Positions 1-64,000 of a stretch of DNA of 64,000 nt are shown piece after piece; the first letter of the stretch is position 1, and each line of letters starts with the position of its first letter. Source of the stretch: Heterotrichella gracilis (Eukaryota > Sar > Xanthophyceae > Tribonematales > Xanthonemataceae); the NCBI GenBank assembly GCA_032358255.1, contig JAULBX010013319.1, forward strand, positions 1 to 64,000. Reading direction: 5' to 3'. Position numbers and translations under genes: made by a program. The notes under the pieces are model-generated. The model searched no databases. It saw only the letters and a list, made by a program, of their open reading frames with translations, and was not told the origin of the DNA.

Positions 1-1903
1 CGAGGCTGCGCTCATGCCGCTGCCGAGCGACCAAGTCCTGGAGGTGGGTGGTGGAGGAGTGGGTGGTGGGGTTGGGGGAGTGTGATGGGGGGAAGGGTGG
101 GGGTCCCAGGATTCATGTCATCTACGCACTAGGCCGGGTGCTGATGGCATTAAATGACATCATGGTCTGCACATCAGCACCTAATGCAATAAATTGCATT
201 GATCATTCACGAAAAGAATAAATCATTTTCTGCCCTCAACACCACAGATTGCTGCATTGGGTGGCGTATCGAGCTCCTCCATCACCAAACACCAAATGGT
301 TGAAGTGATCAAATAATGCAATGTAAGTCAATAAAGCAAACCTTAGTACCGATGTGTTTGAAGCAAACCTGAGTACCAATAACCTATTATGCCACAGGTT
401 GCTGGGCTGGGTGCGGCTGACATCATGTGGCCATGGATAAACAAATTTCTCAAAAATTGGAGAATGCAGGAAAATAACAAATGTTATTTGTCCACAGGTT
501 GCTGGGCTGGGTGCTGCCGACATCGGGTGGCGCATCAAGTCCTTCCCTTCCCCCTTCACCGCCCGCGCGCTCACCAACGCCCAGCTATTTGTACTAAATG
601 GGGAGAAGTTCAGGCGGGTGGCCATGGACTACCCAGAACTTTACTCCCAGCTGGGTGACTGCGCCAGGAGGTGGGTGGTGTGGTGGGTGGGGATGGTAGT
701 GGTGGTGCTGGTGGTGCTGGTGCTGGTGCTGGTGCTGGTGCTGGTGCTGGTGCTGGTGCTGGTGCTGGTAATGACAGTTGTTGGTGAAAGTGGTGGTGGT
801 GGTGTTTGTGCTGAATGGGGAGAAGTTCAGGCGGGTGGCCATGGATTCCCCAGAACTGTACTCACAGCTGGGCGACTGCGCCAGGAGGTGGGTGTGGTGG
901 TGCTGGTGGTGGTGGCGGTGGTGGTTGTGGGGGTTGGACCTCTACGTCCGACCTTTTTGCCTCAATGGAATCGCAATGAACCCCCCCCCCACGCCTCTCC
1001 GGCCTCCAACTCTCCCCCTTGCTTACATCCCTACCCCCACCACCACCGCAGCCAAGTCCTGCGCATCCACGAGTTCAGGCAGCACCTGCACATGCGCATC
1101 AAGACATCCCGCTCCAAAAACCCCCGCTCGCCCACCCACGCCACGCCCCCGCGCCACGCACCAGGCAGCGACGACGGCAGCGACGATGGCTCCGCCACTG
1201 CCCCAAGCACTGGGCTTGATGACCAGTCTGTGTACAGCGTGCATTATACCGAGGATCTGTTCAATGTGTCCCGGCCCGCGTCGCCGCTGGGGATGGGGAC
1301 GCCAGGTGAGCGCTTCCCTTTTAGGAGGTCAGCATTGAATAAAAGTTAATGAAAATATGTAATAAGACTTATGTAGAATTGGAGAAAAATATGAAAACAG
1401 AGAAAGGAAACCCAGGAAGGCGTGGAAACCCATCGTGGTTGTGGAATTAATACTTGATATAGTACAAAATGAAAACTTTTTAAAACACCCCATAAACAGG
1501 ATAAACTTGTGTGCTGCCTGTCCCACGTGCGCTACTCTTCCAAAGAATGGAAGTTAAATCCTAGAACCTGAGTCCCAAACCCTAAACCTTCTCCATGACC
1601 GCAGGCGTGCAGCGTTCCGAGTCCAGCGGCACCTCAATTCCCCTCCCTCCTTCATTCTACCTATCGCAACCATCCGCAGCTGTGCTGCATGTGCCGGAAC
1701 CACAACCACAACAACCAGAACAACAGCAGCAACCACAGCCGCAGCAACCACCAAAACACCCTCCACAGCAACAGCAGCACCCATCGTGGCAAGGGGGAAG
1801 CAGCACGCATGAGCAGGAGGGCGGGGAGGGTGCAGCACAGCCAAGCACCAGTGGGGGCACCCAACTGCATAGGCCCTTTGGTTCCTGGATTGATCCCTCT
1901 TAG
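1..1903 (+). CDS. C-terminal part of a cyclic-nucleotide-binding (CNBD) ion channel
   Basis: Partial gene, 5' end outside the window. The exon model is 1-42 (ending at GTGGGT), 498-670, 1052-1305 and 1605-1903 (stop TAG), with consistent phases. The exon at 498-670 reads like the end of a cyclic-nucleotide-binding domain: RALTNAQLFVLNGEKFRRV followed by a YPELYSQL segment, which matches the helix B/C region of CNG, HCN and EAG-type channels. The rest is a low-complexity cytoplasmic tail: a basic patch (RIKTSRSKNP), an Asp/Ser stretch, then a Gln/Pro-rich region. No membrane segments are in the window, so channel type and ion cannot be assigned. The domain call rests on motif similarity; that it is a channel rather than another CNBD protein is inference. 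Intron 2 carries a second copy of the exon end (see 805-890). Confidence 0.6.
384..440 (+). repeat. Echo of CNBD exon acceptor side
   Basis: The sequence GCCACAGGTTGCTGGGCTGG at about 391-410 repeats the acceptor and first codons of the real exon at 491-520, including the CAG. The copy diverges after about 35 bp. A weaker third copy lies at about 240-275. The duplication therefore spans an intron/exon border. Confidence 0.7.
703..772 (+). repeat. (CTGGTG)n microsatellite in a CNBD intron
   Basis: About eleven tandem hexamers of CTGGTG inside the intron that follows the exon at 498-670. It sits between the real exon end and its echo at 805-890. Confidence 0.9.
805..890 (+). repeat. Echo of CNBD exon donor side
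   Basis: Near-identical copy of 590-671, from VLNGEKFRRVAMD through the exon end and its GTGGGT donor. It differs at Tyr to Ser in the YPEL segment (SPEL here). It has an intact donor but no AG acceptor directly before it, so it is probably not a full alternative exon. It lies downstream of the true exon, as expected if a block covering the exon end and donor was duplicated in tandem. Confidence 0.8.
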
Positions 1904-3219
1904 GGTAATTTTCAAAGGCATTGCAGCGTTGAGTGATCAGTGGTGGTGTTAAATATGGGCCCATGGGGGTGCGCATGGCCAGGGGGGGAGATCCCGCGGC
2001 AGGGAAGGGAGGCGGGGGAGGGGAGGGGAGAGCAGGGGGAGCACCCGCATGCAAGCACCAGTGGATTCACACAACCCCTTTTGGCACCTGGATGACTCTT
2101 CGCAGGAAACCACGAGGCCTGCTTACAGTGTCACTTAGGGTTTAGTTTAGGGTTTAGGTTTATGATGTTAGAATGTACACATCTGGGGGATTGTCACTTT
2201 CATGTGGCAAGATACAAAACCTACCTCGTAGAGTCAGACATGTTGACTTCAAACGCACAGCCTGTTGACTTCAAACGCACAGCACAACATGGCATGGGAC
2301 GTCAAGTGGAATCCGCGTTCCGCACGTCAGCATTGTGGCAATAACCATACTCAGTACATTGCAATGGTTTCTGTTCTGAATCATATATTCTTCCTTTCCA
2401 TGTAGGCTTTTTTTGTCCAACGGCATTTATCTTATACAACCTGCCTGTATATGGCATCATTTGTACAGCTACATTCGTAACTGTTTTCTACTAAGATTAG
2501 TAAATGGACACAGACCATATGTTCAGGGGAGTTCACTCTGTGGCATGTTGTTGGGCGTCATGAATTGGAGGAGAGTTGCCCCCACTAGGTTGTGATAATC
2601 GGTGAGCGGCGGGGAGTATCACCCCGACCATCAGTATTGTGGGTTGATTTAATTAATAATTACATGGCCGATATCATATTGAGTCAACATAGCAACAACC
2701 CAGCAACGTCGGACTAATAAGGACTCCTTATTAGTGTCACAACTTGGCAGCCCTTGCACTCACAACAGCTGGTGATAACTGCCGGCGATGCAATGCATTA
2801 TGATGCATGCACATTTTAGCAAAAGATCCATAATTCTCCAGCTTGTGAAAAGTGAAACCTGTAAACACTACGTAGGTTGACAATCATTGTGGTTTGGTTG
2901 TGTGTGACATACAGCCATCAAGCTCACTGTGACAGTAGGTTGATGGATGGTATGACATACATGAAGCCATCTCACAATAGTACATGTACAATCTGTAACA
3001 GTTGTAACAACATACACCGCCGGGACAAGCCGGGCCCTAGCCCTAAATGCTGATGGCTGAGCTGAAGCTGAATAGGCTGGTGACCCACTGCTCCCTTGAA
3101 AACCAGCAGCATTTTGGCCCAGAACAACTGTTGTCGCATCATATCTACATATTACCATCAGAGCCAATCCCAATATTGTTGTTGGCATTAGCGCTGTTCC
3201 CTCCATTTGCGTTTGCCTC
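1904..3219. other. Intergenic region
   Basis: No convincing gene. It holds a short telomere-like run at about 2135-2160 (TTTAGGGTTTAGTTTAGGG type), AT-richer sequence, and at about 3060-3220 the degraded continuation of the Asn/Ala repeat coding sequence of the neighbouring minus-strand gene. Confidence 0.5.
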
Positions 3220-4721
3220 CTAGTGGTTGTAGATATGGTTATTGTCACCAGAACCACCACTGCATGTGCAAGCCTACTATAAGCCTTCCAACAGGACCAA
3301 GTTGTAGGTTGCATAAAATGCTGCACCAGCATCAACAACACCAGGAGGACTTTACTAAATGGGATGGTGATGTATTAAAGTCCTCCTGACAGCACCCAGC
3401 CATATAGTTAGTTAATTACATGCATTCTACCAATACAGCCAGATTAGCAGTCATATATCACATACTTTTTACTGAATGTTTGTTATATACCCCACCCTTG
3501 CCTGACTTTTATTTGGCAAAGGCATGGACTATAGCCCATGGGCCAGATTTCACCTCACCTTCCAGATAGCAAGCGCCTGCCATTGACAATGTTGGTGGCC
3601 TCATTGTCGGCAGTAGCATCGTTGCCAGCAGCAGCAACAATGTTCTGGTTACTGCTGATGCTGTTGTCGCCACCAGAGCTGGTGTCGATGACGTTCCCAG
3701 AGGAGTTGTGGGCATGCGCATTGGGTCCAACAGCGTCCGCGTTCTGTGTGCTGGTGATGCTGGTGCCTCCAGAATGACCACCAGTGCATGTACAATTCCC
3801 AGCACTGCATGTGCAATTCCCACTGCAAGTGCAAGCATTCTGTCAGCAATCTGATGGTTACCAAGCTATGAGGTATATAATGCTCACAGCCATTAATGGA
3901 ATTGAGTTAGCGTGCTGTTAATTTAATTAAGCTTAATTAAGGCGCCCTGATGGACCCCATGATGTAAGCCAGACAAGGGTGGATGGTCATGCAAGCACGC
4001 TGAAGTCGTAGCAATAGGTTGTGTGTTTGAAAATACATAAACAAGTTTGCCGTACTGCGCACCAATTTTTTGCCCTAATATTTCGCACTGGCAATCTTTC
4101 ATTATGCTGTGCACCTGCATAAATGTGCATCATGTGCACAACTGGCACCTACCTATTACAAGTGCAATAGCTAGGTACCTAATTACACGTGATTTTCGTT
4201 TGGGCCAAGACTTGGACCGGAGCCAAGCGCACCTTCCAGATGCCAGCAAGCGCCTGCCACCAATGACATTTGTGGCATTGTTTGACGCACTGGCATCGTT
4301 GCCGCCAACAGCCACAGTGTTCTGGTCATTGCTGATGCTATTGTTGCCCCCTGAGCTACCGTCAATGACGGTCACAGAGGAGTTGTGGGCGTGCGCATTG
4401 CGCCCAACAGCCAGCGTATTTTGGGTGCTGTTGATGCTGGTGCCTCCATGGTCAAGCAGGCGCCTGCCAACGGTGTTGGTAGCAGAGTTGCTGGCATGGG
4501 CGTTGTTACCAAAGGCCTGCGCATGCTGGTTGCTGTTGATGTGGTAGCTGCCCCCGGAACTCCCGGAGGCAATGTTGTTCTCAGCATTGTTGTTGGCATT
4601 GGCATTGCGACCAAAAGCCATGGCGTTTTGCAGGTTGTACAACTCACAGGCAGCATCAAGCCAGGGGATCTCAATGCACTGTGTGGGGCAAGCGGAACCG
4701 CCCACTGCCTCCGGAAACGCC
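3220..4721 (-). CDS. Asn/Ala-rich repeat protein, probably secreted (partial model)
   Basis: Minus-strand gene with three recognisable exons: about 4721-4233, 3822-3559 and 3259-3220. All junctions use the same phase and style (donor after a GRRLL..SG motif; acceptor TGCAG before a Ser-Gly codon pair). The protein is built from units of roughly 35 residues of the form Q-N-x-x-A-x-G-x-N-A-x-A-x-N-x-x, for example QNAMAFGRNANANNN and QNTLAVGRNAHAHNS. Exon 2 opens with a Cys-rich stretch (GNCTCSAGNCTC). The AxAxGxNAxAxN periodicity resembles beta-helix or adhesin-head repeats, and GRRLL motifs occur in algal secreted proteins, so an extracellular or cell-wall role is inferred. In-frame repeat remnants continue past the stop at 3220-3222, suggesting the gene has been shortened at its 3' end. 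The true start was not found. Confidence 0.55.
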
Positions 4722-4758
4722 AGCGGCGCTTTTGGCCAAAACCCTAAACCCTAAAACC

Positions 4759-5345
4759 CTACCCCCCAAACCCTAAACCAATGACACACTGCCTGCTGGA
4801 TTCAATGTGCAGGGTTTTGGCTGGGGTATTAGACGCGCAACTAACCATCTCAAACGTCTCATTAAGCTCTTGCGACTCGGCTGATTTCTGGGGCCAGAAC
4901 CGCTGGAGCGCGCGGCGAAGCCAGCCCCGGGGGCGAGCGCCCAGGGTCTGCCCAGCATACCAAGCCGCACACGCCTCTGCAGTTCCTGAAGCAGCGCGCT
5001 CCGGCTCGCTGCCGATGCGCTGCGTCGCAATCTTGAACACGATGTGCGACAGCTGGCATTGGGCAACGGTGTATGGATTGCTGGCGGAATACTCGTGGCA
5101 CTTGTCTGCAGTGCACTGTCCCTTGCTGCCATAACAGACTCCACTATGGTGCTCTTGCCGCTGTCAGGAGGGTCAAGCACCAGCCCAAAGCTGGTGGACT
5201 GGCCGCCAAACCAGGCCTGCAGCGCCCGCGTCTCTGGCACCCTGGCAAAAATGGATTCACCGTCGCCCCGCCTGTAACCGAAGGGGCTGGCGCTGGGTGC
5301 TTGTGGCTGAAGCCCTGCTGGGGAGTAGACCCCTGGGAGCGAGCC
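4759..5345 (-). pseudogene. Broken P-loop ATPase fragment (ATPase_2/archaeal-ATPase-like)
   Basis: Reading on the minus strand, a segment near 5280-5130 encodes FARVPETRALQAWF, then LVLDPPDSGKSTIVESV. This has the spacing of the linker and Walker A motif of archaeal-type ATPase domains (usual GPPGSGKT replaced by DPPDSGKS). Downstream, plausible coding passes into another frame (VFKIATQRIGSEPERAA to about 4860), so either a frameshift or an unrecognised intron separates the pieces. Walker B is not visible. The first exon edge has an echo at about 5495-5545. It precedes the Asn/Ala repeat gene on the same strand, but a link between them is unproven. Confidence 0.4.
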
Positions 5346-5545
5346 TGTGCAACACAACATACAAGAAATAAGTGGATGGATAGCTTACGTAGCTTTGCAG
5401 CCTGTCCTTGAACAAGCGCGTTGGTTGAGGAAGAGGAAAATGCAACATACACATCAGCTCCTCCTCCATCGTCAGCCGTAGTAAGCAACGTTGAATGGGG
5501 AGCAGACCCCTGGGAGCGAGCCTGGACGTGTGCAACACAGCATGT
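5318..5545 (-). repeat. Tandem copy of the ATPase exon edge
   Basis: A block containing GACCCCTGGGAGCGAGCCTG occurs at about 5328-5347 and again at about 5504-5523, followed in both by a GTGCAACACA.CAT.. stretch. It is another exon-edge duplication, on the upstream side of the minus-strand exon. Confidence 0.65.
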
Positions 5546-6520
5546 CAGTGCATAACAAGGGGTTGACGCAACCGGCCAGTGCTCTGCACAGCTTGACTGG
5601 CACAGCAACTGCGTGCCTACAGATGTAATGCACACAGTGCACAGCCTGGTGGGTAAAGGATTCAAAACTTTTGTTCCTTATTTCTATTATAAGTTGGCTG
5701 TGGTTTGCCGCCGTGTGTGGGGGCGTTTAATTTCTTTCTTTCTTTCTTTCAGTTTAGAAGTCACACTGGTTGCAACACACCTGCACCTGTTGAGCAGGCC
5801 TGTGGCAGCGCAGTGGAGAGCTGTGTGGGTGCCGCAAGCCACTCCTGAGGTTGCGGGGTGTAGCCCGTTGTCTGGTGACAGTTGCCACGCCCACCAGGCC
5901 CTGCGAGCGACAAATCGTGGTTTCTAGCATTGCCAGCCGATAGGGCAAAGTGCTTCTAGACCTGGTACAGTGCTCCACTGCCCGGCATTCTGAACCCTAC
6001 ACCCTAAAATCAGGTGCTGTAAGTGGCTGGTACCAAGGACAGTGCCATTTCCAAGGCACCATGGGGTGGCCAAGGGTGTGTGAGCCAAGCACTGCAGTGG
6101 GCACACTGAGTGCGAACGCCTCAAACACTGGATACAACACTTGAAAGGAGCCGCCAATGAACAAAGCACCACCTGAGGTGGATGGCAGCGTCTCAGGATG
6201 CACAAAAATATACACGCCCGAGACCTCCCCACAGCTGCAGGGTATGCTAGGGTATCCTAGTCCCCTGCTGGACCAACGCCGTTTCCAAGGCACCATATGG
6301 GCTGGGCCTGCCTGGGCCAGCGACCAAGTGTGTGTGACAAGCTTTGCAGTGGGCATACTGCACGAACCTTCCTCACAGCTGCAAGGGAATGACAGGGTGG
6401 GGTGCGTGTATGTGCAGGTTGGGGATACTGACCACAGCAACTTTCCTGACCTGGGCTGGTGCACAGCTGGCCAGTTGCTAACCTTGCCAAAAAAAAGGTT
6501 GCGGTGCAGAGAACAGACTT
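5546..6520. other. Region without a clear gene; imperfect direct repeat
   Basis: Open frames exist on both strands but none shows a recognisable family. Two related blocks at about 6040-6110 and 6283-6365 share TTTCCAAGGCACCAT and GCAGTGGGCA, about 245 bp apart. They may be another duplicated exon of an unidentified gene. Confidence 0.35.
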
Positions 6521-7314
6521 TGTAAGCGTTTCGAAAACTAGCCCTGCAGTGTCAGGCCTATGTACGTGGCTACCTACCCTAAACCCTGTTCACCCAAGCC
6601 GCCCTTTGACCTTGAGCTGCGCTGATATTCCAACGGGGCATCAAGTGGGGCAGTGGGCACAGGGTCAGCTGATACACCAGGACGACACCAGAGTGCGTAC
6701 CTGATGCACACCACTTGTCAGCAGGAAGCCCATCACGGCAAGTAGCCTTGTCGTTGAGTGAAGTGAGGGTCAAACAGGCGCAGCCAGTCCGAAACTTGTG
6801 CACATATGCATGCGGTTGCTGGGGTAGTTGTGTGACTGATGGGGAAGCGGGGGTGCTTGAAGATGTTGTTTATCGTTTGCTACTCTGCGACAGTTTTGAG
6901 GTTGCGAACACCAAGCCTGCTGAAAAGCCAAACCGTTTGCATTCGTTTGGGCAAACGCATGCATGCATATGTGGTGGAAAACGGGGAAATAATAAAACAA
7001 TTGTTTTAAATCATTTTTCTGCATAACATACCATTTCTTTTGCTGCACAGGAGTAAAGTTGGACTGCAAACGAAAAAAATACACCACAAAGATGCCTTGA
7101 CCTCTCTCAGTTGCTGGACAGCGAAATATAGATACTATGTTTTGTGCGCCAAATACCCTCTCCACAAACCATCGCCATGCCATCACATCAAGAATAGGTT
7201 GGTGCACAGGTGCTTTCAAGCTGCCCAGCCAGTACTGGAGGCAGTGATCACGTTAGCAAAGGAGTTGCAGCAGTTTAGAAGTTTAACTCACTGCTTTGTA
7301 ACAAAACTCTACTA

Positions 7315-7336
7315 AGTTTTACCCAAGGGTAAAACT
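7315..7336. repeat. Perfect hairpin palindrome in left arm
   Basis: Ten-base arms AGTTTTACCC and GGGTAAAACT separated by an AA loop. It is conserved, in inverted form, in the right arm near 13640-13661. Confidence 0.9.
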
Positions 7337-7504
7337 CGTGATGAGCATGCTCGGGGCTCGTAGCTGTTAACCCAGCAGATATCAGCACTACCGTAGCCAC
7401 CATGACTGATGCAGCCCACTGGACAACACATTCTTGTGCCTCCCATGGATGACACATACACAGTTAGATATCTCGCCCGTAATATAAGTTACACGAGCAT
7501 CGGC

Positions 7505-7525
7505 CACCTACTTTCAAAGTAGGTG
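7505..7525. repeat. Perfect hairpin palindrome in left arm
   Basis: Ten-base arms CACCTACTTT and AAAGTAGGTG around a single C. It is retained in the right arm at about 13449-13469. Confidence 0.9.
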
Positions 7526-8308
7526 CAGCAATTGAGCTGCTAAAAATTAAAGGTTCCATACAGGAAAACAGGCACCTGCTATTGAAATCCCCACAAGATA
7601 CAGGATGCACTACAAAATTGTTCATCATACACGGGCTGATACGAGCAATCGCTTACACACTAATCTCCAACATAGCTATACACTGATTCCCCATCATTCT
7701 GATGATTATGCACATACCCAAACGGATGTCACGCCTAAGGTGGGTGAATTTCATACCCAACCGGATTCACTTGCAGCATTCCAATCATCCTGTTCGCCTT
7801 GAATACTGGTAGCAATCCATACATCGTGTTCACCTGCTAGTTATGCAAACTCCTGGCTACAGCAAGTAACATTCACATCTGCTTATCACACTGACTCGTC
7901 TACTTCTCACTTGCAGTGCCAATATTGCTACCTAACACCCCAATCACAAGGTCTTTATAGCCAAAGGTGGTACCAGGTAAAAGCGGCTAAAAGGTACTAG
8001 GTAAAAGCGGCTGCTGTATTCCAACAACGGCGGCCAGTCTCCGCAGCTGAATCCTATACCAACCTATCATGGCTGCCACAATCACTCCTGGCTGCCACAG
8101 AAGTGCACAAACGGCCTGCCTCTCGGCAACAATACACGGCCACTTGTGTCTCCCTTGCCAAACGCGGGCAGGGACACCTGCCACCACTTCCTCGAGTGCT
8201 TCTTGGCCTTCCTCTTGAGATGTGCCTCCTCCTGTTGGAGCCTTCGGCCTGCAAGCCAGAGCAACGAGCTGTAAACTCAGCACAAAGGCATACCAAGGTG
8301 CCTGCAAT

Positions 8309-8328
8309 AACCACCAAGCTTGGTGGTT
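8309..8328. repeat. Perfect 20-bp palindrome in left arm
   Basis: AACCACCAAG followed directly by its reverse complement CTTGGTGGTT. Its counterpart in the right arm lies at about 12658-12677. A 12-bp palindrome, ACTACCGGTAGT, is close by (about 8365-8376). Confidence 0.9.
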
Positions 8329-8625
8329 GAATATACCACCTAGCTGCTAAAATAACCAGCAAGCTACTACCGGTAGTGGGCATATCAAGGGAGCAAAGCA
8401 GGGAGTGCAAACCAAAGATACCGGCATCCCTTGTCCTACTCACAGCAGACCAGCAAGCCCAACCAGATGATGCGAATCCGCATATCTGGCAGTGCAAGCA
8501 AGGGTCACAAACGTTACACAGTCTCCAACATGCATGCATATGTGCTGTGCACCACTAATTAGCTTAGCAACTCAATAATGGGGCTGCCCAGTAACACACG
8601 CCCACTTCAAATAGGCGCATCACCA

Positions 8626-9552
8626 CTCACCAATGCTGTAGCGTCTTGCCATGGTCGTGGCAGTGCCGACCCCAGCGTCCCGTATCGCGTTGCCGAGGAC
8701 GACTGTTGACAATATTATTGTAGCGCAGATAACAGTAACCCCTTTCCAATCCATTTTCGACGTGGTGCACCCACGAGATGAGGAGAGTGAGTGTTTTGTC
8801 GTGGGGAAACGAGATAGGCGGGTACGTGGATGTGGGTGACTGGTTGAGACCTACTCCAGACAAGTCAAGCTCGCGCCTATTTATCTGGTGCAAGTGCATC
8901 AACGCTATCGCTGTCAGACAAACCACCCATCTGGGCACAGACTGGACGCTCACAGCCTCGCAGCATTTGCAGGGGATGCCCCCCATGGGGGCCACATGGG
9001 GGCCACATGGGGCCCCATTTATGGGACTAGCTGCAGGGTAGTATAATACTAGTATTGAAACCTACCACCCGGTACACCGTGGTCAGCCATAGATTTTCCA
9101 TTGGAACACCCCTATACTTGCGCAAATGCAAGTACGGCAGCAAAGTACTGGAAGCTGTGACCAGTTGGCTTGATATTTGGCCATCGGTGCACCGTGGTCG
9201 TACGGGATCTGGGCGCAGGGACCCGCGTGGCACCACTGGCACGGCCTAGGCCAGATTGTTGGTCCGGGTTGGCGATTCACTGGCCACCAAATGCGCATGG
9301 CGCCAGCTTCAGCGCGTGTAAGAGACCATTGCATGCGAGTGGGTCGACGTATCTGATCCACTTGCTGAAACCTACCTAACGTTATATCAACGCTTGGGAC
9401 TGCTTGTATCTCACAGACGTTGTTACACCGGTGCCGTTGGGACATCTTGCCTAGTTAGAATTCTCGCTAGCGGGAGCTGGCTTTGCAACATTGGCAGTAC
9501 TGCACTATAGTGCTTGATAACAACGTCGTGTCGACACGAGGACTACGAGACT
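8626..9552. other. Core of inverted duplication, 5' non-coding part
   Basis: No gene recognised. Contains a short G-rich direct repeat (GGGGCCACATG units, about 8978-9015) and two related GTACACCGTGGTC / GTGCACCGTGGTC blocks at about 9070 and 9187. The promoter of the small gene at 9553 is expected here, but no clear motif is visible. Confidence 0.4.
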
Positions 9553-10437
9553 ATGGAGCTTTTGAAACAGCTAGGACGTACCATCGCAAGGCGAGAGACT
9601 GTATTCTGCGCCACAGCAGTAACCATTGGAGCACTGCTCCGCGATGGCCTGATACAGGCAATGGCCAGGTTCGGAATCGACACGTTGGACAGTGCTGCCG
9701 AAGCATGCGCACAAGGTGGGCATTTCAACTTGTCACTCTTTTCAAGTTGCAAGCAGTTGGGGAGGTTGGCGTCTCATTTTTTGGCAGCCTTTGTGTATAC
9801 CTGTTGGGTGTGAGATGTGTTGAGTTGCAACTCTGATAGGCGGAGTATAGTTATAACTGTGTGTGGTGCAATGCATAATGGTCGAGATCATGGAATTCTT
9901 TGTGACAAATGCGCATTTGTTTGTGCGCAGCGCTGCATATTGCATGTATCCAATACAAAACTCAGCAAATACTGCACGAAGCATCAAGCTGCCAATGCTG
10001 CCCAATTGAGAACTGGGTTTACAAATTAATATTGGTTACGAGTGCAAACCAATTCGCCCTCCATAAATATTGTGATGCAGATTGCGTTTGCGTTCGCAGG
10101 ATATCAATAACTTGAATCGCTTGTTGGGTATTGATAGTATTTTCCATGTGGTAGGGTAGACAGTGGAGAGGCATGCCCTTTTCTTGATTAAATCCTACTC
10201 CTTAGCCGGGCCAGGCTTTGTTCGAGGAAAGGCTAGAAAGGCTGCGTTGACAATTATTGACTTATTAAGTTTTTGTGATACTGTCCATGACAGCCGTATT
10301 GGGCCTTCATGGAAGGTGCTAACTTTATAGTTGTGTTGTGGTTTGCAGGGGCCACATATGAGAAGGAGCTTGAAGAGGCAAAGAAGAATAAGAAGCTTGA
10401 AGAGGCAAAGAAGAAGAAGAAAAAGGGCAAGGATTGA
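9553..10437 (+). CDS. Two-exon gene for an 83-residue protein with lysine-rich tail
   Basis: Exon 1 is 9553-9715 (ATG, MELLKQLGRTIARRE...) and ends at CAAG|GTGGGC. Exon 2 is 10349-10437, after TTTGCAG. Joining in phase 1 gives a continuous 83-residue frame ending in TGA. The N-terminal half is amphipathic to moderately hydrophobic (TVFCATAVTIGALLRDG). The C-terminal 28 residues form a charged helix with a repeated KKLEEAKK motif and a terminal run KKKKKKGKD. I do not recognise the family. The lysine tail could serve nuclear or nucleolar targeting or RNA contact; this is inference. It is one of two genes in the unique core between the inverted arms. The clean two-exon phase supports a real gene. 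Confidence 0.6.
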
Positions 10438-10989
10438 ATAAGTCAAATATGCACCATATATGTATGCCATGCCTAAAAAGAAAATAATAATAAAAAAAAT
10501 TTGGCCATCGCAGCCCTTAATGTAACTTACAGCTTAAAGCTTCCCTTTTAAAATTATGTTGCGAACTATCTAAATTGTCTTGCCATTTGTTTACTTGCAG
10601 CCAGTTACTTTCGATCTATGAAGGGTGATAAAGTTATAAATAAATTGGCCAAAAACCACAAGGATAAAAAAAAATTGAGCTCTAAAACAGAAGGATAAAA
10701 ATAAATGGCACAATTGGGCTAGGGTAACAATAAACAAAGAAAACCTGCCTTGGCAAGCCTGGGCTGCAAATGACGCGTGGAACAAGCTGGAAACAACGGT
10801 AAACGCGTTCAGCGACGTTTAAAATAGCCAATGAGGTTGCCAGGCATGCATGCATTTGCAAATGCATGCTTTCACACCCTGCCAGGCCGCCACGTGGACA
10901 CTCTGGAGGCCATTGCCAACTCGGATTTTCCCTCGTTTCTTTATCATTATTACCCCCAACAGTCTTGTGAGCCCGGGTTGGCTCCCTGA

Positions 10990-12038
10990 ATGTGACTGTC
11001 AAATAAAATCTTGTAAAATCTTGTATTACTTTGGAGATTTCAAAATCTCTAAAGTGGCGGCACAGTGGTTTCACTGCCATATCGCCCTTCAGCAACGAGA
11101 TTACGCAACCTGTGTTGAATACGTACTGGTTGTAAATGTGCAACTCAGCAGCCCCGGCATTTTTGTCATTGACTTCGAATCTCGTCAGTTGCTGCAGAAC
11201 TTGCTTTTGCAAGGTACGATGTGTCCCAACGGGATGTTTGTCGGAACGGTGCTAGGGCATGACGAAATCATCGTGTCTGATTTTTTGCAAAACAATATCC
11301 ATCAGCTTACTTTCAACAACAATGTACTAGCGTACGGGCAAGTCATTGCAGGGAAAGCAAGCGGCGGGAGTACCAAAACGCAGCCACATAGAGACGGCTT
11401 GACTGTAACATTTAATAACCCCATGGGATTAGCATGCTTCCAAAATTCAATTGTCGTGTGTGATGCTGGTAACTCGGCAGTGCGGCTTCTATCAGATGTA
11501 AAACCTTTAGCAAAGCTATTGGAACACGTGTGGGACTACGCATTTGCATTTGCCTTGCAGGCTTGGCTGGTGTGTGCCTGGGACAAGCCCATATGCAATT
11601 GAGAGTGAACCTTTGACCCTAGCGAGATGCATCCAAGCAGTGGAAAATGTGTGCACATTTGTGAAGGGTTGGGAGGAGGATGTAGAGCAGCGCACCGGTA
11701 AAAAAGCAGGTGCGCAGGGCCCGAAAGGCATCGTCTCGCCACAAATTCGATCTGCATTGAAAATTGCAAATGAAACGTTGAAATCCTTGAACACTGCATT
11801 GGAATTGCATGGTTTGGCCAGCCATTTGGATTGCAAGGCCATTCAGGAATTCATATGTGAGACTTTCGTCTCCCTCATGCGTGCGCAAGTCCCCATGCCT
11901 ACCGTCACTGAATATTGGCAGCGCCGGCAGCGCACAGGGGTAGAAGCATTTAAACGCAGGGGCATTCAGGACTTATGGCTATTTTACAGGGAGTGGGACG
12001 GACTGTGGCACATATCCCCAGTGTCTCACGTCTGGTGA
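10990..12038 (+). CDS. NHL-repeat-like protein with unknown C-terminal region (frame break or intron near 11530)
   Basis: Coding-like sequence in two frames. From about 10990 to 11525 the frame contains beta-propeller-like blades: GIFVIDFESRQLLQNLLL, then HDEIIVSDFLQNNIHQLTF, then DGLTVTFNNPMGLACF and IVVCDAGNSAVRLL. The last two are a typical NHL blade (F.NP.GLA....I.V.D.GN..VR). From about 11598 to 12038 another frame encodes a helical region with CTFVKGWEEDVEQRTGKK, GAQGPKGIVSP, then ICETFVSLMR and VPMPTVTEYWQRR. From memory, similar C-terminal regions follow NHL-type repeats in algal and animal proteins, but I cannot name the domain. The change of frame near 11530-11560 could be a short intron (GTGTGG..TTGCAG) or a frameshift. 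The start is unresolved. Confidence 0.5.
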
Positions 12039-12366
12039 TGTCAACCAAACTGTGTGATACACCCGTGATAAAGCAAGTGCTTATTTAAATAGGGCTATTG
12101 GTGTTGCCCCTTCAGAATTGAAAGCACAGTAGGATGCATGCCATGATTTTCAGCGGGATTACGGTGCAGGGATGCGACAGAACACACTGCCATATGCAGT
12201 TTCTTTTGCAGAACGCGCACTCACCGTTCCGGGTCGGAGGGCACTTATAACGGCAGTCCCTACACCCTCCGCTGCCCGTGCATCGCAAGATCCTATCACC
12301 ACTGTCGTCCATGCTGCTCAAACAATTGTAGCTGTGCGGGCTCCCTCGGCTGCTGCGGAAAACATT

Positions 12367-14445
12367 AGCGCCTTTTTGAAGTGGGCGTGTGTTGCTGGGC
12401 AGCCCCATTATTGAGTTGCTAAGCTAATTAGTGGTGCACAGCACATATGCATGCATGTTGGAGACTGTGTAACGTTTGTGACCCTTGCTTGCACTGCCAG
12501 ATATGCGGATTCGCATCATCTGGTTGGGCTTGCTGGTCTGCTGTGAGTAGGACAAGGGATGCCGGTATCTTTGGTTTGCACTCCCTGCTTTGCTCCCTTG
12601 ATATGCCCACTACCGGTAGTAGCTTGCTGGTTATTTTAGCAGCTAGGTGGTATATTCAACCACCAAGCTTGGTGGTTATTGCAGGCACCTTGGTATGCCT
12701 TTGTGCTGAGTTTACAGCTCGTTGCTCTGGCTTGCAGGCCGAAGGCTCCAACATTAGTAGGCACATCTCAAGAGGAAGGCCAAGAAGCACTCGAGGAAGT
12801 GGTGGCAGGTGTCCCTGCCCGCGTCTGGCAAGGGAGACACAAGTGGCCGTGTATTGTTGCCAAGAGGCAGGCCATTTGTGCACTTCTGTGGCAGCCAGGA
12901 GTGATTGTGGCAGCCATGATAGGTTGGTATAGGATTCAGCTGCGGGGACTGGCCGCCGTTGTTGGAATACAGCAGCCGCTTTTACCTAGTACCTTTTAGC
13001 CGCTTTTACCTGGTACCACCTTTGGCTATAAAGACCTTGTGATTGGGGTGTTACGTAGCAATATTGGCACTGCAAGTGAGGAGTAGATGAGTCAGTGTGA
13101 TAAGCAGATGTGAAAGTTACTTGCTGTAGCCAGAAGTTTGCATAACTAGCAGGTGAACACGATGTATGGGTTGCTACCAGTATTCAAGGCGAACAGGATG
13201 ATTGGAATGCTGCAAGTGAATCCGGTTGGGTATGGAATTCAACTACCTTAGGCGTGACGTATGTGCATAATCATCAGAATGATGGGGAATCAGTGTATAG
13301 CTATGTTGGGGATTAGTGTGTAAGCAATTGCTCGTATCAGCCCGTGTATGATGAACAATTTTTTAGTGCATCCTGTATCTTGTGGGGATTTCAATAGCAG
13401 GTGCCTGTTATCCTGTATGGAAGCTTAATTTTTAGCAGCTCAATTGCTGCACCTACTTTGAAAGTAGGTGGCCGATGCTTGTGTAAGTTATATTACGGGC
13501 GAGATATCTAACTGTGTATGTGTCATCCATGGAAAGCACAAGAATGTGTTGTCCAGTGGGCTGCATCAGCATTGGTGGCTACGGTAGTGCTGATATCTGC
13601 TAGGTTAATAGCTACAGGCCCCGAGCATGCTCATCACGAGTTTTACCCTTGGGTAAAACTTAGTAGGGTTTTGTTACAAAGCAGTGGGTTAAACTTCGAA
13701 AGTGCTGCAACTCCTTTGCTAACGTGATCACTGCCTCCAGTACTGGCTGGGCAGCTTGAAAGCACCTGTGCACCAACCTATTCTTGATGTGATGGCATGG
13801 CGATGGTTTGTGGAGAGGGTATTTGGCGCACAAAACATAGTATCTATATTTCGCTGTCCAGCAACTGAGAGAGGTCAAGGCATCTTTGTGGTGTATTTTT
13901 TTCGTTTGCAGTCCAACTTTACTCCTGTGCAGCAAAAGAAATGGTATGTTATGCAGAAAAATGATTTAAAACAATTGTTTTATTATTTCCCCGTTTTCCA
14001 CCTCACATGCATGCATGCGTTTGCCCAAACGAATGCAAACAGTTTGGCTTTTCAGCAGGCTTGGTGTTCGCAACCTCAAAACTGTCGCAAAGTAGCAAAC
14101 GATAAACAACATCTTCAAGCACCCCCGCTTCCCCATCAGTCACACAACTACCCCAGGAACCGCATGCATGCATATGCACAAGTGCTTCTGTTTGACCCTC
14201 ACTTCCTCCAACGACAAGGCAAGCCGTGATGGGCTTCCTGCTGACAAGTGGTGTGCATCAGGTACGCACTCTGGTGTCGTGCTGGTGTACTAGCTGACCC
14301 TGTGCCCCACTGCCCAACTTGCACTGTTGGGGTACACACGCTCAAGGTCGAAGGGCGGCTTGGTTGGATAGGTTTTGGGTAGGTAGTCACGCACTTTGGC
14401 CTGAGCCTGCAGGAGCTAGTTGTCAAAAACCGTTTGGTAGGCATC
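12367..14445 (-). repeat. Right arm of large inverted duplication
   Basis: Reverse-complement partner of 6525-8625. The inner border is near 12367, where CACTTCAAA.AGGCGC ends the shared sequence. Identity is high to about 14230, then looser. The outermost part overlaps a coding-looking minus-strand segment (14330-14620) that has a decayed counterpart at 6525-6620, so the duplicated unit may have included exons of a pre-existing gene. Confidence 0.9.
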
Positions 14446-14620
14446 CTGCAATTTCCCAATTTATTTACAGAGTGCCAATACTAGGCATTGGTATTGGCGC
14501 TGCACAGCAGTTTGGCCAAATAATACTGCGTCCAGCTGCGTGCAATGGTTGTCATGGTATGCTGGATGTCCAGCACATGGCCCGTTGCACTGCTTGCCGT
14601 GACGTAGGCTGATTCAGATG
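14330..14620 (-). pseudogene. Exon remnants of an unidentified protein
   Basis: The minus strand encodes HVLDIQHTMTTIARSWTQYY and, after a TTGCAG acceptor-like site, DAYQTVFDN, a TAG stop, then LLQAQAKVRDYLPKTYPTKP and PFDLERVYPN. The composition and the conserved counterpart in the left arm look protein-coding, but the in-frame stop shows at least this copy is broken. Family unknown. Confidence 0.35.
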
Positions 14621-15767
14621 CGCACGCGTCGGCATGTGGGTGGGTGCATGTGGTGGCTTGCGGCGGAAGGCGGTGGATGTGGGTGGTTTGAGGGTGCAAA
14701 GTTGGTTTGGAGGGTACAGGTGGGGTGTGTAGGGGTGATGTGGGTCGGTTACACATTTGAAGGAGTGGTTAGATTATGGATTAGGGTTTTGCATCTGCTG
14801 TGTAGGGTTGGAGAAAAATGTTGCAGGACAATATGGGCGACAGCATGGGTGGTTATTGCAGGTATGCACAGGGTGGCAGTGGAGAAGAGGAGCAGGCGTT
14901 GTCAGCATGGCTACTGCGGCGCAGGCTGATTCAGGTGCACACGTGTTGTCTTGGTCGATGGGCAGGTGCATGGCAAGGAAAGCCGCTGTGAGATGAACGG
15001 CATGTGGACGTGGCATGCAAAGGCCTGTGGGCTGCATTGTATGCGTGTGGTGTGTGTGGTCGGAGTGACAGGCGTTGCTGAGTCGTAAAGTTGTTGGGGG
15101 ATGGCTGTTGTCTTTGCTGATACGTGTTGCTATGGTGGTTTGCAGGGCAGCAAATGAGAGCACGGGTGCATCCCGGTGCGGTGAAGGGCACGACGGGCTT
15201 GCAGCTGCCCATGTCTTACAGCATGTTTGTATCAAAAGCCCCATTGCCCCTGCTGGAAGCGATGTGGCTGCCGCAGGACTTAGGGACAAGCATCCACGGG
15301 CTCCTTTCTGCAGACTCCAATGGCCCCGCCGCCTGGCAAACTGGACTGGCAATGCAATGCCACCTCCAGGCCGGGGGTCCACTGAGGTCTGCAGAAAAGA
15401 TTGTGGATGCTTGTCCACAAGCCCTGCGGGTGTGCCACGGCAGGTGAGCGCTCACTGGTACACTTGATTGCCATCAAAGTGTGTAGTCCAGGTATGGCTG
15501 CCAAGTTGAGGGGTTAAATTGCAAGTTTACGCAGGATCTTGTTGGCTGACTGGATGACGCGATCCAGTCAGGCAATCAGTTCCTGCGTGCATTCACAGCT
15601 TGTCACTCCAGCTAGGCAGTGCCATACCTGGACCAGTCGCAGTTTGCTGAGGATCAGCCGGTTGTGACAATAGACTGCCATGGGCCAACAGGCTCGACCA
15701 ATACAGGCTGCGCAGCCGCAGTCCATCAGGTTAATCACGTACGTGTCGGGTAGTGGTGGTAGCCCAA
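14621..15767. other. GC-rich region, no firm gene
   Basis: Long open frames on both strands (for example 15124-15447 plus, 14774-15418 minus) without family features. Direct similarity between about 14604-14640 and 14926-14965 (GCTGATTCAG.TGC.CACG) suggests a small duplication. Confidence 0.3.
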
Positions 15768-16190
15768 GTGTTATACCGTGCCAGGCACTGAGTGGCCATC
15801 TAGCCCCTAAAATAAGTTCAGGATTTAGTGTTATACCCTGTGAGGCACCTGTGAGGCACCTGGTGGGCATCCAGCACCTAAATTGGGTTTAGGGGTCGGA
15901 GTTTAGGGTTTTACCCTGTGAGGCACCAGGTGGCCATCCAGTTCCTCGAATCTGGCAGCGTCTGCACAGGGGAGCATGGTGTGCACAAAGCGCTGGATAG
16001 CAGGGTGTCAGTGACCATACCCAGAGTTTTACCATGTGCGGCACCATGTGCTCATCCTGCACCTGATGTGGGTGATGTTTAGGGGTTGCGGTTTAGGGTT
16101 TTACCCTGGGGGACAGCTGGTGGCCATTTAGCACATAAATTTGGCTGCAGGGTTTGCAGCGTCTGCAGAGAGAGCACGCCTTACAAAGCG
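15768..16190. repeat. Degenerate minisatellite containing telomere-like motifs
   Basis: Five imperfect units begin near 15770, 15830, 15912, 16027 and 16100. They share TTTTACCCTGTGAGGCACC followed by a TGGCCATCCAGCACCTAAAT-like segment. The spacer runs carry TTTAGGG heptamers. Confidence 0.75.
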
Positions 16191-16452
16191 CTGTGCCCCT
16201 TGTGCAGCTGTCACAGTATTGCTCTCAAACTGCCACAGCGACAGATACGCATTGTAACACATTTGTACACTTACTTTGGGGATGCATATATTGCATCAAC
16301 GAACATGTTGTTTGTGTGCAGGAATCCTCTCATTGCCGCGAAGGCATATAAGCCGCCTATTCCACCTGCGCTTCTTTGGAGCTGGCAAACTGTAGATGGG
16401 TAGCCTGCAACAGAAGGCAGCAATCCTTCTATCGTGCATATCGTGTGTATTA

Positions 16453-16640
16453 TGGGCGCGCGCCTGTCTCCAACCAGCTAGGCAGATACGCATCGGATGT
16501 GTGCACTACCACATTGCACGGCTCAAACCAAGTGACCGGCGTCAGGCTGCGCACCTCTTTTGTGCTGTGTGGTGTGTAGCAGTGCACTCGTCCAATGCGT
16601 ATCTGCCAAGCTGGCTGGAAACAGGTGCGCGCACGCCATT
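16453..16640. mobile_element. MITE-like or fold-back element with long imperfect terminal inverted repeats
   Basis: The left end GCGCGCCTGTCTCCAACCAG and the following CTAGGCAGATACGCATCGGA are matched in inverted form by the right end (CCAATGCGTATCTGCCAAGC, then TGGCTGGAAACAGGTGCGCG). Symmetry extends about 70 bp each side of a short centre near 16545. The unit is about 185 bp and has no coding capacity. A target-site duplication is not obvious. Confidence 0.65.
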
Positions 16641-16675
16641 GACAGAACACTTTTGAGCTTGGCCATTGCTTACAT

Positions 16676-16975
16676 TGCTTGATCATGCTCATTCAAGTTG
16701 GCACATTGCACTTGGGTTCCCCATCAGATGCGGTTCTGCAGTTGTGTCTGCATGAGATGCCATGTGGTATTCTACACGGGCCCCGCACAGCTGCGGCCTG
16801 TAGGGTTTATGTTAGGGTTTCAGGGTTTAGGTTGATCATGCTGGTTCAAGATGACGCTTTCACTGAGGATGTCCGTCAGATGTTGTTCTGGCCTTATGCC
16901 TGCATGAGTAGCCATGTGGGGATATCCTCGCCTCACGCCCAGCTGCAGCTGCAACGTTTAGGGTTTAGGGTCCAG
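16676..16975 (+). repeat. Two tandem units of about 155 bp ending in telomere-like DNA
   Basis: Unit 1 (about 16680-16832) and unit 2 (about 16833-16975) share TTGATCATGCT..TTCAAG at their start, a CATGAG...CCATGTGG segment in the middle, and TTTAGGGTTT-type runs at their ends. Unit 2 reads like an exon (LIMLVQDDAFTEDVRQMLFW). It is probably another duplicated exon, of the gene that follows. Confidence 0.55.
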
Positions 16976-17229
16976 GTGTTCAGGGTTTCAGGTCTCAGTA
17001 CCTCAGCCTACAGGTATACGATGAGGGGTGCATGAGGTCCACGCCTGCCTTCATTGAACACTTCATCGAACTTCATTACAAATTCATTCATGATAATACA
17101 TATAATCATTATAATTATTACCTCTTTTCTTGGAGGTGGTTCAACGGTGCCAGGAAAGAGCTGCTTGGCGCTGCATCTGCAAGACTGATTGCTAATCTGA
17201 CTGTATTGCTGGAATGCATGTAAATAACT

Positions 17230-19360
17230 AACTCGCAACATGTTTTAATTAATTATATTCTATAAGCAAGCTGGGCAGTGACCTGGTGTTGAATGAAGCA
17301 TCAGAGGATCGCCTGTGTGAGGTGAGGGGTGCATGTGGTCCAGGCCTGTCTGTAAGACTGTTGCTCTTGGTTGTCACCAGGTGGTGGAATTGCATGAGCA
17401 GCCCTGCTTGTTCTGTGGTATGGGCTACTTGTATTTCTCCACATGCCCTTGGTTCCCAGTGTTGTGTTCATCTGGCTCAAGCCTCCACTGCAGATCTGTG
17501 GGTACCTATACCCTAAACAACCCTACAACCCTAAACCCTAAACAGCTATTTTTGCTGCAGACCTGCGGTGGCAATGCGAATGGAGGGTACCCTCAACCCT
17601 ACAAACCCACAACCCTCCTACTCTAAATTTAAAAACAGCCACCCTTCCTTGCAGGCCTGCAGTGGCAATGCTGATGTAAGTACCCTAAACCCTAAAACCC
17701 TAAACCCTGTAGGGCTGCAGTGGCAATGCCACCGACCTCATGCTGGTCATCCTGGTGGTGGCCAACTCCGATTATATACAATTAGTTTCTATCCCATCAT
17801 GTAATCGCTCCGCCTCCCTCCCGCAGGGCCTTATCAACCTCATGCTGGTCATCCTGGTGGCGACCAACACCACGCTCTGATTAGTTACCATCAGCTTTTG
17901 ATCACCTGTAATCACTCTGCCTCCCCCTCCTGCAGGCCTCATCAACCTTGCTGTGATGTGCTTTACCCTCCGGCCCTGCACTCTTAGCGCCACCAAGCTC
18001 AAGGCAAAGGTAGGCAGCAATTAATATTTGCAAAGCCACTATGCCCTGCACCAGGCACAAAGCAAGCTCAACACGACTCTCACTGTGCATGCACCTGATC
18101 GCACCTGGAGCATTACATTTAATTTCTGGGGGAAGCAGAGGTTGCAGCACGTGAACTGGGAAACCCTTTTACCTCTTTACAGCATCTTACTTGGGGCGGG
18201 GTGGTCAACATGTGTGCAGACATTGTGGTTTGTGCGTGCGCAAGAGGAACGTGTACTGCGGCAGCTGCAGCAATTGCCATCCGTCATTTCAAAAAACGTG
18301 CAACCCTAAACCCTAGACCCTAAACCCTTGAAAAAATGTGCATGATGACAGATGGCAACCGCTGCAGCAAGGATGTGCACGCTTCTATCTGATGTGGGTT
18401 AAAATACTTTACAACATATTACTTTACATTGAATGAAGTTACAATTTATGCTGGCTGCAGGCTTCAAGGTGGCGTTGGTGTCTTGTGCAACAGCTGTTGG
18501 AAAGTTGGGCGCTATGAACAACTGGCCAATACAGAGGGGTGTGCCTGGACTGGTGCCTTGCAAGGCGCTCCCCTGTGGTACACTTTGCCCCCATTGGGTT
18601 TAGAGTTTAGGGTTGTAGGTTTTTAGGTGGGGCCAGCCGGGAGCGCTGTGGACAGCTGGACACCATGCAGTGGCGTGCCTGGTCCTGTTGCCTTGTAGGG
18701 CACTCCTTACCCATTTGGTGGCTGCTACGCACTGCCTGCATCTCCCTCGCAGTTGCTGCACTGTGGGGAGACGCAGGTGGCGCTTGGCAGCAGCTACTTG
18801 GGCAAGGAAGGGCCTTACATGGCAAGGCAGGAGAAGGGGCATGCTCTGCTGCGGGGCAATGGCTGCGTCATAAGGGTGCATATTTCTATTTGATGTGAGT
18901 AATGCTGGATGGCTGCAGCCTGCATAGTGTCAAGCTGTTCATCCTTTGCCCCCCTTCAGTCAACCTAAAAAACTTGTGTGCTGCACTTGCACCCACAACA
19001 TTCAAGGGTTGAAGGTGGTGGTTGCTGGTGTAGACATACGTTTCCTAGGATGGTGGGAGGGTGGGAAAGCGTGGACAGCGGGGCACTATGCAGTGGCGTG
19101 CTTGGTCCTGTTGCGCTCTCGACACAGTGCGACGCCTGTGATATTATATACTATATATTATATACCATATACTATAATTGAAAAAAATATGTTAATAAAA
19201 ATTGTGGCGCAGGTGGCACAGGCAGTGGCGCAGGTGGCGCTTGGCAGCTATTCATTGGGCAAGGCTATGCAGGAGGGGCATGCTGTGCTGCGGGGCCTGC
19301 TAAAGGGGGACTGCTTCACACACCTAACCGGTCCTTGGCAATGCCCCAGTGCACTTTGAA
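17230..19360 (+). CDS. Probable multi-exon membrane-protein gene with repeated exons (unidentified)
   Basis: Exon-like segments with good splice borders: about 17268-17322 (KLGSDLVLNEASEDRLCE), about 17382-17500 (VVELHEQPCLFCGMGYLYF), 17719-17775 (SGNATDLMLVILVVANSD), 17827-17880 (LINLMLVILVATNTT), 17937-18010 (LINLAVMCFTLRPCTLSATK), about 18460-18535 (FKVALVSCATAVGKLGAMNN), and about 18751-18870 (ETQVALGSSYLGKEGPYMAR, then EKGHALLRG). Hydrophobic runs suggest membrane segments. Several exons occur two or three times: GCAGTGGCAATGC-type starts at about 17563, 17657 and 17715; CTCATGCTGGTCATCCTGGT at about 17738 and 17839; VALG..LGK..GHA..RG at 18760 and 19220. No family recognised; the exon chain is a hypothesis. 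Confidence 0.35.
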
Positions 19361-20347
19361 CACCTGGTCAATGTCTACTAGACTCTTTCTGAGATGATGA
19401 TGAGTGGGCCGCCGATGAATGTAGCCAGGAGCAAGATCAATTATGGGTAGTGCAGTGTTGTTGGGTGCGCACAATATCCATGAACAGGGTGGGCAAAGCG
19501 CTTGAAGGAATTCTCAACTTTTTTCCAGCCGCGGCGGTCCAGCAATGGTTCTGTATTTCATGAATATTGTCTCGACACAATTCTCCTGTATATTATCTTG
19601 GCGACCGTAGCACAGATTTGGAATGTTGGTGTGCGCAGGGCCCTATGTTTGCTGATGTGTTGGGCAAAGTGAAGTTGAGTAGCCTGCCTTGGGCATGACG
19701 AGGCAACGGTTGTACAATATGCATGGTCTGACATGTGATACATGCTCTCCAAAATTTGGAATGTAATTGGAAGAGCCTTGATTTGATAATGTGAAGTTAA
19801 ACCTGTCAAAAGAGGTTCTCAGGCCTGCCATGATGGCACTGATTGGTGCTCAAATTGTAAAAAGCATGTTACAGGGGTTGACACCAGCACAGCATGGCAT
19901 CATGTCTTGTGTGCACCAAAGCCAGGCTCTATGTCTGCCAAAGCCTTCTCACTGCAGCCTGCCAGGGTGCTAACCACTGGTTGGCAACTGGTTGGTAACG
20001 CTAAACCCTAAATTCCAAGGGTTTGCACTACGGCCACACATACCTCAAATGCAACAGCTACTATCGCCAATGCACTGCTCAATTGATAGCCACGGTGGGC
20101 CACCTAGTTTCTCACAACCACCAACACTACCCAGGGGCCTGAGGCCCTGGCACACAGGCTCAAGCACCACGCTCAGGGCAGAGAGCAGAAATCTCAATCA
20201 GGACATTCACCCATCCACATTTTATTACTCTCCCCAGGAAAACTGCACCCTCAAAGTTGCCAAACCTGCCTACATTCACTCCATTGCCAACGAACCACTC
20301 ACACCCGCCAGCACACCATCCCACTCACCCACTCCCCCACCAACCCC
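19361..20347. other. Intergenic region downstream of eIF2D
   Basis: No convincing gene. A short AT-rich palindromic patch (TATATTATATACTATATATTA type) lies just before, near 19140-19175. The region separates the unknown plus-strand gene from the 3' end of eIF2D on the minus strand. Confidence 0.4.
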
Positions 20348-23300
20348 TCATTGCTTCCCCTTCTTCACCACCACATCCACGTACTCCCCCTGCACCCCGT
20401 ACCCACTCCCCAGAAACGCAGCCGCCTCTTTTCCGAGGTTCCCCATCATGTGGATCTCCTTCCCCGCCTCCTGCTTCCCCGGGAGCTTCTGCACACTGCA
20501 GGAGGTCTGGAATTTGCGCTGCAGGGCAGTGGCAAGCTCGTCGGGGTCTATGGAGAACGCCTCCATGTGGGCAAGTTTTGTGACGTGCTTGCGCCCCCCC
20601 TGGCGGTCCTCGGTGTTGATGGTGATGGGGCGCAGGGTGCCTTTTTTGATGACCTCCACGGGGCCCTGCGGGGTGGTAGGGGGTGGAAGAGGGTTTTAGG
20701 TGTGCATGTGGAGTGCTGATGCGGCCGCAATGTCAGGGTAGCCTTTCGTTTGTCAAATAAAAGTAAAATAAAATAATCTTCATTTCTACCCTCCTACTGG
20801 TGTTGTGTAATTGCCATTCATGCAGACCCAGAGCCTGTTACTTCATCACTTTTTCCCCCGCCGCCCACCTGTGCCGTGGTGCGCCGCACGCACATGAACA
20901 GCTGCAGCTCGTCCCTCGAATGTGACTCTAAATCCTCCCGCGGACACACAACCCCTTCCCCCGGCGCCCCGGCTGATCAAACAGCCACCTTCCCACCGCT
21001 TCCATTGCAGCAAATGACTACCGTATTCCATTCCCATATCTTTTTATATGAAGACATTCCCACCTCACCCACCTGTGGAGTGGTGCGCCGCACGCGCGTG
21101 AACAGCTGCAGCTTATCCCTCAACCTGGACTCCAAATCCGGCCGCGGGTGCGCATCCCCCTCCCCCTGCGGCTCCTTCTTGTTGAACAGGTGGCCCACCA
21201 GCAGGCGGTCGAGGAGGAACACCGACGAGGAGGGGGTTGACAGCAGGCGGTTGGCGGCCCCATAGTCGGCCAGTGCGGCCGCCACCTCATCTGCGGTGTA
21301 GTACTCGCGCCTGGGCACCCTGCAGGGGGAGGATTTGCAAGAACAAAATAGTTAATGGCTTTCTTTTTTCCGTGTTGTTATTGTTCTTAGGTGGCCCATT
21401 AGCATTGGCGTTTCAGAAATCATTTCAACACCGGCGAGGAGGGGGTGGAGAGCAGGCGGTTGGCGACCCCATAGGCGGCCAGCGCGGCCGCCACCTCGTC
21501 CGCGGTGTAGTACTCGCGCCTGGGCACCCTGCAAGGGGAGGAGTGCAAGAATCAAATTGTTAGATGCCTGTGAAGATTTGGTATCTTTGTAATGTCCGGT
21601 GTTTCACCAGCAGGCGGTCGAGCTTTCAGCAGGTGCGTTGCAAAATTAAGGTAGCCACCAGGTAATTGCAATATTTGAACCCCAGATTCAAAATCCGCTG
21701 CCATTGCACTCACCCTTCAAAGATGGGCTTGAGCGAGGAGCATGCCGCCACCTCCATGTGACCCACACCCCCTGCTCCCGAGCTGCTAACCCCAACCCCC
21801 TCCCCTCATTCCTACGCCGAAATGCCCCCCCTTCATACGCATATTGCGCTATACTCACCCTTCAAAGATGGGCTCGAGTGAGGAGGGCACCCGGTAGCAT
21901 GCCGTCACCTCCATGTGACCACAACCCCTGCACCAGAGCTGCTAACCCCACCCCCCACCCCTCATTCCTACGCCGAATTGCCCCTCATTCTAATGCATAT
22001 TACGCTATACTCACCCTTCAAAGATGGGCTTGAGCGAGGAGGGCACCCGGTAGCACGCCGTCACCTCCATGTGACCCACACACCCTGCACCCGAGCTGGT
22101 GGCGCCACCGCCATCACGCGCATCGGCGGCGAAGGTGGCTGCGCCTCCCTCTCCAAAGACAGACGCCCACTGCAGTTTACACACATATAGCTCTTTATAA
22201 CAACCTAAAATACAAAACTCTGCTGCTACAATAAACTGCCCATCGTGCAATAAATCTATATAAATTGTAAACAACATTTTTTGTACATACATACATTTTC
22301 ATATTGCAGTTCATATAACAAACATACACATTTACATTCTTGCATGGATTCCTATGTGACACCCCTGGTTGTGCACCACCTTCTGCTTGACAACCCAAAA
22401 CCCAACTATGGCCACGCAGCACCATGCCCGCGCAGCACCTTGCAACCTAACAATAGTATACGCCCCCAAAAACCTGACTCACCGGTTGCTGCTCTGGGTC
22501 AAACCCCGCAAAGTTTGACAAGTTTAGGGTTTAGGGTTTAGGGTTTCAATTGCCACGTGGGTTCTGGATAGGGCTGTCCCAATGCCAACCGCAACATGCG
22601 CCACCTTCTGCTTGACAACATCCCCCTTCCCAAAACCAACAGCGACCATGCACCATGCACCATGCCCGCGCAGCACCACGCAGCCCAACCAAAGCACCAT
22701 CCTTCATTTCCCACTCACGGGTTGCTGCTCCGGGTCGAACCCCGCCAGCAGCTCGTGCTGCCTGTTCACGTGCGACAGCCTCTTCTGCTTGTGCACCACT
22801 TACCATCTCAAGACACCCTTCATATCAGATACTGCTGTGCACCACTATAGCATGCACCCGACACGCGCAACCTCCCGTCCAAGTATCGCAACCCCACTCA
22901 CCGGTTGCTGCTCCGGGTCGAACCCCACAAGCAGCTCATGCTGCCTGTTGACGTGCGACAGCCTCTCCTGCTTGTGCACCACCTTCTGCTTCAGAACCCC
23001 CTTCTTCTCAAAGGTGGCCAGCAGCTTGGACAGCTTCTTGTAGGAGGAGCGCTTGATGTCCAAGGTGATGCCTGGGAAAAGCGTGGGTGTGTATGTGGTT
23101 ACAATTGTGGTTGTGGTTGCAAGTTGCGGTGTGGGGATGTGTGGGTGTGGGGGAGGGTGGTTAATCAGTGCCCCAGTCACAATAGTGACTGGGGCAGGGT
23201 GAGGCTGGGAGTGGTTGTAGTGGTGGCCAGCAGCTTGGATAGCTTCTTGTAGGAGGAGCGCTTGATGTCCAAGGTGATGCCTGGGCAGGTGTGGGTGTGG

Positions 23301-24727
23301 GTGTGGGTGTGGGTGTGGGTGTGGGTGTGGGTGTGGGTGTGGGTGTGGGTGTAGGTGTGGGCATGGGCGCGGGTGTGGTGTGTCAGAGATTTACAAAGAT
23401 TGCTGCCATTCCTCTTTTAGTACGCCTGTTGAGTAAGGAATTGTATACCATTTTTATGAAAATTCCATTAAATTCACTTGTCACACCCACCTGCAGGCTT
23501 GGACGCCAGCATGCACTTTGAGTAGAAGTCACTGGTGAGCATGGGCAGCTCCGCATCCTGCACCCGCAGCAGCCCAGCCAGCAAGATGTACTCCATCGCC
23601 TGGTCCATGTCGAAATCTGGCGCGGTGCCCCCTGCATCTGCCTCCATTTGTTCATCAGGCGCGGTGTCATGTGCTGCTGATGCGCTGGGTGTGTTGGATG
23701 GTGCGTCGCTGACATCTAGCTGCTCTAGTTGCTGCTCGAGGGTGGTATCTGAGCCACTTTCAGCGGCTGCAGCGGCCGCCAGACGTTGCTGGGCAGCTGC
23801 AAATGCAGCCTCGTCCTGCATGCGGCATGGCCGGTGGATTGGTAATGGGATGGAATAGATGTGGGGGTGGGGTGGGTCATGGTGCAGCGGTAAGCAAATC
23901 GGGTGGTCAGGAAATGAGTTTGGAAAATGGCTTTTTTGGGCATCGCGATGGGCACTGCTTGGACAAACAGTGGGTATTGCAATCCGTTGCGTGAAGGTTG
24001 CACAGGCACGCTCTTATCGCCCATAGCCCACAGCAAGTCGCTACACTGGTGCAGGTTGAGTCTCATGCTCTAAACCCTACTAGGGTTTACAAACCCTCCC
24101 CTTTTGGAAAACTCGCCCTAAACCCTAAACCCAAACCCTTACCATGGAGTACACCCGCTCCGGTGTGAAAGTTGCATCCGGCACGCTCTTATCGCCCATA
24201 GCCCACAGCAGGTCGCCATAGTGGTGCAGGTTCCTCACACCCTTGCCCTTCATGCCCTGGAATGCCACCCCTGCTGTGCTGATCTCCATGGTCCCCACGG
24301 CGATCGGGTACGGGTTGTTGGGGATCCCCACTGCCCTCACGTCGCCCACTGCATACTTGCCAAGCCCTGTGTCTGGTACAATCACTCCCTGCAGGAAGAG
24401 GTCTGCACCTCCCAGGATCTTTGGGCTGACCTCTGAGAAAGTGTACAACGTGGTGGCCATTTTTGGAAATATCCAGAGAGTGTAGACTGTAGGAAGACAA
24501 TTGCCTCGGCCATCTGGGTCGAAGAAGAGGGGGTTGCCGCCGTCGACGGTGTACACCACAGCCTTGTTGCTAAGCTTGAGCAGGGAAACAGTTGCCTTTG
24601 GTGGAAACAGGCGTTTCAGGTCGTCCTCGGATAACGGGTAGGCGTCTGAAAGGTCTTTCTTGAGCTTTTTGACGTCCTTGCCGGACAGGAGGTGCGTGCT
24701 GAGCGTGCTGAGGTGTTTCTTGAACAT
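20348..24727 (-). CDS. EIF2D: eIF2D / ligatin (translation initiation and recycling factor)
   Basis: Six exons on the minus strand: 24727-24143, 23815-23491, 23071-22902, 22169-22015, 21319-21073, 20665-20348. Phases are consistent and the total is 1800 nt, giving 599 residues. The N-terminus MFKKHLSTL with a following KKLKKDL segment is the ligatin pre-PUA region. LPTVYTLWIFP and GGADLFLQGVIVP mark the PUA domain. Exons 2 and 3 carry the conserved MEYILLAGLLR..ELPMLTSDF and LDIKRSSYKKLSKLL region. Exon 5 is SWIB/MDM2-like (EYYTADEVAAALADYG, FLLDRLLVGHLF). Exon 6 is a SUI1 domain (LRPITINTEDRQGGRKHVTK, ending YVDVVVKKGKQ). The protein promotes GTP-independent Met-tRNA delivery and recycling of 40S subunits in the cytosol. 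The start matches the family (MF-K/A-K). It is divergent from the QCR10-like gene 523 bp away. Five of six exons have partial copies in flanking introns. Confidence 0.95.
20865..20945 (-). repeat. Echo of eIF2D exon 5 donor side
   Basis: Copies the end of exon 5 (real version at about 21071-21155), including CCCACCTGTG, the reverse complement of the exon end plus donor GTGGG. Shared segments are GTGGTGCGCCGCACGC and GTGAACAGCTGCAGCT-like. It lies downstream of the exon in gene sense. Confidence 0.85.
21435..21541 (-). repeat. Echo of eIF2D exon 5 acceptor side
   Basis: Near-identical to 21225-21331: GCGGTGTAGTACTCGCGCCT, then GGGCACCCTGCA, so it includes the acceptor. It lies upstream of the exon in gene sense and could act as an alternative 3' splice site. 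Confidence 0.9.
21706..21960 (-). repeat. Two echoes of eIF2D exon 4 donor side
   Basis: Copies at about 21710-21800 and 21855-21960 repeat the end of the real exon 4 at 22010-22110 (ACTCACCCTTCAAAGATGGG, then a GAGCGAGGAG-like segment). All three include the donor, so the intron has three candidate 5' splice sites about 150 bp apart. Confidence 0.9.
22340..22812 (-). repeat. Several echoes of eIF2D exon 3 donor side
   Basis: Copies of the exon 3 end (real version at 22895-22995) occur at 22711-22803 (very close), 22477-22510 (ACTCACCGGTTGCTGCTCTG, followed by TTTAGGG repeats at 22521-22548), about 22595-22625 and about 22365-22400 (the GTGCACCACCTTCTGCTT part). The copies are nested and of different ages. 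Confidence 0.85.
23221..23289 (-). repeat. Echo of eIF2D exon 3 acceptor side
   Basis: Matches 23010-23076 with about one mismatch across GGTGGCCAGCAGCTTGGA, CTTCTTGTAGGAGGAGCG and TTGATGTCCAAGGTGATGCC, including the acceptor. Followed directly by the GTGGGT microsatellite. Confidence 0.92.
23289..23352. repeat. (GTGGGT)n microsatellite
   Basis: About ten tandem copies of GTGGGT in eIF2D intron 2, on the plus strand. Confidence 0.95.
23973..24139 (-). repeat. Echo of eIF2D exon 1 donor side plus telomere-like run
   Basis: 23980-24060 repeats the end of exon 1 (TTATCGCCCATAGCCCACAG, then CAGGTTGAG for CAGGTTCCT). Between echo and exon, 24064-24139 is largely CCCTAAA-type DNA, so in gene sense the intron begins GTAAGGGTTTGGGTTTAGGG directly at the donor. 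Confidence 0.9.
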
Positions 24728-25250
24728 GGTGAACAGGCAGCGGTGGGTGACTGGGCTCAAGTTGATGGCTTATACCGACACAGGCGTCAACTGGCAGTAA
24801 TAGGGACAAGTAACTGATCCAGCATTGTACAGTAGTAGTTCGTGTATATCACGGAGGTGTTCAGAAGAGTATTTATCAAGCAAACATGTTAATAGCCGCA
24901 CTGGGTGCTTTCATATGCATGCATACAGTTACTGGAAAACGCCCGATAGAGGCAAGTCATCTAACACAAGGGTCTCATAGCTTGTTATCAATGTGCACAT
25001 GAATACAAAGCTGGTTGCAACACGAGCTGGATGTTAGCATGCATGCAAGGGCTGGGTCTGCAATCAACAATAATATTCCCCCTTGGCTGCGTTCCCCATC
25101 GAGGTTAAATAACACGCAATCACACGCAATAGCGCCTTCTTGCACACCGTCCACGACTTCGATGTTGCGGTGAGCCCACGTTGACTGCCGTCTGAGGTTG
25201 CAACTGCTGTATCAACCCTTGGTAGGCTCCTCTAGGAGCGGTTGTACACG
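24728..25250. promoter_or_regulatory. Divergent intergenic region between eIF2D (-) and QCR10-like (+)
   Basis: 523 bp between the two start codons, pointing away from each other, so it must hold both promoters. No TATA box or known algal motif is clear to me; the DNA is AT-richer than the exons. Confidence 0.5.
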
Positions 25251-25647
25251 ATGAGCGGAGGCGCAAAGTACGCCTCCCTGCTTGACAAGAAGTAAGTTGC
25301 ATGGACTGCTGGGCGTGGTTTTCCACCTTTGTAAGCCTGGGGATATCCTTCTTCGTTCCACACCGCCTGTCAGTTAGGCCAGGCCAGGCCCTCTCATATG
25401 CATGCCATGTGCATTTACAGGTACTGGCAGGCCTTCAGACCCTCATCCCAGGTCATCAAGGCCGCAGGAATCTGGGGCGGAGCGGTTGGTATTGGCGCTC
25501 TGTGGTTGGTGCAGGTGAGTGTGCTTGCGCAACTGGAAAGTGCTTTCAAGTCTTCTGTTGCCCCATTGTCATGCACTGACCCACATTACTCCTGTGCAGC
25601 CTTTTGACTGGATACAAGTGCAGCTGGGATTGAAGGAGGGCGAATAG
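25251..25647 (+). CDS. Probable cytochrome b-c1 complex subunit 10 (QCR10-like), 60 residues
   Basis: Three exons: 25251-25291, 25421-25514, 25600-25647. All borders are GT..AG and phases agree, giving 60 residues that start MSGGAKYASLLDKKYWQAF and end FDWIQVQLGLKEGE. One hydrophobic segment (AAGIWGGAVGIGALWLVQ) is followed by PFDW. This size and layout (short basic N-terminus, a single membrane span, then Q-P-[FW]-D) fits the small plant complex III subunit 10 of the mitochondrial inner membrane. The assignment rests on pattern and length, so another small respiratory subunit is possible. It is divergent from eIF2D and followed by RecX on the same strand. Confidence 0.5.
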
Positions 25648-25928
25648 TTTTTGCGCTTTTGATATCGAGCCTGACAATAAAGGACATAAACCCTAAAGGA
25701 CAGTTTACTCCCTGAAACTGATGATGTATTGCCTGTAACAAACTCTTCGATACCCAACACCAGTGTCCTGTGCATAGCCCAAACCCCAGGGTTGGGTGGA
25801 CTGGGTTACCCACATCCCACGTTTTACACACATTCCTACTTGCTATGTGACCTTGCTGCAAGGTGCAGATATTACATAGAGCATTTCATGGTTGCACTTG
25901 TCAACAATATTCGGGTGCTCGCAACGCA

Positions 25929-28403
25929 ATGCTGAGTTTGACTAGGTTGCTATCGTGCGTGCTTCAAAAGCCTCGTGCCAGGTTGTGCGTCTGCATGCCC
26001 ACTATCCACACCACAATGGGGCATGCGGTATGCATCAACTTTTCAGCAAACAGCCTGGCAACATGGGTGGGATACAGCAGAGTGAGAGCACATGCTCAAA
26101 GCCATCCACAGCCTTCAAGGGCGGTGACACATCCTCCAAGCCATCATGCCACGGTCACCCATGCTCCAAGCCACCGTGCCATGTTCAACCATGCCCCAAG
26201 CCGTGCACTGCCTGCCAGGCGGAGCAAGGGACCCAGGTGGCAGCGGTGCTTCTGCAGCAGTGGTAGCGAACCATGGGAGGGACCACCCGCCAGGGGATAC
26301 CCAAGGGACTACCGCAAGAAGTTCAGGCCCTACCCAAGCGCCCAACCCGCAAAACCACCAAGGTAATAACCACCAACACTGGGATCATGTGCTCTGGTTC
26401 TAGACAAGCAGCGTCACTGAGGTCCTAAACCCTAAACAGCTGCTGAGTCTGTAACGGCTGGGAACACAATGGGCACGAGGGCATGGCCGTTCTTTTTGCT
26501 AAATCTACAATCAAACTGCCTATATGCTCAAGGACGAATGTGTGTTTTGTAGTTTAATACCATTAACTAAATATGTCTGCAAGTCCAGCTCAGCCTGTAC
26601 CCCTGGTTGTGCAGAGTGCTCAAGTATGATGAAGCCAAGGCGATTGGCGTGCGCATGGTGTCCCGCAAGGCATACACCGCCCAGGCGCTCACCAACAAGC
26701 TTGTCGAGCGCGGCGCACCACTAGATGTTGCCGAGCAAGTGGTTGAGCGGCTGAAGGAAGTGGTAAGACCTGGCGTGGTTCAGGGTTTAGGATTTAGGGA
26801 TTAGGGTGGAGAACATGCACCCTTGTTGAAAAGTATGCTTAACACCGAGGCTCGGCAAAGTGCGATGAGTGCACTGGTAGGTTGCAGTGTGGGGCCCCTC
26901 AACCCTCAACCCTAAACCCCAACCAGGGCACCGGGAGCATGCAGTGTGACACCCAACGGCGCTCAACCGCATACTGTCCATGGCGAGCTAGTTCCGTACT
27001 CGCATTTAAAACAACTGCAGTCAGCTTGTTATGCGGTGGGAGTTTGATTTTGCACTCTCCACGTTTATGGCACCCCCATTCATGAAACCTGGTCTGACCC
27101 GACAAGCGTGTAGCCTATGGCTCGTTGAGTCCCTACCACCTTTCATTGCTTTTCTCATTTCTTATTCTTATTAACCCTGGCTGCAGCTGCTGCTGAATGA
27201 CTCTGACTACGCTGAAGCCTTTGTGCGGTCCAAGTGGCGCCAGCAGAAGTGGTCCCCAGCCAAAATCAAGCAGGTGAGCGTTGGAACCTGTTGTCCCCGC
27301 TCGCCACCTTGCCTGTGCATTCTGCTGACGCGCAGAGCCCCTTGTAACTTCCATGAAGGCAAATCACCACGTTCTTATCACATGTGTTTGCACACAGCTG
27401 CTCCTGGACTGAAACTTGGTACCCACACCGTTGTGAAAGCTGTGCATTTTACAGCAAGGTGAGTGCATGTCACTGCACTAATTGGGCAGGCATGCCTTCG
27501 AGTCTACCATGCAAATGGAGTTGAATTTACGTGTGTGGCCCGGGGGGGGTTGCATCCTCTAAGTTGGCATGCTTCTAAGGTTGAGCAATGGTGATGAACT
27601 GACAGGCGTTTGAAAAAGCCAGCCTGGAGTTTGACCCAATGTCCTTATTAAACTTATAATATTTGTATATCTGCTTAGAATAATATAAGAATTCATTGTA
27701 TTAAAATAGTCAAATGCATTTGTGCTGGCAGGCCCTGGAGACAGCTGGCGTCAGCCCCGCAGACATCGCCACCGGCCTGGCGCTCACATTTGGGGAGGAG
27801 CAAGAGGTGCAGTTTTTGGAGGAGCTGGATGAGGAGGATGCAGATGCGGATGGGGAGGAGCTGGAAACCACAGGTAAGCCTTGCTACCATGCCGCCACAT
27901 TGCGATCACTTGCGCACTGATCGTTCCAGAGTTGGTGTAATGTGGCCATGGGTGATCCTCAGCACCATGCTGCCAAGCTGCGACTTATTTTGCACTGATC
28001 AGTTTACAGTTGCTGTGATGTGCACACAATGATGGAAAGTCCTGATTTAGAATGGTCAAACGCTGTCCGGCGTCCGCATCGGCCGGAGTTTTTCATACAG
28101 TGATGTACCAGATAATATCCTTGCAACCTGTGGTGCTCGTTTCAGTTGTACACAAACACAGCAGCTGTCAGAAGGTAAACAAAATAACGATTCGTCATGA
28201 GAAATAAACCTTCCGCTCTGGCGATGACGGGGGTGTGGATTTCCGCTGTAGGTGATCAGCTGCTGGCAACTGTGCGGCAGCGACTGGAGCCAATGCGGGA
28301 CGCCACTCCCGAAACCAAGAAGCGACGCATGGCATCGTGGCTGCAGCGCCGCGGCCATAAATGGGACACCATCTCAAAGCTGCTCAAAGAGGTTGGCCTG
28401 TGA
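25929..28403 (+). CDS. RecX-family RecA regulator, probably organelle-targeted
   Basis: Five exons: 25929-26362, 26615-26762, 27187-27273, 27732-27873, 28252-28403. Phases agree, total 320 residues. The N-terminal 145 residues are rich in Ser, His, Arg and Pro and look like a transit peptide (MLSLTRLLSCVLQKPRARL). The core carries the RecX three-helix repeats: MVSRKAYTAQALTNKLVERG, AEQVVERLKEV, then LLLNDSDYAEAFVRSKWRQQ and KWSPAKIKQ, matching the LLDD..FA..FV.SR....G...I...L signature. A C-terminal RecX-like repeat has KKRRMASWLQRRGHKWDTIS. An acidic insert (DEEDADADGEE) divides repeats 2 and 3. In bacteria RecX dampens RecA filaments; in plants RecX homologues serve organelle recombination. 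Chloroplast or mitochondrial targeting is inferred. The initiator is the first ATG giving a transit-like leader. Confidence 0.85.
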
Positions 28404-28469
28404 TGGCTGCACAAGGTAAGGAAAAGGCTGCACCAATTGCATAGACCCTGTACCGAAACCCTGAAACCC

Positions 28470-28530
28470 TATACGCATTTGCGCAGCGTCGCGGCCACAA
28501 ATAAGGCACCATTTCAAGGATAAGGCAAGG
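28470..28530 (+). repeat. Echo of RecX last exon, downstream of the stop
   Basis: CAGCGTCGCGGCCACAAATA and AAGGCACCATTTCAA resemble the last exon (CAGCGCCGCGGCCATAAATG, GGACACCATCTCAA). A telomere-like run (ACCCTGAAACCCTATA) precedes it. Confidence 0.75.
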
Positions 28531-28684
28531 CTAGGCTGCACCACTCACGCGGGTCTGTGCACTGCATGCCATTCATATGACGAGTTATTGGCCGGTTCAC
28601 AAGTAGAATCCTAGACCCTAAACCCCAAACCTAGTCTTAAGCATTGGCTAGTGCCGCCACCGACAGCGCACATGCACGTCATAT

Positions 28685-30540
28685 TCAACCGCATGCAGTG
28701 GTGTCAATCGTCCCGGTGTGGGTGTAAATTGATTCACCCCCAAAATCGCGCATGGCCTCTGTCATCTCAGTGTCGTCGGCTCGCCCAAGGAAATTGAGGT
28801 CGATGGCTGGGTGGCCCTGGAGGGCGGTGGGCCAGAACTCGTTCTGGGTGGTAGCACGCCGGATCTTTTCCAGCGCAATGTTCAGCACCTGCAAAGCATT
28901 GGCATAGATTGTCATTCCTTGCCTTGCCCTCTATAGTTGCGTGGGCGTATCACGGAGCTCGCTAATGATGCGTGCCAGGCTGAATAGTGCATGTCTGAAT
29001 ATGCATCGTTTGCACACTAGACCCTGTTTGATGAGTTCAGACCCTGCGCCTCGCTGTTGTACATCAATCGCGCTGGAGGTCCCATGTGGGCCCATCCAAT
29101 AACCCTAAATCCTAAACCCTGAATAGTTCTGACCCTGCGCCTCACCGTTTTCTTCCTTTCGCGCTGGAGGTCCCACGTGGACCCGTTCTTGAGGCTGCGC
29201 ACTTGCTGGTGGAGCTGCCCCTCCAACAGCAACTTGGAGGTGGTGCCAGTGTTGAGCGTAACCCTAAGGGTTTGGCCACCAAGCGCAATGCCCACTTGCT
29301 TACTCGTCACTCCTGCTGGCATCTGCAGGGTCAAGGGAAGGTCAACAGCTGGTGCTCAAGCGGTGTTTGGGGTTTCAATTGGTGCTGCAACTGGGGGGAA
29401 AGGGTCAAGTATCGCATGTTTTGGAGGCAGAGTCGTAGAGGTGGAGTCATGTCCGGCAACAAGCCCATGGAGCTGATGGAACCATGCAATGCCATCAGGT
29501 GCCCACTTGGCTTTGCCTGGCGCGCAAAACACCACTCCGAGCTAGGAATGTGGCTTGCCCGGCAAGGTCGCTTCGTCAGGGTGTAATTGTTGTACGGTTT
29601 CCAGCCTTCATATGCATGGCAGGCAGTACATGGGCGCTGCATGCATTGGCAGGTGCCCGCGTGACTGGTGACTGGAGATTATCAAGCAGTAGCCATGATC
29701 ATACCTCATAGGCCAAGGCCTGGATTAGGGTTTAGGGTTCTGCATACCTCCAGTGAGATGATGACCTCGGTGGAGGTTTGCGCCCATGTGTACCCTGGCC
29801 CGCTGCTGCCACCGTCCACTGGCGTGCGCAAGGTGGTGAAGGAGGCTGGCTCGGACCAACTGAACAGCAGCACACAGGAGAATATAATTTTGCAGTGCAT
29901 GCCATATGGCACGTGCACGTCAACAGTGGTGACCAGTGTCCTGCATGTCCGACAATGGTTTGTAGTCGTGGGCGCCAAAGGCTGCCATGGTGGCTGACCA
30001 GGTTGTCATTTTTTGGGGCACAGCCTGGCCCCCAATTTTCCATTTCTATGACGCACGCGTAAGTACTGCAATACACAAGAGCCAGCCAGCACCGCACCCT
30101 TACCCGCTGCTTCCGTTCTCGTTGGTGGCCCTGCACTTTACCAAGTAGCGCTGCCCTGGCTTCACCTCGATTACATATACTCCCTCTCCCATCTTCTTCA
30201 CCCTGCGGCAGCACAGGAAGTAGTGGGTGACCTGCTGGTTTTGCCCTTAAAGCTGAGAATAGCGAGGATGCACAGCCTTACAAACCCACCCGCTTCGCTC
30301 CCATTTCCTTGTCAATCCAAAACCATCGACGGCATACTGGAACTCTACAGTGCTGCCTGCTGCTGCCAGCTCTGCTGCCCTGGGTACCTTCATAAAAGCC
30401 TACAACAACGCAGCAGCATGGCTTGGATGGTCCTTGTGTGGACCGTCAGCTGATATGGGCAAGAAAGCCAAAGAGAATAATGACTGACCTGGAAACTAGT
30501 GACGTTGCCTACCAGAAACACTGGTGCTTCTCCTGGTTTC
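28685..30540 (-). CDS. Protein combining an FN3-like and a CS (NudC/p23-like) domain, partial at 5' end
   Basis: Exons on the minus strand: 30540-30489, 30231-30104, 29859-29748, 29322-29146, 28888-28685 (stop). All are in phase. The N-terminal part reads as a fibronectin type III domain: VYVIEVKPGQRYLVKCRATN, then ENGSSGWSEPASFTTL. It is followed by a CS domain: YTWAQTSTEVIISLEMPAGV, a LLLEGQLHQQV segment, STWDLQRERKKTVLNIALEK, matching the W.Q...EV.I...P.GV..K.V core and the GEL...V...S.W motif of NudC and p23 proteins. The C-terminal tail (NEFWPTALQGHPAIDLNFLG...) resembles the region after CS in NudC-like co-chaperones. The role is probably HSP90/HSP70-associated co-chaperone in cytosol. 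FN3 before CS is unusual. Upstream exons beyond 30540 were not resolved. Confidence 0.7.
29035..29125 (-). repeat. Echo of CS-domain exon donor side with telomere-like run
   Basis: 29040-29095 (GACCCTGCGCCTC, CGCGCTGGAGGTCCCA, TGTGGGCCC) copies the exon end at 29130-29190. The two are separated by ATAACCCTAAATCCTAAACC. Confidence 0.85.
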
Positions 30541-31503
30541 CTGCAAAACAGTAGATCCCCACCATGGAATAGGCTAGTCACGAGCAACAAGGCATGAACC
30601 ATGGGTGTGCACACTTGGGCGTACCATCCACAGGCTCGTCGAACCCTGAAGATGATCTGTTGGATGTTCCATAGCAGGGACTCCCACAGCGCAGCAAGGA
30701 CCTTGATGAATACGTGGCGCTTCATAGCTTTTGCCTTGTCAATAGGGTTTGCTTTGGGCAGTGTCAGAGTTTGGGTGCGTCGCTTGCACGCCAATAGGGA
30801 CAAGTGTAAAATGCTGCAGGCCAGGGGCTTGAATGCACCGGTGCCAATCACAAGAAAAGGCTTGTGGTTTTTATGGCGTGCAAATGGCAGCAGTTAGGCT
30901 GTGCAAGACCGAAGAATTGGGCCAGTGCAAGTCACCCGGGTGATTGGCATGCAAACATGCGCCTTGGAAGATGGTCTTGACGTGCACTCCAGCGGTGACG
31001 GCTCGAAAGCCTGGCACCCGACTATCGATGCAATCCTAGCGGGGATAAGAATCGCGAGGGCGTTTATACAGGGCTCACAGGCTTGCAAGTATACACCTAC
31101 GTCACATCATGATTGGGTCCAAGGGGGAAATTTGCACGTCAAGCAACAACCCATCTGCAACACATGCAATTGCTTGAACGCCCTATTTAGCCAAGGCCAA
31201 GTGCAAGAACAGGGCATAAGCTAGTAAGGTTCAACGAGCAGTGACTTAGGAAGGGCACAGCGCGGTTGTGAAACACAGCTAAAACGATACCCTCTTGCAA
31301 CCCATTGTCACCGCCTAGGTCAACATCCACACAGTGCCATCAGTTGTTGCAAACAGGGCCGCAGCAACAAAGCTTCCACTCCCTGCAACGCAACTGGGTC
31401 ATGAGCGGGTATCATTTGCGTCGAAATCCAAGGGAGCTTCCACAGGTGGGGCCAACAATGACACTCCCGTAAATCCCCCGACCGACCTGCTAAGGAAGGA
31501 ACA
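30541..31503. other. Region between FN3-CS gene (-) and SEC12 (+)
   Basis: Probably contains the missing 5' exons of the minus-strand gene and the divergent promoters. Open frames at 30601-30897 and 30901-31224 (plus) show no family features. No repeats of note. Confidence 0.35.
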
Positions 31504-34500
31504 ATGAGGCGCCTTACGCGGCCGCCTTCACAGAAGTACGGGTCGCCTCTGTTCGGTGTGGGCTGGCCACAGGGCGACTATGTGATCGTAGCTGGCGGAG
31601 GTGGATCAGCGCGGTCTGGCATCGCCAACAGGTGAGACCCACATCGCATATGCATGCATATCGAGGGAACCGAGTAAAGCCCTCCAGACTCCTGACCCTG
31701 CTTTACTGCACAGTCTGCAACGTGGGCCACTGTATGGATATAATTTACTTGCATATCGACCCATTTTGGGTGAGGAGCCTCCAACCCCACTGCTGTAGGG
31801 CAATGATAACCAAGGCACAGCATGGGAAGCTAGTCGAGGATGTGATTGCTGACCTCCACTTCGGACTGGACTGCCCAATGAAGCTCACAGTGCACCCCAC
31901 CAAGCCACAGCTGCTGTTTATCATGTCCAGCGGCAAGGTCAATGGAGCAGAGCTGGTTGGGGGGAGCACTTCCACACCTCAGCTGCAAGACCGCTCACGT
32001 GCGTCCTACCCTAAACCATCCATCCTGAACCCTAACCACAGTAGGGTTAAAGCTTGGAAACGGCTCGGCCTGTAGGGCACTGTGTGCACAAAAAGCCTGG
32101 GAAATGCACAAGGTCATCCCGGTGAAGGGCTAAACCCTAAACCCTAACCGTTGCCACTATGTGCACCCAGAAACATGGGATCTGCACAAGATCATCCCGG
32201 TGAAGGGCCAAACCCTACACCCTGACCCTTAACACTATGTGTGGGCAGAAACGTGGGAGCTGCACAAGATCATCCTCAGGAAGGGCGAGACCCTAAACCC
32301 TAACCCTGGCCACTCTGCGCAGGAGCATTGGAGCTGCACAACATCATACCCGTGAAGGGTCAATCCTAAACCACTAAAGCTCAACCCCTAAACCCTTGCC
32401 ACCCTGTGTGCGCAGAAACGTGGGACCTGCACAAGATCATCCCTGTGAAGGGCTACAAGGTGGCAAGCTTCAGCCATGATGGGCGGCTGCTGGCGCTTGG
32501 GGCTGAGGATGGGTCTGTGGACATCTACTCCTGGTCTGCGGGCCTGCCGCGGATGGTGGCACAGATCCCCAGGTAGGTACCTAGGTTTCTCAGCCTAGGG
32601 ATTAGGGTTTAGAAACCCTAACCGCTGCACAGCCACGCCTTGTTGAATCAAATTTCCAGAACACAGCTGGCCGTGTCCCTTCAGTTACAGGACGGGTGGT
32701 CGTGCGTCCTAAGGGTTCCTCAGTATGCAAACCTGAGGCAACCTAAATTTATGCACTCAAGCCGGGCCCACCATCCTCCTCGGATGTTGAATGCTCATGG
32801 TGTACGCGCAGTGGCGAGGCAGGCAACAAGGCCGCTGTAAAAGACCTGGATTTCAGCGAACGCCACGGCAACAACCGCATCATTGCAGTAGTGTGCGATG
32901 ATGGCTCCTGCGCCTGGTGGCATTGGCAGGCGGGGCTGAAACTGGCGGATCTGGCACTACCAACAGGTGGGTGCTAGGCTATTGGCGCAGCAATTCGGAA
33001 GCGCATTGGTTGGAAAGCAACATGTGTGTCGTTCAGCTGAAGCTGTGTGCATAAATATTGCATCGGTGTCACTCATGACTCCAGTAAACCATCCATTGCT
33101 GCGAGTGGTGGCATTGGCAGGCGGGGTTCAGGCTGACGCTACCAGCAGGTGGGGTTGTCGGTCTACAGGAACGGCGTAGATAATTGAGAGTGCGATCAGG
33201 AAATCCCCTAACCGTGACCCACAGGTTCCGGCCATGAACCATGCTATGTAGCTTTCCATGTGCTGGGTTTTGTCCATGCCACAGCCAAACTTGTTGTGCA
33301 TCAAATCTGCCACGATCAAACAACTCCCATTATGTCCTGCCTGCAGACATGAAGCGGGGGTCCTTCAACCGCTGCCGCTTCGCTCGCGATGGGAGCATGG
33401 CCTTTTTCACAGTCATCAACCCCATGGGCACAACCATTCTGCGTGGTTTTTAAACCACCCAACCATTTCCCCTGTCCTAAATGGCCAAATACCAAATGGC
33501 ACCTCCTCAGCATCCTAAAAGTCACGCAATCTTGCCTTCAGACATGAAGCGTGGTCTTTTTAACCGCCGTTGCGCGCGACGGCAGCATGGCCTCCTACAC
33601 AGTCATCAACCACATTGCACCAATATCTTCGAGTTTTTCTTACTACAAAATATCTTTTTCCTACCCAACGGCACCTCCCAGATGCTAAATACCACACTAC
33701 AATGAGCAACGCGTGTTGCCTGCAGACATGAAGCGGGGGTCTTTCAACCGCTGCCGCTTCGCGCGCGACGGCAGCATGGCCTTCTACACAGTCATCAACT
33801 CCATGGGCACGGGCCACATCGTGCACTGGGAGCAGAACCCTGAGGGTTTGGTGGTGTCCAGGCGGAAAGTCAAGGCGGCCGACGGCAACATCACCTGCTT
33901 TGAGATCAGCCCCTCGGGCAAGTTTCTGGCGGCGGGCGATTCGGAAGGTGCGCCCGTGGGCTGGGGTACCATCTGGTACAGCCACTCATGAGCATGGCAC
34001 AACAACTGCATAACCAAATCTTATCAAAGTCATGGCACAATTGTGACGCAAAATATCGCCGGAAGGAGAAAGGGCTATGCAATACCCCAGTGCAGGGTGT
34101 CAACAAATCTATGGCGCAGGCAGGCGCCCCCCTCATCATTGGGGTACCCAGCCTGGCGATCCTGAAGCTTGTCAGCGGGGCGCACATGGTTGAGCATGGC
34201 AGCCACCGTGTCAGAATGCATGCCGCGCACAGTGCCACCCACCCCACAACCAAGAAACCAGCTTGCACATCTTATTTACCCTAGTGCAGGGTTTCACGAA
34301 ACCCCATTGTGTGCGCAGGCGGCCAGCTGATCATCGCCGCACCCAGCCTGGCAATCCTGAAGCGGGTGAGCGGCGCGCACATGGTGTTTGCCACCGCCAT
34401 CGCCTTCTCCCCCGACGAAAAGCGGGTGGTGTCTGTCTCAGCCGACGCCAGCGCCCTGGTGACAAGCCTCAGGGAGGAGAGCAGCAGTAAAGGGGAGGGG

Positions 34501-34701
34501 AGGAAAGGGTCGTGGCTGCTGAGCGGGCCTGTGCTGGTGCTGTTGTTGGCGGTGCTGGCGTGGTTTGTGCTGGGGTATTTGCATCACCGGCGGGCGGTGG
34601 AGCTGCCGTTTGCGGTGCCGGGGAGGGAGCATGAGTACGCGCAGAGGCTGTTTGCACAGGTGGATGCGCTGGTGGCGAAGTACATTCAGAGGGGGACATG
34701 A
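31504..34701 (+). CDS. SEC12: SEC12 / PREB-type guanine nucleotide exchange factor for SAR1
   Basis: Exons 31504-31631, 31799-31937, 32416-32572, 32812-32966, 33726-33947, 34319-34701. The N-terminus KYGSPLFGVGWPQGDYVIVA followed by GGGGSARSGIAN is the SEC12/PREB signature (Y..P.Y...W......TAGGGG...GI.N, including the potassium-binding loop). WD40-like blades follow: KVASFSHDGRLLALGAEDGS, DGSMAFYTVINSMGTG, CFEISPSGKFLAAGDSEG, IAFSPDEKRVVSVSADAS. A single C-terminal membrane anchor (GPVLVLLLAVLAWFVLGY) and a short lumenal tail complete the type II ER topology. It loads SAR1 with GTP to start COPII coat assembly at the ER. The exon 2-3 junction phase is not settled, because five near-identical acceptors compete there. 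It is convergent with GPX. Echoes of exons 3, 4, 5 and 6 occupy the introns. Confidence 0.92.
32085..32415 (+). repeat. Four tandem echoes of SEC12 exon 3 acceptor side, each capped by CCCTAAA
   Basis: The motif TGGGA.CTGCACAAGATCAT plus CCCGTGAAGGGC occurs with its GCACAA core at 32106, 32184, 32262 and 32336, and in the real exon at 32429 (spacing 78, 78, 74, 93 bp). Each copy retains an AG acceptor and the first 35-40 exon bases, then runs straight into (A)ACCCTAAACCCTAACC and an intron-tail sequence before the next acceptor. Confidence 0.95.
33100..33155 (+). repeat. Echo of SEC12 exon 4 donor side
   Basis: GTGGCATTGGCAGGCGGGG, a diverged stretch, then TACCAGCAGGTGGG copies 32917-32972 with the donor. 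Confidence 0.85.
33340..33620 (+). repeat. Two echoes of SEC12 exon 5 acceptor side
   Basis: Copies at 33341-33435 and 33535-33615 repeat GCAGACATGAAGCGGGGGTC and the following RCRFARDGSMAF coding segment of the real exon (33721-33810). The first copy is open for 35 codons and then ends in TAA. The second has small deletions that break the frame. Confidence 0.95.
34100..34200 (+). repeat. Echo of SEC12 exon 6 acceptor side
   Basis: 34112-34190 (CAGGCAGGCGCCCCCCTCAT, then CCCAGCCTGGCGATCCTGAA, then AGCGGGGCGCACATGGT) copies 34316-34385. Confidence 0.9.
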
Positions 34702-34789
34702 TAGGGGGATGGGTGGGTGGGGCTGGGCGGGGCGGAGTGAGCAGAGCCTGTTGGTTGGTTGTCGTGGTGGCGTGCTGGGTGGTTTCTCC

Positions 34790-34895
34790 TGGCCTACATG
34801 CATCTCAGGCAAGGCGATGCGGCTGCTGCCCTCAGTCCCTGGCAGGGAGCAGGGCCTGTTTGCGCACATAGACGGGCTGGTGGGCAAGGATACCC
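34790..34895 (+). repeat. Echo of SEC12 3' coding end, downstream of the stop
   Basis: A decayed copy of about 34560-34680: CTCCTGGCCTACATGCATC, then CAGGGCCTGTTTGCGCACAT, then GACGGGCTGGTGGGCAAG. It lies beyond the TGA, so duplication is not confined to introns. Confidence 0.75.
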
Positions 34896-36019
34896 ATGGG
34901 CCCTCAGGCTTGGTGGGGCACCAGTGATGGCTGGGTGGCGCCTGTATGGTGTTTTCAAAGGACACAAATTGTGGAGGCGCTTTGTGGGCTGACAACCCAG
35001 GCCCAAGCTGGTGATTAGGGTTTAGGGTAATGCTATGCTAGGCTAGGGTTTAGAGTATAGTAGCACTGGACACTGCCCTCAAGCTGACAATAAGTGCCAT
35101 GGAATGGATGTTCTACACTCTGTCTGACAACTGACTTGCGCTGTTGCTTGGTCAATGCCACCATGTCCTTTGGAAATTGTTCACTGTTGCATGTTGTCTG
35201 CCATGCAAAAATCGCTGAGTTTGCAGAAATGTTGTTCAATGGTAGCACTGCTCAACCAATGAGTCTCGATGAATACGAATAATCGTTCAATGGTGCTCAC
35301 CCACTGAGTCTTGACGAGTACGACGTAGTTTTCAGTACCTTGCAATGCACTGCAAAACATTGCATGTGCCATGTGGTTCAGCGGCCGCACAATGCAGTGC
35401 TTTTAAGCGCTGTCCAGGCCTGGCCTAGACTCAGGTCTCTATCAGCATTTGGGTATGTAATTACCTTTCTGTCAGATGTTACAATTAACGGTGCAAATGC
35501 GATTACCATAACACCATTTCAGTCCACTCTAAGCATGCACCATGGGCCCATGCATGCACGTAAAATGGCCATGCATGTAGTTCCACGTCATTTTTCAAAC
35601 AATACAATTCAAGCTAACAGACTTGCATGTGAACGAGTTTGCAAAGAACCATCAATTCACAAACGCACCACAGGTTGCATAAGGTGTAACAGTGTCAATA
35701 TACACTTGACCTGCTCAGCAGCCTGACAGTGTCCAACGGATACTTGTTGACATAAAGCTTGTATAATTATGCTGTGCTCTATAGCCAAATGCCACGGCAT
35801 GAGGAAAGCCCGGCACAGTGGCAATTGTAACCCAGCCAAGTGATTTAACCATCAGTGCTCAGCAGTTATTCAGTGAATAACTCCTGCAGGACCATTCTAT
35901 ACCACACCACCCCCTCGGCAGAGTCTGCTCCCTACCCAACAATAGCAAGCTGTGCCAAACCAAAACCCTAGATAGGTCACAGCCTCGCAAATTTCAGCGT
36001 CCAAATCCATGCAGGCTGC
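34896..36019. other. Convergent intergenic region between SEC12 and GPX
   Basis: No gene recognised. A short direct repeat (TTCAATGGT..GC.C, then GAGTCTCGATGAATACGA versus GAGTCTTGACGAGTACGA) occurs at about 35235-35278 and 35285-35324. Single telomere-like runs lie at about 35013-35030. Confidence 0.45.
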
Positions 36020-38840
36020 TCACAGCAGGGCTGCGATGTCCTTCTCAATATCTGCTGGTGTGGTGGTGGATGGGTACCTACGTGCGGAGAAGGGTTTAGG
36101 TTTTAGGATTTAGGGTTTCATGTGGTGGTGGGTGGGCACCTACAGCCGGCTAGGTATCATCACTCTCATTGCAGTGACAGGAAACTGCAGCGGGCAGTAA
36201 CATTCTGACTACATTGCCGCATAAAGTGCAAGGCAGTTTAGGGTTTACTCCTGCGCTGCTGCCAAAGCTGCAACATGCCCGGCTGCTCTGCTTTTGCCGA
36301 TACGCCTCTTGACCACATTGCCTGCTTTGTCCACCTGGAATTTGCTTTCACGGCTTGTGACTTAGGGTTTATGATTTAGGGTTTACATATTAGGGTTTAT
36401 GACTTAGGGTTTAGGGTTTTGGTTCCTCACCAGATACGCCTCTTGACCACATTGCCTCCCTTGTCCACCAGGAACTTGTTTCATAGCTTGTGACTAGGGT
36501 TTATGACTTAGGGTTTAGGGTTTTGGTTNNNNNNNNNNNNNNNNNNNNNNNNNNNNNNNNNNNNNNNNNNNNNNNNNNNNNNNNNNNNNNNNNNNNNNNN
36601 NNNNNNNNNNNNNNNNNNNNNNNNNNNNTATGACTTAGGGTTTAGGGTTTTGGTTCCTCACCTCTTGACCACGTTGCCTTCCTTGTCCACCAGGAACTTG
36701 TTTCACAGCTTGTGCCTTAGGATTTATGACTTAGGGTTTAAGGTTTTGGTTCCTCACCTCTTGACCACATTGCCTTCCTTGTCAACCAGGAACTTTGTGA
36801 AGTTCCACTTGATGTCGTTGGTCAGCAGGCCACCCGCCTTGTTCTTAAGGTACTCAAACACAGGCTCGGCTGCAGAAAAGAAAGGGATTGTTTTTGTAAA
36901 ACAGGTAGAAAAATGGAAGTACGCAGCATGGACGTCAGGTAGTCAAATAGAGGCTAAGAAAAAATGGTTTCTGCTGCATACGAGCCACTCATGCCAACAC
37001 CCTAAACCCTAACCTTCAGGTACTCAGACACAGGCTCAGCTACAAACAGATCCATGTGCACATAAGCAAACCAACATGCATATACGAGGTCACATGCAAG
37101 CTCCTGCAAGCTGTGGGGTATGCACCGTTGCTGTCCCACCACATGCACGCCTTGACCACAGACTTCCTTCAATTATGTACGTGCCCAATGCATATTGCCT
37201 TGACCACAGACTTCCTTCAGTTATGCGCGTGACCATTGCATAGTGCCTTGCAAGAATCGGCAGCCTGATACCAGCAAGTTCATGGCTCTACCAGGTGTAC
37301 AAGGGTCAATCCACCGCCCGTGCAAGCTGCATGATTTACCACTGCCACGTGTATTCACATATAGCCTTTGCTGGCGATGGCTGACCCTAAACCCCAAAAC
37401 CCTAGAATAAAACTCACCGCTGCCGCCGTTCACGTCCAGCTTTGCCGTCAGTGGAAACTTGGCCCCCAGCTTCTGTGCAATCCAAACCTTGACCCTAAAA
37501 CATCTCCTGTGCACAGGCCTTGACGTCCCTGTTGCTCCCAGCCTCCTTTTGTGCAAAGAAGTTGGTGTCCCTAACAGCAAACCCTAGAACCCTACTCCTG
37601 AAACCCTGTGCTTACCGCTGCCGCCATTCACGTCCAGCTTTGCTGTCAGTGGGAACGTGGCCCCCATCTTCTGCGCAAAGGACTTGATGTCCCTGTTGCT
37701 GCCTGGCTCCTGGGCGCCAAACTGGTTGCAGGGCGCACCCAGCACCACCAGGCCCTTGTTGTTGTAGGTGTTGTACAACTGAGCCAGGCCCTGTGGGATT
37801 CAAACCACGCGATTACAAGATGAGAGGATAGCGAGAAAGAGGCAAGCCAGATGGGCGCGGCGTGCCCAGGATGCTACGGTAGAGTGTGCGGCAATAGCTG
37901 GGGTCAGGTGTATGCCAGGGCGCACCAAGCACTACTAGGTCCTTGTTGTTGTAGGTGTTGTACATTTGAGCCAGACCCTGTGGAGCCAAGCCAAGCGATT
38001 ATAAGGATAACGTTGTAAGAATAACAATAACAATGACTTTCATATTGAAGAGCACCCGCCGCGGCAACATGCCGGGGCCAAATGCTTAAACAGCCCTGGG
38101 ATGACTTGGTAGAATGATTCCAGATGGGCGCAGCATGCCCAGGATACTAGGAACTGTATAGGGTGCGGCAGTGGCTGGGATCAGGCGGGTGTCAGGGTGC
38201 ACCCAGCAGCACCAGCCCCTTGCTGTTCTAGGTGTTGTGCAACTGAGCCTGAGCCTGTTGAGTGATGTCTACGTTCCTCCTGGTTTAAGCCACTTCTTCA
38301 CCGAGTAAGGGTGCACTTAGGTACTTAGGCTCCCCAGTACTGCGTGCACAGTGTGGGTGGTCCTTGGGTGCAGGAGGGTGGGTTGGGCCCTCCAACTAGC
38401 AAGGCCTGCTTTGAGACCTCAAGGCTATGCACTGAGCCTCAAACTGTGTAAAGAACCCATAGCAACCCCTTACTGACCTTGTACTGAGGCGTGAAGCCAC
38501 ACTGCGAGGCCACGTTCACCACCAGGACCACCTTGTTCTTGAACTGCTCAGTCTTGAGCGTCTTGCCATCGATGTCCTTGACAGCAAAGTCGTAGAACGT
38601 CTTGGGCTCCGAGCTTGCGTTGGCAGTCCCGAAGAAAGCCATCGTCTGCACGTGGCTCCTGCTGAGCTTAGCTGGAGTAGCAGACTTGGTGAAGGCAAGG
38701 CGTGGTGACGCCCTGCCGATGGCAGCTACCGAGCAGAGTGACCTCGCTGGCGAGGCTACCGAGCTGCCCACGTGGCTCCTGGTGCTGCACAAGCGGGTTG
38801 AGGCCACAACTGTGCCCAGGCGGACGTTCACGGTCTGCAT
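36020..38840 (-). CDS. GPX: Glutathione peroxidase (plant-type, cysteine form) with transit peptide
   Basis: Four exons on the minus strand: 38840-38478, 37790-37616, 36869-36758, 36077-36020. Phases agree, 235 residues. The first 70 residues or so are Ser/Arg/Ala-rich (SARSL- and RASPRLAF-like), typical of a plastid or mitochondrial presequence. The peroxidase core has [80 protein letters not shown] and a C-terminal IEKDIAALL. The catalytic position is Cys (TGT), with Gln (in AQEPG) and Trp/Asn (KWNF) completing the active site. The second thiol expected of thioredoxin-dependent plant enzymes is in PCNQF. It reduces lipid hydroperoxides, probably with thioredoxin. It is divergent from MRE11. 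The gene is full of exon echoes, and the assembly gap lies in intron 3. Confidence 0.95.
36085..36757 (-). repeat. Tandem array in GPX intron 3: exon 3 donor echoes alternating with TTTAGGG runs
   Basis: Units near 36295-36355, 36432-36490 and 36652-36712 each contain CTCTTGACCACATTGCCT, TTGTCCACCAGGAACTTG and CTTGTGACTTAGG, followed by TTTATGACTTAGGGTTTAGG. They copy the end of exon 3 with its CCTCAC donor complement (real at 36752-36800). A copy of the exon 4 start sits at 36117-36150. The repeat probably continues through the N gap. Confidence 0.92.
36529..36628. other. Assembly gap (100 N)
   Basis: Exactly 100 N, a conventional placeholder of unknown true length. It is flanked on both sides by the same TTTAGGGTTTTGGTT / TTATGACTTAGGGTTTAG unit, so it is a collapsed or unresolved part of the tandem array. 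Confidence 0.98.
37400..37570 (-). repeat. Echo of GPX exon 2 donor side
   Basis: 37416-37480 (CTCACCGCTGCCGCCGTTCA, CGTCCAGCTTTGCCGTCAGT) copies 37612-37670. A further internal piece (CTTGACGTCCCTGTTGCTCC) is at 37518-37540. Telomere-like ACCCTAAACC sits at both borders. Confidence 0.9.
37870..38262 (-). repeat. Two echoes of GPX exon 2 acceptor side
   Basis: 37910-37985 and 38185-38260 repeat the segment GGCGCACCCAGCACCACCAG, CTTGTTGTTGTAGGTGTTGT, then TGAGCCAGGCCCTGTGG of the real exon (37730-37795), each with the acceptor. Confidence 0.9.
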
Positions 38841-39555
38841 CGTCGCGTTTGAGGGCCTTGAAGGGAAGCCTAGCGCCTGTACCACCAACACCACACACCT
38901 CAACACCACCCACCAGTAAACCCGGCGACGTTCTCTGCAAGTCGGACTTATATATGTTGAATATGCATAGATTAGTATAGGTATTTATGGGCGATGAGTG
39001 CGTCTACAGTCATCGACGGCTTGGGTGCACAAATGCATTGCAACACATTGTGGCTAGGTTGGGCATGGCACCCACATTGCCCGATGCTTACCTTCTTTTG
39101 CGATCTTCTCTTGCAGGGAACAGTTAGATCACCTAGCGTTGAGTGAAGGACTCCTCCTTACGTTCAGTTGTGCACTTTATACCGCCCTGTGTGCGTTTAT
39201 CACTGAACTTTCGACAGCCACTCGATTCTTGGGACACACCCCTTCCCCGGTCGACACCTGGCAACGTTGGATGCATATGTGCGATGAGTGTTGTGGAAGT
39301 TTTGGGTTTTAGAGCCTCCAAGTACTCTTTTGAAGCTAAGCACACTTTCGCCGTTTCTGTTTTTGGCCGCATCGCTCGTTTGATATTTCTGGCTGGCATT
39401 TGCTTGCATGCCATTCTGCCCACCTGGGTTCGACGACTGCCAAACCCACAAAAGATAGATAAGGCTGTAGCTATGTGACTTGAGCGTTGATCTGGGTTTT
39501 CGCAGCCGGCGTGGCTGTGCGCGTGTCAGGTTGCGATCCCGCACACAGGAGCACC
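38841..39555. promoter_or_regulatory. Divergent region between GPX (-) and MRE11 (+)
   Basis: 715 bp between opposed start codons. It should carry both promoters. It contains a TTATATATG-type AT patch at about 38948-38956, not clearly a TATA box. Nothing else is recognisable. Confidence 0.45.
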
Positions 39556-42500
39556 ATGGGGGACAATGACAGGTCAGCATGCACAGCAGCGAACCACACG
39601 ACCTGTGTTCCATCACCCTCCCCCACTCACATTCCACCTGATCCACGCGCACAGGGCCAACATGTTTCGGATACTTATCGCCACAGACAACCACCTGGTA
39701 AGCCCCAAAACGCTGTAACGTCGTGCCCCATCAAAATGGGGTCTCGACGGATGCCTTTTTGGCCCACAATCTTGACCACCGTTGCGCACCCAAACCCGCA
39801 GGGCGTGTGGGAAAGGGACGAGATCCGAAAGGACGACTCCTTCGTCACGTTCGAGGAGGTGTTCAACCTTGCCAGGGCACAGGACGTGGACTTCGTACTC
39901 CTGGGCGGGGACCTGTTCCATGACAATAAGCCATCGCGCTCCACCCTGGTCCGAACGGTGGACATCCTCACCAAGTACTGCCTTGGGGATCGTCCCGTGC
40001 CTTTCAAGATACTCAGCGATCAAGCCCAGAACTTTGTTAGCGGGTGGGATCTGCGCGCCACATCTTGTACTATATGCATGCATTGTGCGCCCCACTGTCC
40101 CACCCGTTACAAGTTTGTCATCAGTATCCAGCGCAATTGTTTTGTTAACCAAATGCAAGGCTGAGACTGTATAGCCCCTTCTGTGCTGGCACACTGAGTG
40201 CCACTACCCAATCACACAACTCTATGAAGGGCGGTTCAAACCAACACTGTCCGCGGATTTTGCGAACGAAGGGAGTGCCATTGGCCGATATTGGTGGATG
40301 CGTCCCCTTGGCGCATACATGCACCCATAGGTGTATCTTTTCACTTCGGACCGAATGAGTCCAAAGGGTGTTAGGGTTTAGGGTTTTAGGGTTGCGTGGG
40401 CTCCATCCTTGCTCATCGCACACCTCCCCATTTCAGGCGCGTCAACTTTGAGAACCCCAACTACAACATCGGCCTCCCCGTGTTCACCATCCACGGGAAC
40501 CACGATGACCCAGCGGGATCCCACAACCTGTCAGCAGTCGACATACTGTCCACATGCAACCTGCTCAATTACTTTGGCAAAGCGGTGAGGTTCGAAACCC
40601 TACCAAGTTCCCCTTTGTCGCCACCTGCTGCTTGGCTGCTGTGCCATTGCGATACCATATGTGATGACAACTGGCGTCTCCTGATTGGTGTAAAATACAA
40701 CAAAAACAGCCGTACATGTAACGTGAAAATCCCTCGCAACCGCCTCACAACCTGTCAGCAGTCACCATTCTGTCCACCTGCAACCTGCTCAATTACTTCG
40801 GCAAAGCGGTGCGATTCCACCACTTCATCGCCTTTCTTTGATCACTAGCGCTTAATGCCTTCCCTTGCTTCATGCCCTATCGCTTGCCTCCCATCGATCC
40901 CGCCAATGATCACTACTTCTTAAGTGCCTTACGTGTGTGTGGCGTGCAGGCGCTGGAAGGGTCTGGCATCGGCAAAGTCAGGATAAGCCCTGTGCTCCTA
41001 CAAAAGGTATTCTGCAGCCATCCATGAATGTGCACTATCCCCAAATGCATGCCAAGGGTTAGCACTATCCAGTTCATGCCACTCAGGGATGCTGCCCCTG
41101 TCCCAGCGTGTCGTCCATGGTCGTTCTGAGCCGCGACGGGTACATTATTATCCTATTGTAATATATTATGCCACCCACTGCCCGCGCCACAATTTTGCAT
41201 TGCCAGCTACCCATGCATGGGACTTAATGCACCACACTCATACCCACACCACCCAATGACCCATCGGCAGGCAAAACATTGGCATCCTGACTCCCAGGAC
41301 CAAGCATGTGACCATCCCAGGGATCTCTTGTCTTTTCTTAATCTGGCACACCTAATGTGGTCATCCCAGGGATACACCAAGATCTGCCTGTATGGACTTG
41401 GCAACATCAGGGATGAGCGACTGGCGCGCATGTTTCAAACGCCAGGCTGCGTGGAATGGTGAGTCAAACCCTAAACCCTTGCCCAGGGCCGTATAAACCC
41501 AGGTAACAGCACGTATGCCCTGGATGAGTACACAAAAAGAGGGGGGAAATTAAAAGAGGGGACAAGGTTTGCCTGGAAGACAGCCCCGACCATTTGATCA
41601 ATTCATTATCACTGCAGGGTGCCTTCAAGAACAGCTCCTGACTACTAAATATCTCAATCTAATCAATTGATTGATTATTGTTTACCACTGCAGGGTACAC
41701 CCCAAGAACCACTCCGATTGCTAACTAATTGATCAAATCATTACCTTCGCAGGGTGCGCCCCGAGAACAGCTCCGATTTCCCGCTGGACGAGTGGTTCAA
41801 CATCTTTGTCCTCCACCAGAACCGGGTGGCGCACCAGCAGAACGCCAAGAACTGCATCCGGGAGAGCTACCTGGCCAAGTTCCTTGACTTTGTGGTGTGG
41901 GGCCACGAGCACGAGTGCCTGGCGGATCCAGTGGTGGGTGGTATGGTGTGGGTGTGGGTGTGGATGTGGCTGTGGCTGTGGCTGTGGGGGGGTTACAGGG
42001 GCATGTGCACGAGTGCCTGGCGGATCCAGTGGTGGGTGGTGGTTGTGGTGGTGGTTGTGGTGGCGTGGTGGTGGTGGGGGGGGATGCAGGGGCATGTGCC
42101 TGTCAAACTGTGGGTGTGGTTGGGGGTGGGGGTGGGGATGTGGTTGGGGGTGGGGTGGAGATCGACATTGTGATGTAAAACCATGCCATGACAATTTGGC
42201 ATGGCCTTATGATCGAAGTGCCTGGCGGGTGTGGGGTTGGGGTTGCAATGGTTACAGTTACGGTTTGCATATGTGTCACTTCCTCCACAGGAGTGCTCCG
42301 TGGTCGACCCCAGCTGCCCCTTCTCCATCATCCAGCCTGGGTGTAGTGTAGCCACAGCCCTGTCTGAGGGCGAGGCCAAGCGCAAGAATTTGGTGATGCT
42401 AGAAGTAATTAGGAATATTAGCCCCCACACTACTCTAACCCCAGCAAGAAAAATGCACAAAAGGCCAACTAGAAATCCCTCTTTTTTACTATTATGCAGG

Positions 42501-45500
42501 AGTGCTCCGACCCCAGCTGCCCCTTCTCCATCATCCAGCCCGGCTCAAGCGTGGCCACCGCCCTGTCGGAGGGCGAGGCCAAGCGCAAAAACGTGGTGAT
42601 GCTGGAGGTGATGGGCGACAAGTGGCGCTGCGTGACGCTGCCGCTGACCAGCGTGCGGCCCTTTGAGTATGACAGCGTGGCGCTGGGGGAGCAGCATGAG
42701 CTGCAGCCGGAGGATGCAGAGGTAAGCGGGGGAGTAGTGTGCAGTGGGTAGGAATTTTACTGTGGTAATTTGAAGTGTCCTTGTTGGGTGTGTTTTTGAG
42801 GCAATTGGGCGATGGATTGTGTTTGTGGGGCGGCTTTTGGGATCAGGGTTTAGTTGGGGTGTTTCGGGGTGGTTTTGAGGTGCGGGTGGGATGCATTTTG
42901 GCATGTAACGCTGCATTTCACCCCACATCGGCATATGTCAGAAATAATATGTGCTTCCCCAGGGGGTCACCGATTTCCTGGAGACCAAGGTGGAAGGCAT
43001 GATTAGGCGAGCGGGGGGGTCAAACCCGGGAGCCCCCCCTGGACAAGCGCCCATGCTGCCACTCATCAGGCTCAAAGTGGACTACACAGGCGAGTCACAA
43101 CCCTAATCCTAAACCCTAAATTCATACCTGTTGCCGTTCACCAGGCTAGTTTTGAGTTCAAACCCTAAAGGGTTTGATTGTCCAGGACTGGGATCTGGGG
43201 AGTAGAGCCCTGGGGATGGGTTTGGCGTTTCTGCCCTTGCAAATTTTCTTCCCTTTCCTCCCTTAGAACCCAGCAACCAAATTGCTTCAAAACTTATAAT
43301 TTGATACGTATCATTCCTATCCCCCCTCCCAGGCTTCTCCACCATTAATGCGCAGCGATTTGGGCAGCGCTTTGTGGGCAAGGTGGCTAACCCCACTGAC
43401 ATACTGCTGTGGCAGAAGGCAGCGGCGCGCAAAGCCAAGGTGGGGGTGCAGGGTTTAGGGTTTGGGTGTGGGTTGGGGGTTTAGGGATTAGGGTTTGCGG
43501 AAACGGTGGCCAACCCCACTGACATTGCTGTGGCAGAAGGCAGCGGGCGCGCAAGGCCAAGGTGCGTATGATTTTGGGTTGTGTTTTTCATGCTTCCAGA
43601 AATTGGGCACCTGCACCTGAGTAGGAACCCTGCATTACACGCCTTGTTATTTTCCCTTCCATTCCCTGTTCTGTTTTTCATTGTTGACCGAGGCCCCCAG
43701 GGGGATGTTCCCGGGGAGGCTGATCAGCTGATTGAAGCTTTGGACAAATTCAAGATTGAGGACTTCATCAACAAGCATTTGCAACCAATGTTTTTTAAAT
43801 ATCCACCCGTGCACATCCATGTGCCGTTTGCTCCCAAGTTTAAACACCTCCCATTTTTTTCCTTCATTTTTTCCGTCTTTTTTGCAGCCCGAGGCCCCCA
43901 TGGGGACGGTCCCCGGGGAGCTGATCCGCCCCGAAGCGCTGGATGAGTCCAAGATTGAGGACCTGATCGCGCAGCACCTGCACCAGAACCTGGAGATCCT
44001 TCCAGAAAACGAGCTGGGTACCGCGCTGCATAACTTTGTGGAGAAGGACGACAAGCAAGCCCTGGCCACATGCGTGCAAGGTACGGTCCCATTCACTCAA
44101 AGCTCGAATACTTTTTGTGTATCCAAAATGAAAGGACTTGATAGCACATCACCTGCACGGGAATGTGAAACGTTGCCAATAGATGAGCTGGGCACCGCGC
44201 TGCATCATGTTATGAAGAAGGACGACAAGCAAGCACTGGCCACATGAGTGCAAGGTGAAGGCTGACAGTAACCAAGATGGAACCGCAACTTCATGAAACA
44301 AAATTGATAATGAATGAGTATGCAATCGAGGACTTGATGCGCAACATCTGCACCAGAATTAGGGATTCTGCTGATGAGTCCATGTTACAGGTATTCTGAA
44401 GGGAAGCGCACAACCTAACACCCTACACGCCAAACCCTAAAACCAGGCACTGCCCTAACAGGAATCCTGAATGCAACTTGACATCTTCAATAAATTTTTG
44501 TCCCCCTTGTATACAGGCATTCTGAAGGAGACCCAGGAGGCTGCTGGAGCTGACGAGCGCACCCAGGCCATTGAGCCAATGGGCTACACATAATTGTTAT
44601 GTGGCTTTTGGCTTTTTAACCTTTTTGGGTTCAGTGAGATGCAAGAGGCAGCATGTATATGCAACTTGTTGTCCCCATTTTATACAGGCATCCTGAAGGA
44701 AACTCAGGAGGCCGCTGGAGCTGACGAGCGCACCCAGGTCATTGAGCGGGAGGACGATGTGGGCACAGTGTTGAGTTCGCACCTGCAACAGAGGAAGGCG
44801 CAGCAGGTGGGTGGGGGCTGGCTGTGGTGGTGGCGTGGTGGTGGTGGTGGTGGTAGTGGGGATGGTGGTGGAGTGGGTGTTGGGTGGGGGGGGTACGCTA
44901 CGCCAGCGTAACATAAATGAAGGGAGGAGATCAGAAGAATACACGACGTTGGCACTGTTCTCAACTCACACCTGCAGCAGAGGGCGGCGCAGCAGGTGAG
45001 TGGTGGTGGTGGTGGTGGTGGTGATGGTGGTGGTTGTGGGTGGTGGCGGCGTTGATGGTGGTGGTGGTGGTGGTGGTGGTGGTGGTGGGTGGTGGCTCGG
45101 AGGCGATGGAGTGGGTGTTGGTGCCGGGACGATACCTTAGTCCAACGGAAATGGTAGAAAATGTGATGTGGGGACTGTGCTTAGGTCGCACCTGCTGCAG
45201 AGGTGGAGGGTGCAGCAGGTGGGTGGCGGTGGCGATGGGGGTGATGACAGGTGGTGGTGTAGGGGGAGCCTGCAGGGGGAGAAATTGCTCGCTCTACCAC
45301 CGCGCCTATCCAAGGACAGGCTGCGCAGTTACTCATGTGTCTCATTCAACATTTCTGTAGGATGTCCAGGCCGCCATGCGGCGCGCTCAAGACATCAATC
45401 TGTCTGAGGTGGCGCCCTCTGACATGGCAGGGGGGGAGAGCATGGAGATGGATGGGGAGGGACCATCCACCTCGCACACGCCGGCAGCTGGTGCGGTTGT

Positions 45501-47002
45501 GGTGGTGGTGGTGGTGGGTTGTGGGGGTGGATGATGGGGAGGGACCATCCATATGCACACACTTGCAGGTACGGTGGATTGTAGTGGTGATGGTGGTGGT
45601 GGTGACGGCAGTAGTGATGGTGCACGACCAAAACCTTTACCCCCCTTTTTGCACTGCCCAACCCTCAACAAAACCCTAGACAGGCATCCCAAGCACCACT
45701 ATATATCACTCCCCTTTGCACCACCCACAACCCTTTACCCTCCTCCACAGGGCGAGGCAGGGGCAGGGGCCGCGGGGCCAAGCAGACCACCATGGCACAA
45801 GCCCTCTCCCGGAGCCGAAGCGGCCAAAACCCTCGACAAAACCGTAGCGCGGCCCCGGCAGCCAGCGGCGGAACCCTGGAAGGGTTTTTGGGGGCCTCGC
45901 CAGGGGCTACAGGCGGGGCAAGAGGCAGCCAGCGCAGTACTGCGGCGGGGGGGGACAGGCGCACCACCCGAGCGGCTACCACGCCCTCCAAGCGCGCTGT
46001 TGTTATTGATAGCAGGTAAGGGTGATGGGGTGGGGCATTGCGATAGGGTCCCCGCTGTGTTAACAGGTATCTAGGTTTGTCGGTCTCTCAGGTGCATTTT
46101 GGCTAGGGTATTGGTTAAGGTTTGCTATGCGCAGCACTGCAGCGGGGGGGGGCCGGCGTGCCACCCGAGCGGCCAACACGCTCAGCCAATACGCTGTGGT
46201 GATTGAGAGCAGGTAGGGGGTGGGGGAGGGGAATTGAGTTAGGGTCAGTGGTGTACTATTATCTCTTTCTCTTTATCATTATAAAGGGTCCAATGTGGCA
46301 TCCTTTACAATGTGCATTTTTAATAATACACCTGTTTTTCCCCTTGCAGCGATGACGGGGAGGAGGATGTGAGCGAGGTTGAGCTGAGTGACGTGGAGGA
46401 GGTGGAAGACTCGGAGGAGGGGGAGGAATACACCGCGGCAAAGAAGGGGAGGAAACGCGCCCTCCCCGCGGTGGCAAAGACCAGGCGGCCGCCGCGCGCC
46501 CCTGCCTCTTCAGGTCCGTGCAAATAAAGAAATGTATTGAAATAAGAAAGAAAAAAGGTAAAGATAAAATGACCTGGCGGCCACCACGCGCCCCTGCCTC
46601 TCAGGGTGGGGTTGTGACCCAGGACGGCCATTTTCCATCACAAAAGAACAAATGAAATTGTGGACTTAATAATCACACGTCGTCTTAAATGTCCAGTCCA
46701 GGAGGGGTGTTACTTGAGGGGTGTACTGCGGGGGAAAGAGGGGGAGGAAATGTACACGCCCCCCACCCATGGTGGCAAAAGATTAGCTTGGCCCCATGAG
46801 GTGTGTAAGGTCTAACTGTGCCTGTGCAGGCCCGGTACCCTCCGCCACGCCAATCCTTGTGCTGGACAGCGATGAGGAGATGGCAGAAGCCACACCCGCC
46901 ACTGGCGGGGGGCGCAGGGGGGGGAGGGGGGCGGCCAGGGGAGGAAGGGGCACATCCAGTCAAAGGGGGTCACAGGGGCGGGGCTGGGGAGCAGTGAAAT
47001 GA
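39556..47002 (+). CDS. MRE11: MRE11 double-strand-break repair nuclease, complete, 16 exons
   Basis: Exons: 39556-39572, 39655-39697, 39802-40043, 40437-40584, 40950-41006, 41370-41458, 41753-41933, 42500-42721, 42963-43089, 43333-43439, 43888-44080, 44688-44806, 45361-45490, 45751-46015, 46350-46513, 46830-47002. All phases agree; 758 residues. Phosphoesterase motifs are intact: MFRILIATDNHLG (DxH), DVDFVLLGGDLFHDN (GDLF), IHGNHDDPAG (GNHD), FVLHQNR, VWGHEHEC (GHEHEC) and FSIIQPGSSVATAL. The capping domain follows (LIRLKVDYTGFSTINAQRFG, RFVGKVANPTDI). The C-terminus has a Gly-Arg stretch (GRGRGRGRGAKQ), an acidic ILVLDSDEEM segment and a final RGGRGAARGGRG tail, like the GAR motif methylated in animal MRE11. 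It acts with RAD50 and NBS1 in end resection and telomere upkeep in the nucleus. Intron 9 uses a GC donor (43090). Most introns contain exon echoes. Confidence 0.97.
40740..40815 (+). repeat. Echo of MRE11 exon 4 donor side
   Basis: CACAACCTGTCAGCAGTC, then CTGTCCACCTGCAACCTGCT, then TACTTCGGCAAAGCGGTG copies 40520-40588, with the donor altered to GTGCGA. Confidence 0.95.
41600..41752 (+). repeat. Two echoes of MRE11 exon 7 acceptor side
   Basis: Acceptors at 41615-41617, 41691-41693 and the real one at 41751-41752 are all followed by GGT-G/A, then C..CAAGAAC..CTCC. Each is preceded by a related TTGATCAA..ATTA tail, so the duplicated block includes intron end plus exon start. Confidence 0.9.
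41938..42175 (+). repeat. GT-rich low-complexity tract with echo of MRE11 exon 7 donor side
   Basis: (GTGGGT), (GTGGCT) and (GTGGTG) runs. An echo at 42006-42041 repeats GCACGAGTGCCTGGCGGATC and CAGTGGTGGGTGG from the exon end at 41909-41940. Confidence 0.9.
42291..42404 (+). repeat. In-frame duplicate of the first half of MRE11 exon 8 (possible cassette exon)
   Basis: Begins after TCCTCCACAG and ends before GTAATT. It is 114 nt (38 codons), open, with phase 0 at both ends. It encodes a version of ECSDPSCPFSIIQPGSS with two extra Val and Gly-Cys replacing Gly-Ser. The real exon starts at 42500. It could be skipped, included or used instead. Confidence 0.85.
43090..43332 (+). other. MRE11 intron 9 with GC donor
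   Basis: The exon ends GACTACACAG and the intron starts GCGAGT; the next exon after CCTCCCAG begins GCTTCTCC. Only this donor keeps the conserved VDYTGFS junction. GC-AG introns are a known minor class. The intron carries AACCCTAATCCTAAACCC soon after the donor. Confidence 0.8.
43495..43566 (+). repeat. Echo of MRE11 exon 10 donor side
   Basis: GGTGGCCAACCCCACTGACA, then TGCTGTGGCAGAAGGCAGCG, copies 43383-43425 with small indels. It follows a TTTAGGG run at 43450-43495. Confidence 0.95.
43685..43800 (+). repeat. Echo of MRE11 exon 11 acceptor side
   Basis: CGAGGCCCCCAGGGGGATGT, CCCGGGGAG, then a diverged AAGATTGAGGACTTCATCA, copies 43889-43970. Confidence 0.85.
44120..44600 (+). repeat. Echoes of MRE11 exon 11 end and exon 12 start inside intron 11
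   Basis: 44183-44262 copies the GAGCTGGGCACCGCGCTGCA and GGACGACAAGCAAGC part of exon 11, with its own GTGCAAGGTGAAG donor. 44393-44412 and 44515-44580 copy the exon 12 start (ACAGGCATTCTGAAGGAGAC, then GACGAGCGCACCCAGGCCAT). The real exon 12 starts at 44688. Confidence 0.92.
44818..45240 (+). repeat. Two echoes of MRE11 exon 12 donor side, each followed by (GTG)n
   Basis: 44950-45003 and 45165-45224 repeat the exon end (CACCTGCAACAGAGGAAGGC, then GCAGCAGGTGGGT). Real and copies are each followed by GTG/GTGGTG microsatellite, so the period is about 190-220 bp. Confidence 0.92.
45523..45580 (+). repeat. Echo of MRE11 exon 13 donor side
   Basis: GATGGGGAGGGACCATCCA, a few changed bases, then GCACACACTTGCAGGTACGG copies 45448-45495. 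The preceding tract is (GTG)n. Confidence 0.8.
46130..46216 (+). repeat. Echo of MRE11 exon 14 donor side
   Basis: CAGCACTGCAGCGGGGGGGG, GCCACCCGAGCGGC, then GAGAGCAGGTAGGG copies 45933-46020, retaining a GT donor. Confidence 0.92.
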
Positions 47003-48860
47003 TGAGGGAATTTTGGGGTACCATTGCGGTGCCTGCCAAGGGGGGATGGGGCATATCGATTATAGGGGCGATGCTTGGGAGTGCAATGAGGCAAACACCG
47101 CGCCTCTAATCGATGTACGAGCGGGTTTGGTATTGGTGCTTTGACATCTGGCGGCGCTGCTTGTGCGCAGGTTTCTCGTTTTGGTACACATGCGCGTTGT
47201 GGTGCGAGCGGAGTGTGGAATACTATCCAGTAGTGATTTTTTATGCTGAAAACAAGAAGGATTAGGTGGAAATGGCAACAGCCTGGACCTCAGTGCTGCA
47301 CCATGCAAATGCACCATACAGCATGCGGCATGTAAATCTGTAGTGCTGGTGGCGGGAATGGTGCGCCTTTTCCGCACCCGCTCAGCAGTGCCAGTCAAGT
47401 GGTCTACCTGTTCAATACCCTTTCGTAGGGTTTTGCGGCAGATGCTGCCAACATTTGCCTGGTGAGCACACTTCGGGTGTGTTGTAAAGAGTGGCCTGGT
47501 CGGGGTTCTGATCCATCGCCATGGCGTGTACCTGGCTGAGGTCTCGACAGACAGCACAATGCACGTTGCGTCTGGCCAATCGTAAATTTTAAATATATCC
47601 AAGGTAATAAAAATCAAAATAAAGGTCTAGAAAGCATGAACTAGGTGGTTCACATGCATGCATGCCAAAGCATAAACGCCAAAAAGTCGGAGGAAACAGA
47701 ACTGTGAAAGCCAGCCACGGTCCACAGTATTGCTGATGCATAGTAACTTGCGTTGTTTGCAATAGTTTTCGTGCTCTAGTCCACCCAGGTTGTGCCCCAT
47801 ACTCGCAACACTCACGCACCAGCTGGTCTGCTTTGTTTAACCACAGTGGCTAACCTGTAGTACGTACAACCTAGCCTCTTCTCACCCGGTATCATACAGC
47901 CATAGAAGGATCCACATCCGAAGTTTTGGGTCACATATAACGGTGGTGGCTCAGTATTTTGCCCACTAATTAGGTGCATTGGGTCGCCACAGTCGATTAC
48001 CATGCAGTGCACAACCGTTTGCCTGGCCAAGGCCACACCCATGCGCACAACCCACGTTCGGCAACACAAGGAAACCAGCGCAACTGTCTCAGCCCCTCCT
48101 ACGAGGCTGGCCTATGGGGCAGCTACAGCTCGCCCGTGGCCAAGCTTGACCAGAGGGGTTGCACAGAGGGCTCAGCGCATGCCTAGGCACCTATGCAGGG
48201 CAAGCACCGAGCCAGACGAGGTATGGCGTAATTAATTTAGTGGTTGGCGTATTCAAGGCCTGTTCTGAATTAAATCGCGACCTTCAGGCAAAGAAAAACA
48301 CCATAGCTATCCATTTTGAGAGGTGCATGTAGTGCATGCATGGTGGGAGGTGTTTCTCGGTCCTGCCAATGGGGCATTAATTGCTGCCATATGGCTGCTG
48401 CCATGCATGACGTGACTGTATTTCTGAAGCTTTTTTTCCTTTTCCTTACCTGCTTGCCTAGATTAGAACCAAGCTACCATTGGCCTCTTGCCCCATTGCC
48501 ATATGCATGCAAGGACCTGGCCATGGGCATGTTCAATTATGAAGCCCAGAACCTGCAAATCGATGACACTTGTTTTGGTGGCACTTATTAAGCTCCATGT
48601 AAGATGTGTGAAACCATATCATGTGGTTTTCATGGTTCTCCCCATAACGTTGTGAGAATGGTGCATCCACATCCTTGGGAGCTTCTACCTTAACCCTAAA
48701 CCCTACACCTTAAACCCTGAACCGGGTTTCGAGGTCGTCCGGCAAGGCAATTCACCTCATGTTACCCCTCCCCTCACTGTCAGTTTATTCGCTACTCCTC
48801 TAGAACTACTAGAACGGACAAGCACTCCAACCGCTAACTTTACTCCCCTTATTACTTACG
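47003..48860. other. Intergenic region downstream of MRE11
   Basis: No gene recognised apart from one dispersed repeat copy (47462-47825). A telomere-like run (AACCCTAAACCCTACACC) is at about 48692-48715. Confidence 0.45.
47462..47825 (+). repeat. Dispersed repeat, copy 1
   Basis: Shares with 52690-53040, in the same orientation and order: TTGTAAAGAGT.GCCTGG, a CTCGACAGA segment, GGTGGTTCACATGCATGCAT, a CCAAA.CAT.AACG stretch, GTGAAG.CCAG.CACGGT, TTGTTTGCAATA and CCACCCAGGTTGTG. Ends are not defined and no protein is encoded. It is probably an unclassified transposon-derived element. Confidence 0.8.
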
Positions 48861-49519
48861 TATTCGCATCGTGTGTTGTGCAGGGGCAGGCCCAGCCTGG
48901 CAAGGCCCTTTGCGAGGTCACCCAAGGACTGGCTAGACTGGCTGAGAAGGAAAAGTTTTTTTTCTGGTCTCAAGCAGCGGGTTGCTGCTTGTCTCCACAG
49001 CAGCAAAAGTGGTTTTCCCAGACATTTGGGAGGACTTTGGGCTGGCTGAGCTGGGCCTGCAGGTATAGCCAAGCAAAAAGTACATAGATGATGAATTAGA
49101 GTTTTTAGTTGACCTCATACAAGGATTTACAGGAAAGTGATTTGTCAAGAGGGCGCCCCAGCGAGCCCGAGCTAAAGTTACTATAGTCTAGTCACATAGC
49201 CTGCTGAAATCCTTTGCAATCGTCTTTAGGTATTGATTGTGCATGTCCAGAGTTACCTTTGCCGTTGCCATGGTAGGGCTGGTCATAATAACGTCTATAA
49301 CGTCACGTAATTATGCATACCCAGGCGGGTAAGGCATTATAATAATTAGGAGCACATTTACACTATTTACACTTGACGCTTATGTACCTAGATGCAAGAT
49401 TGTGCACCCAGCCCTTCCCCGCCGCGCACCCGGATATCAGGACTTTCCACCTAAAAAAACATACGTTGGTTTTGATCATGGGAGGCTGTAAAGATTTGCA
49501 AGGATGTTTGGTCTTGCAG

Positions 49520-51932
49520 GTTCTTACCCTTTTCGTGCTCATCCTCCTTGTGCTCGATGTTACGTGGATCGTCAATGACTTGATGTCAGAGCCCCAGCTG
49601 CCAGAAATTAAGACAGAGGATGATGCTGATGACATAGGGACAGTGTTTGTAAGTCGTTCGGACCCTGGTCCCTACATGGATATCTAGTTGTGTGCACGCT
49701 GGGGCCAGCACATGGCGGTTGTATTTTCCTGTCTCTAGCACTGCCCTGCAGCTGAGTTTAAGGTCCACTTACAAATGAACGCAGTAATTTGTAAGAAATC
49801 GAATCTAGTCATTTTTGCTAATCTTGCACATGTATGGCTACGCCGCCAAGCGGTCCTGCCACTGTCTACGCCATTTGTTGATCCTGCACAACCCAAGAGC
49901 TCTTCCAGGTCACACCAGGCCATGTAGGCCATGTAGGGCATGTAAGCCATGTTGTATTAGGTTCACTTGCCCCCCTTGCCCCTTGGTCCCTACCTAGTAG
50001 CGCACGCTGCGTTTTGCATGGACTCCAATTTTTTGTTGGGAAACAACAAAAAGCTAAGCTAATAGAACACTCGCATACATTGTATTGGGTAACAATACCA
50101 GCTTATGCTTCCTTGGTGTTTATGGACCCTAAACCCAGCAGCTGAGCCATCTGCTGCTCCTGCGCTGCCTGAGAAACTTTTTAAGAGGATCTGTGGCGGT
50201 CAGACGATGTGATGTCAATTCATACTATTCATACTTGATTTGGGTGTACTGTGTGCAGGTGGATGTGCTCCAAAGGGGCGTGGTCATCGACACCGTGAGC
50301 TTGGACCTGGTGGACATGGTGCAATAAAAAATGATTTAATACATTATCTGAAAACATGCTCATTCCCATTTGAGTCAGAAAATTTAATGATTTAAATTAT
50401 TATTTGTTTCTAAAAGCAATATTGTATTTTAAACTTTCCAATCTACATGGAACCATGATCTTTACAAGTACTGTATTTGACATAATTTTACAGTTGAAGA
50501 GGAAGCATAAAAGCTTTGTATGTTTCAGGTGGATGTGCTCCGAAGGGGTGTGGTCATCGACACCGTGGGCTTGGACCTGGTGGACTTGGTGGAAGTCATT
50601 GGGAACAAGTGGAGTGGCCTGTTCCAGCACGTGCTGCATCAGCTGGAGCCTGACCTGCCTGAGCTGGCACCAGAAGACGTCCTGAGGCTGGAACTGGAGT
50701 ATGCCAATGGCACCATCGAGGCGCTGGACAAGGTCAAAGACATGCAGGTAGGGTAGGTAGGTAGGTAGTGCAGGTCCCCTGACTGATTGTCCATATAGGC
50801 TATGCGCAATTGCAATGCCGCCTCTCCCACGCCTTTAGGATTTGAAGGTACCTGTCAGTACGTAGTGACACCTGCCAGATCTGAGAGATTTCTGCTGAAT
50901 TGATTAACAATTCGATCTTGCTATATATATTTATATTTACATTCATATGTACATTTAATTTTACTATTTACTACTTCTATTCATATTTACATTTAATACT
51001 TACAATAAATGCTTTTTTTTGTTTCGGGTGGACAGTGCGCTGCGCGAAGTCAGCAGCATCCGGGTGACGGTGGCGGACGGGTATGTGTGCCGCACACCTA
51101 GCACACCCCAGGTCATTGTGGAGGAGGGCCCAAGCCTGGAGCTGGTGTACCGCAATGGTCGCACCATCAGCATGCGCAAGCTCCGGCACAAGTACACGGA
51201 TAGGGTGCTGCGGGGGGTCGAAGCCATCAATGTCATTCTGACATCAGCGCGGTATGTGAACCCTAACTCCACACCCTAGAACCTACGCGGTACGTGTACC
51301 TCATCAATGATGGCAAGATGCGTAGGGTTTAAAAACAATAGATCCTGCACGTTTGGACCGCAGAAAACTCTTAAGTTGCAAACCCTTAAACATACACCTA
51401 TGGTAATATATAACCATTGTTGAGGGCCGCACTGTCACCATGCGCAAGCTGCGGCACAAGTTTATGAGCAGGGTGCTGCGGGGGGTCCAAACAATGTGGG
51501 TCATGCTGCCAGCAACACGGTATGTGTGGCGTATGCCGCAAGGCGTCTAGGGTTTAGGGCCCTGGCATAAAGTCTAGAACCTAAACCCTGTATCCTGAGC
51601 ATAAATAGCATGAATCCACAGGGAGTGTACAGGGTACAGGGTTCATGGCGTGACCCCACAAGGTTAGCCATAAACCCTTGTTTAGGGTTGTGCAGGGCGT
51701 GATGCAATCGTGGCGCGCAACTTCTTCAGGATCAAGCCAATTCTTGTGCCTCATGCTGTGGCGGTGTCTTGCATTGTTTTAATTGGTTCAGATTGCAAAC
51801 AGCCAATTACAGCATGCATATGTTTGGTGGCTGATTCCTATTCCAAACGCACATGGTGACTGACGTCCACTTGTTGTGTGACACAGGGATAGCGCGGGAA
51901 ATGGACATGGACATGGAGGGAATGGAGCCTGA
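49520..51932 (+). CDS. Unidentified membrane-anchored protein, 3' exons
   Basis: Exons 49520-49648, 50529-50747, 51028-51251 and 51887-51932 (stop TGA), in consistent phase. The first encodes a membrane span (VLTLFVLILLVLDVTWIV) and an acidic segment (PEIKTEDDADDIGTVF). The second encodes RRGVVIDTVGLDLVDLVEVI, then a leucine-rich helical part ending ALDKVKDMQ. The third has SIRVTVADGYVCRTPSTPQV and LVYRNGRTISMRKLRHKY; the last is Gly/His-rich. No family recognised. An upstream exon candidate at 48880-49061 (ALCEVTQGLARLAEKEKFFF) may belong. The acceptor before 51028 reads TTTCGG rather than TTTCAG. Exons 2 and 3 have echoes at 50261-50325 and 51414-51530. Confidence 0.5.
50255..50335 (+). repeat. 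Echo of exon 50529 acceptor side
   Basis: CAGGTGGATGTGCTCCAAAG, then GGCGTGGTCATCGACACCGT copies 50526-50590. The acceptor is intact; the copy then reaches a TAA after GTGCAA, so use of it would truncate the protein. Confidence 0.92.
51255..51535 (+). repeat. Echo of exon 51028-51251 donor side
   Basis: 51416-51530 repeats CGCACTGTCACCATGCGCAA, GCTGCGGCACAAGTTTATGA and GTGCTGCGGGGGGTCCAA, ending in CACGGTATGTG like the real donor CGCGGTATGTG. Telomere-like runs follow both versions. Confidence 0.92.
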
Positions 51933-53252
51933 GCTCAGATGTGACCCAATTTAGCAACTCCAAATTTGGGGTTCAAAGGTTGGGACCCGTTCAACCCAGC
52001 GGATTTAGCTGAAGGTGACTTGATTCCCCACCCTGCTCTTGGGATCCCAGATTTGGAACTCAATTTGAAGTTGATTGTGCACTCAAGATCTATCTGTGGT
52101 AGACAACTGCTGAACATGAAATCTTCATTGGGTGGTAGATTGCTGCAGCGTCCACCATGTGGTCTATGTGGATATGCATCAGTCCAACTAGTAGGCTACT
52201 GATTGGCCTGTGACAGGTGTTGGATGCGAGTATGGTCCCATGCAGTTCATTTGGCTCATGCCTAGCACCTGGCCCAGGTGCTCGGATTTGACATAGGATG
52301 ATATAGGAATGCAAGGCTCAACCATAGGCGGGAGGATGGGATGTTATCCATTGCAACAGCGCCAGCACCAGCGATGCCACTGACGCACACACCCCAGTTT
52401 TTTGGTTTTGAACTTGCAGCCATCCATGGCACAGGCAGACACTGTGGGTTGATGGCTGAGATGAAGAATTTGGGTGTCCCGGTCAGGGATCAGCCTGATC
52501 AGATCAGTTGGAACAGTTCAGTCCATGGTCCCTACTGCATGGGGCACGAAAAACCGGATTGAAGATTTGAATTAGCAACGCGTATTGGAATTGTTTTGCG
52601 ATCATGATCAGCAGCTCCTACTAAGGTCAGCTTGCCAGCCCCAGCACCTACCTGGTCATTACCCTTCACTAGGGTTATGCGAGTATGCGCATGGTGCGCA
52701 CTTATTGTAAAGAGTCGCCTGGCATCTTTAAAAATAATTTAGTAAATGGCCGCGGCCTCGACAGATTTGCTTCTGGTCACACCGTATAACCCTAGCAAGG
52801 GAAAAGAAAAGGTCTAACATGCATAAACATTATTGAGAGGTGGTTCACATGCATGCATACCAAAACATCAACGTCAGGAAAGTTGGGTAAACAAAAAATT
52901 GTGAAGCCAGTCACGGTGTGCAGATTCCAGGTCAGCTGCTGATTTACAATATCTCATGTTGTTTGCAATATTTTCTGTTTTGTAGTCCGCCCAGGTTGTG
53001 TCCCATTATCGCAACACCTGGTCTTCCACGCATGTCTGGCAGGCATGCCATTTGTTCTTACCAAGCCAAGCAGTTGCGTTGTGCAACCCTCCAAAATAAA
53101 GCCAGTGCTCGTGCCCCAGGCCATGGTGTTGGCATTTCGTTGTGAAAATGCAATCAGCCACGTTGACTGACACAGCTTGTTGTGATGCAGGGAGCTACCC
53201 AGTTCAGCTAATTAGGGTTTAAAAGCTTGCGCTGGAGCTACCCAGGTTCAGC
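51933..53252. other. Intergenic region with dispersed repeat
   Basis: No gene recognised. 52690-53040 is the second copy of the dispersed repeat. Composition is AT-richer than coding parts. Confidence 0.45.
52690..53040 (+). repeat. Dispersed repeat, copy 2
   Basis: Partner of 47462-47825 in direct orientation, about 75-80 percent similar by eye over the second half. Confidence 0.8.
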
Positions 53253-53705
53253 ATGCTCTTGGGACTTTCAACTTACGGTGGCCTAGGTGAACTTACAGCA
53301 AGGATAAAACTTTGCCGGTTGACTGGATGTGAGGATGTTGCTGGATGCATATGGGAGGATGTTGCAACCCAGCCTTCGCTATTTACCCTGCTGTTTGTGC
53401 TGTTGGACTTGCTCATGCCTGGCAGCTGGAAACAGCTCAAAGCATGTTCAACATCTGGCTGGTGGATGGGTTGGATGCATCCCAGTAAGAGCCCAGCGCT
53501 GGCACCTGACCAGTCAATAACCACCTCATACGGCAGCATGGTACAGCGACTGCACACGTGGATTGATGCCTTAGGAATGCAGGACCTTGTCAGTTTTCCC
53601 CATCGGGAGCAACATGTGTATGTGATGTTCAGCACCTACACACTGTCCTGTCCTGGACCAAACCGCACAAGAGTGACAGGCCTGGCTGCTAATCTGGCTG
53701 TATAG
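53253..53705 (+). CDS. Single open frame of 150 codons, unidentified
   Basis: Starts at an ATG in the reading MLLGLSTYGGLGELTARIKL and ends TRVTGLAANLAV. The downstream half (LHTWIDALGMQDLV, then EQHVYVMFSTYTLSCPGPNR) has protein-like composition. It may be a lone exon or a fragment of a larger gene. No family recognised. Confidence 0.25.
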   Translation: MLLGLSTYGGLGELTARIKLCRLTGCEDVAGCIWEDVATQPSLFTLLFVLLDLLMPGSWKQLKACSTSGWWMGWMHPSKSPALAPDQSITTSYGSMVQRLHTWIDALGMQDLVSFPHREQHVYVMFSTYTLSCPGPNRTRVTGLAANLAV

Positions 53706-54184
53706 CGGGGATGCCTGCTGTAGTGGCAGGCCAGAAGCCGCTGCCGTGAGTCACTGGCGCCATGCTTTCTGCCAAGCGCTTACCAATAGCTGCTTTGGGT
53801 GGCAAGTGTGCCCCTGTGCTAGAGTATGGAACAGGTTGTAATACACTGAATGGCATGCATTGTGGCGCAAGGTTACGATGGGCCATCGTGGTGCATTGGT
53901 GTCAATGATGACTGGCTGTGTCCTCAAATCACGTATGTGGCAACATGAGAGTGGCTCATTGACAAGCGCTTAGCAAGGTGGAGGCCTAATGCGGACAGTC
54001 CATGCTATGGTACCTCCCATATGATGCATGCATTATATGCATGCGTGGTGCTGCCATGCTTTGCCAGGCCAGGCCATCAGTGTACTACAATACAGACGTC
54101 CTGTTGTTCTTTACGGGGGTTGAGGTGCGGAGACTGCGTGAAACCTCCACAGCTTCGGTGCAATGAAGCCAAGGAGGTGCGTTG

Positions 54185-54470
54185 CTACCTCCACTGCAGG
54201 CTTCCAAGCAGCACTGGCCCCATGCGCCAAGGGCGTCAAGGTGCCCTTCAGCAGCCACCACCACCAGTCATCAGCACCAATGGCGCAAAGCGCCAAGGGC
54301 ATCGAGGTGATCTTCAGCAGCTCCCACCACCAGCTATCAGTAGGGCTGGCGCCATGCGGCAAGGGGGTCAAGGTGCACCTGAGCTACAGCCACCAGGCAC
54401 CAGCTCTGGCGCCATGCGGTCAGGGTGTCAGCGTGTGCAGCCTGCTGGTCACTCCAGTGCAAGGTGCGCT
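54185..54470 (+). repeat. Minisatellite of about 60-66 bp, four units
   Basis: Units share GGCGCCATGCG.CAAGGG.GT, then CAAGGTG, then CAGC.CCACCACCA. They are open in two frames and encode Gln/Pro- or Ser/His-rich peptides, so coding status is unclear. Confidence 0.75.
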
Positions 54471-55519
54471 GCCCTCTCTAGCTATCTAACACGTTACTTG
54501 AGTTACTTGAGTGGCGTATCTTTACAATGTGCATGTTGCTATGATGCTTTGGCTAGTTTGGCTGCTGCTGTCTCTGCTGTCCATGCAAGGATGGCCTGGA
54601 CTTGAGGTTATAAATGTAATTTAATAAATGGATTTTTTTTAATAAATAGGTAGCTTTGATGATTGGCCTTGCTACTTCCCCTGCGGATCAGGGAGGCTGT
54701 GACAGTGTTCCTTGCTGCTGTAGTTGCTGCGGATCTGACCACATGTCTACACCACATTGAACACTGTACACATACAAATGTCTGCCCGTCACGTTAGTAA
54801 CGCAGTGATTATATACATGTGTGTGCATAACCTCTAAGCCCAAAACCCAAAACCCAAAACCCTGGTTTTGTTACCTTATTCTGTGCTTCTCTCACCTGCT
54901 TGTTCGCTTCCCCACGCAGGTGCTGCAATGTGCCAGAGGTCTCCGCTGGAGGCCCTCCTTGCCTGGCTGGCAAAGCCCGAGGCCAGGTCCTTCGGAACGC
55001 CCATCATCGACTCCAGGACCCTGCACCAGCTGCACCGCTACATCCAGGCAGCTGCGCAGCAGGCGCGCGACTCCCCCGCCCTGACCGTCCCCATCTGCGG
55101 GCAGCGCGTGGGCATTGCGGCCACAGAGCTGGGCTGGCTATCCGTCCCAGAGGACATCGAGGATCCCCACGAGCAGGCGCTGTCGCGGGCGGTGCTGGGC
55201 CACATGCTCCTCCGGCTGGTTGGGGTCGCAGGCATCCCCTGCTACCACGCTTCAGACGTCACCTAGGGCGAAGAGCTGGGCAGGGGCGGGTTTGCGATGG
55301 TGAGCTGCGTACGGGTGGCGGGCGTGGAGGAGCCGCTGGCCTGCAAGACGCTGCTGCAGCCCTTGGACGGGGGGGAGGCGGTGGACCTGGCCCTGCGCGA
55401 GGGTGTGTGCATGGCACTGTTTGCTGGCTGCAAGCACATCGTGCAGCTGGAGGGCGTGGTTGTGGGGGAGGGAGGGCGCCCTGCGAGCCTGCTCATGAAG
55501 AAGTTCCAGCACTGTGGCA

Positions 55520-55665
55520 AGAGCTTGTGGAGGTGCGCCACGCCCTGCAAACCCTAAAATACCCTAGACCCTGAACCCTGTGTTACCTGTGTCAGTGGCG
55601 CATGCAAACCCTGAAACCCTAAACCCTAACGGGGTGCGCCACGCCCTGTGTACCTGGCATACTAT
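55520..55665 (+). repeat. Echoes of kinase exon edge separated by telomere-like runs
   Basis: GGTGCGCCACGCCCTG occurs at about 55532 and 55634, with a partial GGCGCATGCAAACCCTG near 55598. CCCTAAA-type runs fill the space between them. Confidence 0.75.
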
Positions 55666-56148
55666 GGGTCTTGACTGACCCATGCACATCTTTGATTGGC
55701 CCCATGCCGCTGCCTGGGAGAATGCCAGTCACTAGTTACTGCCTGCCGCCTGCCTTGACCACATGTCACGTTCTGCATCTGTGCAGGGAGTGCAGGGAGG
55801 CTGCCTGGGCTGCCATTGAGCGTGGGGAGCAATCGCAGCTGCTGCGCGACATGCTCTGCTTCACTGAGTGCATCGCCCGCACTGTGGAGGAGATGCATAA
55901 GCTGGGCGTCCACTTTCACATCAAGCTGGAGAATTCCTGGGGGGTTTCGATGTCGCCACTGGCGCTCCGTTCCTCAAGATTTCGGACATGGGGGGCATGC
56001 AGGTCCCTGGGGTTGATGGGAAGGCGCGGCCTTGCATGTAAGCGCTCACTCTTGCCCTGCCCACATTTTCCATCAACGATGGCTGACTAGGCTGACAACC
56101 TTTGTTGCGGCCCATCACCTCGAACCACAGTCTTCTCACCTCCCCTGA

Positions 56149-56775
<627 letters not shown>

Positions 56776-58934
56776 TTGGAGCAGGCGGTACGAGTGGATG
56801 CCAGCATGCTTTGCGCAGGGTTTAGGGTTTGCCGCCAGCTGTCCCTAGTAGGTGATGTGGGTGGCACTGGTCAGGCGCGGGTGAAAGGGGCATGCATGCA
56901 GGAAGTTTCTCATACTTTGACTATTTTACAGCGCGCCAGCAATAGGCCACCTTTTTATGCACACCAGCTTTACCTGGCAGGCTGTGCGCATCTTCCAGGC
57001 AGCCATTTCCCCCGGCAGGTGGCGCCATGCATTGTGTGGCTGGCAGCACTGCGCAGGGCTCATACCCTGGCAGTGCCGCTGAGGCTCACCAAGCACAATG
57101 CCATGGACGCACCAAGCTGCATTTGCCTGTATGCGCACGTAGCGCACAGGGCCTCCTTTTCCCAGTAGTGATCGATGCGCACAGGCTTGCCAATATAAGT
57201 TGAGTGATGGCCGTTGAATTCCCGTACAGTCCCAACAATAATCGGTTGGCTGCAGCACTAAACGTTCGAATAAATGACTATTGCGGCACTGCACAGCACA
57301 TGTGCAGGTCAGCGTGAACAAATATTGACGGTTAGACAGGCAGATTGACAGGAGACGAGGTATGAAAGTAGCTAGGAATAATCCCTCAGCCAGGCAATAG
57401 GCAAGTTTTACCTCGAGAGACTTACCAGTTGTATGTTTGGCCCAGCTAGCCCATTACCGTCCCGGAGAGCTTTGAAACAATTGAATACAATCTACTGCCT
57501 TTGTAGACAGTGCATAAGTATAAGTGTTACAACCGCACAGTTTCCCAGGTTTCATTGCAGGATGTATTTGCAAAGCCAATTTGATTAAGCCTTGGATATT
57601 AGATTGCAAAACTATAGGGTTATAACTAGTTTGACGTTCTGCATGGCATGATAGTGGCTGCAAAGTTGACAACAAGTTTTTGGTGCTCACCGTATGTGCT
57701 ACCTTTGAATAGCGTTGCCATTCAGTCAATTTTCGGAAATTGATCTAATTAATCTAATCTGATCAGTCAATTGCATTGATGCAGTAACGTGACATCACAA
57801 TTGAAATGCCAGGTGGTGGTGGAATTTACACGTCCAGCGTCTGGGTGACACACTGCAGAAGTGAAAGCTTGAGGTCAAACTCACAAAGTAGTGAGATAAA
57901 TTATACTTTACTATGTGACAGTAATTCCGTGACGATCACCGCACCGTGTATGGACCTTGTCCAAAAGACCAACAGGTCAACATCTGGCAGGGCTGCTCCA
58001 ACACTGGGCCTGGCATTGTCATGGCTATCCATTACAGTTTTGACATCAAAAATCTGTGAGAAAAGGACAAGAACGATGGCGGTCGCAAATTGCCTTGTTT
58101 GCCGCTTGTCAACCTTGAAAATGGCTCCGACATGCTAGTGGTCCTACTGGCAATAGGGCATGCGGCAGGACGCCTGCGCTACTCAGTGCTTTACTGTGAC
58201 TGAATATAGCATGGTACCCAATTATGTACAGTAACTGGCAATATGCTGGCCTCAATGGCATGCGCACCAACTCTTCAGAGCAACCTGTGACCATTACTAC
58301 AAAATCGCATTCAATATCTATGTGCTGAACATAAATCCTATTATCTAGAGGGATGGAGGCAATCCTACACTGCCGATACAGAAGCGGCCTTGGCCCAAAA
58401 AACACCGTTCAATGATTTGTCACCTGCCCTGGTGAGCACCCATTGCAACTTTGATAGGCCTCCTCTCAAATCGTCTTTGCAACCTTGACCACTCAGCTGG
58501 CACTCATGGCTGGTATTCAGAGGATCCCCACCGCGCAATCACCCAAACTCACAAATTTGGAGAGCCACCCCAGTGCGCCTCCCTAGCCTCCCCTTCCTCG
58601 CCACTCGTCCTCCTCTCGCCCCCCTCCTCCGCCATGAGATGCGCCCATGCAGCCCGCACCCTCCGCTCCGCGCGCCGCGTGCGCAGCCTGCAGTGCAAAG
58701 TAAGATAATCTAAAAGATTTATATAATTCAAAATTCCGATTTAAAGTTGTTAAACACTGCAGTTAAATGTGTTACAGGTATTCCCAGATGCACAAAATGC
58801 AAATAAGACAAGTTAATTGAGCACTGTAGCTGTTTATAAATATACCCAGCCTTTCCTCAATCGGGCACATTGGACTTCTAGAGGAGAGTCTGGAGGAGGG
58901 CATTCCCCTCTGTGCACTACGCCAACTACCTAAA
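56776..58934. other. Intergenic region
   Basis: No convincing gene. Open frames at 56776-57168 (plus) and 57454-57729 (minus) have no family features. The DNA becomes AT-rich from about 57200 to 58500. Confidence 0.4.
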
Positions 58935-59040
58935 CTACCCGCAGTGCGCCATCTTGCCCAGTATGGCGGCATCCAGCAGCAGGCACACAGCGCTGTCCAC
59001 CAGCCAGGGTTCAGGTTTCTGGGTTTAGGGTTTAGGTTTA
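58935..59040 (-). repeat. Echo of the last PQ-loop transporter exon, downstream of its stop
   Basis: 58955-59012 (CAGTATGGCGGCATCCAGCA, then GCACACAGCGCTGTCCACCA) copies 59080-59130. It is followed by TTTAGGGTTTAGG at 59022-59037. Confidence 0.92.
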
Positions 59041-59053
59041 CCTCCCCTGCCCC

Positions 59054-62000
59054 CTACCTGTAGTGCGCCATCTGTCCCAGTATGGCGGCATCCAGCAGCA
59101 GGCACACAGCGCTGTCCACCAGCCAGGGCAGATTGGGCAGCAGGCGGTGCCACAGCAGGCTCCTGTGCGGGGCGGGAGGTGGGGGATTGTGGAAATGGGC
59201 ACACATGCTTGAGGTCATGCGCTGCTGGGATGGGTGAGTATGGTGAGTGTGCACCTGTCCTTGTGTACCATGCAAACACAGTCCCTGTGCCATCATGTGA
59301 TGGTATACTCCAGTGATGGTAGACTCCAAAATGTATCGTTACAACACTGGGATTCCTCGCAGAGCACTGCTGCAATGCAAAACCAGCCCACAAAGCGCAG
59401 GACAAGTCAAAATATCCTCTGTGGTACATACACACTCCTTGCTAGGTTTATTAGGGTTTTCAGTCCGCTGTGGTAAATACACACTCCTTGCTAGGGTTTT
59501 TAGGGTTTTCACCTGACAAGGATGGACCCCAGGTAGGTCCCATTGCCCAGCACTGCACACACAAACATTGCGCCTGACAGGCCGCGCGTGGTTCCCCTCC
59601 GGATGTTTTTCAGGATCTGCGGCACCCTCCCGAACAGGAACAGCACAGTCATGCTCCATCCGATGCAGAAGCCCCACATCTCTGCACCTGCAGGGGCGAA
59701 AGGGTTGCGACTGTTTTGCGTGTGCATGCTGCTCTGCGTGTGCATGCTGTTTTGCGTGTGCACACTCAAATCTGCTCGATTTGCAGTATGGCGGGCCACT
59801 TGCATGCAGGTTGTGCCCACAAGGCTTGCACAGCACATTTACAGATTCTTGAATGCAAGGGAGCACAAGTGCAGTCATGCTCCAGCCAATGCAGAAGCCC
59901 CAGATCTCGGCGCCTGCAGGGATGGGAAGGGTTTACAGTTAGGGTTAGGCTGCACAAACCCTAAACCCTGAACCTATCCAGGAGCCCCACAACTTGGCGC
60001 GTGCAGGGGGTGAGAAGTGGCTGGTTTGTATGCACTCTGAACAACTTTGCACACGTGCATGTGCATTGCTGATTGCCATGTCAAAGAGGAGTAGGGTTTT
60101 GGGTCCACCTGTGTCAAATGGGAAGTGCGTGTTGAGCAGCCTGCGAGAATGGTGCCACATGCCGCTGCCACCTGTCACCCGCCATTGCACCTCCATCGGC
60201 TGCTGGCCAGATGCCCCACCCACCTCCAACCCTGCCAGGCGCCGTGCACTGCCCACTGCCAGAGGGCCAATTCCCGCCTGGCCTGGTTGCAAAACAGGTG
60301 AGGATTCTGACACTGAGGATAATGTGCGGCCCCATGTTTCAATTGGATGTGCTCCTCCCCTTGTACCCGAGGCCTGCCCCCGCCACATCACTTGAGAATG
60401 GCTAGCTCCCTGTGGCATAGAATAAACAGCTAAATGAATATACGATTAGATTTGTTTTACGGAGATATGTAATGGATGTAAGTGTTAAACATTTTAATGA
60501 CCAAGTACAGTGCCGCCTCATCTCAAGGTACAAGGGCATTAGTTCAGGAATATTTTGGGCAAGAACTAAATGAGGCAGTCTCAGAGGACTCCTCACTTAC
60601 CCCTCACATGTCCTCACATGTCCTTGCCATTACCTGTGGCGCAAGGCAGAGCACCGAGCCTGTAGTGACCGCCAGCGCCAGCATGATCACCACCACAAAG
60701 GGGGTAAACCCCAAGGAGGTTGCAGCAGAGGGCTGCATGGAGGTAGCACCGGACTCCACCGCACTGCCATCCACTGGCACACCCTCCCCTACCCCACGTG
60801 CTGAGGCCTCGCCAGCTGGCACATCCCCATTGGCTGCTGACGCGCCATTTGCCAGCATTTCATTGGAATGCAAGGTGCTGACCACTTCACTGGGGCTCAG
60901 CTGCTGCACAGCAGTGGCCTCGTAGTATAGGTCGTATGGCGGGCCCAGGCGGCGCACAGGCTGGGGTCTGGAGGCGCCTGCATGGGCATGCGCACAAGTA
61001 AATACCCCAGAAAACGAGTGGAAAATAAAATAACGAATAATACTGCTATATCGCTCTGGGAATCTGGCTGTACTGCTGGCGCGCATGTAAGTATAGGAAA
61101 ACCAAAAGAAAACAATGAATTGAAATGACTGAACAAACGTAACAGGGCCTAATTTTGGAATTGGCATAGAGTACAAGGCAGGAGGGCAAAATCCACATCA
61201 ATTGCCATCTTGTCCACTCCTTCCCCAACCATGTACCTGTGTGGTCGTCGTGGCTGGTGGTTTTGCGTGGCGCAGGCGCATGTGTAGGGGTGAGAATGAT
61301 TATTATGTATACATACGTAGAAGTCAAGACAGATGGGATGGGAAAGGCAAGGCCTGTCTGACAGGCTTGAAAACGAAAGCTGCTTCAGAAAAAAAGATCC
61401 CAGCAGAATGGACAGGCACTGCCCTCCTATCCGCTGTATCCTACCCTACATGTACCTGTGTGGACATCATGGCTGGTGTTTTCGCGTGGCGCATGTGTAC
61501 GGGTGAGAATGGGCGGTGGGTGTCTGAACCATGCGGTGATGAGGGCCCCGCTGTGTGCGCTGCTGTCTGCCGATGATGGCAGCAGGGGCTCAGAGGGTGC
61601 GTAGGGGAGCTTGTTGCACCGCTGCAAAACGCAGGGGAGTAAGTTAGATGCGGTGGATTTTGTGGGGAGGGGGGTACATCTCGTGCTTTTATGTATACAC
61701 CCTATAGCTATAGCGCAGATGCAGGGGCGAGATTGGGTGGTGGGCGGGTGACGCATGCAGTGATAACGACAGAGGGGGCTCAGAGGACGGGTAGGTGTAA
61801 CGCTGAGTACATGGCAACGGAAGGAGGGTAGATAGGGTATCTCAAAATGCAGTGGGGGACCGGGGTGGCACCAATTTCTACAAGTGGCAACCCACCGCAG
61901 CGTGCATAATTTGCAGCTCCACCGCTGCAAACCCCCAGATTTTGCACAAGCTACAGCCCACCCGCACTACCCGCATTGCGCCTGCACCCCTCACCCTCCT

Positions 62001-62819
62001 CCTGCTGAGCCTCTTGAGCGGCTGGTACCAGTTGTAGTAGATGTGCTGCGCGTCCAGAGCCAGGGTGACCAGGGTGTACAGCACTGCACTCCACAGCTGC
62101 ATGGGGAGCTGCGCACCAGGGCAGTGCATCTGCTCAGTTGCTCCGCTCAGATGCTAGACTTTATATAGGCTATTACGAACAAACAAACTTTAGGCTAGTA
62201 CACCAATCTGCCAGTGGCTGTACGCAGTCTGCAGGAACGCATGTAACTTGGTGACCAGGTATCATATTATCAGCACTACTGGGCTGGCATATTGGGTGCA
62301 GGTGCTCTGCACGGCATGTTACCAGCGCATATTGCTTCTGCTTTGCTTGCAAACTATGCAATTACTTCCATGCAAATTTTGTAACCATTACAGGTCCTGC
62401 AGTGCAGGTGCTGTGCATGCATGACGCCAACAATATACTGTGAACATCTGATTCTGCCTGACATGCAGCCTAGCTGCAAGTGACTTTAACTCACATGCTG
62501 TAGTCATATCCTAGAACTTGTGAACTTGTGATGCTTTTGCATCTAGCCACAGGACACTCACCACATCAGCGATGATGCACCCAACCACATTCAGCAGGTC
62601 TCCAGCAGTCCAGGTGAGCAGCATAATCCCTGACACAGCCTGAGAGGAGTGGCTGGACCAGTTTGTCACTACCTGGGGAACCTCTGCCACTGCCCATGCT
62701 GTAATGGAAACCAGGCCCATGAAAAAGGAGACAGCATCACGCTTGGTGCACACACAGTCGTCAAAGACGTCTTCAGCCCAGCGCCAGCAGCCCTCTGGAC
62801 AGCTGCTGGGATCTAACAT
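59054..62819 (-). CDS. PQ-loop vacuolar/lysosomal cationic amino-acid transporter (PQLC2/Ypq-like)
   Basis: Exons on the minus strand: 62819-62562, 62096-61995, 61621-61456, 60977-60634, one unresolved small exon, then 59687-59513 and 59162-59054 (stop TAG). The start MLDPSSCPEGCWRWAEDVFD matches the family opening. The first PQ motif is ITAWAVAEVPQVVTNW with SSQAVSGIMLLTWTAGDLLN. The second is FLFGRVPQILKNIRRGTTRG with LSGAMFVCAVLGNGTYLGSI. Further membrane helices are LWSAVLYTLVTLALDAQHIY, FTPFVVVIMLALAVTTGSVL and WLVDSAVCLLLDAAIL. A long Ser/Ala/Glu loop lies between the PQ halves, as in yeast Ypq and LAAT-1 proteins. It exports basic amino acids from the vacuole or lysosome. Echoes of exons lie at 61225-61290, 61710-61800, 59868-59935 and 59965-60015. 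Confidence 0.8.
59860..60020 (-). repeat. Two echoes of the PQ-loop exon (59513-59687) acceptor side
   Basis: 59874-59922 (AGTCATGCTCCAGCCAATGC, then AGAAGCCCCAGATCTC) and 59976-60008 (AGGAGCCCCACAACTT) copy 59647-59695 with the CTGCAG acceptor. CCCTAAACCCTGAACC lies between them. Confidence 0.9.
61215..61300 (-). repeat. Echo of PQ-loop exon 3 donor side
   Basis: GTACCTGTGTGGTCGTCGTG, then GGCTGGTGGTTTTGCGTGGC and GTGAGAATG copies 61452-61512 (GTACCTGTGTGGACATCATG...). A second, weaker copy of the acceptor-side part is at 61715-61800. Confidence 0.88.
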
Positions 62820-64000
62820 GGCTGGTAACAACAAGTAATACCTTGAAGACTGCTGCTGCCAGCTGTTTGGTAATATCAAGGACCCTCGTACCACTGCCAC
62901 AAAGTACCGTAGCTGGTAAGGCAAACTCGGCTTGCCTCTTAATTAAAGTAAACACAAACGCTTGATTCAACTGAGGTCAACGCTGCACCTAAGAAGGCAA
63001 GCTACCAGCAGCTGTCGCTGCAACGGTTTGAATGTGTGCCAGCTGCTGCTGCGAAATCAGGGACAAGCCCCTGACCGTATATATTGAAGGCAGAACAGTG
63101 GGCCACAACGCCGCTTGGCAGTGAAGAAAGGTGGCCACAGAAAACGTCAACAGCAGAAAAGAGCCTCCTCGTTGCGAACAGAGCCTAGTGGAATCAGGCT
63201 GCAAACGTTTTTGGCCTCGAGAGGCACGTGTGTTGCGTTGCTCTGAGCAGGTGAGTCAACGACCTGGATTGGAAGCTGCATTCACATGGGGTACAGGTGG
63301 AACTAAAATTGCCCATGTGACAAATCGTACCCACGGGGCACTGGTGGCCACTGCCTACCAGACAGCATGCTCGAGTCAGCTGGCTCTAGCCCACATGACT
63401 AGAGCTGGTAGGTCCAATGTAAGTGACCACCCTAGCCACCCACCGCCACCACAGGCAGCACTGGCTAGGCTAGTAGAGAGCACCATATACACCATACCTT
63501 TGTTTTCCAACATGCGCATGCGCGTGATATGCACAACACAACTGCCAGCGCCTGCAGGCACTTTTTGTTTGCCCATTGAATGCAGCAAAAAGGCATTGCA
63601 CTTGAACAGCTGGACCACAGTCACCCACAGGACCGGTGCCCTTTCTGTTGCAGCACCACCGTGGCATGGCTCCTCACAGCCCCATGGGTTTAGAGTTTAG
63701 CAAACCCGTCACCTTGAACCCTATGCCCATCTCCACAAGCTCCCACGTCCTACCCCCATCCCCAGCCTCACCATCCTCCAATGCAGACCCTGAGGGTTTC
63801 TAGGGTTTCCTCCCGTCCCACACTGCCACATGATTTCATGTGATGCCTTCACATGACACAAACGCTGTTCCAGCTGTGGCCCTACTGCGGTACCACGTGG
63901 TGCGTTGGTCCAGCAGGACCCCAGTTGAGGGCAGTGGAATTGCTAGAAAATCCGCGTGCAACGCGTAGGCGCTGCTGCCCTGCCAGGGATAACATGATAT
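62820..64000. other. Upstream region of the PQ-loop gene
   Basis: No gene assigned. The open frame 63131-63700 (plus) lacks family features. Single telomere-like motifs occur near 63690 and 63715. Confidence 0.35.

Follow-up and report, generated by a model that had tools for sequence, protein, structure and literature searches.

Many introns in this genome carry partial, directly repeated copies of the edge of a neighbouring exon. These exon-edge echoes are real, widespread through the genome and far above chance, and they were present in 82 of 329 predicted introns, or about one in four. Their placement fits duplication across an existing splice junction, an event that lengthens an intron and creates none, and intron growth in this genome seems to proceed by a repair-like process that splicing conceals. 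Such junction-spanning duplications appear to have been unusually frequent and arose most likely by repair of staggered breaks or paired nicks with fill-in, a reading to which we give a probability of about one half. Junction-spanning duplication is itself already known; what is new here is an unexpected association with telomere repeats and an excess of synonymous differences between copies.

Exon-edge copies in the window and in a genome sample

The window is the whole stretch of 64 000 nucleotides that was analysed, positions 1-64000 of its contig, in an assembly of 68.5 Mb in 903 contigs. The best protein match of its MRE11 gene was from [Myrmecia] bisecta (67% identity), and its eIF2D gene showed 49% identity to Coccomyxa and Myrmecia proteins; these identities point to a host that would be a green alga near Myrmecia/Coccomyxa, a group that we take to be trebouxiophycean. 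As the window had been picked for its oddity, 20 stretches of 10 kb from elsewhere were added by a fixed rule (bases 20001-30000 of contigs 7, 22, ... 292), so that window and sample together covered 264 kb. One sampled stretch (L012), with 38% GC, no predicted exon and no direct local pair, looks bacterial in origin. Exons were predicted with a self-trained gene finder whose penalties were raised to curb false micro-exons, and of the 494 exons predicted in the 264 kb, the 326 with a length of at least 40 nt and a score of at least 5 were kept for edge tests. Comparison with homologous proteins confirmed the main exons of MRE11 and eIF2D; exons in the sample are gene-finder predictions, and some echo copies were themselves called exons. 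Rfam and tRNA scans of the window gave no matches.

Comparison of the window with itself (E<=1e-3) resulted in 46 pairs. Two of them were inverted; the other 44 were direct, 43 with copies less than 1 kb apart. In the 20 sampled stretches there were 85 direct local pairs, spread over 17 of the stretches, and 11 inverted ones. Across the 264 kb, 86 of 134 local direct pairs covered a splice site of a predicted exon. The duplicated unit contained the splice junction and had its second copy on the intron side in 85 of these pairs, against 1 with its second copy only on the other side, in agreement with the earlier claim that acceptor edges are copied upstream and donor edges downstream. In 300 circular shifts the mean numbers were 47 covering, 31 intron-side and 16 other-side pairs, and no shift reached either 86 covering or 85 intron-side pairs. 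The sample alone gave 59 covering pairs of 84, all 59 intron-side and 0 other, and the window alone 27 of 50, with 26 intron-side and 1 other.

Exon edges were also compared with their own introns. This test used 329 of 343 introns, 14 being dropped because of an N inside or a length above 900, and an echo was called where the score exceeded the 99.5th percentile of length-matched other introns, with 1.6 calls expected per exon side. The upstream exon end was echoed in 47 of the 329 introns and the downstream exon head in 44; a reverse-complement control gave 2 and 3. Introns with an echo numbered 21 of 71 in the window and 61 of 258 in the sample, and two or three echoes were found at 16 of 84 sites. 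An earlier note on the window had described the copies as far beyond chance, exceptionally dense and the product of a process acting on unrelated genes, and had proposed aligning introns with their flanking exons against shuffled exon/intron pairs. The comparison with other introns, with its excess in own introns, and the counts from the sample bear out the first and the third statement, and show a density that is high and extends beyond the window. Of the nine genes that the note had named, echoes were recovered in eIF2D, the FN3-like gene, the SEC12-like gene, GPX, MRE11, a gene near 50 kb and the PQ-loop gene; RecX and the kinase had none at E<=1e-3. The copies in the window were as follows, with the basis of each assignment in brackets.

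21218..21569, minus strand: eIF2D, acceptor edge at 21319 and copy at 21427-21569 (self-comparison)
21708..22115, minus strand: eIF2D, three tandem copies of an exon donor edge, period 156 (self-comparison)
22710..23010, minus strand: eIF2D, exon 22902-23071 with donor at 22902 and echo at 22710-22827 (self-comparison and homologues)
23013..23285, minus strand: eIF2D, acceptor edge at 23071 and upstream copy at 23222-23285, 98% identity (alignment)
23991..24232, minus strand: eIF2D, end of the first exon (24165-24232) and copy at 23991-24057, 90% (self-comparison and homologues)
29029..29184, minus strand: FN3-like gene, exon edge 29120-29184 and copy at 29029-29093 with CCCTAAA-like text between them (self-comparison)
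32075..32455, plus strand: SEC12-like gene, array with period 78 (self-comparison)
33338..33810, plus strand: SEC12-like gene, acceptor edge at 33726 and echoes at 33338-33431 (93%) and 33530-33610 (self-comparison)
34083..34385, plus strand: SEC12-like gene, acceptor edge at 34319 and copy at 34083-34190 (self-comparison)
36299..36795, minus strand: GPX, donor edge at 36758 with several upstream-numbered echoes and an N run (36529-36628) inside (self-comparison)
37413..38262, minus strand: GPX, exon 37632-37790 with donor echo at 37413-37480 and acceptor-side echoes at 37916-38005 and 38120-38262 (self-comparison)
40522..40817, plus strand: MRE11, donor edge at 40584 and downstream copy at 40746-40817, 90% (self-comparison and homologues)
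42288..42612, plus strand: MRE11, exon from 42500 and upstream copy at 42288-42409 (self-comparison and homologues)
43371..43564, plus strand: MRE11, donor edge near 43439 and copy at 43494-43564 with TTTAGGG text between them (self-comparison)
43650..44256, plus strand: MRE11, exon 43888-44080 with acceptor echo at 43650-43783 and donor echo at 44133-44256 (self-comparison and homologues)
50245..50594, plus strand: 50-kb gene, acceptor edge at 50529 and copy at 50245-50324, 90% (self-comparison)
51157..51526, plus strand: 50-kb gene, donor edge at 51251 and copy at 51425-51526 (self-comparison)
58935..59128, minus strand: PQ-loop gene, donor edge at 59058 and copy at 58935-59009, 95% (self-comparison)
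59646..59933, minus strand: PQ-loop gene, acceptor edge at 59687 and copy at 59872-59933 (self-comparison)

Of the copies in the eIF2D array at 21708..22115, the one that ends at 22015 is part of the longest predicted exon and those at 21859 and 21714 were taken as echoes; each of the three matches homologous eIF2D proteins, so the first is only presumably the spliced one. The eIF2D echo at 22710-22827 has an in-frame stop relative to homologues, and at the MRE11 site 42288..42612 homologous proteins continue only in the downstream copy. The unit of the SEC12-like array consists of an intron tail with CCCTAAA, the AG and the exon head, and its last copy adjoins the exon. The copies of the PQ-loop donor edge at 59058 are separated by a 44-nt spacer holding CCCTAAA.

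Geometry of the copies and the telomere repeats beside them

Echoes of the upstream exon end lay mostly in the donor half of the intron (median relative position 0.29) and those of the downstream exon head mostly in the acceptor half (0.67). Copies were mostly 100-300 bp apart and ranged from near 100% identity down to about 70%, the spectrum from near identity to decay that the earlier note had reported. In pairs at least 88% identical, homology reached a median of 49 nt into the exon and 11 nt into the intron. The adjoining intron was clearly homologous in 38 of 79 cases, and some arrays abutted directly. Among echoes whose alignment came within 6 nt of the edge, GT was kept at 23 of 31 and AG at 25 of 37. 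These figures are used in place of another count (40 of 51 and 50 of 52), which is biased because its alignments had to cover the splice site. The idea that each copy offers a competing splice site thus holds in part.

Intron gain by tandem duplication of an AGGT-containing exon segment, which the earlier note had invoked, requires an exon copy at the opposite splice site. It shares with the present cases that the duplications are partly exonic and bear GT or AG. Just 3 of 47 echoes of upstream exon ends and 3 of 44 of downstream heads (6 of 91) abutted the opposite site within 6 nt; echoes mirror the nearest edge and lie mostly in the near half of the intron, and so this origin finds no support here and was rejected as very unlikely.

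CCCTAAA arrays begin within the first seven bases of seven contigs (C70, C140, C526, C609, C717, C770 and C824), and TTTAGGG was therefore taken as the telomere repeat of this genome. TTTAGGG/CCCTAAA occurred 246 times in the 264 kb, where a third-order Markov model predicts 49, with densities per kb of 0.03 in coding sequence, 0.54 in other noncoding sequence, 1.25 in echo-free introns and 2.6 in echo introns, and of 4.04 in the spacers between copies (overlapping pairs being counted more than once). Heptamers in any phase covered 5.5% of introns with an echo against 2.4% of echo-free introns, a difference reached in none of 10,000 permutations, and a fuzzy search gave 8.0% against 3.7%, with 0.6% in simulated introns. 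Past the inner end of an echo this coverage was 13.4% in the first 20 nt, 11.4% in the next 20 and 3.1% at 40-80 nt. For 20 of 80 echoes, telomere text was present no more than 30 nt from the inner end; the corresponding share of random 30-nt windows was 7.5% in echo-free and 15% in echo introns. A telomere strand excess was seen in only 29 of the 84 spacers; at least two thirds had either no telomere text or no excess of one strand. Telomere sequence is thus associated with the duplication process, and not in every event. The repeats at copy ends had been missed in the earlier note.

Divergence between copies and competing explanations

Differences between copies were classified by codon, echoes shorter than 20 nt or without a frame being excluded. 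Single-change codons in pairs of 0.70-0.85 identity were synonymous in 101 of 221 cases (46%), close to the 40% expected of a neutral copy beside an exon that is unconstrained at synonymous sites; pairs with an identity of 0.85 or more had 168 of 267 (63%) against an expected 41%. In the latter class, synonymous changes made up 54 of 94 where the adjoining intron was homologous and 71 of 100 where it was non-homologous. The ratio of third- to first- and second-position differences was 3.1 (bootstrap 2.27-4.33), and third-position GC was 0.79 in both copies. Mutation bias was rejected as the source of this excess, as a mutation spectrum taken from the noncoding parts failed to remove it; it could reflect joined alleles, fast structural turnover of the intron or partial constraint. 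The view that the process is ongoing is weakened by the same result, the youngest pairs being biased towards synonymous change, which plain recent duplication would not predict.

Most copies are probably dead. Gaps in echoes were frameshifting in 35 of 37 cases, 6 of 82 echoes contained an in-frame stop, and in 82 of 84 cases use of the echo as a splice site would bring a frameshift or a stop. It is improbable to our mind that the copies are kept for a function such as the regulation of splicing by decoy or alternative exon edges. The synonymous excess in young pairs would suit such a role, as would the finding that 29 of 41 echo donors and 37 of 43 echo acceptors have matrix scores above the 10th percentile of real sites and would still be competent; against it stand the frameshifting gaps, the broken frame on use of the echo and the higher scores of the real sites at 23 of 41 donors and 29 of 43 acceptors (echoes scored higher at 10 and 12).

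Survival and detection bias may also have shaped the pattern. Short duplications might arise at random, those within exons being lost and those in noncoding sequence fading from view as both copies decay, with duplications across a splice site remaining visible because one copy is constrained; no preference for edges would then be needed. Purifying selection alone could produce the one-sided placement (85 against 1), and the near-neutral echoes of the older pairs agree with it. The 28 pairs at least 88% identical speak against it: they comprise 16 edge-spanning, 6 noncoding and 6 other exonic pairs, where circular shifts gave 4.3, 15.2 and 8.6, and 3 of the 6 noncoding pairs are GPX array copies near the real exon. 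By our own estimate, slower decay of edge pairs could explain only about a factor of two of the edge excess. We regard this bias as a possible but doubtful explanation of the whole, and a preference of the duplications for exon edges as likely. An assembly artefact, in which two diverged haplotypes or strains were joined as a mosaic so that an exon edge was doubled, is unlikely, even though the differences in young pairs are allele-like (a synonymous excess, and symmetric third-position changes between GC and AT, 77 and 80), N runs occur inside two arrays (36529-36628 in the window, and one in the sampled stretch L013) and the one bacterial-looking contig among the 20 sampled leaves the purity of the sample in doubt. 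Apart from local copies and short repeats, no second haplotype was found for any of five queries (the SEC12-like exon, MRE11, eIF2D, 2.6 kb of L022 and 1.6 kb of L015), and sites with several echoes and frameshifting gaps are unlike alleles. Scarcely credible is an introner or other mobile element that brought in the spacer and made the long duplication. One spacer, in L015, holds a piece of a dispersed repeat, about 85 bp long and present at some 40 places among the matches listed; in the 264 kb, though, only 6 of 80 spacers had a non-local match, mostly telomere-like, against 12 of 240 control pieces, and two of three spacers searched across the genome were unique. An introner or transposon family was rejected, as no sequence was common to the spacers compared.

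A possible repair route and its relation to known systems

Under repair of staggered breaks or paired nicks with fill-in, such a lesion would arise near an exon-intron junction, both ends of the break would be filled in and joined, and a small duplication spanning the junction would result. Telomere-repeat filler may be added at some joins, or a tract of telomere repeats may form the intron-side boundary of the unit. The copy that adjoins the body of the exon would stay in use for splicing, and because splicing keeps this copy the protein would be unchanged; the other copy would become intron and decay, leaving the intron longer by one unit per event. Several observations fit this route poorly. 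In young pairs homology often ends a few nt past the junction, where a plain tandem duplication predicts more; young pairs show the synonymous excess; and the telomere strand excess is confined to 29 of 84 spacers. Under double fill-in we expected the unit to carry its G-strand on the side of the 3' overhang; acceptor sites had 6 G and 9 C and donor sites 10 G and 4 C, a weak fit. More tentatively, breaks at exon borders may be handled by the telomere machinery itself (telomerase, or CST with Pol alpha), which would leave scraps of telomere sequence and a duplicate edge. If that were true, intron length would evolve by recurrent repair targeted to exon borders, and introns would be littered with near-competent decoy splice sites.

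Parts of this picture have precedents in the sources cited here. A single case is described from potato, in which tandem duplication across an intron-exon boundary of the RdRp gene created a new intron (PMC4974935); it resembles the present cases in that the duplication crosses a boundary and splicing preserves the protein, and differs in that the echoes are genome-wide and mostly lengthen existing introns. The model of intron gain by AGGT tandem duplication (Rogers 1989, as told in PMC4974935) likewise involves tandem duplication with splice signals, whereas the echoes mirror the near edge and not the opposite one. For mammals, the cited account describes telomere repeats inserted during break repair, some with duplication of the flank; flank duplication alone was recorded at 3 of 66 loci in the horse, and 31% of human insertions lie in introns, which fits chance (PMC7215372). 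Telomere repeats at presumed repair joins and flank duplication are common to both systems, whereas in the present genome the repeats concentrate in introns beside exon copies. When CST and Pol alpha-primase fill in both ends of a break with 3' overhangs, small tandem duplications result, as reported for mouse and human cells with Cas9 nickases (PMC8355091). The duplications there are also small and direct and a telomere complex is involved; the passages cited here describe no link to splice sites or telomere repeats. Introners, with target-site repeats of 3-9 bp in the cited summary (PMC9860276), are comparable as one process that changes introns genome-wide and differ from the echoes, which have no common insert sequence and duplications far longer than 3-9 bp. 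A literature search at the level of titles and abstract openings returned no report of the exon-edge echo pattern.

Intron growth and turnover are poorly visible because their traces decay. This genome offers a dense series of copies from near-identical to worn, in which the rate, the breakpoints and the splicing cost of junction-spanning duplication could be measured within one genome, and the telomere repeats at copy ends suggest a repair route that is testable in a living alga. For annotation the echoes call for caution, as the copies look coding and the gene finder took several of them as exons.

Scaffold gaps and possible contamination

Two scaffold gaps, each a run of 100 N, both lie within tandem arrays, one in the window and one in a 10-kb stretch chosen by rule from another contig (L013):

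window 36529-36628, 100-N run
L013 9300-9399, 100-N run

Another such stretch, L012 (C127:20001-30000), has a GC content of 38%, with no predicted exons and no exon echoes. Judged by its sequence, it reads as bacterial in origin, and contaminant contigs may be present in the assembly.

Kinase-like and repeat-rich predicted genes

Window 3559-4678 is predicted to encode a protein whose diverged internal repeats are N-, A-, S- and G-rich; a Pfam scan of one piece of it returned no matches. An in-frame TAG (window 55264-55266) lies immediately 5' of the kinase-like exon GEELGRGGFAMV, and the gene finder placed an intron there; the kinase-like gene is possibly a pseudogene.

Paired and dispersed repeats

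Repeat pairs from self-comparison of the window include one inverted and one direct pair given here; a dispersed repeat of ~85 bp also occurs in other sampled stretches:

window 6529-8618 and 12368-14428, inverted pair (opposite orientation)
window 47616-47811 and 52803-53017, direct pair (same orientation)
window 17148-17233 and 3412-3452, L004 44-125, also L016, L019 and L014, dispersed repeat copies

The inverted copies (~2.1 kb, 95% identity) are separated by 3.75 kb. The direct pair (71% identity) is noncoding, with its copies 5 kb apart, and does not represent an exon echo. Copies of the dispersed repeat, with ~40 genomic places among the matches listed, are ~80% identical, and it may represent a small mobile element.
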